A DNA stretch of 24,254 nucleotides from a virus, in IMG/VR virus record IMGVR_UViG_3300047564_002913, positions 1-24,254 of that record; one strand, 5' to 3'. The notes beneath the pieces were generated by a model that saw only the letters and a list, made by a program, of their open reading frames with translations, was not told where the DNA came from and made no database searches. Of the stretch, positions 1 through 24,254 are shown in pieces. Positions within the stretch are counted from its first letter, which is position 1. Each line of letters opens with the position of its first letter. The translations under genes were made by a program, and so were the position numbers.

Positions 1-1
1 T

Positions 2-241
2 TATACACCTTTAGAAGAAAGGCTTAGTAAAATGTCTTTTGAGAAAAATAAAAGATACAAAGCAAAAGAATTTTATAAAACGTTTTTTATATTGACAAAT
101 ATATGTGAATTAGGTATGAGAGAGTTTATAGAAACAAATGACATAGATTTAGAAAAAGAAATGACGTTGGATGAGTTTATAAATCTGTGTAAAAATGTAC
201 CACGAGGAGAGGTTATTAAAAAATTAAAAACAAACAAATGA
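2..241 (+). CDS. Hypothetical protein, 5'-partial
   Basis: I do not recognise this protein. The frame is open to the left edge of the window: codons 2-31, before the first ATG at 32, read as YTPLEERLSK and look like normal coding sequence, so the real start is probably outside the window. If ATG 32 were the start, the protein would have 69 residues. It is charged and mostly helical in character, rich in Lys and Glu, with no membrane segment or obvious catalytic motif. Its TGA stop overlaps the ATG of the next gene in an ATGA arrangement, which suggests translational coupling and a shared transcript. Confidence 0.65.
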   Translation, partial: YTPLEERLSKMSFEKNKRYKAKEFYKTFFILTNICELGMREFIETNDIDLEKEMTLDEFINLCKNVPRGEVIKKLKTNK

Positions 242-1092
242 AATTTTTAAATGTAAGTGTTACTCCTCAAAGAACCACTAAACTAGGTAATTACCCAGTT
301 TATAATGAAAAAGATTTTTCATGTGCTAGTAATATTTTTAATTTACCACAAGACATAGAACCTTCTCGGTCTTTTGAAATAGCGACCGGAGGCACAAACT
401 TAATACTACCACCCGATGAAGATCAAGTTGACGGATATGTATGTGGTATATATGAAAGGATTAACAACAAAACTGGGTTAAATTGGAGCCAATCAACAAC
501 TTATGCAGCATATTCAAACCCAGTTTATTGGTCAACACAACCTTCTAGGAATGAATGGATAAGATCAGATAATGTTTTACTATTTAATATATATGACAAT
601 AATAATGCCATAATAAGACAAGAAGTTTTAGATGCGGAATTTATATTTTACAGATCTGGTAGATTTAAACCAGGTTGCTCAAATGTAAGTCTTGTAAACG
701 TAAGAGAAGCAGAAAGAATAGTAGAAATAAAACAACCATTTACTTTACCTCCAAACGAATATGGAGATGAATCAAATGATATGTTTGTTCCGGCAGGAAC
801 CTATGATTTAAATTCTGCACCAGGTGGAGAGTGTGATAACTGTCCAGGAACAATCATATTATCATATTCTAAAAACGGAAGATGGAGATACCTATTAGGA
901 GGACTTAACGGATTTGGTTGTTCGCCGTCAACAGGATATCAACCCTGTCTGTTGTACAGACAAAAAAGGGTTTTTGGTGACTGTGGTGCTGGTGCATGGG
1001 CTAATACTGGATCATATGCAACCCCTCCACAAAATTGGAATTTGTGTCAATTTGAGGGAGTAGGTATTCCAGCATGTGCTGCCTGTGGATAA
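238..1092 (+). CDS. Hypothetical Cys-rich protein, 284 aa
   Basis: This protein of unknown function starts at an ATG that overlaps the upstream stop (ATGA), so it is probably translated by coupling. It has no N-terminal signal peptide or transmembrane helix. The composition is rich in Asn, Gly, Tyr and Pro with scattered aromatic residues, as in beta-rich secreted or virion surface proteins. Cysteines are frequent and concentrate in the C-terminal 90 residues, with an ECDNCPG motif and a final ACAACG tail. Paired cysteines could form disulfides or bind metal, but no family was recognised. A virion or fibre-associated role is only a guess from composition. The next gene starts 8 nt after the stop. 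Confidence 0.7.
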   Translation: MKFLNVSVTPQRTTKLGNYPVYNEKDFSCASNIFNLPQDIEPSRSFEIATGGTNLILPPDEDQVDGYVCGIYERINNKTGLNWSQSTTYAAYSNPVYWSTQPSRNEWIRSDNVLLFNIYDNNNAIIRQEVLDAEFIFYRSGRFKPGCSNVSLVNVREAERIVEIKQPFTLPPNEYGDESNDMFVPAGTYDLNSAPGGECDNCPGTIILSYSKNGRWRYLLGGLNGFGCSPSTGYQPCLLYRQKRVFGDCGAGAWANTGSYATPPQNWNLCQFEGVGIPACAACG

Positions 1093-1095
1093 TTA
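1088..1095 (+). promoter_or_regulatory. Late-type promoter motif GATAATTA
   Basis: GATAATTA ends 5 nt before ATG 1101. It is a variant of the T4 late promoter TATAAATA and has the same phasing to the start codon as nine other genes here. It overlaps the stop codon of the upstream gene. Transcription would start at the A of the ATG. Confidence 0.45.
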
Positions 1096-1100
1096 ATATT

Positions 1101-1364
1101 ATGAAATTTGATTTATTAGTAGAAAAACAATTAAAAGGTTTAGCTTATGGTAAAACTTTAAAAGACATAGCTAAAAAAGCTAAGAAAAAACAAAAAAAGA
1201 AAAAAGAAAGCACTATAGTAGGACAATTAAAAGGAGAACTTAAAAAAGGTGTAAAGGTAGAAAAAGAACACACTAAAAGTTCTAAAATGGCTAAAAAAAT
1301 TGCTATGGATCACTTAATAGAAGATCCAAAATATTATAGTAAACTTAAAAAAGCAGGTCTTTAA
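1101..1364 (+). CDS. DUF5661-like small basic protein
   Basis: An 87-residue, very Lys-rich protein. The C-terminal part (about residues 50-87) carries the pattern G-x-EKEHT...A-x-x-IA-x-DHL-x-E-x-P-x-YY-x-x-L, which matches my memory of the DUF5661 family found in phages and bacteria; its function is unknown. A run of lysines (residues 24-35) could contact nucleic acid. The start is set at ATG 1101, not the in-frame ATG at 1074: the latter would overlap the upstream gene, while 1101 is correctly phased behind a late-type motif. The N-terminus MKFDLLVEK contains an LxE motif like those of T4 internal head proteins cut by the prohead protease, so packaging in the virion is conceivable. Confidence 0.7.
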   Translation: MKFDLLVEKQLKGLAYGKTLKDIAKKAKKKQKKKKESTIVGQLKGELKKGVKVEKEHTKSSKMAKKIAMDHLIEDPKYYSKLKKAGL

Positions 1365-1365
1365 T

Positions 1366-1438
1366 TGCGGAGTACAATTCCGGTGAATTGGGGTGTCTCA
1401 TAAGCATCTATAGGTGGGTTCGACTCCCACCTCCGCTA
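1366..1438 (+). tRNA. tRNA-Met (CAU)
   Basis: A full cloverleaf can be drawn. The acceptor pairs 1367-1372 with 1431-1436, but bases 1 and 72 are a T:T mismatch. The D-stem is CAAT/ATTG with loop TCCGGTGA. The anticodon arm GGTGT/GCATC has loop CTCATAA (anticodon CAT at 1399-1401). The T-arm GTGGG/CCCAC has the canonical loop TTCGACT. CCA is not encoded. The anticodon stem lacks the three G:C pairs of bacterial initiators, so elongator Met, or Ile decoding after lysidine modification, is more likely than fMet despite the open 1:72 pair. Confidence 0.85.
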
Positions 1439-1445
1439 TTTTTAT

Positions 1446-1520
1446 ATGTCGGTGGCAGACAAGAAATGCAGCAGTCTCCAAAACTGCCTTATGTGGGAGC
1501 GTTACCCACCCGACATGCCA
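1446..1520 (+). tRNA. tRNA-Trp (CCA), atypical T-loop
   Basis: The acceptor ATGTCGG/CCGACAT is a perfect 7 bp, followed by discriminator G and an encoded CCA (1518-1520). The anticodon stem GCAGT/ACTGC encloses loop CTCCAAA, giving anticodon CCA (Trp). The T-stem GTGGG/CCCAC is perfect, but its loop is AGCGTTA instead of TTCRANN, and the D-loop lacks the usual GG. Bases 54 and 58 become A and U instead of U and A. The gene starts 8 nt after tRNA-Met, so the two are probably one transcript. Confidence 0.85.
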
Positions 1521-1521
1521 T

Positions 1522-1617
1522 TTTGTACTGTGGTTAAGAGCCTAATAACCCTCGGCGCTGGTCTACGTGGTAGGGTCACCATACGTAAGCAGAGGGCAGA
1601 ACCCATAACAGTACAAA
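1522..1617 (+). ncRNA. Unassigned structured segment between tRNAs (possible divergent tRNA)
   Basis: The segment lies exactly between tRNA-Trp and tRNA-Gly and is closed by a perfect 10 bp helix (1522-1531 with 1608-1617). Internal pairings include GGTT/AACC (1532-1535 with either 1547-1550 or 1600-1603), CCCTC/GAGGG (1549-1553 with 1592-1596) and a hairpin 1565-1571/1578-1586 with a two-base bulge. The size fits a long-variable-arm tRNA and GGTT/AACC sits where a D-stem would, but I could not place an anticodon arm or a T-arm. It may be a degenerate or unusual tRNA, or a rod-like RNA. No convincing ORF explains it. Confidence 0.35.
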
Positions 1618-1623
1618 TTTTTC

Positions 1624-1694
1624 GCGGTGGTAGTATAATAGTAGTACAGGAGTCTTCCAAACTTCGGGCCTCGGAGCGTAACCGTGTCACCGCA
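1624..1694 (+). tRNA. tRNA-Gly (UCC), atypical T-loop
   Basis: The acceptor GCGGTGG/TCACCGC pairs with one G:T. The D-stem is GTAT/GTAC with a 7-nt loop AATAGTA lacking GG. The anticodon stem GGAGT/ACTTC has loop CTTCCAA (anticodon TCC, Gly). The T-stem CTCGG/CCGTG has one T:T mismatch, and the T-loop AGCGTAA again lacks TTC and carries A54/U58, nearly identical to the tRNA-Trp loop at 1498-1504. CCA is not encoded. Confidence 0.75.
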
Positions 1695-1701
1695 TTTTAT
1701 C

Positions 1702-1730
1702 TTGATTTGACTAATAAAATTTGTTATTAT
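1702..1730 (+). promoter_or_regulatory. Sigma70-like promoter for 1737 gene
   Basis: TTGATT (1702-1707), a 17-nt spacer and TATTAT (1725-1730). The -10 ends 6 nt before ATG 1737, so the expected transcription start is the A of the start codon (leaderless mRNA). There is no Shine-Dalgarno sequence. Confidence 0.6.
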
Positions 1731-1736
1731 ATTTAA

Positions 1737-2549
1737 ATGAAAACTGTTGTCATACCAGATGTTCACCAAAGAGTGGATTCTGTAAAATGGATTTTAGAAA
1801 ACGAAAAAAATTACGATGAAGTAGTTTTTCTTGGAGATTGGTTTGACTCTTTTTATGAACCACCAAAAGTCGCAGGTTTTGAACAAACTTGTGAGTATTT
1901 AAAATATCTTGCTCTAGAACATCCTAACAAAGATAAATTTGTTTTTTTAATTGGAAATCATGACTTGAGTTACATTTATGAAAATAGGGATTATTCAATT
2001 CATAGAATTTCTAAAACATTAAAATATTACTGTTCTGGATTTACTATAACAAAAGCTAAAAAATTTCGTCATTCTTTTTTTGATCATGGTTTGAAAGACG
2101 ATTTCTTTTTTGAGCATTTTAAATTTGCACATCAAACTCAAGGTTGGACATTATCTCACGCTGGCATATCACTTCGTCTTTTTCCTTATGGATATACATT
2201 AGATCGTTTTGTAAATGAACTTCTTCCAGATGTATGGAAAAATTTTCGAAATTTAGAATATAATCATAACGAAATTATCTCTGCGGCAGGATACCATCGC
2301 GGTGGTATGCATCCAATTGGAGGGGTTATATGGCATGATTGGAATGCAGAATTTAATTCTACAACTGAAACAGGTAAACAAATTGTAGGCCATACAACTG
2401 TTAGAGAACCAGATTGTATTCATATGAATACGCCTTTAGAGTGTTGGAATCTCGACACCGAAAAAGATTATGGAGTTATTATAGGCGGTATGATGACAAC
2501 CAAGCCTATTAAACTGTCAGTTTCAAACGAAACTCTTCGACATGATTAA
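1737..2549 (+). CDS. Calcineurin-like metallophosphatase
   Basis: A 270-residue member of the calcineurin-like metallo-dependent phosphoesterase superfamily. All the signature blocks are visible in order: PDVH (D8, H10), GDWFD (D34), GNHD (N74, H75), SHAG (H141) and GHT (H219). These residues normally bind two metal ions and hydrolyse phosphomono- or diesters. The overall layout resembles phage lambda-type Ser/Thr protein phosphatases and bis-nucleotide phosphatases. The true substrate cannot be told from the sequence. The gene has its own sigma70-like promoter directly at the start codon and no Shine-Dalgarno sequence. It is followed after 2 nt by tRNA-Asp, so the tRNAs may be cotranscribed. 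Confidence 0.85.
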   Translation: MKTVVIPDVHQRVDSVKWILENEKNYDEVVFLGDWFDSFYEPPKVAGFEQTCEYLKYLALEHPNKDKFVFLIGNHDLSYIYENRDYSIHRISKTLKYYCSGFTITKAKKFRHSFFDHGLKDDFFFEHFKFAHQTQGWTLSHAGISLRLFPYGYTLDRFVNELLPDVWKNFRNLEYNHNEIISAAGYHRGGMHPIGGVIWHDWNAEFNSTTETGKQIVGHTTVREPDCIHMNTPLECWNLDTEKDYGVIIGGMMTTKPIKLSVSNETLRHD

Positions 2550-2551
2550 TA

Positions 2552-2628
2552 GGGATCATAGCTCAGTTGGTTAGAGCGCCTGCCTGTCACGCAGGAAGTC
2601 AGGGGTTCAAGTCCCCTTGGTCCCGCCA
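2552..2628 (+). tRNA. tRNA-Asp (GUC)
   Basis: A canonical bacterial-type tRNA: acceptor GGGATCA/TGGTCCC, D-loop with GG, anticodon arm CCTGC/GCAGG with loop CTGTCAC (anticodon GTC), T-arm GGGG TTCAAGT CCCC, discriminator G and an encoded CCA (2626-2628). It begins 2 nt after the phosphatase stop. Confidence 0.95.
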
Positions 2629-2633
2629 TTTTA

Positions 2634-2706
2634 GGATCTTTAGTGAAATGGACTATCACTCAACGCTACGGACGTTGCATTCCAGGTTCGAATCCTGGAG
2701 GATCCA
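2634..2706 (+). tRNA. tRNA-Arg (ACG)
   Basis: Acceptor GGATCTT/AGGATCC, D-stem GTGA/TCAC with a GG-containing loop, anticodon stem CAACG/CGTTG with loop CTACGGA (anticodon ACG, Arg), and T-arm CCAGG/CCTGG with canonical loop TTCGAAT. CCA is not encoded. It ends 1 nt before the convergent nucleotidyltransferase stop codon. Reading of CGY/CGA would need A34-to-inosine editing. Confidence 0.93.
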
Positions 2707-2707
2707 A

Positions 2708-3478
2708 TTAAAAACTTTCTGTATAAATTTTATCGTAAGCAGAATTCGCTATTTGAATAAGACGTTCTATATCCCCACTGTTGCGAAGCTTTTTAAACAC
2801 CAAATTTTCTACACAAAATTCACCTTCTTGTTTAACATTTAAACACTCTTTTCTTTCTTTTTGTAATTTATCTTTAAGATGTTGAGCAAAACTGCTTAAT
2901 TCTTCTAATTCTTCTTGAGATAGGTTTTCTTGATTTAGTTTGTCTTCTAATTGGTTTATAATTTTAACATATTCGTTAAACTTTAATTCTACAGAACGTT
3001 CATCAACCTCTGGTGGATTATATTGAGGTTTACGTAACCATTTATCAAATTTTAAACTATACAAACCAGAAGCACTGTGAGGTTCATTTATATCTTGCAA
3101 ATATAATTCTACTTCATGACCTTTAATTGTTATTTGATGGCGAAGATTCCAAACAAACCTTACACCGTCTAACGCTTTTTTAACTAAATCTATATCTTTA
3201 TTAACCTTAGAAAAATCAATAAGGATATGAACATCCAAATCTGAATAATCTGTGTATGTATAATTTGCCAATGACCCAGTTAATTGGATATCTTCTATAG
3301 GTATATCCAATTTTAAATTTTGATAAAAATTTTCAGCTATTTTAATTAATTTATCTTTAATTTTTTCGTTGAAATCCCCATTTTGCCAAAAATCTGGATC
3401 CAACTGGTCGTTGTAATATTGTTCCAAAATCATGTTTTGGTATACATTTTTAATATTATGTAGATCTGGACGAAACAT
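2708..3478 (-). CDS. Nucleotidyltransferase-fold protein
   Basis: A 256-residue protein of the DNA polymerase beta-like nucleotidyltransferase superfamily. The signature is LTGS (G68, S69) followed by YSDLDVHILID (D80, D82), the GS-x(n)-DxD pattern that binds nucleotide and metal. A third acidic residue is probably E124 in the HEVELYLQD strand. The C-terminal third is helical and coiled-coil-like (about residues 160-215). Similar predicted nucleotidyltransferases occur in large phages, with unknown targets. The N-terminal 25 residues precede the domain and include ILE, a possible (L/I)xE prohead-protease site. The gene has a CATAAATA late-type motif 6 nt before its ATG, unusual for an enzyme and consistent with delivery in the virion. 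It converges on tRNA-Arg. Confidence 0.75.
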   Translation of the reverse strand: MFRPDLHNIKNVYQNMILEQYYNDQLDPDFWQNGDFNEKIKDKLIKIAENFYQNLKLDIPIEDIQLTGSLANYTYTDYSDLDVHILIDFSKVNKDIDLVKKALDGVRFVWNLRHQITIKGHEVELYLQDINEPHSASGLYSLKFDKWLRKPQYNPPEVDERSVELKFNEYVKIINQLEDKLNQENLSQEELEELSSFAQHLKDKLQKERKECLNVKQEGEFCVENLVFKKLRNSGDIERLIQIANSAYDKIYTESF

Positions 3479-3484
3479 TTTTAA

Positions 3485-3492
3485 TATTTATG
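3485..3492 (-). promoter_or_regulatory. Late-type promoter motif CATAAATA
   Basis: On the minus strand CATAAATA matches the T4 late consensus TATAAATA at 7 of 8 positions and ends 6 nt before the nucleotidyltransferase ATG, predicting an essentially leaderless late transcript. Confidence 0.6.
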
Positions 3493-3500
3493 CTTTTAAC

Positions 3501-3529
3501 TTGCTTTGCCATGAAATTTCATTTAATAT
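3501..3529 (+). promoter_or_regulatory. Sigma70-like promoter for SemiSWEET gene
   Basis: TTGCTT (3501-3506), a 17-nt spacer and TAATAT (3524-3529), ending 6 nt before ATG 3536. The start point would be the A of ATG. It lies just beside the divergent late motif at 3485-3492. Confidence 0.5.
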
Positions 3530-3535
3530 GTACAA

Positions 3536-3811
3536 ATGAAAGAATTAATAACAGAACTTGCCGGCATAACTATGATGCTTTGTTTCATGTTTTGCTATAT
3601 TCCTCAAATTGTTAAAATTTTTCAGAACAAATCATCCAAAGACGTTTCTTTGATGCTTATCCTCATGTCAATTGGAGGTTACATATCTGGAATGGTTTAT
3701 ATGTTTTTAACAACTTTTGGTATCTGGTGGTTTTTAAATTATTGTGTTGGCTTGTTAATGTGTTGTGTGTTGGTATACGCTTGGTTTAAGTATAATGAAA
3801 GCGATTACTAA
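3536..3811 (+). CDS. SemiSWEET/PQ-loop family membrane transporter
   Basis: A 91-residue integral membrane protein of the MtN3/saliva/SWEET family, single-repeat (SemiSWEET) form. It has three predicted transmembrane helices (about residues 5-27, 37-59, 63-83). The conserved PQ motif lies in helix 1 (CYIPQIVKIFQ, P23-Q24), followed by the typical KSSKDVS loop and a second helix starting LMLILMSIGG. The length is that of bacterial SemiSWEETs, which dimerise to transport small sugars across the inner membrane. In a phage this is a candidate auxiliary metabolic gene that could change sugar or other solute flux in the infected cell. The substrate cannot be inferred. It has its own sigma70-like promoter, and tRNA-Val follows directly after its stop. 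Confidence 0.8.
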   Translation: MKELITELAGITMMLCFMFCYIPQIVKIFQNKSSKDVSLMLILMSIGGYISGMVYMFLTTFGIWWFLNYCVGLLMCCVLVYAWFKYNESDY

Positions 3812-3883
3812 GGACGGTTAGCTTAGCGGTAGAGCACCTCGTTTACACCGAGGGGGTCGTAGGTTCGAACCCTACACCGTCCA
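3812..3883 (+). tRNA. tRNA-Val (UAC)
   Basis: Acceptor GGACGGT/ACCGTCC, a D-arm with AGCGGTA loop, anticodon stem CCTCG/CGAGG with loop TTTACAC (anticodon TAC, Val), and a canonical T-loop TTCGAAC. CCA is not encoded. It begins at the base after the SemiSWEET stop codon, so it must be cut from that transcript. Confidence 0.95.
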
Positions 3884-3894
3884 TTCTATTAAAA

Positions 3895-4287
3895 ATGACA
3901 ATTACAGTTGATTTCGATGACACACTAGCGACTGGATACGCGACTGCGTGGGGTGGAGGTAGTTTATCTCCTGTGGAAAGAATTGTTAATTTCGTTAAAG
4001 AAAAACATTCAAAAGGTTTTGACATTCATGTTGTCACTTTTCGCAATTGGGATAACAAAAAAGAAGTTGAAAGTTTTTGCAGATCGCATAATATCCCGAT
4101 CAAATCCGTAGTTTGTACAGAAGGTAAAAATAAAATACCTTTTCTTAAAAAATTAAATAGCTTGCTTCATATAGATGACAGTGTTGAAGTTTGCACTCTT
4201 TGTATTATGGCTGGGATTGAAACCCTTTTAGTAGATTGGGGTCAGGAAAATAATAATACAACAGCTAGGTTTTTGCCAAAAATTTAA
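3895..4287 (+). CDS. HAD-superfamily phosphatase
   Basis: A 130-residue protein with the three haloacid dehalogenase motifs: motif I VDFDDTLA (nucleophile D6, general acid/base D8, T10), motif II VVTFRN (T48), and motif IV HIDDSVE (D94, D95); a lysine near K78-K80 can serve as motif III. There is no large cap domain, so access to the active site is open, as in phosphatases that act on macromolecules or nucleotides (for example polynucleotide 3'-phosphatase or 5'-nucleotidase types). The exact substrate is unknown. It starts 11 nt after tRNA-Val without a Shine-Dalgarno sequence and is probably cotranscribed with the SemiSWEET gene and tRNA. The next coding start lies 38 nt after its stop, behind its own promoter. 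Confidence 0.75.
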   Translation: MTITVDFDDTLATGYATAWGGGSLSPVERIVNFVKEKHSKGFDIHVVTFRNWDNKKEVESFCRSHNIPIKSVVCTEGKNKIPFLKKLNSLLHIDDSVEVCTLCIMAGIETLLVDWGQENNNTTARFLPKI

Positions 4288-4289
4288 TA

Positions 4290-4318
4290 TTGAATTTCCT
4301 AAATATTTTCAATAAAAT
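4290..4318 (+). promoter_or_regulatory. Sigma70-like promoter for 4326 gene
   Basis: TTGAAT (4290-4295), exactly 17 nt, and TAAAAT (4313-4318), ending 7 nt before ATG 4326. The TTG that would be the upstream alternative start codon is the -35 element, which decides the start of the following gene. Confidence 0.55.
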
Positions 4319-4325
4319 ATTTGCT

Positions 4326-4712
4326 ATGATTCCTTACGTTTATCATGAACCAAAGCATTCAGAACATGAACGAAACGACTGTACAGTCAGAACTCTTTGT
4401 ATAGCTACAAATCGTTCATATATGGAAGCTTACCAGTTATTGTTTAACGCTGGAAGAAAACCTAATAAAGGATTTTATTTTGAAAGACTTTTGAAGAAAA
4501 GAACAAATTATCTAGGTTGTTCTTTTACTAAACTCGGATTTCGCAAGCCTAAAACTTTAAAAAGATTTGTAGAAGAGTATCCAGATGGAGTGTATTGTGT
4601 TCGTATTCGCGGTCATGTATTTGTAGTCATGAATGGTGTAGTTCATGATATGATAACACCAAAACCATATTGCAGAATCACGGCAGCTTGGAAAGTAGAG
4701 AAAACATTTTAA
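4326..4712 (+). CDS. Cysteine-peptidase-like (papain/C39-like fold) protein
   Basis: A 128-residue protein. Residues RNDCTVRTLCIAT (C19) followed by SYMEAYQLLF resemble the N-terminus of small papain-like-fold cysteine peptidase families, where the Cys heads a helix. The C-terminal part has GVYCVRIRGHVFVVMNGVVHD, providing a candidate catalytic His (H97) and Asp (D108) in the usual order Cys-His-Asp. Function is unknown; a protease, amidase or transglutaminase-like role, or an inactive binding module, are all possible. The frame is open back to a TTG at 4290, but ATG 4326 is preferred because the TTG is the -35 of a well-spaced promoter whose -10 lies 7 nt before the ATG. HNH endonuclease follows after 4 nt. 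Confidence 0.6.
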   Translation: MIPYVYHEPKHSEHERNDCTVRTLCIATNRSYMEAYQLLFNAGRKPNKGFYFERLLKKRTNYLGCSFTKLGFRKPKTLKRFVEEYPDGVYCVRIRGHVFVVMNGVVHDMITPKPYCRITAAWKVEKTF

Positions 4713-4716
4713 AGAT

Positions 4717-5313
4717 ATGGACTCTAAACATTTATCACGAGACACAGTTCTAGTTTTAAACCGTAATTGGCAAGCAATTAATACTAAAACACCAATGGAT
4801 GCTATCACTATGATGTATTGTGATGTAGCAACTGGATTGAATATCATCGGTGAAGACTATATGATTCCTTTAAAGTGGAATGATTGGATTTTGCAAAATA
4901 TAGAAGACAGTGATGATTACATTAAAACGATTAGGGGTAATATAAAAATTCCTAAAATCATTGTACTTTGTCAATATGATAAGGTTCCTAAAAAAAGACC
5001 AAAATTTTCAACAAAGAATATTTGGGTTAGAGATGGTGGTATATGTCAATACACAGGTAAAAAATTGACTCCAAATGAAGGCAATATAGATCATTGTTTA
5101 CCTAAAAGCCGAGGAGGTAAAACCGATTGGTATAATTGTGTTTTAGCTCACAAAAAAATTAATGCTAAAAAAGCGAATCAGACACCAGAGGAAGCTGGGT
5201 TAAAATTACTTAAAAAACCAGAGGCTCCTAAAGAACTGCCTGTAACTTTTTACATTAAAAATAAACATCGTATTAAGGAATGGGATGTTTTTTTAAAACA
5301 TGCAACAAACTAG
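4717..5313 (+). CDS. HNH endonuclease
   Basis: A 198-residue protein with an N-terminal module containing VLVLNRNWQAIN (residues 11-22), common in front of stand-alone bacterial and phage HNH domains, and an HNH nuclease domain at about residues 105-160. The core is RDGGICQYTGKKL, then NIDHCLPKSRGG (D125, H126), then WYNCVLAH (N140) and KKINAKKAN (N149), matching the H-N-N pattern; the usual zinc CxxC pairs are incomplete. HNH enzymes cleave DNA with a single metal ion. It may be a free-standing homing endonuclease or a phage DNA-processing enzyme. There is no intron or intein next to it. It lies 4 nt after the upstream gene and overlaps the deaminase by 14 nt. Confidence 0.85.
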   Translation: MDSKHLSRDTVLVLNRNWQAINTKTPMDAITMMYCDVATGLNIIGEDYMIPLKWNDWILQNIEDSDDYIKTIRGNIKIPKIIVLCQYDKVPKKRPKFSTKNIWVRDGGICQYTGKKLTPNEGNIDHCLPKSRGGKTDWYNCVLAHKKINAKKANQTPEEAGLKLLKKPEAPKELPVTFYIKNKHRIKEWDVFLKHATN

Positions 5314-5716
5314 AATATCTTGGGAAGAATATGCGTTGCGTATAGCAGAAGTAGCTGCTTTGCGTTCAGAAGATCCTTATAAAAAGGTAGGAGCATGTGC
5401 TTTAGATCATTGTAATAGAGTTATAGGTGTAGCTTATAACGGTCTGGCTTCTGGTAAAGTGGTTGACGATTCTTTTTGGGCCGATAGAGAAGCTAGATTA
5501 CCATATATGATTCATGCCGAGGCGAATTTGCTTACTCTTTTTAAAAAAGGACAATGTAAAATGCTCGCTTGTACATTATTGCCGTGCCAATCTTGCGCAA
5601 CTATGATTGCAGGATATGGAATTAAAAAGGTGGTATACAAAGAGTTATATAAAAGAGATTCTAGAGCTTTGGATATTTTTAAATTTTATAATATAGAATG
5701 TATACAATTAGGATAA
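5300..5716 (+). CDS. dCMP/cytidine deaminase family protein
   Basis: A 138-residue zinc-dependent deaminase with the two defining motifs: HAEAN (H72 zinc ligand, E74 proton shuttle) and PCQSCA (C96, C99 zinc ligands). The length and the SEDPYKKVGACALD region fit deoxycytidylate deaminase (EC 3.5.4.12), which turns dCMP into dUMP for thymidylate synthesis, rather than tRNA adenosine deaminase. In T4-like phages this enzyme works with ribonucleotide reductase and thymidylate synthase to adjust the dNTP pool; the reductase is encoded nearby on the other strand. The start codon lies inside the HNH gene (14-nt overlap), which suggests coupled translation. Confidence 0.85.
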   Translation: MQQTRISWEEYALRIAEVAALRSEDPYKKVGACALDHCNRVIGVAYNGLASGKVVDDSFWADREARLPYMIHAEANLLTLFKKGQCKMLACTLLPCQSCATMIAGYGIKKVVYKELYKRDSRALDIFKFYNIECIQLG

Positions 5717-5719
5717 ATA
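5712..5719 (+). promoter_or_regulatory. Late-type promoter motif GATAAATA
   Basis: GATAAATA (7 of 8 matches to T4 TATAAATA) overlaps the deaminase stop codon and ends 5 nt before ATG 5725, so transcription should start at the A of the ATG. Confidence 0.65.
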
Positions 5720-5724
5720 CATTC

Positions 5725-5928
5725 ATGAAATTCGACACCATTTGTAATCAAATCATAGAAGAAGCCCGCAAATCATATTCTCCTAAAAAAGCGCGTGCAG
5801 GAAAAGATATCGGTAAACCTGGCAAAACTTTTAAAAAAATAGCTAAATCAGCAGCTAAAAAATATGGCTCAAAAGAAGCTGGTAAAAAAGTGGCAGGAGC
5901 TGTACTAGCAAAATTAAGAGGTAAATAA
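5725..5928 (+). CDS. Small basic conserved phage protein
   Basis: A 67-residue strongly basic protein with a central GKDIGKPGKTFKKIAKSAAK segment and KYGSKEAGKKVAGAVLAKL, a pattern I associate with small conserved proteins in many marine and environmental phages, of unknown function. Its charge suggests nucleic-acid binding. ATG 5725 was chosen over an in-frame ATG at 5698 because 5698 lies inside the deaminase gene and 5725 is correctly placed behind a strong GATAAATA late motif. The N-terminus MKFDTICNQIIEEARKSY resembles the capsid-targeting leaders of T4 internal proteins (amphipathic helix ending in IIE/IEE). A packaged DNA-associated protein is therefore an attractive but unproven reading. 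Confidence 0.7.
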   Translation: MKFDTICNQIIEEARKSYSPKKARAGKDIGKPGKTFKKIAKSAAKKYGSKEAGKKVAGAVLAKLRGK

Positions 5929-5929
5929 C

Positions 5930-6115
5930 ATGAATCTTTTAAAAACCCTTCACGAAGAAATTAAAAAGCATTTGGAAGAAGATAAAGCTAAAGATCTCAC
6001 CGGAGACGGTAAAATTGATTCCGAAGATTGGAGAGCTGCTAGAAATTCAGCCATTAAAAAATCAATGGCTGAAAAATCTAAAAAGAAAAAATCCAATAAG
6101 AAAAAATCTAAATAA
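5930..6115 (+). CDS. Small EF-hand-like, Lys-tailed protein
   Basis: A 61-residue protein that starts 1 nt after the previous stop and is surely cotranscribed with it. Residues 22-33 (DLTGDGKIDSED) fit a calcium-binding EF-hand/dockerin loop, with Asp or Thr at positions 1, 3, 5, 9 and 12. The C-terminal 18 residues are almost entirely Lys and Ser. The N-terminus MNLLKTLHEEIKKHLEED is an amphipathic helix with an LxE motif. No family name can be given; structural or DNA-associated roles are possible. Its stop lies 4 nt from the convergent ribonucleotide reductase stop, within an inverted repeat. Confidence 0.65.
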   Translation: MNLLKTLHEEIKKHLEEDKAKDLTGDGKIDSEDWRAARNSAIKKSMAEKSKKKKSNKKKSK

Positions 6116-6126
6116 TTTTTTAGATT
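6105..6126. terminator. Possible bidirectional terminator hairpin
   Basis: AATCTAAA (6105-6112) and TTTAGATT (6119-6126) form a perfect 8 bp inverted repeat with a 6-nt loop that contains or abuts both convergent stop codons. An A-run on the left gives a U-tract for the minus-strand transcript. The stem is AT-rich and weak. Confidence 0.35.
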
Positions 6127-8429
6127 ATTTCACATGCACCTCCAGCACATGCTTGTGCTGCTAATGTATCTGCATCTACATATTGTGCTCTTTCTTCGAT
6201 TGTACTTTCCCAATCAATTTCTTTATATTCTCGTTTAAGATCACACCAAACTTTCCAAAGGTGTACGTGTTTTAAACAGTGAGTTGTTTTGCGAACATCT
6301 CCATTAAAATATCTTGTAGCAAATTGTTTTGCTCTGCGGATCCAATCGTATTTATTAAACCAAGAATCATAAGCCTCTTTGGCTATAAAATATTCTGCCA
6401 AGGCTTTGTTTGATCTATTAGAAGGATATTCTGGTTTTTGCATGTCTTCTGGAGAGGCTAATTTTTCACCATATCCATTTAATGCATCACATGCTTTCCA
6501 GAGATCTTCAAACGCTTTTAATCCGTCTACAATCAACCCGGATGCAAATACGGCAGCATCTCCATATTCTTTAACAATTTCATTGGGTGTTAAAACTGTT
6601 GAAAACGGAGCTTGTGTGTAATCTAAATCTCCCGATGCTGGTAATAATGATATGCCTGCAAACCATTTTTGATTGTCAAAAATGAAATTTTCAACATCCT
6701 CCCACTCATCATCTTTAACGGTAATTGTATTAGAAATATTGTGGCGAATGTATGGTTTAACACAATTGTCTACATTGGTACCATATTCAACCCAGTTTTG
6801 TTGCGACTTTAATACGTTTTTGAGAAGATCAACTGCACTAGTTTGATTTTTTGTAATAGCTCCACTAGGAACCTCACAAAGGAATGAAATGACCTTATCG
6901 GTTTTGTTTGTAGACCAAACTGATTCTTCGACAGCTATAGGATTCTGTCTTTCAAATTCTTGTAGACAAAATTCTGTTTTATTAGCTTGAACCCTTCTAA
7001 TATATCTCCTAGCGTGATGAGGATGGATTCCAGAAGCGGTTCCTAAGATACAAGAGGTTGAACCTGCCGGCTTTGTACAACACGTACGAGCGGATTGATT
7101 AATACCGAGCAAAGTTGCAATTTTTTTATTTGTTTTCTTTACTTCTTCTGCACCTTTCTTTTGAATTTTTTCATTCAAAAGAATTTCTGGGTTATCCATA
7201 ATACCTGTAATTGAAACTCCGAGTAAAGCCTCTCTTTCTACAATTTCTTTAGTTTCTTGTGTTAGGTATTTAAAGTTGGTATACCCTGCCTGTAGTGTAC
7301 CTACGATAGCTGCTGCTCTACAACATTGTAGAAATTTTTCTTCTGTATCGCAATGTCTTCCATTAATTTCAGACAAATTACAAAACTCCCAACCAGACCT
7401 TCCATCTTCTGTTTTAGGATACAAAGCGATTTCTACACAAGGATTGTAGCAAATATCTTCATCATCTAACCAAACAAATCCAGGTTCTCCAAATTCTTTA
7501 GTGCTTTTCATCAAATCTGCAAATTGTTCTTTGGATACTTTGCCTTTAATAAGAGCTGCGCTGTTATTGCTACGTCCTCTTTGAGGATTTTTAATAAACC
7601 AGTCACCAGTTTTAGCTGTAGCCATTTCGGTGTCGTCTTGTGAAAAGAGACAAAGGGTAGCAGAACGTCTAACACCACCACTCAATACAGCATCTCCAAT
7701 ATGCATTATAATATCATAACAATTAATTGGACGAAGCTTACCAGCCCAATCATCTGTTTTAAATTCTGAACTGTTTACACGAGCTTCTAACAACGCTTCG
7801 ATTTTTTGTAAAGAATTAAACAAACCATCCGGACCTGGAGCTAAAAATTGGCCCGCAACCATGGTTCCTTTTGGTCGAATTTGGCTGTAATCAAAGACCA
7901 CTTTTTTCTTTTTATATTGAGAAAATTCTGTATCTGCATCAAAATAAGAAGACAACAATACGCCTACTGCGTCCGCCCAACCTTCAATTGAATCCTCAAT
8001 AACGTGAGTTTTTTCTGAAGATCCTCTTTTAGCTAAATTCGGTAATTTTCCTACATGACATTTTTGAACTGAAAATCCTACACCACATCCACAAAGTAAA
8101 ACATACATTGCTTCTTGGAAAACTCTTGGTCTATCAATATGAGTCGCAGAACAATTGTACAGGCGAACGTTATGCTTAAAAATAGGAGCTCCTCCGAATT
8201 GTAATGTACGCTGTGCTGCTAAGATTCTCTTTTTTCTTTGCTGTGATTCTACAAAATCAATTTCTTCTACCAGTTCAGGATGCTTTTCGATTTGCTCTGT
8301 ATAAAATTGCCTATGCATGTCATAAACTCTTTTAACAGCTTCTGACCAAGTTTCCCTTCTTTTGTTTTCTGGAAGGTAATGTGAATATCGTGAATAAAAT
8401 GTATAGTCGGACAAAGATTTTAAACTCAT
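6120..8429 (-). CDS. nrdJ: Adenosylcobalamin-dependent (class II) ribonucleoside-triphosphate reductase
   Basis: A 769-residue monomeric class II ribonucleotide reductase of the Lactobacillus leichmannii RTPR type (about 739 residues, EC 1.17.4.2). It reduces ribonucleotides to deoxyribonucleotides with a radical generated from vitamin B12. Visible hallmarks are YNCSATHI (C93, reducing Cys), CGCGVGFS (113-120), NPCVE (N329, C331 thiyl radical Cys, E333), EFCNLSE (C350, partner Cys), KPAGSTS in the C-terminal half of the barrel, and the C-terminal redox pair CAGGAC (C761, C766, five apart as in RTPR). All key residues are present, so it should be active. Being oxygen independent and needing no NrdB, it works alone if the host supplies cobalamin. 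A sigma70-like promoter lies directly at its start codon. It pairs functionally with the dCMP deaminase. Confidence 0.95.
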   Translation of the reverse strand: MSLKSLSDYTFYSRYSHYLPENKRRETWSEAVKRVYDMHRQFYTEQIEKHPELVEEIDFVESQQRKKRILAAQRTLQFGGAPIFKHNVRLYNCSATHIDRPRVFQEAMYVLLCGCGVGFSVQKCHVGKLPNLAKRGSSEKTHVIEDSIEGWADAVGVLLSSYFDADTEFSQYKKKKVVFDYSQIRPKGTMVAGQFLAPGPDGLFNSLQKIEALLEARVNSSEFKTDDWAGKLRPINCYDIIMHIGDAVLSGGVRRSATLCLFSQDDTEMATAKTGDWFIKNPQRGRSNNSAALIKGKVSKEQFADLMKSTKEFGEPGFVWLDDEDICYNPCVEIALYPKTEDGRSGWEFCNLSEINGRHCDTEEKFLQCCRAAAIVGTLQAGYTNFKYLTQETKEIVEREALLGVSITGIMDNPEILLNEKIQKKGAEEVKKTNKKIATLLGINQSARTCCTKPAGSTSCILGTASGIHPHHARRYIRRVQANKTEFCLQEFERQNPIAVEESVWSTNKTDKVISFLCEVPSGAITKNQTSAVDLLKNVLKSQQNWVEYGTNVDNCVKPYIRHNISNTITVKDDEWEDVENFIFDNQKWFAGISLLPASGDLDYTQAPFSTVLTPNEIVKEYGDAAVFASGLIVDGLKAFEDLWKACDALNGYGEKLASPEDMQKPEYPSNRSNKALAEYFIAKEAYDSWFNKYDWIRRAKQFATRYFNGDVRKTTHCLKHVHLWKVWCDLKREYKEIDWESTIEERAQYVDADTLAAQACAGGACEII

Positions 8430-8435
8430 AATGTT

Positions 8436-8463
8436 ATTATAGATGAATACTTAGAAAAGTAAA
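8436..8463 (-). promoter_or_regulatory. Sigma70-like promoter for nrdJ
   Basis: On the minus strand: TTTACT (8458-8463), a 16-nt spacer and a consensus TATAAT (8436-8441) ending 6 nt before the nrdJ ATG. A leaderless transcript is predicted; no Shine-Dalgarno sequence is present. Confidence 0.6.
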
Positions 8464-8469
8464 TCAATT

Positions 8470-8489
8470 AATCTCGGTTTTAAGAGATT
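8470..8489 (-). terminator. Weak hairpin after the HExxH gene
   Basis: AATCTC (8470-8475) and GAGATT (8484-8489) form a 6 bp stem with an 8-nt loop overlapping the stop codon of the upstream minus-strand gene. No good U-tract follows, so it may be a weak terminator, an RNA processing signal, or chance. Confidence 0.25.
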
Positions 8490-8884
8490 TATATTTTGTT
8501 CTTTTTTAACGTTTTAGATTTGTGATATTTTTTTCTTTTGGCAACTCGTCTTGAAACGTCTTTTTGTAATTCAGATTGATGTATTTTTATGAAAAGATAC
8601 TTTAAAAAAAGAGCGTTTTGTAATGGAGTACAAGTGTTTAAAAGTCTTGACTCTGTATATAACACCTGGGTTTCACACCACTCTGGATATAACAAATGGA
8701 TAATTTCATGATACGCAGTTCCGAGCAATTCGCTTTTAAAGTTAAGTTCTATATCATCCCAATTACAGGATCCGGCAAATCCTCTCATGTTACGTAAAGA
8801 AAAAAACTCTGGAGGCTTGCGTTTAACTACTGATAAACATCTTTTATATAAAGCTAAAACTTTCTTTTTTGATAACTTTATCAT
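8489..8884 (-). CDS. HExxH zinc metallopeptidase-like protein
   Basis: A 131-residue protein with GTAYHEIIHLLYPEW, a canonical HExxH zinc-binding helix at about residues 59-63, followed by ETQVLYTESRLL, whose glutamates could be the third ligand as in gluzincins. It is much shorter than SprT or M48 peptidases, so it is a minimal domain. The C-terminus is Lys/Arg-rich and could bind nucleic acid. Its target is unknown; a small SprT/WSS1-like peptidase acting on DNA-bound proteins is one speculation. It lies between nrdJ and the 98-residue gene on the same strand, and has its own consensus promoter (8906-8933) that overlaps the stop codon of the upstream gene. Confidence 0.65.
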   Translation of the reverse strand: MIKLSKKKVLALYKRCLSVVKRKPPEFFSLRNMRGFAGSCNWDDIELNFKSELLGTAYHEIIHLLYPEWCETQVLYTESRLLNTCTPLQNALFLKYLFIKIHQSELQKDVSRRVAKRKKYHKSKTLKKNKI

Positions 8885-8905
8885 AATGAATATACTTATA
8901 CACCC

Positions 8906-8933
8906 ATTATAATAAAATTTTAACCTAAATCAA
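8906..8933 (-). promoter_or_regulatory. Sigma70-like promoter for HExxH gene
   Basis: On the minus strand: TTGATT (8928-8933), 16 nt, TATAAT (8906-8911). Here the -10 is 21 nt from the ATG, giving a leader of about 15 nt. No Shine-Dalgarno sequence is evident in that leader. Confidence 0.6.
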
Positions 8934-9226
8934 GTTTTTTTGGCCGATTTTAATAAGGTTGTAAATCTAGATTCTGCTTTGTCTTTTGATAGATAGGTCC
9001 ACCCGGTGTTACCCCATTGAGAAGAACTAGGGTATAGTTCAGAAGGAGGTAGATAGTTATTTGCGATTTTAATACCATTATGCTGTCCAATAACAACTAC
9101 CTCATAATGCGTTTGAGAGTTTGTAACCCCTTCCATTTGTTGTTCATACATTGCCACGTTTCCTGAGCGTTTAACAAGTGTGTATATAAACCCTTTTTTA
9201 CGGATAATATCTTCTAATTTTTTCAT
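8930..9226 (-). CDS. Conserved hypothetical phage protein, 98 aa
   Basis: A 98-residue soluble protein without an assigned function. The distinctive blocks are KGFIYTLVKRSGNVAMYEQ (12-30), HYEVVVIGQHNGI (40-52), and LPPSELYPSSSQWGNTGWTY with KAESRF (about 59-87). I recall similar sequences as hypothetical proteins in environmental phages. The strongly conserved-looking Trp/Pro/Ser stretch suggests a binding surface rather than a simple linker protein. It has a weak promoter directly in front of its ATG. Its stop codon overlaps the -35 element of the next gene. Confidence 0.65.
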   Translation of the reverse strand: MKKLEDIIRKKGFIYTLVKRSGNVAMYEQQMEGVTNSQTHYEVVVIGQHNGIKIANNYLPPSELYPSSSQWGNTGWTYLSKDKAESRFTTLLKSAKKT

Positions 9227-9232
9227 ACTTTA

Positions 9233-9263
9233 ATAGTATCTTGCATTTTTACAGGAAAAACAA
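9233..9263 (-). promoter_or_regulatory. Possible sigma70-like promoter for 9226 gene
   Basis: On the minus strand: TACTAT (9233-9238) ends 6 nt before the ATG. The best -35, TTGTTT (9258-9263), is 19 nt away, so this promoter is weak; the phasing with the ATG is what makes it credible. Confidence 0.4.
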
Positions 9264-9271
9264 GACAAATA

Positions 9272-9299
9272 TTGATATTTTTTAAAGCTGTATTATAAT
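9272..9299 (+). promoter_or_regulatory. Sigma70-like promoter for 9307 gene
   Basis: TTGATA (9272-9277), 16 nt, consensus TATAAT (9294-9299), ending 7 nt before ATG 9307. Near-leaderless transcript predicted. Confidence 0.65.
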
Positions 9300-9306
9300 A
9301 TCAAAA

Positions 9307-10113
9307 ATGGATTTTGAAAGTTTAGTTAAATTAGATCAAAGTTTTGAAAATGTCAAATTCTTTTCAAAAAATCACACATACGAAATAGATGGAGGGTCTG
9401 CGTCGACGTCTGTAACTTCACTATTAAAAAAGTTTGAACAACCTTTTAAAAGAGATGAAATAGCAGAAAGGGTAGCAAAAAGAGATGGTGTTTTAATTGA
9501 AGATGTATTGACACAATGGGATTATAAAAGGGACTACTCTAGTCACAAAGGATCGGAATTTCATTTATTTGCGGAAAACTATTTGCAGAGAAAACAAAAC
9601 ACTATAGATCGTAAAATGTTAGAATCTTTTTTAAGAAGTAAAAATAAAAATTTAACAGAAGTAGAAAACTATTATAAAGAAGTAGCAACATTGATTAAAA
9701 ACTTTTTAGATTTTTATAATTGGTGGAAAGAAAGATATATTTTAATCAAATCAGAATTTGTGGTTGGAGATAAACTAACTAAGATTTGTGGTACTATCGA
9801 CAACCTTTCATATAATATTGAGAAAAAAGAACTAGAATTATTTGATTACAAAACAAATAAGAGTATTGATAAAACAAATACATACGGCAATAAAATGTTA
9901 GCTCCTTTTGATTACTTGCCTCAATGTTCATTAGTTACATATAGTTTACAATTGTGGATATATAAATTAATAATAGAAAGAAATTCGCCATTTAAAATTG
10001 GTGATTTGCATATAGTTTGGGTGGGAGGAGAAAAGAAATGTGAAACTATAGAAGTTTTACAATTGAAAAAAGAAGCAGAAAAAATTTTGGAAATTGGTCC
10101 GGTTAAAAGGTAA
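9307..10113 (+). CDS. PD-(D/E)XK superfamily nuclease (RecB/Cas4-like)
   Basis: A 268-residue nuclease of the RecB/Cas4/PDDEXK_1 type. The motifs in order are: helix motif SHKGSEFH (79-86), KSEFVV with E150, GTIDNL (D165), ELELFDYKTNK (D180, K182, the D-x-K metal-binding core), and QLWIY (Q215-x3-Y219), the QxxxY motif of this clade. The N-terminal part (HTYEIDGG, SVTSLLKKF) is also typical of phage members. Such proteins are DNA exonucleases or nickases acting in recombination, host DNA degradation or replication. No iron-sulfur cluster cysteines are visible, which argues against a true Cas4. It has its own sigma70-like promoter, as expected for an early or middle gene. Confidence 0.8.
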   Translation: MDFESLVKLDQSFENVKFFSKNHTYEIDGGSASTSVTSLLKKFEQPFKRDEIAERVAKRDGVLIEDVLTQWDYKRDYSSHKGSEFHLFAENYLQRKQNTIDRKMLESFLRSKNKNLTEVENYYKEVATLIKNFLDFYNWWKERYILIKSEFVVGDKLTKICGTIDNLSYNIEKKELELFDYKTNKSIDKTNTYGNKMLAPFDYLPQCSLVTYSLQLWIYKLIIERNSPFKIGDLHIVWVGGEKKCETIEVLQLKKEAEKILEIGPVKR

Positions 10114-10116
10114 ATA
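10109..10116 (+). promoter_or_regulatory. Late-type motif GGTAAATA
   Basis: GGTAAATA overlaps the stop of the nuclease gene and ends 13 nt before ATG 10130. It would give a leader of about 7-8 nt, unlike the 5-6 nt spacing of most other late motifs. Confidence 0.4.
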
Positions 10117-10129
10117 TATTCAATAACAT

Positions 10130-10954
10130 ATGTCACTCGTTAAATCATATCTATCTGTTTTGGAAGAAAAAGATGGTTCCAGCATTGTTTCTGGCACTGA
10201 GAAACTTGTCGGAGATCTTCCAGGAAAAACTAAAGAACACGTGCCTGCTAATAAAGTTGAAGGTGTAGAAACTCCTGTAGAGGGAGCACACTCACAACAA
10301 GATTCTGAGTCAGAGCCAAAAGAAGTTAAAACAGAATCAGCAGAAGCCTCATTAAACCCTTTTGATGAACTTTATAAAAAAGTTTTAGCAGAAGAATCTT
10401 GGGAATATGAAACAGAAGCTGAAGAAAATCCAATGGAAATGGATTTAGAAGTTCCTTCAACAGACACAGAAGTTGATATGGATTTCACAGCAACAGATTC
10501 AGAAGGTTCAGAAGAAGAAGAAATGGAAGACGAACCAGAAGGTTTAGAAGCAGTATTAGATCATCTTAAACAAGCAGTATCAGCTTTAGAAAAATTAGTT
10601 GATGAAGCAGATGAAGATGAAGACATGGAAGAAGAAGGCATGGACATGATGAAAGAAGAAGATGATGAAATGGAAGAAGAGATGTCCGATGAAACCCTAC
10701 CAGAAGCTGTAGAAGCAGAAGTAGAAGGTCACGCCTTAGTCGACCAAGAGAAATTAGCTAAAGGTTTAAATAAACCAACTAGTGCAACAGTTAAAGGTGC
10801 AGTACCAGTTACTAAAGGTAAAGCACAAGTTGTTAAAGGTGCAAAAGTAGACGGTAAACCAGCTCCTTGCATGGCGAAACCAGATGCTTTAACAAATAAA
10901 AGCGCATCAAACGTAGGTGGAGTTAAACCAGGCAAAGATCTTTTTGCACAGTAA
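10130..10954 (+). CDS. Very acidic low-complexity protein, possible prohead core/internal protein
   Basis: A 274-residue protein with a central region (about 90-205) dominated by Glu, Asp and Met, including a predicted helix LEAVLDHLKQAVSALEKLVDEAD. The last 60 residues are different: basic, with repeated VKG(A) units and a KPGKDLFAQ end. The N-terminus MSLVKSYLSVLEEKDG is an amphipathic helix with LEE. T4-like phages have acidic prohead core or scaffold proteins and internal proteins with such leaders, and the late motif fits that class, so this is my tentative reading; no homology was recognised. A strong terminator follows the stop by about 24 nt. Confidence 0.6.
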   Translation: MSLVKSYLSVLEEKDGSSIVSGTEKLVGDLPGKTKEHVPANKVEGVETPVEGAHSQQDSESEPKEVKTESAEASLNPFDELYKKVLAEESWEYETEAEENPMEMDLEVPSTDTEVDMDFTATDSEGSEEEEMEDEPEGLEAVLDHLKQAVSALEKLVDEADEDEDMEEEGMDMMKEEDDEMEEEMSDETLPEAVEAEVEGHALVDQEKLAKGLNKPTSATVKGAVPVTKGKAQVVKGAKVDGKPAPCMAKPDALTNKSASNVGGVKPGKDLFAQ

Positions 10955-10977
10955 CAGGGTAGATAAAATATAAATTA

Positions 10978-11008
10978 AAAACTCCGTCTACAAGACGGAG
11001 TTTTTTTT
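10978..11008 (+). terminator. Rho-independent terminator
   Basis: AAAACTCCGTC (10978-10988), a 5-nt loop TACAA, and GACGGAGTTTT (10994-11004) followed by a T-run to 11008. This is a perfect 11 bp stem with a U-tract, placed between the acidic-protein gene and the next gene. Confidence 0.92.
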
Positions 11009-11009
11009 G

Positions 11010-11017
11010 CCTAAGTA
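11010..11017 (+). promoter_or_regulatory. Late-type promoter motif CCTAAGTA
   Basis: CCTAAGTA begins 2 nt after the terminator T-run and ends 5 nt before ATG 11023. The TAAGTA core is shared with the tail-tube genes at 16977 and 17559 and with the 20098 gene. Confidence 0.45.
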
Positions 11018-11022
11018 TGTCT

Positions 11023-11352
11023 ATGAATAGTTTTTCTTCTTTTTATAATTTTTCAACACCTCACACGAGAGAACATCAACAAAATCCTATGCGATCTATG
11101 GACAGAAAGCATTTAAATCAAGTTCCTCGTTCTAAAGGTATGCAAAAAGAAGATCCAGTTATAGATAGAATCGTTAAATATAATAAGAAAGGTTCTTGGA
11201 ATATATCAAAAATAGATGCTCAAAGAATAATGAAAACTTATGGTATCAAACATTCACAAGACCGACCTTATAAAAAAGCCATTAATAAAACTGGTATATA
11301 TTTAAATTATACACCTCAGCCAGAAAGATACCAATTAATTAAATTAAAATAA
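11023..11352 (+). CDS. Hypothetical protein, 109 aa
   Basis: A basic protein of unknown function, rich in Lys, Asn, Tyr, Ser and His, with no membrane segment. The segment WNISKIDAQRIMKTYGIKH looks like a small helical motif, but no family is recognised. An in-frame ATG also exists at 11017, yet 11017 coincides with the last base of a TAAGTA late-type motif; ATG 11023 lies 5 nt behind that motif as in other late genes, so I prefer it. The following neck-protein gene starts 2 nt after this stop, so the two are cotranscribed and this product may also be a virion or head-assembly protein. Confidence 0.6.
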   Translation: MNSFSSFYNFSTPHTREHQQNPMRSMDRKHLNQVPRSKGMQKEDPVIDRIVKYNKKGSWNISKIDAQRIMKTYGIKHSQDRPYKKAINKTGIYLNYTPQPERYQLIKLK

Positions 11353-11354
11353 AT

Positions 11355-12005
11355 ATGGAAAAGCTTCGTTATCTTAATAAAACCATCAACTATAATGAAA
11401 GAGAAAACTTTAATGGTTGGTGGAGAGAACAAATAGAAATATACGGTCAAGAAATTACATATTTCGTTAATGCAGCTTCTTTATCTGGATCTAATTTTTT
11501 ATATGGAGAACAACCTTCTGCTGGTTTTGTCAATCCTAAAGAAATGATAGTTTTATTAAATGTTAATCAAGACTCAATTTTATTATCTAAATTTGGTTTA
11601 ATAGCTGATAGTGATGTAGCTGGTGTAATACATTATGATATGTATACAGATGTATATGGTTTATCAGCAGAACCTAAACCCGGTGATGTTATGTCTCTAG
11701 TTGAATATGGAGCAGACCGTTTAAATTATCCTAGAAGAGGACCTAATTCCTATGAAATTACTGAAGTTATAGATGAATTTCAAGGCAATCCTTTAGGAGG
11801 TCATTATGTTTGGTTTTTCAAAGCAAAACGCTACGATTACAGTTACGAAGGTGGTGGACCTGGCACCGATACAGGCGGACCTGGACCTGGATTAGGTAAC
11901 ACACCTCTCGACGATAATGATGAAGCTAATGAAGCTGCTAAAGATAATTTTGATTATCAAACAGAAAATCCTTGTGACAATACATCTGTGTATGGAGACT
12001 ATTAA
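11355..12005 (+). CDS. T4 gp14-like neck protein
   Basis: A 216-residue protein resembling T4 gp14 (256 residues), which joins the head to the tail at the neck. Similar elements in the same order are GWWREQIEIYGQEITYFVN (gp14: a helix followed by a G-x-x-x-Y-Y strand), a GEQPS loop (gp14: FGED), VNQDSILLSKFGL, EPKPGDVMSL (gp14: EPKEGDLIYF), YEITEVIDE and an F-x-A terminal strand. The C-terminal 50 residues are Gly/Pro- and Asp/Asn-rich, probably disordered. I recognised this from pattern rather than alignment. Its TAA overlaps the convergent stop of the minus-strand gene by 3 nt. Confidence 0.55.
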   Translation: MEKLRYLNKTINYNERENFNGWWREQIEIYGQEITYFVNAASLSGSNFLYGEQPSAGFVNPKEMIVLLNVNQDSILLSKFGLIADSDVAGVIHYDMYTDVYGLSAEPKPGDVMSLVEYGADRLNYPRRGPNSYEITEVIDEFQGNPLGGHYVWFFKAKRYDYSYEGGGPGTDTGGPGPGLGNTPLDDNDEANEAAKDNFDYQTENPCDNTSVYGDY

Positions 12006-12337
12006 TCTTTTACCGGTATTTGCTCAACGAAATCTTTAAATTCATCAGAAGCATCTTCTGAATAACAAATTTGAATTTTATAAAGCTCTTTTAAGATTTT
12101 TTTCAAATTAATATTTTCTGTCGCTTGCATATAATCATATATGTCAAGAGGTTTAAATTGAACATCTTCTAACTTAATATTTTTTTCTTCTGCTTTATCT
12201 GCAATAAGATTAACTGCTTCATAAAGAGAAACCCATCGAGCTAATACACTAGCTTTTTCATGAGTTTGGCTCCACCATGATAAAGGGTTTTGTATAATTT
12301 CATTATTTGTATCGATTTGGTTTATTTCTGTACTCAT
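12002..12337 (-). CDS. Hypothetical protein, 111 aa
   Basis: An acidic, mostly helical protein of unknown function, last gene of the minus-strand island. Notable blocks are NPLSWWSQTHEKASVLARWVSLYEAV (about 17-42) and a Glu/Lys/Asp-rich remainder. No signal peptide, membrane helix or catalytic motif is seen. It starts 6 nt after the stop of the membrane/zinc-ribbon gene without a Shine-Dalgarno sequence, so it is probably translated from the same mRNA. Its stop overlaps the neck-protein stop on the opposite strand. Confidence 0.65.
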   Translation of the reverse strand: MSTEINQIDTNNEIIQNPLSWWSQTHEKASVLARWVSLYEAVNLIADKAEEKNIKLEDVQFKPLDIYDYMQATENINLKKILKELYKIQICYSEDASDEFKDFVEQIPVKD

Positions 12338-12343
12338 AAAGTG

Positions 12344-12775
12344 TTATTGTTGTTCTGATTTTTTTTCTGGTTCCGGTAATGCTGGCATCGTTGATACTGG
12401 GTCTGTGATTCTAGCAACAGTGAAGCCAATAGACACTGCATTTTTTTTACTGCATTTATTGCACAACATCTCTATGCGTTCAGTTTGATCTGGAAGAAAT
12501 GTAACCACGTTTTTTTCTTGGCAATAAGCACATTGTAAAAGAGTAGAAAGCATTTCTAATTTATCCAATTCTTTTTGTCGAGTTTTTTGAGCGTAATAGT
12601 TGTTGACTATATTAGCTATAAAAGAAAACAAAACATACTGCAGACAGGCAGACAAGATAAAAGCAGGTAAAAAACCTCCACCAATTAATTGAACCGACAA
12701 GCCGATAAAAAAAGATATTATCAGTACTATTACAGTCGATCTAATAAATGAATATAAAAGTTGTTTATTTAACAT
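12344..12775 (-). CDS. Membrane-anchored zinc-ribbon protein
   Basis: A 143-residue protein with two adjacent hydrophobic segments at the N-terminus (about residues 11-33 and 35-60, the second including LPAFILSACLQYVLFSFIANIV), then a short charged stretch (YAQKTRQKELDKLE), then a four-Cys zinc ribbon CAYC...CNKC (about 82-107), and a Pro/Glu-rich tail. The topology suggests a hairpin in the cytoplasmic membrane with the zinc ribbon in the cytosol, suitable for binding a protein or nucleic acid near the membrane. Function is unknown. An intergenic hairpin lies just upstream, and the sequence TTAGG directly before ATG may act as a weak ribosome site. Confidence 0.65.
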   Translation of the reverse strand: MLNKQLLYSFIRSTVIVLIISFFIGLSVQLIGGGFLPAFILSACLQYVLFSFIANIVNNYYAQKTRQKELDKLEMLSTLLQCAYCQEKNVVTFLPDQTERIEMLCNKCSKKNAVSIGFTVARITDPVSTMPALPEPEKKSEQQ

Positions 12776-12791
12776 CCTAATAATTTCATTT

Positions 12792-12818
12792 ATTTTGTCT
12801 GGAAAATCAAGACAAAAT
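12792..12818. repeat. Perfect 9 bp inverted repeat
   Basis: ATTTTGTCT (12792-12800) and AGACAAAAT (12810-12818) with a 9-nt loop, filling the short gap between two minus-strand genes. No U-tract follows on the minus strand, so it is not a classic terminator; a processing site, mRNA stabiliser or protein-binding palindrome is possible. Confidence 0.6.
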
Positions 12819-13255
12819 TAATTAGGAACTTGAGGAGGCAAGGGTTTTGCTAAATCCGCAGCACCGCGAACCTGAATGCCAATATGCTCTATAACTCGCA
12901 AGGTTTTACGACCCATTTTAATTAACTCTTTTAATTTTAATTTTTGTTCTTTAGTAGGTGACGGATTTTCTTTAACGCATCTTTGCATTTTTTTAATTGC
13001 GGTTAACAAATATACAAAACTATCTGCTATATCTTCTGACACAGTTTGTAAAGGCCACGGCATACTGGGAGTATTTTCTGGCATTGGAGTTGAAGGAGGA
13101 AATACGGGCGGCGCTCCTTTTTGATAAGGAAAATTATAATCATCTCTAGCACCTAAAGGAACAAAATCTTTACGAGGCCATTCATTTGAAGCCGGGTATT
13201 GTCTTTGATTCCAAAGAGTATCTATAGATTCTTTTATAATCTTATCTAAATCCAT
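12818..13255 (-). CDS. Hypothetical protein, 145 aa
   Basis: A protein of unknown function. The middle (about residues 35-70) is Pro-rich (PPVFPPSTPMPENTP) and likely extended; the C-terminal half (about 75-135) is helical and basic, with two predicted amphipathic helices (SEDIADSFVYLLTAIKKM and EQKLKLKELIKMGRKTLRVI). The frame is open to a TTG at 13273, but that would overlap the zinc-ribbon gene; ATG 13255, 4 nt after that gene's stop, is preferred. No catalytic motif is visible. Confidence 0.6.
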   Translation of the reverse strand: MDLDKIIKESIDTLWNQRQYPASNEWPRKDFVPLGARDDYNFPYQKGAPPVFPPSTPMPENTPSMPWPLQTVSEDIADSFVYLLTAIKKMQRCVKENPSPTKEQKLKLKELIKMGRKTLRVIEHIGIQVRGAADLAKPLPPQVPN

Positions 13256-13259
13256 CTGA

Positions 13260-13439
13260 TTAGAGTTTTCCAACTCGAACTAAATTTCCACACCTAGCAC
13301 ACTGCCACTTGCACAATTTTTCGCTAGTATTTGTTTTAGGATCAACTGTTTCTAAAACTCGGCCATTAACTTGAGCACCGCAAAAAGTACAAGCGATTGG
13401 TTTATTGGCTAAGGTTTGATATTCTGGTTTTAAGTTCAT
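13260..13439 (-). CDS. Small zinc-ribbon protein, 59 aa
   Basis: A short gene on the minus strand. The product has CTFCG (C17, C20) and KLCKWQCARCG (C43, C47, C50), so two CxxC knuckles separated by about 26 residues form a zinc ribbon, with C43 extra. Such small zinc ribbons in phages may bind DNA, RNA or RNA polymerase; no specific function can be assigned. The start ATG is at 13439, 6 nt after a CATAAATA late motif that overlaps the PhoH stop codon. The good coding appearance, clean start signal and tight packing (9 nt after PhoH, 4 nt before the next ATG) support it as a real gene. Confidence 0.7.
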   Translation of the reverse strand: MNLKPEYQTLANKPIACTFCGAQVNGRVLETVDPKTNTSEKLCKWQCARCGNLVRVGKL

Positions 13440-13445
13440 TGAATA

Positions 13446-13453
13446 TATTTATG
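13446..13453 (-). promoter_or_regulatory. Late-type promoter motif CATAAATA
   Basis: On the minus strand CATAAATA is embedded in the last codons and stop of PhoH and ends 6 nt before the zinc-ribbon ATG. The motif and spacing match those of the nucleotidyltransferase at 3478. Confidence 0.55.
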
Positions 13454-14234
13454 CGTGGTTGTTTAATTTATACTGGAAAGTTTCGAGTTTATCCACAACA
13501 AATTTTACAAATTCAGATCTTACAATATCTTCTTTATTAAATTGAAAACCATGTATACCCTGATTAATGCTATCCTGACAGCTAAACATTTCTATCATCT
13601 TGGTAAATCCACCCTTTTTATTATCTGGTAGATCTGATTGATGAGGATCTCCTAGAAATATTATTTTAGAAAATTCACCTAATCTTGTAATTGTAGTAAC
13701 TAATTCTCTAAATGTAATATTTTGACATTCATCGACAATTATACATTTAGCAGGCCAATGCAATCCGCGAATATAATTCACAGGCATAGCATTAACTCGG
13801 GAATCTGCATGCAATCTTTTAATTGTATGTTGGTCTAAAAACTCTTCCATTTTTTCTACAAATGGAGCCATGTAAGCTTCAAATTTTTCGTTTATATCCC
13901 CAGGCAAATAACCTATTTTACTATCAGCACTTTCGACTGCGCTGCGGACGAATATTATATCTGAAACTTTTTTTTGCTTCAGCAGTTGTAAACCTGCATA
14001 AACTGCTGTACTAGTTTTTGATACACCTGCAGGACCTTCAATAAAAATACATCTACTAGATTTATCTAAAATTATGTCTATTAGTTGCTTTTGTTTATTA
14101 GACCATGGCAACTCTCTTATAAAGAAATCAAAATCTACTTTATTTCTTTGCCAGACATAAGGAGAACGATCTTTAGACTCTGTCTCTACTTTTTGTTCTA
14201 AAGATCTTACTTTAGTTCGGGTTTTTTTACCCAT
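13449..14234 (-). CDS. phoH: PhoH-like P-loop ATPase
   Basis: A 261-residue PhoH-family protein. It shows a Walker A motif GPAGVSKTS (67-75, with Ser in place of the usual second Gly), Walker B CIIVDECQNIT (164-174), and the family motif GDPHQSDLP (195-203). PhoH is an RNA helicase-like ATPase domain widespread in marine and other myophages; its role in infection is unclear, with links to phosphate stress or RNA metabolism in hosts proposed. The N-terminal 40 residues are charged. A GGTAAATA motif lies 9 nt upstream of the ATG. It is the second gene of the minus-strand island between neck and sheath genes. Confidence 0.92.
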   Translation of the reverse strand: MGKKTRTKVRSLEQKVETESKDRSPYVWQRNKVDFDFFIRELPWSNKQKQLIDIILDKSSRCIFIEGPAGVSKTSTAVYAGLQLLKQKKVSDIIFVRSAVESADSKIGYLPGDINEKFEAYMAPFVEKMEEFLDQHTIKRLHADSRVNAMPVNYIRGLHWPAKCIIVDECQNITFRELVTTITRLGEFSKIIFLGDPHQSDLPDNKKGGFTKMIEMFSCQDSINQGIHGFQFNKEDIVRSEFVKFVVDKLETFQYKLNNHA

Positions 14235-14241
14235 ATAATAA

Positions 14242-14249
14242 TCTATTTA
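14242..14249 (-). promoter_or_regulatory. Possible late-type motif GGTAAATA upstream of phoH
   Basis: On the minus strand GGTAAATA ends 9 nt before the phoH ATG, slightly out of phase with the 5-6 nt rule of other genes. It could give a leader of 3-4 nt. Confidence 0.35.
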
Positions 14250-14258
14250 CCCTATAAA

Positions 14259-14678
14259 CTACTTCTTGGTCATCGGATTATAGTTGTATGAAGTTTGAGT
14301 TGTTGTTGGTGTCTCCGTTGGTTTTTGTTGTGGAGGAGGGTTTTGATTTGGAGCATTAGTAGTTTTAAATTTGCCGGTTTTTTCATCCTGAACTACGGAT
14401 GTTAATGCTTCTAATTCATTTTGATCTAAATTTGGATTAGCTGGATTAGTTTTAATTTTTTCTACCGCGTTTTGTAAAGGAGTATTATCTTTAATTTTAT
14501 CTAATCCGAAAAGATCTGTTATAATATTTTGAACATCTGTACCACCAGCTGCTTGTGAACCGGTTTCTATCGCTTTTTTAATTTTGTCTATTATACTTGT
14601 GGTACCATAACCTATAGTATCTTCTTCTATGTTTAATTGACTATAGGTTTCTGCTATTGTTTTTAAAAATTTACTCAT
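14259..14678 (-). CDS. Hypothetical, possibly virion-internal protein, 139 aa
   Basis: A protein of unknown function with an amphipathic N-terminal helix MSKFLKTIAETYSQLNIEED that contains IEE, a middle helical segment (SIIDKIKKAIETG, VQNIITDLFGLDKI), and a Pro/Gln/Thr-rich low-complexity C-terminal third (about 105-139). The leader and the TATAATTA late-type motif 6 nt before the ATG place it with other candidate virion-internal proteins in this genome. It is the first gene of the minus-strand island and is divergent from the tail sheath. Confidence 0.6.
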   Translation of the reverse strand: MSKFLKTIAETYSQLNIEEDTIGYGTTSIIDKIKKAIETGSQAAGGTDVQNIITDLFGLDKIKDNTPLQNAVEKIKTNPANPNLDQNELEALTSVVQDEKTGKFKTTNAPNQNPPPQQKPTETPTTTQTSYNYNPMTKK

Positions 14679-14684
14679 TTTATA

Positions 14685-14692
14685 TAATTATA
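14685..14692 (-). promoter_or_regulatory. Late-type promoter motif TATAATTA
   Basis: On the minus strand TATAATTA ends 6 nt before ATG 14678. The same bases also form an extended -10 (TGGTATAAT) 8 nt from the ATG, so early use by host sigma70 cannot be excluded. Confidence 0.5.
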
Positions 14693-14742
14693 CCAAATTT
14701 TGATTTTTTCAAAAATAATATTTCAAAAAGACCCAAAATAAG

Positions 14743-14750
14743 GATAAATA
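14743..14750 (+). promoter_or_regulatory. Late-type promoter motif GATAAATA
   Basis: GATAAATA sits in the 85-nt gap upstream of the tail sheath gene, 13 nt before ATG 14764, identical to the motif at 5712. It gives a short leader of about 7-8 nt. Confidence 0.6.
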
Positions 14751-14763
14751 TTTGCAATATTAT

Positions 14764-16956
14764 ATGGCAACTAGAACAATTCAATCACCTGGTGTACAAA
14801 TTAACGAGTTAGATTTAAGCTTAGTAGCAAGAACCGCTGCTGGGACAAATGTATTCTTAACCGGATTTGCCGACCAAGGTCCTACTGATGAAATTATAAA
14901 TGTCGGAAGCATTTCCGAGTTTGAAGATATTTTTGGAGCACCCACTAACGCAGCAGAAAGATACCTATATCACTCAGCTCGTCAAATTTTAACACAATCT
15001 CCTGGCAATCTTTTAGTAACTAGAATGCCATACGGTTCCGCATTAGGCGCAGGATTTTCAAATTCTTACAGCGCTTTAGTTTATCCTGTCAGTACTAATA
15101 GTTCTTCTTATGAAAACGCTACAGCTTTCAGAGTTTTAGAACCAAAATCAATTTTATTAACAGATGACCAGTACAACCAAATTGTAGAGAACGAAATCCC
15201 AAATGGTTGGGGTTCAAACTACACAGGAGCTTCAATAAATTCATTTTCAGATTTAGGAAAAGCTGGTATCGTTGTATTAAATCCTTCTAAAGCAGCAGTT
15301 AATAATCTTTTTGAAGGTTATTATGTTGGTATTGCAGATAACTCAGAAAACAATCCAGCATCAGACTTCGTAAGTATAACTGGTATTAAAGCCGTTTCAC
15401 AAATTGTTAACGGTAACAATCAAACATTTACCAATGTTCCGTCTTCTAGACTGGCATTCCAATTAACTCAACCTTTTACAGATGCTGGAACTAGTATTTC
15501 AGAATATATTGAAAAATTCCCAAGAGGATACGATTTTGCAAATCCTTACTATAATGATTCTCTAACAATTGTATTGTTTAAGATTCGTTCTACAAAATAT
15601 ACTCAAGATTCTGTAACTTTAGACTTTATAACAACAGAAGGTTATACAGGTTCTTTATATTCTCAAAAGAAACAAGCATCAGATGTAAGCTTGACAGATG
15701 AGTCTTTCTTCTTAGAAGATGTTGTCAATAACGCATCAGGAAATCTTCGAGTTTTGGTAAATCCAAACATTGCTAATAAAGGTACATGGAGACTTGACAA
15801 TGGTAACCCAGCCAAAACTGTAAGAGTTGATCAAGCAACAAAAAACCTTTATTCACAAGGTGTTTACGTGTCAAATACAGATTCAAGCGCTAAAAACATA
15901 GGTAACATACCTGCTAAACTAGATCGCATCTTACGTCAAATTGATAATTTAGATATCGATTTAGATTTAACTTGTGAAGCTGGTTTAGGTACCGTTTGGG
16001 TAGGAACCGTTGAAAAAGCAACAGACTTAGGTGTTAGCGAATATGCCACAACCTTTGACGACACATATCAAGTTGATATTTCTGTTCTAGAAACCCAAAC
16101 TACAGATTCTGTAGGAGGTGTAGCTTCAATATACAACGATATTGCAAATCAATTCATTGCCTTTGCAGATAAAACACGCAAAGACCATATGTTTATTGCA
16201 GATCCTTTAAGATATATATTCGTTCAAGGATTCAATGCAAAAACAAGTGGCAAAACCGGATATGTGTTCTCATCCGACATATACTGGCCTCTTAAAAACC
16301 TGTACGCTGGTGATGTATCAAGCTATGCAGCAGTTTATGGAAACTGGCTCAAAACAACGGATACAGCTTCTAGCAAACAGGTTTGGATACCAGCATCTGG
16401 TTATGTAGCAGCAACTATTGCTCAAACAACTCAAGCAAACTTCCCTTGGACAGCTCCTGCTGGATTCAACAAAGGTGTGCTGACAAATGTTACAGATGTA
16501 GCAGTCAATCCTACACAAAAACAAAGAGATCTGATGTATCGTATTAATGTTAACCCTATAGCATTTTTCCCTGGTGATGGATATGTTATATTCGGACAAA
16601 AAACATTATACACAAAACCATCTGCATTTGACAGAATCAATGTTAGAAGATTGTTCCTAACACTAGAAAAAACAACACAAAGCTTGTTAAAGTTCTACGT
16701 GTTTGAACCAAATTCTTTCGCAACAAGAGCAAGACTTGTAAACGCTTTAGCACCTATCTTTGATAATGCTAGAAACAATGACGGCTTGTACGATTATAAG
16801 ATAGTATGTGATGAACGTAATAACCCACCTGATATCATTGACAACAATGAATTAAGAGTGTCGATTTACATTCAACCTGTTAGAACAGCAGAGTTCATAT
16901 TGGCTGACTTCATCGCAACTAGAACTGGTGTCAACTTTGACGAACTGATTGGATAA
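14764..16956 (+). CDS. Contractile tail sheath protein (T4 gp18-like)
   Basis: A 730-residue tail sheath subunit, close in size to T4 gp18 (659 residues) and longer like many marine relatives. The N-terminus RTIQSPGVQINELDLS...GTNVFLTGFADQGPTDE is diagnostic for sheath proteins, as is the C-terminal domain with KIVCDERNNPPDIIDNNEL followed by LRVSIYIQPVRTAEFILADF. Sheath subunits form a helical sleeve around the tube and contract to drive it through the host envelope. A TTG at 14752 extends the frame by four codons, but ATG 14764 is the conventional start. The gene opens the morphogenesis cluster; tube protein follows after 20 nt. Confidence 0.95.
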   Translation: MATRTIQSPGVQINELDLSLVARTAAGTNVFLTGFADQGPTDEIINVGSISEFEDIFGAPTNAAERYLYHSARQILTQSPGNLLVTRMPYGSALGAGFSNSYSALVYPVSTNSSSYENATAFRVLEPKSILLTDDQYNQIVENEIPNGWGSNYTGASINSFSDLGKAGIVVLNPSKAAVNNLFEGYYVGIADNSENNPASDFVSITGIKAVSQIVNGNNQTFTNVPSSRLAFQLTQPFTDAGTSISEYIEKFPRGYDFANPYYNDSLTIVLFKIRSTKYTQDSVTLDFITTEGYTGSLYSQKKQASDVSLTDESFFLEDVVNNASGNLRVLVNPNIANKGTWRLDNGNPAKTVRVDQATKNLYSQGVYVSNTDSSAKNIGNIPAKLDRILRQIDNLDIDLDLTCEAGLGTVWVGTVEKATDLGVSEYATTFDDTYQVDISVLETQTTDSVGGVASIYNDIANQFIAFADKTRKDHMFIADPLRYIFVQGFNAKTSGKTGYVFSSDIYWPLKNLYAGDVSSYAAVYGNWLKTTDTASSKQVWIPASGYVAATIAQTTQANFPWTAPAGFNKGVLTNVTDVAVNPTQKQRDLMYRINVNPIAFFPGDGYVIFGQKTLYTKPSAFDRINVRRLFLTLEKTTQSLLKFYVFEPNSFATRARLVNALAPIFDNARNNDGLYDYKIVCDERNNPPDIIDNNELRVSIYIQPVRTAEFILADFIATRTGVNFDELIG

Positions 16957-16962
16957 TTGGAG

Positions 16963-16970
16963 GATAAGTA
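16963..16970 (+). promoter_or_regulatory. Late-type promoter motif GATAAGTA
   Basis: GATAAGTA ends 6 nt before ATG 16977. It overlaps GGAGG (16959-16963), which is 13 nt from the ATG, too far for an efficient Shine-Dalgarno sequence. A separate start could give the abundant tube protein extra transcripts. Confidence 0.45.
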
Positions 16971-16976
16971 AATTAT

Positions 16977-17531
16977 ATGCCTAATATATTCGCCAACCAA
17001 GACATTCAAAATTTCTATCAAAACGCAATCAATAGAGATTTTGCCAGAACTAACTTATTTAGAATACTAAACATCAATTCAGGATCAACAAATATAAACT
17101 TTGGTCCTGAAGATTTAGTATACATTACATCAACAACTCTTCCACAAAGAGCTATTACAAATGTACCAACACCGTTCATGGGTTTAACGTTCAACGTTCC
17201 CGGAACAGCTAATTACCCAAACAGTAATGCTTGGAATGTTACATTCAGAATGCCACAAGATTTAGGTATTAGAGCTAAATTAGAAGCATGGTCACGTGGT
17301 ACTTTTGATGATCAAACAAGTTCTGGTGCATATGAAGTTAAAAATTTAGGAACCGTTACTTTATCACTAATGGGTAAAAACGGCAATCCTCTTCGCACCT
17401 ATGTATTGGTAGGCGCTTATTGCACTAACATTGGTGACTATAATTTAGATATTACAGCTGCCGGTGAAATAGTGACTCAACAAGCAACAATTGCTTACCA
17501 ATACTGGGGTCCACCAGCAGTAGCGGTTTAA
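16977..17531 (+). CDS. Tail tube protein (T4 gp19-like)
   Basis: A 184-residue tail tube subunit, similar in length to T4 gp19 (163 residues). Supporting features are NAINRDFARTNLFRILNI near the N-terminus, the segment VYITSTTLPQRAITNVPTPFMGLTFNVPGTANY, the fold-typical WNVTFRMPQDLGIRAKLEAW, and a C-terminal QQATIAYQYW strand; the order and spacing match gp19-like tubes. It forms the inner tube inside the sheath, through which DNA passes. It is placed, as in T4, directly after the sheath gene, with its own late-type motif. Confidence 0.9.
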   Translation: MPNIFANQDIQNFYQNAINRDFARTNLFRILNINSGSTNINFGPEDLVYITSTTLPQRAITNVPTPFMGLTFNVPGTANYPNSNAWNVTFRMPQDLGIRAKLEAWSRGTFDDQTSSGAYEVKNLGTVTLSLMGKNGNPLRTYVLVGAYCTNIGDYNLDITAAGEIVTQQATIAYQYWGPPAVAV

Positions 17532-17545
17532 TTTAAAGTTTTATA

Positions 17546-17553
17546 GGTAAGTA
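17546..17553 (+). promoter_or_regulatory. Late-type promoter motif GGTAAGTA
   Basis: GGTAAGTA ends 5 nt before ATG 17559, with the same TAAGTA core as the previous gene. The AGG could also act as a weak ribosome site (9 nt from the ATG). Confidence 0.4.
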
Positions 17554-17558
17554 GAAGT

Positions 17559-18257
17559 ATGGCTAGTAGTCCATATGTATTTTACCTAGACATTTTAAGT
17601 AAATGGCCTACATCCATTGCTTTAGCAAGTCAATGGTTCATGTACTTCAATTTAGATTCGGTTGGAGCAATAACAACTAATTTATCAGAAGCGGTACAAA
17701 ATTACGAAGGTGGGTCTACAGCTTGGGATATATCTCAAAACACTGTTAACCAATTAATAAAACCTGAATTCCAAACCTCAGTAACCAATTTAATTGGATG
17801 TGTATTTGTTAGACAAGTAGTATTACCAACGGAAACTATTACAGCAGCTAATCAAGGATTGAATTATGGTGGTTATCAAGCTCCTGCTACTACTAATGGA
17901 AGAAACCCTTATCAAAAATTATCTGTAACATTCACAGAAACAAATGCGTCTTTTATAGATTTAATTCTACGTCCCTGGGCAATATTAGTTGGTTACAATG
18001 GATTAGTTGCAAGAGCAGCTGGTTCTAGAAAAAATGTAAAATGTAACTATGCAGACGTTATTAGTTTAGCTAAAACTGGTGCAGGTAGTCCAATGACATT
18101 ACGTAAAGCTTTTAGATTTTATAATTTAGCCCCTATTAACGTACAAGGATTAACTAATACATATGCCTCTGAAGGGTTGATGTATACAAACGTAGATTTC
18201 GTATATGATAGTTATTCTGTATTTGATCTAAACTCTTCATCATTAATGACCTTTTAA
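17559..18257 (+). CDS. Second tail-tube-like protein (gp19-family paralogue)
   Basis: A 232-residue protein that looks like a distant tail tube family member: a start with YVFYLDILSKWPT, a Thr-rich loop, KLSVTFTETNASFIDLILRPWAILVGYNG (a strand-helix resembling the core of gp19 tubes), and a C-terminal VDFVYDSYSVFDLN strand. Being directly downstream of the main tube gene, it may cap or start the tube, or be a tail-completion protein; T4 uses gp3, gp48 and gp54 with related folds for such tasks. Assignment is by fold-like pattern and context. Its TAA overlaps the next ATG (TAATG). Confidence 0.6.
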   Translation: MASSPYVFYLDILSKWPTSIALASQWFMYFNLDSVGAITTNLSEAVQNYEGGSTAWDISQNTVNQLIKPEFQTSVTNLIGCVFVRQVVLPTETITAANQGLNYGGYQAPATTNGRNPYQKLSVTFTETNASFIDLILRPWAILVGYNGLVARAAGSRKNVKCNYADVISLAKTGAGSPMTLRKAFRFYNLAPINVQGLTNTYASEGLMYTNVDFVYDSYSVFDLNSSSLMTF

Positions 18258-19240
18258 TGACTCAACATTTTTTACATAACGTTGAATTACCTTTTTCTAA
18301 AAAACAGATAAGATACCGAGAATTATCTAGTGAGGATCAACTTTTTTTAGCTAAGGCTAATGTATTACTGCCAAGTGACCCGGAATTTGTAAATGAATAT
18401 GCATCTTTATTAACAGAAATAATATCTAAATGTTTAAAAAATCCAAACGAATTGTATGAATTAAACCTTATAGAATATATCATGTTTTTGACAAAACTAA
18501 GAATAGTTAGTGTAGGCGCGGATATTGAATTAGAGTTTGATCCTCAAGATGGTGAAAAAGAGATTGCTAAAAAAGTTAAAGTAACTATTAATTTAAATAA
18601 TTTATTACAAAAAATATATAATCTATCGTTAAAAGCTTTAAATGAAAATGTAATAAAAATTGAAAATTTCGAAATTGAATTAGATTGGCCTTCTTTAAAA
18701 TCTCAAAATTATTTTATTAACATATCAAAAGGAGATAAAAATTTAAATAATATTTTAGATTCTTTGTGTGAATATGTGAAATATATTAAGTTTAATGGTG
18801 AATGTATAAATTTTTTAAATTTTACACATGACGAAAAATTAAAAATATATGAAAAATTGCCTATAGCGATTCAAAATAAATTACAAGTTACGATTTTAAA
18901 AATGATAAAAGATATTTCGGAAGAATCTTTGTTTGATTTATCCAAATTAGAAGAATGGAAATTTGGTCTTTACGACACCAATTATTTAGAAATATTAAGA
19001 TTAATTTTTAGTTTCAATTTAAGAAATATATATCAAGAATATTACATTTTAGCTTCAAAAAAAATAAACCCAGAATATGTAAATCAATTATCTGTATCGG
19101 AACGCAAAACCTTTATAACCTTTGTTGAAGAAGAAATTAAAGCTAAAAAAGAAGAATCTGCATCACCTTCTCAACAAGTAAACCCAGCATTCGGAGAATC
19201 CCCCGAACTGCAAAATTTGATGCGTGAATTTGAAGGGTGA
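18257..19240 (+). CDS. T4 gp26-like baseplate hub protein
   Basis: A 327-residue protein whose N-terminus, VELPFSKKQIRYRELSSEDQLFLAKAN, fits the T4 baseplate family (PF12322, gp26): a LP motif, a YRELxxxEQ block and a following helix. The gp26 protein of T4 (208 residues) helps assemble the central baseplate hub; this one is longer because of an extra Lys/Asn-rich helical region and a charged C-terminal tail (EEEIKAKKEESASPSQ). It starts at the A of a TAATG overlap with the preceding gene, so translation is coupled. The next gene looks like a divergent member of the same family. Confidence 0.65.
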   Translation: MTQHFLHNVELPFSKKQIRYRELSSEDQLFLAKANVLLPSDPEFVNEYASLLTEIISKCLKNPNELYELNLIEYIMFLTKLRIVSVGADIELEFDPQDGEKEIAKKVKVTINLNNLLQKIYNLSLKALNENVIKIENFEIELDWPSLKSQNYFINISKGDKNLNNILDSLCEYVKYIKFNGECINFLNFTHDEKLKIYEKLPIAIQNKLQVTILKMIKDISEESLFDLSKLEEWKFGLYDTNYLEILRLIFSFNLRNIYQEYYILASKKINPEYVNQLSVSERKTFITFVEEEIKAKKEESASPSQQVNPAFGESPELQNLMREFEG

Positions 19241-19243
19241 TTA

Positions 19244-19251
19244 GTTAATTA
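19244..19251 (+). promoter_or_regulatory. Possible late-type motif GTTAATTA
   Basis: GTTAATTA ends 5 nt before ATG 19257. It is the weakest of the phased motifs (TAATTA core as at 1088 and 14685), and AT-rich chance is a real alternative. Confidence 0.3.
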
Positions 19252-19256
19252 ATAAT

Positions 19257-20066
19257 ATGCCAGAAGAATTGGAACAAACCAATGTAACATTAAACTTTGT
19301 TGATGCATTAAAAGCATTAGATAAAGTTTCGACAGAAAATTTTGTAAGCAAAATTTGGATTCCGTCTAAACAAACGGAAGTTCAAGTTAAAGAAATTAAT
19401 GCAAAACAACAAAAAAAACTTTTACAAAGTGCTTTAGAAGAATTAACAACACGAGCGTCATTTACAGAAATATTTTATAACATACTGTCAGAAAACATAT
19501 TAGACAAAGAGGTTTTAAAAACTTTAACCTCTGTTGATAAGATTTCCCTTGCATTGGGAATGAGAAATCAAATTTCAAATAAATTAACGGTTGAAATACA
19601 AGAAGATCCACAAGTAACACAAGTGGTTGATTTAAATCAAATAATGTTAAAATTTAAAAATTTAACACACCCATCTCCTAAACCTATAGCCGTAGGTGAT
19701 ATAGTTATTGAAGTAAGTGTTCCTACAATAGAATCTGAAATTAAATTTGAGCAATTACAAACTAAAAATAAACAAACAAATGAAGTAGAAATGATTAAAG
19801 CTACTATAGTAGAAGCATTCCTAATAGAAACTTCAAAATATGTTACAAAAATGGTTATAAATGGAATAGATGTAAATTTATCACCTTTAACCGCAGCTCA
19901 AAAAGTCAATTTGGTAGAAAAATTACCAGCAAACGCAATTCAGAATATACTAGAATATATAGCAGAATTAAAACAAAATATAGATAATGTTTTAATGGTT
20001 CATAATGAAGAATATAAAGTATCTAAGCCTATAACCATTGACAGCTCATTGTATCTAAACATTTAA
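19257..20066 (+). CDS. Second gp26/baseplate-hub-like protein
   Basis: A 269-residue, helical, Lys/Glu-rich protein. The block KIWIPSKQTEVQVKEINAKQQKKLLQSALE (31-60) has the same layout as the LP...YRELxxxEQ start of the upstream gp26-like gene, and VDKISLALGMRNQ matches the helix that follows in that family. I therefore read it as a divergent tandem relative in the baseplate hub, possibly with gp27/gp51-like duties. Confidence is moderate because similarity is judged by eye. It sits between gp26-like and tape-measure-like genes, the usual place for hub components. Confidence 0.55.
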   Translation: MPEELEQTNVTLNFVDALKALDKVSTENFVSKIWIPSKQTEVQVKEINAKQQKKLLQSALEELTTRASFTEIFYNILSENILDKEVLKTLTSVDKISLALGMRNQISNKLTVEIQEDPQVTQVVDLNQIMLKFKNLTHPSPKPIAVGDIVIEVSVPTIESEIKFEQLQTKNKQTNEVEMIKATIVEAFLIETSKYVTKMVINGIDVNLSPLTAAQKVNLVEKLPANAIQNILEYIAELKQNIDNVLMVHNEEYKVSKPITIDSSLYLNI

Positions 20067-20083
20067 TTAAAAAGGGCATATAC

Positions 20084-20091
20084 TCTAAGTA
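20084..20091 (+). promoter_or_regulatory. Late-type promoter motif TCTAAGTA
   Basis: TCTAAGTA lies in the 31-nt gap and ends 6 nt before ATG 20098. The TAAGTA core recurs at 11010, 16963 and 17546. Confidence 0.4.
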
Positions 20092-20097
20092 TTTTAT

Positions 20098-22458
20098 ATG
20101 CCCCAAACAACGGCAGAAACTCAGCAAATTTTAATAGATGAAGTTTTGCAAAAATTGCAAAACATGGGTCCTTTATCTGCTGACGATTTATTAAAAGTAT
20201 TTTTAGCAGACGCTCCCGAGTTACAGCAAATAAAACAACAAACACTGTCTCGTATACGTAATATTTCTCAAGCTACATTAGACAGTATAGTAAATTCTTT
20301 ACAAAAAGAATTATTTGGAGCAGGTTCGACAATTATAAAAGACATGGCAGATCCTTTTGGATTAGTGGAAGTTAGAGAAACTCAAATTAAAGAAACAGAG
20401 ACTTTTATAAAAAATAAATGGAATGAAATTAAATCAGAATTAGAAAAAACTGAAGTAAGTCTTCCTAAAATTGAAGAATTAATTCAATCGGAAATTAAAA
20501 TATCAACACCTACTACTTCGACAGAACCTGAAAAAGAAAGTCCAGTTATAAAAGAAACAGCAATTGAAACTAATGAGACTTTAAAAGAATTAAATAAAAC
20601 TCTTAAAAAAATGCAACGTTCCGTATCTGGACGTCAAGTTGCGAAAGAACCTCCTAAAATTTCATTCTCAGAAGCTGCTTTAGATAAACTTAGAAGTGTT
20701 ACAGGTTTTGATAGAAAAACTATTGAAGAATTAAAGCAAAAAATTTACGAAGACCCTTCTAAAAAGATAACACCTAATTTTAAACGTAGAACTGGTTTAT
20801 TTGGAAAAACCATTTATGAAACTGGTCCTAGAACTATAACATTAAGTTCTAAAAGTGTTAAAGATATCATGGATTCTTTAAACATTAGTAATGATGATCA
20901 AGAAAAATTATTAGAAGCATTAGCGATAGAAACTAAGGAAACTAATAAAGAAATAAAAGATGCTAAAAAGAGTATTATAGAAAGTCCTTTATTTAAAATT
21001 GGTAATGCTTTTGCTAAAGTAATACAAGATTTATTAGCTATAGCTACATTCTTTTTAGGTGGTGCTGGTTTAATACAAATAGCACAAAGCTTCGGTCCTG
21101 CTATATTAGATTTTGTAGACAAAAATTTCGGTACCAATTTAAAAGCGGCGTTCGAAGGAGTTTTACAACCATTTGAAAAATTTCCAGAATTTTTTGATAA
21201 AATTAAAGGCTTTTTTGTTAAAGTAGGGTTAGGTCTTGTAACTTTTGTTGCTGGTTTAAAATTGACTGGGTTTTTATTAAAAACCGCAATTTTAGGATCT
21301 TGGAGATTAATGACGAGAGGGTTTCAAAGTTTAATGTCTAGTTTAGGTAGAGGTATTAGTAATTGGTTTAAAGGATTCAAAGTCCAACCTCCTAAGCCTG
21401 CAACTACATCAACAGGTACAGCCAGACCATCTTCACCTAGAAGCCAAAGAGGCGGTAGAACTCCAACCGCAAGACCTATACCTACAGGTGCTGTAAGAGT
21501 TGGAACAGGTTCTTATGTTTTAAATGGTAAAGCTTATAGTATAAAAACAGGTCAACCTTTAAGAGGCGCAGCAGCTACTTCTGTTCTTAGAAACGCTGCT
21601 AGGGTTTCGCCTGCAATACCTACACCACCACCCAGTGGAGCTGGTGTAGTGGGAAGGCAATTAGCTAAAGGGGTTAGCAAAGTTGCAGTGCCTTTAACAG
21701 TTTTACTTGAAGGTGTTGATGGGTATAACAAATATAATGCATTTGTAGATGAAGTCGACCAAAGAATTGCTGTAGGTGAAATTAGTCAAAAAGAAGGTGA
21801 AGAATTAAAACTTAAAGCAAAAGGTAGAATAACTGGAGAAACCACAGCTCGCACAGGGGCTGGATTAATAGGAGCAGCATTGACTGCAGGTGCAGTTGGT
21901 GCAGGCATAGGCGCTGCTGGTTTTGGTGTTGGAGCTATACCAGGATTTTTAATAGGTCTTGGAGCTGGTGCACTTGGTTATTACGGTGGACAAAAATTAT
22001 CGGATGTTTCTGGGCTTACTGAAGTCGCCGGTCAAGCTGGTGAAACTACAGCAGTTGCCATGGAAGAACAATATGGTAAAAAACCAGAATTAAAAGTTAA
22101 ACCAGAACCAATGAGACCTTCTTTAAGTGTTGTTGAAGAAACAAGTGTTCCTTTTATCAAAGATGTCGAGAAATCTCAAGACACCTTAAAAATAGGTTTA
22201 GACAAAACTTTAGAAATGCAAAAAGAGTATCAATTAGCTTTAATGGGTAATTTAGATAATATGACAAGACAATTAGGAGTTTTGGGTGAAAATTTTGCCG
22301 GTATGGGTAACGTAATTAATTCGGTAAATATTGGTGGTGGAGGTTCTGGTAAAATGAATGAAATTTTGATATCTGGTTCTAGAGATCCAGTTTACGATAC
22401 TCGTTCTACTTGGTGGAATATATCACGCAGAGGGCAAATGTCTTTATATGGCTTTTAA
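20098..22458 (+). CDS. Tape-measure-like tail protein
   Basis: A 786-residue protein with the profile of a myophage tape measure (T4 gp29 functional equivalent). The N-terminal ~290 residues are charged and coiled-coil-rich (KETETFIKNKWNEIKSELEK; ETLKELNKTLKKMQ). Then come two hydrophobic segments (about 303-327 and 374-400), a Pro/Thr/Arg/Ser linker (about 434-463), and a Gly/Ala-rich membrane-like stretch (about 585-635: repeated GAG, GIGAAGFGVGAIPG). The tape measure sets tail length and can insert in the host membrane on injection; the hydrophobic segments fit that. Identification rests on composition, size and position between gp26-like and tube-cap genes. The next gene overlaps by 11 nt. 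Confidence 0.6.
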   Translation: MPQTTAETQQILIDEVLQKLQNMGPLSADDLLKVFLADAPELQQIKQQTLSRIRNISQATLDSIVNSLQKELFGAGSTIIKDMADPFGLVEVRETQIKETETFIKNKWNEIKSELEKTEVSLPKIEELIQSEIKISTPTTSTEPEKESPVIKETAIETNETLKELNKTLKKMQRSVSGRQVAKEPPKISFSEAALDKLRSVTGFDRKTIEELKQKIYEDPSKKITPNFKRRTGLFGKTIYETGPRTITLSSKSVKDIMDSLNISNDDQEKLLEALAIETKETNKEIKDAKKSIIESPLFKIGNAFAKVIQDLLAIATFFLGGAGLIQIAQSFGPAILDFVDKNFGTNLKAAFEGVLQPFEKFPEFFDKIKGFFVKVGLGLVTFVAGLKLTGFLLKTAILGSWRLMTRGFQSLMSSLGRGISNWFKGFKVQPPKPATTSTGTARPSSPRSQRGGRTPTARPIPTGAVRVGTGSYVLNGKAYSIKTGQPLRGAAATSVLRNAARVSPAIPTPPPSGAGVVGRQLAKGVSKVAVPLTVLLEGVDGYNKYNAFVDEVDQRIAVGEISQKEGEELKLKAKGRITGETTARTGAGLIGAALTAGAVGAGIGAAGFGVGAIPGFLIGLGAGALGYYGGQKLSDVSGLTEVAGQAGETTAVAMEEQYGKKPELKVKPEPMRPSLSVVEETSVPFIKDVEKSQDTLKIGLDKTLEMQKEYQLALMGNLDNMTRQLGVLGENFAGMGNVINSVNIGGGGSGKMNEILISGSRDPVYDTRSTWWNISRRGQMSLYGF

Positions 22459-23464
22459 TCATTTTTCAATTCAATATAGAAGCACCCAGGTTTTAGGTGC
22501 AACTTTTGAATATCCAGTTGCAGTTCCTACTGGTAAGGGAGGGGCTATTATAGACGTTCGAGGAGACATGATTTGGAAAAACCCAGGTAACATAGACGAA
22601 GTTCCTTCTCTATTAATTACAGAAAAATCTTTAGACTATGGTATATGGACCTCAAACTTGATAAGACTGTTGAACAACACTGCTTCGGTTGTAGAGTCTA
22701 GTGGAGACCCATATGGAGTTTTATATGTGTCTACAGAAACAGGCTTTAGATACAATTTACCATATATAGTACAACCTGGAAGCACTCTTAGAGGAGCCAT
22801 CAATAATTCTTGGAATGAAATGTCTCAAGAACAGGCATTTGGAGAAATGGTAGGAGCTATGCCTGTTGTAGGAGGACCTATGAGAGCCGGGTTTGATAGG
22901 TTGACCGAGTTAGCTGGTAGTATCGGTAAATTTGTTTCACCTGGTTATGGTTTTGAGCCGATTAAATTTTTTGCGTCAACGCAATCAAAAAGTATAACTG
23001 TTACATTTCCTTTATACAATACATATTCTTTACAAACAGCTAATGACCATTTTAGCTTTATATCTTTAATAGCGTTTCAAAATTTAAAAACAAGAACTTC
23101 ATATGCGACATATTTACCACCAAAAATATATGTAATTCAAAGTACAGAGGATGGTGGGGTATACATGCCAGCAGCATATGTTTCAAATTTAGATATTCAA
23201 TCAATAGGAACTACAAGAGCTATAGATGACCAAGGCACTTTAACCGGAAGCGGTAATGCTAAACGTTTGGTACCAGAGGCATATAAGGTGTCTATAACCT
23301 TTACAGAATTATTACCAGAAAGTGCAAATATATACGGAGGAGTTTTAGGAGGCAGGGTAGTGTCTGTAACCGCACCGGCTGGTCAATTACAACAACAAGG
23401 ACAATTATTAAATGGAGTGTTCACACCTTTACCCGGATCAAATACTCCAGACTTTACAGTTTAA
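22448..23464 (+). CDS. Baseplate tail-tube junction/cap protein (T4 gp48/gp54-like)
   Basis: A 338-residue protein close in length to T4 gp48 (364) and gp54 (320), which cap the baseplate and start tube polymerisation. The pattern TVTFPLYNT...NDHFSFISLIAFQNLKTRT...YLPPKIYVI and the final strand PEAYKVSITFTELLPESANIYGG are typical of this family, whose C-terminal domain resembles the tail tube. The N-terminal region includes YPVAVPTGKGGAIIDVRGDMIWKNPG. The ATG overlaps the end of the tape-measure gene by 11 nt, so translation is likely coupled. gp53-like follows immediately. Confidence 0.75.
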   Translation: MAFNHFSIQYRSTQVLGATFEYPVAVPTGKGGAIIDVRGDMIWKNPGNIDEVPSLLITEKSLDYGIWTSNLIRLLNNTASVVESSGDPYGVLYVSTETGFRYNLPYIVQPGSTLRGAINNSWNEMSQEQAFGEMVGAMPVVGGPMRAGFDRLTELAGSIGKFVSPGYGFEPIKFFASTQSKSITVTFPLYNTYSLQTANDHFSFISLIAFQNLKTRTSYATYLPPKIYVIQSTEDGGVYMPAAYVSNLDIQSIGTTRAIDDQGTLTGSGNAKRLVPEAYKVSITFTELLPESANIYGGVLGGRVVSVTAPAGQLQQQGQLLNGVFTPLPGSNTPDFTV

Positions 23465-23465
23465 T

Positions 23466-23825
23466 ATGAAACAAAATCAATTCGCAGATTTACCAAAACT
23501 TTCTTTGTATCGTTTTGAGAATTTTTTTAACATATATCAAGATTCAAATAACACCTTTAAATATTATAATATTATAAAAGGAATTAATTTGTTTCCAGCT
23601 AATAATACAAGCGCAGAAGATAGTTATGTTGTTAAATACAGTGACTCTTGGTTATCAATATCTTATCAATATTACAATACTCAAGATTTATGGTGGTTGG
23701 TTTGTGTTTATAATCAAATAGAAGACCCAACATCTATGCCAGAACCAGGCACTACAATAAAATTATTAAAAGCTTCTTATATTAGTAAGGTGATAGACGA
23801 ATTAAATAAACAAGTATCTAGATAA
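23466..23825 (+). CDS. Baseplate wedge protein (T4 gp53-like)
   Basis: A 119-residue version of the T4 baseplate wedge protein gp53 (196 residues), which joins wedges around the hub. The hallmark is VVKYSDSWLSISYQYYNTQDLWWLVCVYNQIEDPTSMPEPGTTIKLL (about residues 54-100): a LysM-like module with SWxSISYxYY, LWWLVC and the EPGTxIKLL ending. The N-terminus FADLPKLSLYRFENFFNIYQD is also family-like. The frame extends back into the previous gene, but ATG 23466, 1 nt after that stop, is the sensible start. The terminase start lies 1 nt after its own stop. Confidence 0.85.
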   Translation: MKQNQFADLPKLSLYRFENFFNIYQDSNNTFKYYNIIKGINLFPANNTSAEDSYVVKYSDSWLSISYQYYNTQDLWWLVCVYNQIEDPTSMPEPGTTIKLLKASYISKVIDELNKQVSR

Positions 23826-23826
23826 T

Positions 23827-24254
23827 ATGGGACGATTAAAAAAGAATTTAGAAGAAACTTTAGTAAATGAAGAATTTGACCCGGAAGCTTCTCTAGTTGA
23901 CGGAAAATTTTACCAAGGTAACGAAAATATATTACGCAAAGACGCTACGTTTAAATGGACGGATGCGATGATTGCAGAATTAAAGCTTTGTGCTAAAAGC
24001 GTTTTGCATTTTGCGGAAAACCATTTTCACATAACAACTTTAGATGAAGGTAAAAAAAAGATTGAGTTGTACAAATACCAAAAAAGACTTTTAAAAGCTT
24101 TTAAAGCTAATCGATTTAATATAGTTTTATCCAGCAGACAGAGTGGTAAAACTACTACCATTACTATATATGCTTTGTGGCTTGTTTGCTTTCAAGGTGA
24201 TAAAAGAGTAACAATAGTAGCTAATAAAGAATCAACTGCTAAAGAAATTTTTGC
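23827..24254 (+). CDS. terL: Large terminase subunit, 3'-partial (T4 gp17-like)
   Basis: The first 142 residues of the packaging motor ATPase; the gene continues past the window. After a charged N-terminus come KYQKRLLKAFKANRFNIVLSS and the Walker A motif SRQSGKTTT (S103-T111, K108), then WLVCFQGDKRVTIVANKESTAKEIF, all diagnostic for T4 gp17-type terminases (the YQ...R..SRQ/GKTT region binds ATP). TerL cuts concatemeric DNA and pumps it into proheads. Here it lies downstream of the baseplate genes, whereas T4 has gene 17 directly before the sheath gene. Confidence 0.92.
   Translation, partial: MGRLKKNLEETLVNEEFDPEASLVDGKFYQGNENILRKDATFKWTDAMIAELKLCAKSVLHFAENHFHITTLDEGKKKIELYKYQKRLLKAFKANRFNIVLSSRQSGKTTTITIYALWLVCFQGDKRVTIVANKESTAKEIF

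Follow-up and report, generated by a model that had tools for sequence, protein, structure and literature searches.

Putative late promoters abutting start codons, and predicted leaderless mRNAs, in a clade of uncultured T4-superfamily phages

Late promoters of T4-like phages and the layout of the window

In T4 late transcription, the promoter, the leader, and the Shine-Dalgarno site are separate parts, and the late promoters, with the consensus TATAAATA, depend on gp55, gp33, and the gp45 sliding clamp, which couples them to replication. The T4 box lies 27–28 nt before the ATG with the Shine-Dalgarno site in between, and in T4, cyanophages, and other T4-like phages alike we found the motif about 20–40 nt upstream of genes that carry Shine-Dalgarno sites (19–40 nt in S-PM2 and Syn1). 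The late promoter consensus of cyanophage S-PM2 is NATAAATA (PMC2984593), and in the published T4 numbering the late motif spans positions −13 to −6 (PMC2988020). Leaderless translation has been described in mycobacteria, where it requires an ATG or GTG start codon (PMC4633059).

The stretch of DNA analysed here (the window) comprises 24,254 nt of IMGVR_UViG_3300047564_002913 and has a G+C content of 33%. A preliminary description had reported a T4-late-like motif 5–6 nt before the ATG of ten genes, together with three cognates behind short leaders (10130, 14764, and 14234). All ten pairs and the three cognates were present as read (table 1), and one good site, that before 8884 on the minus strand, had been missed. 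The motif was conserved among orthologues for 8 of the 10 sites, the exceptions being 3478 on the minus strand (homologues without the motif) and 5725 (no homologue). The relaxed base at octamer position 7 (A, G, or T), which the same description had noted as a departure from T4, was real in the window's subclade, giving the core TAADTA, while distant members had ATAAATA.

The motif was concentrated at gene starts when compared with shuffled sequence, a control that the preliminary description had proposed. TAADTA stood 5–6 nt upstream of the leftmost ATG in 6 of the 32 window genes, against 0.30 expected (1000 shuffles, maximum 3). With in-frame ATGs allowed, TAADTA lay at 5 nt in five genes and at 6 nt in four, and every other offset occurred in at most three; across the window overall it was depleted (65 observed vs. 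135 expected from shuffles). Shuffle tests were run on seven sequences, namely the window and six long records, and the positions and the enrichment were upheld throughout. The association of motif and start codon in the window is confirmed as real.

Table 1. Putative late −10 elements and candidate early promoters in the window.
Feature	Positions	Strand	Distance to start	Conservation and remarks
Putative late −10 element TAATTA	1090..1095	+	5 nt before ATG 1101	TAAGTA at 5 nt in two near-identical homologues, third without motif; TAA is stop of ORF 238-1092
Putative late −10 element TAAATA	3485..3490	-	6 nt before ATG 3478	Absent from two homologues; weaker
Putative late −10 element TAAATA	5714..5719	+	5 nt before ATG 5725	No homologues; weaker; TAA is stop of ORF 5300-5716
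Putative late −10 element TAAGTA	8893..8898	-	8 nt before ATG 8884	Orthologues have TAAGTA at 5 nt
Putative late −10 element TAAATA	10111..10116	+	13 nt before ATG 10130	Kept by orthologues; predicted leader ~8 nt
Putative late −10 element TAAGTA	11012..11017	+	5 nt before ATG 11023	Orthologues have CCTAAGTA at 5-6 nt
Putative late −10 element TAAATA	13446..13451	-	6 nt before ATG 13439	Kept by orthologues, 8-9 nt
Putative late −10 element TAAATA	14244..14249	-	9 nt before ATG 14234 (PhoH-like)	Kept by orthologues
TAATTA	14685..14690	-	6 nt before ATG 14678	Overlaps TATAAT, late or sigma70 reading possible; TATAATTA retained by three homologues
Putative late −10 element TAAATA	14745..14750	+	13 nt before ATG 14764 (gp18 sheath)	Predicted leader ~8 nt
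Putative late −10 element TAAGTA	16965..16970	+	6 nt before ATG 16977 (gp19 tail tube)	
Putative late −10 element TAAGTA	17548..17553	+	5 nt before ATG 17559	Kept by orthologues
Putative late −10 element TAATTA	19246..19251	+	5 nt before ATG 19257	Retained by L073 and L012
Putative late −10 element TAAGTA	20086..20091	+	6 nt before ATG 20098 (tape measure-like)	Kept by homologues
Candidate early sigma70-type promoter	1702..1730	+	Ends 6 nt before ATG 1737	Loose consensus match only
Candidate early sigma70-type promoter	9272..9299	+	Ends 7 nt before ATG 9307 (exonuclease)	Loose consensus match only

Spacing, gene class, and start codons across the clade

The layout was found in the window phage and in about fifty related sequences from uncultured phages of the T4 superfamily, and the pattern-bearing phages formed one clade on the sheath tree. 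In the TAARTA spacings pooled from ten records, a distance of 4 nt was found in 12 genes and one of 5 nt in 127; the mode was 5 nt, with a sharp lower limit there and a steady fall beyond. Some genes had spacings of 9–13 nt and hence short leaders, which counts against an exact fusion of promoter and start codon. The motif preceded 55 of 87 virion genes and none of 80 replication genes, and some virion genes (gp3, gp4, and gp23) were without it. The −35 positions of the pooled late sites carried low information and no conserved −35 element. TTGA was mildly over-represented upstream (52 of 347 sites vs. 25), and given this excess a few late sites may be sigma70 promoters. When contigs were used raw, with no genes called on them, counts of TAADTA-N5-ATG were uninformative.

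The start codon was tied to the spacing. At 5 nt, the counts were 139/162 for ATG, 30/44 for GTG, 3/45 for TTG, and 1/21 for CTG; the occurrence of GTG at exactly 5 nt with hardly any TTG or CTG agrees with the ATG/GTG-only rule of leaderless translation. Shine-Dalgarno sites were near zero in clade loci and common outside the clade, with the exception of gp23, which had an AGGAG leader in three records (G005–G007). The early sigma70-type promoters of the clade, which belong to replication genes, showed a spacing peak exactly 6 nt before the start, where GTG peaked too. This distance would again put +1 on the ATG, a second independent sign of the same arrangement. The likeness in placement between early and late promoters had been overlooked in the preliminary description.

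Homologues of gp55 and gp33, for which a search had also been proposed, gave different outcomes. gp55 was present, with its core domain aligned, in all ten relatives longer than 80 kb and lies outside the 24-kb window fragment, and the gp44 clamp loader was encoded in most records. gp33 was not detected in ten clade records with the profile phrog_254, which represents a small, fast-evolving protein and matched S-PM2 and HTVC008M. The single weak match to T4 gp33 (G007, E 8e-4) belonged to a conserved family of ~130 aa near gp55 that is unlike gp33, and it was rejected.

The clade thus shares with T4 the hexamer core, a TATAAATA-like −10 box, a gp55 homologue, use at virion genes, and the want of a strong −35 element, and with the cyanophages a near-identical late consensus and gp55. 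It differs from them in placing the box 5–6 nt before the start without a Shine-Dalgarno site, an arrangement that neither T4 nor the compared cyanophages showed. An ordinary T4-like geometry was rejected for the clade by contrast with T4, S-PM2, Syn1, DSL-LC03, AG-345-L05, and phiM12; the control RM378 gave no usable motif peak. A similar layout was met in HTVC008M, a cultured Pelagibacter phage, in which about a dozen annotated starts (those of gp2, gp3, gp4, gp25, and gp48 among them) have TAAATA exactly 5 nt upstream. HTVC008M is, however, of mixed mode: gp18, gp19, gp23, and the replication genes have Shine-Dalgarno leaders, and the sigma70 peak at 6 nt is absent, unlike in the clade. By annotation it is placed outside the window's clade (in Kyanoviridae).

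Explanations of the layout

Based on the published numbering of −13 to −6, five intervening nucleotides put +1 on the A of the ATG. The best explanation of the sequence evidence, which we hold with high confidence, is that T4-type late promoters dependent on gp55 use the motif as their −10 element (TATA box), which lies so near the gene that RNA polymerase would start on the initial nucleotide of the start codon or about one base earlier. Late mRNAs starting there would carry no leader, and their translation would fall to ribosomes recognising a 5′-terminal AUG or GUG. Early genes would follow the same arrangement, their sigma70-type promoters stopping 6 nt short of the start codon, and most messenger RNAs would have no leader for ribosome docking. 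The original proposal of T4-type late promoters starting transcripts at or beside the ATG is supported by the restriction to virion genes, the presence of gp55, the 5-nt floor, and GTG at 5 nt; from these we infer where transcription starts, that gp55 binds the motif, and that the host translates the leaderless messages.

Three other explanations were weighed. Real late promoters might usually produce very short leaders (1–8 nt), an exact start on the ATG having no special role. Among the pooled sites, ATG genes do occur at 6, 7, and 8 nt and as far out as 13 nt, and gp17 and gp18 have spacings of 6–13 nt in most clade members, but the steady fall from a mode of 5 nt and the concentration of GTG starts at 5 nt make this unlikely. 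Alternatively, the motif could be an AT-rich element of translation initiation that replaces the Shine-Dalgarno site in the mRNA and is no promoter, as its closeness to the start codon and the rarity of Shine-Dalgarno sites in the clade might suggest. Replication genes need translation too, yet they are without the motif; the spacing floor is one-sided; unrelated sigma70 −10 elements peak at their own expected distance; and the motif fits the gp55 consensus. These points, together with the coupling of GTG to the spacing, led us to reject a translation signal, which we regard as very unlikely.

Chance or artefact is the least credible, at a negligible probability. The window is AT-rich, the TAA at 2 of the 10 sites (1090 and 5714) also terminates the ORF before it, and 3 of the 10 starts, chosen by eye, have an in-frame ATG upstream (1101, 5725, and 11023), of which homologues favour 1101 and 11023 and none exist to decide 5725. 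Against this stand the shuffle tests in seven sequences and the conservation of the motif by orthologues. A stop-codon artefact in particular was rejected: TAACTA, which should share it, had no peak at 5–6 nt, and just 48 of 347 pooled sites overlapped the stop codon of a long upstream frame.

Returning to gp55-type late promoters abutting start codons, we think it probable that a deep clade of the T4 superfamily runs almost the entire lytic programme, from early sigma70 and late gp55 promoters alike, on leaderless mRNAs through fusion of promoter and start codon. Only exceptional genes would then retain a Shine-Dalgarno leader, the major capsid gene of some members being an example. HTVC008M would represent a separate partial switch, and the tie between codon and spacing would preserve in the genome the exact positions at which transcription starts. 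The clade would resemble mycobacterial leaderless genes in its predicted start codon at +1, its restriction to ATG/GTG, and its lack of Shine-Dalgarno sites (PMC4633059); those genes are cellular, whereas here a lytic phage has the layout at its early and its late promoters.

For two different sigma factors, a whole lineage seems to have joined the promoter to the start codon, and in such a layout the choice of transcription start would also fix the translation start. The predicted host would be an efficient translator of leaderless mRNA. When GTDB was scanned using the sheath alignment, distant relatives only were returned (identity ≤49%, with partial coverage of the protein), a search for a WhiB gene found none and so gave no pointer to an actinobacterial host, and a search for PsbA found none. 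No earlier report of leaderless T4-like late mRNAs, and no description of the HTVC008M layout, was found in the literature searched. Gene starts and transcription starts of uncultured phages may become callable from sequence, and start-codon-adjacent promoters may explain why late promoters went unfound in pelagimyophages. As a cultured phage of Pelagibacter, HTVC008M provides a system in which the layout can be tested.

Motif position at gene starts

The window, an IMG/VR fragment of 24,254 bases with about 33% G+C, belongs to a T4-superfamily phage with a contractile tail. Its sheath showed 31-40% identity to the best cultured matches, which covered about half of the protein or less. Relatives were sampled from IMG/VR (80, all uncultured), and most of their matches extend over the full sheath, with about 40-67% identity. 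The leftmost ATG of ORF 1446-1736 lies on the first base of the tRNA-Trp gene (1446-1520), so that the true start, if this is a gene, must be further in.

Features annotated in the window
Feature	Position	Strand
Ribonucleotide reductase	6120-8429	minus
PhoH-like protein	13449-14234	minus
gp18 tail sheath	14764-16956	
gp19 tail tube	16977-17531	
T4 baseplate protein	18257-19240	
tRNAs (four)		

The preliminary description had listed ten TAADTA hexamers ending 5-6 nt before an ATG, together with three cognates with short leaders, and all of them were found in the window as stated. The proposed excess over shuffled sequence was also borne out: with the leftmost ATG mechanically assigned as the start, 6 of 32 genes had the motif at 5-6 nt (shuffle mean 0.30, maximum 3 in 1000). 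When in-frame ATGs were permitted, the number rose to 9, while no other offset exceeded 3. The hexamer is depleted in the window overall (65 observed, 135 expected by chance), yet clustered at gene starts. Of the 10 sites, 8 keep the motif in orthologues, which also back the starts at 1101 and 11023; the motif before the start at 3478 (minus strand) was not conserved in homologues, and no homologue was found for the gene starting at 5725. The TAA of the motifs at 1090 and 5714 doubles as a stop codon, as it does at 48 of 347 sites clade-wide, and TAACTA, the stop-codon control, gave no peak at start codons.

Relatives showed the same spacing peak whether close, intermediate or distant. Of ten longer records read whole or almost whole, six (G005, G006, G007, G008, G012 and G014) held 28, 35, 23, 40, 38 and 25 genes in the 5-6 nt class, against 2.2, 2.8, 2.1, 2.0, 2.3 and 1.2 expected. 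Pooled over related genomes with mechanically called ORFs, TAARTA preceded 3, 7, 8, 7, 12, 127, 102, 54 and 35 genes at spacings from 0 to 8 nt. The sharp rise from 4 to 5 nt fits a fixed transcription start, because a nearer motif would cut the start codon off the message.

Probable late and early promoters and predicted leaderless transcripts

The motif is predicted to be a T4-type late promoter. Genes were named by comparison with T4, S-PM2, Syn1 and HTVC008M proteins. Among 87 virion or packaging genes, 55 had the motif 5-13 nt before the start, and among 80 replication genes none did (Fisher p about 1e-21, optimistic given the relatedness of the genomes); counted by family, the figures are 10 of 13 and 0 of 13. 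The motif was present at every gp13, gp17 and gp19 examined, and at most gp18, gp20 and gp21. The suggested search for the late sigma factor gp55 recovered a homologue with a conserved core domain in all ten searched records above 80 kb; no homologue of the co-activator gp33 was detected in clade records. Distant members carry the T4/cyanophage consensus ATAAATA, whereas the relaxed base noticed earlier (A, G or T), the fourth of the hexamer, is seen in the window's subclade. Late sites had no strong -35 element, and TTGA was mildly over-represented upstream of them (52/347, against 25 in the scrambled control). Genes close to gp55 encode a conserved protein family, about 130 aa long with a C-terminal LETT (G007 101513 and orthologues, e.g., G006 154249 and G005 108229), which resembles UvsY in size and neighbourhood.

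The T4 late element occupies -13 to -6, A(-13) being the first base of the octamer (PMC2988020), and thus five intervening bases would place +1 on the A of ATG. The base preceding ATG was T in 107 of the 127 genes of the 5-nt class and in 51% of genes with neither promoter pattern. Initiation favours a pyrimidine-purine step, with which the T in the 5-nt class is consistent. Some genes had spacings of 9-13 nt, for which short leaders are predicted, so leaderless transcription would be the main mode and not that of all genes.

Two independent signs point to leaderless mRNA, predicted in both cases. One is that start codon use depends on spacing. Of 44 GTG codons at exactly 5 nt, 30 opened a frame of at least 60 codons, compared with 7/19 at 4 nt and 3/23 at 6 nt. 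The corresponding figures at 5 nt were 3/45 for TTG and 1/21 for CTG. Most of these GTG-start genes lacked ATG in the next 40 codons, and several were orthologous pairs between G012 and G014. In mycobacterial leaderless translation, ATG or GTG at +1 is functional, while TTG or CTG is not (PMC4633059).

The other sign is that putative early promoters are placed like the late ones. The sigma70-like pattern TTGA-N15..19-TANNNT was most frequent when it ended exactly 6 nt upstream of ATG, with 66 matches (background about 3 per position past 20 nt, scrambled control 13). A sigma70 -10 element ending there would put +1 on the A of ATG. A looser form occurred 5-8 nt upstream of 25 of 80 replication genes versus 3 of 87 virion genes, and GTG starts peaked at this spacing too (12/32 at 6 nt). 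A single translation signal behind both spacings is hard to reconcile with two unrelated -10 elements, each of which keeps the distance from the start codon that is expected of it.

Distribution among T4-like phages

Known T4-like phages differ from the clade. In T4 the motif maximum is 27-28 nt upstream, with the Shine-Dalgarno at 5-7 nt, and in S-PM2, Syn1, DSL-LC03, AG-345-L05 and phiM12 the motif is mostly 20-40 nt upstream. T4-like loci in GTDB genomes and MAGs have a similarly distant motif and plentiful Shine-Dalgarno sites, while clade loci have nearly none. On the sheath tree (FastTree only; deep position of T4 uncertain), two changes explain the leaderless and leadered states, and 51 of 51 leaderless-scored loci fall inside one clade of 72 rows. 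The rest of that clade comprises a leadered branch (L043, L055 and L057), one row of unclear state and 17 rows whose genes were too few for scoring. The leadered branch, inside or beside the clade, has usual leaders and Shine-Dalgarno sites, and could reveal how the switch arose or reverted. Unlike most virion genes of the same genomes, gp23 in G005-G007 has an AGGAG-type leader and no late motif nearby, which suggests that the hosts of these phages probably use Shine-Dalgarno.

In the cultured Pelagibacter phage HTVC008M (NC_020484; L173 and L229), about a dozen annotated starts are preceded by TAAATA at exactly 5 nt, among them those of gp2, gp3, gp4, gp25, gp48, the tape-measure gene and a wedge gene. 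The mode of this phage differs in being mixed, since gp18, gp19, gp23 and others keep Shine-Dalgarno leaders. Late-promoter prediction was reported as unsuccessful in a pelagimyophage survey (PMC7029224), which promoters abutting the start codon might help to explain. No account of leaderless late mRNAs in T4-like phages turned up in our literature search, which took in few subscription papers. A phage-encoded tmRNA gene was also predicted in G012 (L117 283-688), with an unusually long tag peptide of 33 residues.

Follow-up and report, generated by a model that had tools for sequence, protein, structure and literature searches.

Introduction

Few features of tRNAs are as strongly conserved as the elbow contacts, and what keeps their sequence constant has long been asked. 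Which departures from it have been described? In work from the Steinberg laboratory (NAR, 2003; cited in PMC7912444), randomisation of the D- and T-loops reportedly yielded functional E. coli suppressor tRNAs in which the 54:58 pair could be replaced by G54-A58 or G54-G58. Both the D-loop and the T-loop are altered in the staphylococcal peptidoglycan tRNA-Gly, a tRNA-Gly(UCC). A54-A58 occurs naturally in the initiator tRNA-Met of eukaryotes and in some tRNA-Ala; in tRNA-Ala this change accompanies one at 15:48, and bacteria and archaea are said to lack the unusual tRNA-Ala pairs (PMC7566577). In phages, tRNAs with mutations in the anticodon loop are proposed to escape anticodon nucleases (PMC10264068). 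The trn operon of Anabaena comprises 26 tRNA genes that are silent until translational stress, and its repressor TrcR is shared with rtcB (PMC10272220); neither the T-loop nor the D-loop is mentioned in the text of that paper, and T-loop, D-loop and elbow are absent from the texts of three papers on phage tRNAs (PMC10264068, PMC13015707, PMC11555353). We found no published report of tRNAs that combine A18-G55 with A54-U58, although most subscription journals lay outside the search and an earlier report is possible.

Here we analyse two such tRNAs in a complete IMG/VR record of 24,254 bases (hereafter the window), whose tail sheath is similar to that of T4-like phages.

Results

Six tRNA genes in the window

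All six tRNA genes of the window (Table 1) were recovered with full stems by a custom-built, relaxed cloverleaf finder. ARAGORN called the tRNA-Trp and missed the tRNA-Gly, and Rfam RF00005 (cut-off 29) gave 44.2 bits to the tRNA-Gly and 39.2 bits to the CAT-anticodon tRNA, with the tRNA-Trp absent from its list. A sequence-only reading had pointed to T-loops AGCGTTA and AGCGTAA in tRNA-Trp and tRNA-Gly beside canonical Met, Asp, Arg and Val neighbours, and we confirmed these loops where it had placed them. It had also described both D-loops as lacking G18G19, which holds for one base of the two: G18 is lost and replaced by A, and G19, which pairs with C56, is still there, the D-loops reading ..AATAGTA.. 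in Gly and ..ACAAGAA.. in Trp. Compared with the elbow contacts of an elongator tRNA, 19:56 is the canonical G19-C56 and two pairs have been exchanged jointly, G18-U55 to A18-G55 and U54-A58 to A54-U58. The cloverleaf, with its conserved and covarying stems, is that of an elongator tRNA. The tRNA-Trp has the identity base G73 and the CCA anticodon, and the anticodon loops of the two variants, CTCCAAA and CTTCCAA, are the usual ones, also found in canonical tRNAs. Taken as a 7-mer irrespective of context, AGCGTNA shows no enrichment in the window (8 observed against 6.3 expected), so that the signal is its location in T-loops. Folding of the single sequences gave a cloverleaf for Trp and none for Gly, and does not discriminate.

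Table 1. Features of the window discussed in the text
Feature	Position	Strand	Details	Detected by
CAT-anticodon tRNA (Met/Ile)	1366-1437 (Rfam span 1366-1438)	+	T-loop TTCGACT, canonical; D-loop GG; internal control	Rfam, cloverleaf finder
tRNA-Trp(CCA)	1446-1520 (tRNA body 1446-1516)	+	T-loop AGCGTTA 1498-1504; A18 at 1462; G19 at 1463; discriminator G73 at 1517; encoded CCA end	ARAGORN, cloverleaf finder
Structured non-tRNA RNA (candidate)	1521-1620	+	about 100 nt, between tRNA-Trp and tRNA-Gly; 8-bp closing stem	
tRNA-Gly(UCC)	1624-1694 (tRNA body 1624-1693)	+	T-loop AGCGTAA 1675-1681; A18 at 1640; G19 at 1641; CCA not encoded	Rfam, cloverleaf finder
tRNA-Asp(GUC)	2552-2624	+	T-loop TTCAAGT, canonical; internal control	ARAGORN, Rfam, cloverleaf finder
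tRNA-Arg(ACG)	2634-2705	+	T-loop TTCGAAT, canonical; internal control	ARAGORN, Rfam, cloverleaf finder
Nucleotidyltransferase-like protein gene	2708-3478	-	adjoins tRNAs; poly(A) polymerase palm domain, weak match below cut-off	Pfam
tRNA-Val(UAC)	3812-3882	+	T-loop TTCGAAC, canonical; internal control	ARAGORN, Rfam, cloverleaf finder

An encoded CCA is missing from some of the window tRNAs, which have the nucleotidyltransferase-like gene next door; the homologue of the tRNA-Gly in the related contig L160 has an acca tail. The candidate RNA between the two variant tRNAs has no T-arm beside its acceptor-like stem and no Rfam match; it is carried by L160/L234 at 91.5% identity with three compensated pairs, and is missing from three other contigs (L143, L147 and L154).

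Recurrence among viral tRNAs

Viral contigs were scanned twice for an anticodon loop together with AGCGTNA in the T-arm, and the matches were filtered with the cloverleaf finder; a loose Gly pattern drowned in chance matches, and tighter patterns were adopted. All sequences gathered, mostly from metagenomic fragments, comprise 78 distinct tRNAs with AGCRTNA at 54 loci and with 18 anticodons. Close relatives, in which the sequence-only reading had proposed to look for the loops, do have them: the same AGCGTAA tRNA-Gly occurs in six related contigs (L142, L143, L144, L147, L154 and L160). L160 (the same contig as L013), the nearest relative found, has AGCATTA in its tRNA-Trp, and its tRNA-Val(UAC) has AGCGTAA, whereas that of the window is canonical. 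Relatives identified through the phosphoesterase (L001-L013) had no tRNAs in the upstream regions at the corresponding place.

Might these genes be decaying pseudogenes or artefacts of tRNA calling? The tRNA-Gly missed by ARAGORN and folding alone into something other than a cloverleaf, and the tRNA-Trp unlisted by Rfam, would suit such an origin. However, in a 15-member Trp family, both partners have changed in 14 of the 20 stem pairs and pairing holds in 99.3% of cells, a value reached in none of 500 shuffles; moreover, CCA ends are encoded, the loci number 54, and the loop changes are matched. We therefore consider this origin barely credible, and as a general account decay is refuted by the covariation. 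The coordinated functional variant that had been proposed instead is strongly supported by its recurrence in dozens of unrelated contigs, by the two-sided stem changes and by the covariation of 18:55 with 54:58 described below; judged on these sequences, the AGCGTNA tRNAs very probably do work as tRNAs, with compensation in the elbow.

How common is this form? In viral contigs retrieved via the anticodon arm alone, 1140 distinct tRNAs included 1004 with TTCRA, 33 with ATCGT and 13 with AGCGT, so that, of the tRNAs in viral contigs rich in them, about 1% carry the double swap. AG accompanies G55 in 27 of 34 tRNAs of this sample, and GG accompanies U55 in 1050. Cultured phages are also represented. 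Phage f2b1 (MN940411) has a tRNA-Phe with AGCGTTA and AG at about 136597-136667, unannotated as a tRNA; Aeromonas phage AhP_Mru1 (PV190393) has a tRNA-Phe with ATCGTTA and GG, Erythrobacter phage XM05 (PV416404) two GGCAGGA tRNAs with AG, and Stenotrophomonas phage DLP_6 and Xanthomonas phage X1 ATCGTNN with GG. The T-loop of a Rhizobium phage tRNA-Pseudo-CCA is canonical and not switched. Some switched Trp tRNAs (L186, L190, L195, L205 and L206) have very short D-regions of 15-16 nt, whose D-loops of about 3-4 nt still contain AG.

Covariation of the elbow positions

The gathering searches constrained only the anticodon and the T-loop and never specified the D-loop; the presence of AG in the D-loop of all 78 AGCRTNA tRNAs is therefore a free observation. 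We calculated mutual information for 350 non-redundant tRNAs of one D-loop length, with redundancy controlled at 85% identity and no tree. The pair 54:58 ranked highest of all pairs tested (0.726), followed by 18:55 (0.683), with shuffled maxima of about 0.03-0.06; next came 54:60 and 58:60, which rank high because A60 accompanies the swapped 54:58 pair. At 18:55 the combinations were GU (273), AG (67), GC (8), GG (1) and UU (1), with A18-U55 at zero, and A54-A58 occurred in 4 of the 350. The sample gathered by the anticodon arm alone, at a fixed D-loop length, agrees: all eight A18 tRNAs have G55, and all G55 tRNAs have A18. Between two tRNA-Asp genes of 83% identity (L198 and L483), the D- and T-loops differ by G18A and U55G only.

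The two exchanges are separable, in that ATCGTNN with GG, TGCRANN with AG, GTCRGNN with GG and GGCRGNN with AG were all found. Overall, 54:58 was seen as UA, AU, GG and CA, and 19:56 as GC, AU, CG and UA. The U55U56 tRNAs have GA in 18 of 18 cases, and the usual companion of G56 or A56 is, as a tendency, C19 or U19. Taken together, the D-loop holds the dinucleotide predicted from positions 55 and 56 in 471 of 481 tRNAs (275 plus or minus 9 when shuffled), and in 145 of the 149 tRNAs other than U55C56 (108 plus or minus 3). Individual tRNAs with A19-U56, C19-G56 or U19-A56 in place of G19-C56 were seen in L162, L205, L171 and L198.

Fully switched arrays and RNA-repair genes

Most contigs mix canonical and variant tRNAs. 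In phage G015, all 22 tRNAs of the array are switched. Among bacteria and archaea, whose genomes were scanned once for the Trp form of the variant, three Verrucomicrobial MAGs have arrays whose detected tRNAs all have G55 (9/9, 16/16 and 19/19), and the housekeeping tRNAs sampled from the same MAGs are canonical (22/22). In the fully switched arrays 18:55 is the constant contact and 54:58 varies freely. Two Patescibacterial MAGs (L252 and L260) have a chromosomal tRNA-Trp with AGCGTCA and A18; a canonical tRNA-Trp was not detected by pattern in these MAGs, which may be incomplete, and a class-wide search of Patescibacteria gave nothing beyond these two cases among 192.

Switched arrays keep their identity elements: G3:U70 in all Ala, long V arms in Ser and Tyr, and G73 in Trp, Gln, Asn and Asp. 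This bears on the idea that such tRNAs do not serve translation but engage, as decoys or sponges, an enzyme of the host that binds tRNAs. Phage tRNAs are documented to rescue phages from a retron or PrrC (PMC11555353). However, conservation of the identity elements and of CCA over whole isoacceptor sets speaks against a decoy, and a changed elbow should lower rather than raise recognition by enzymes that read tRNAs; we regard this role as highly unlikely.

Fully switched arrays are linked with RNA-repair genes. A TROVE (Ro60) gene adjoins two of the Verrucomicrobial arrays, one of which also has RtcB and a sigma-70-like gene. Of 27 viral records, the one that proved to have TROVE is the fully switched G015, inside whose array it lies, and RtcB was found only in G016, where a larger stretch has G55 in 18 of 20 tRNAs and C55 in the other two, and in G222, where the tRNAs are mostly canonical. 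A contig shared with RtcB or TROVE was found for 5 of 5 fully switched records and for 1 of 25 other viral records (Fisher p 4e-5), a grouping that was noticed before testing and is partly post hoc, in records of unequal length that are mostly fragments or MAGs. A follow-up search for TROVE in 388 genomes of the phylum yielded two new genomes with strong matches (G308 and G410), in both of which the adjoining tRNAs are switched, and four weak matches with no array nearby. The Verrucomicrobial TROVE protein had no close viral relative that we could find, and plasmids gave two weak matches. TROVE/Ro60 genes inside or beside A18-G55 arrays were noted at five loci (L535, L536, L541, L279 and L280), the last of which also has RtcB and a sigma-70-like gene. 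Neither gene was found in the relatives G002, G004 and G005, or among the ten proteins of the window that were scanned with Pfam, which are part of its proteins.

Discussion

Why might the elbow have been exchanged? Comparison of sequences has established covariation, recurrence and array-wide switching, which suggest a second, working kind of tRNA elbow rather than decay. A18-G55 stands in for G18-U55, and A54-U58, with A60, for U54-A58, while G19-C56, R57, the stems and the identity elements for charging are unchanged. We infer that the variant tRNAs fold into the L-shape, are charged and are used. That they are real tRNAs of translation with an exchanged but compensated elbow, and that evasion is the most likely reason, is the overall explanation that we hold to be reasonably probable.

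Its main competitor is structurally neutral drift, according to which phage tRNAs are free of the elbow constraints of the cell and tolerate any compensated combination, with no evasion. The many combinations at 54:58 and 19:56, the mixing of canonical and variant tRNAs in most contigs, and states with a single swap (ATCGTNN with GG, TGCRANN with AG) are all consistent with drift. In contrast, drift would not predict arrays with A18-G55 in every isoacceptor while 54:58 varies, or canonical housekeeping sets plus a switched array beside Ro60/RtcB on bacterial chromosomes, and we consider it possible but doubtful.

Evasion would mean that the altered elbow hides these tRNAs from a reader of the canonical G18, U54 and U55. 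Candidates for such a reader are tRNA nucleases of the host, enzymes that modify tRNAs, and decay steps that depend on the elbow. Of the reasons considered we take this to be the most likely, at somewhat less than an even chance. While canonical tRNAs suffer damage, the phage would retain a selected part of its decoding capacity, here that for Trp and Gly, and arrays that are switched throughout and lie beside Ro60/RtcB genes would represent such a replacement set in full. The hypothesis of nuclease or modification evasion is made more likely by the linkage to RNA repair, which speaks for escape from a nuclease, a modification enzyme or a decay step that reads the elbow; the reason for the switch would be read from linkage in other genomes. 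With two of its six tRNAs switched, the window is not what complete evasion would predict; because only Trp and Gly are switched, evasion, if it is the reason, is partial in this phage.

A narrower form of the argument is that the selected property is avoidance of modification in the T- and D-loops (m5U54 by TrmA, pseudouridine 55 by TruB and Gm18 by TrmH), for example if infection leaves too little of these enzymes or if something recognises their products. The substrate bases of TrmA, TruB and TrmH are U54, U55 and G18, respectively. Thus, G55 and A18 remove the bases used by TruB and TrmH, and A54 that used by TrmA; moreover, it is 18:55 that stays constant where an array is fully switched. 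However, many switched tRNAs (TGCRANN) keep U54, and those with ATCGTNN keep U55 and G18, so that no single enzyme accounts for all states. Avoidance of modification as the selected property is unlikely in our estimation, less so than the decoy role.

Returning to evasion in general, we speculate, as a tentative extension that is perhaps less probable than its contrary, that phages, and RNA-repair islands of bacteria, possess a second tRNA set coded in the elbow, which would be invisible to readers of the canonical elbow and would sustain translation during destruction of canonical tRNAs. The contacts 18:55 and 54:58 (and 19:56) might then be evolvable recognition bits and not fixed structure. 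The linkage of fully switched arrays to Ro60/RtcB is a concrete lead on function. Each elbow contact has now been seen exchanged and compensated in natural tRNAs, and the cultured phages among their carriers allow direct tests. Standard tRNA callers miss such genes, as with the tRNA-Gly of the window and the tRNA-Phe of f2b1, and phage tRNA inventories are therefore probably undercounted.

How do these tRNAs compare with known systems? They share with the canonical bacterial elongator tRNA (Rfam RF00005) the cloverleaf stems, the anticodon loop, the identity elements, R57 and G19-C56, and differ in the exchanged 18:55 and 54:58 and in A60, which replaces a pyrimidine. Like the phage tRNAs mutated in the anticodon loop, they are phage variants proposed to evade a defence that targets tRNAs; unlike in those, the anticodon loops of the window Trp and Gly are unaltered. 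The Anabaena trn operon offers a parallel as a second tRNA set that is co-regulated with RtcB. The parallel that the sequence-only reading had drawn with the staphylococcal peptidoglycan tRNA-Gly fails, since that case is restricted to tRNA-Gly, whereas here the variant is spread over 18 anticodons and G19-C56 is kept. In eukaryotic tRNAi and tRNA-Ala, U54 of the 54:58 pair is also naturally replaced, but there A54 faces A58, and here it goes with U58 and with the exchange at 18:55. Finally, natural tRNAs with G54-G58, as in the Steinberg suppressors, were found in this study; in contrast to that laboratory selection, the variants described here are natural and recurrent, and include A54-U58 together with A18-G55.
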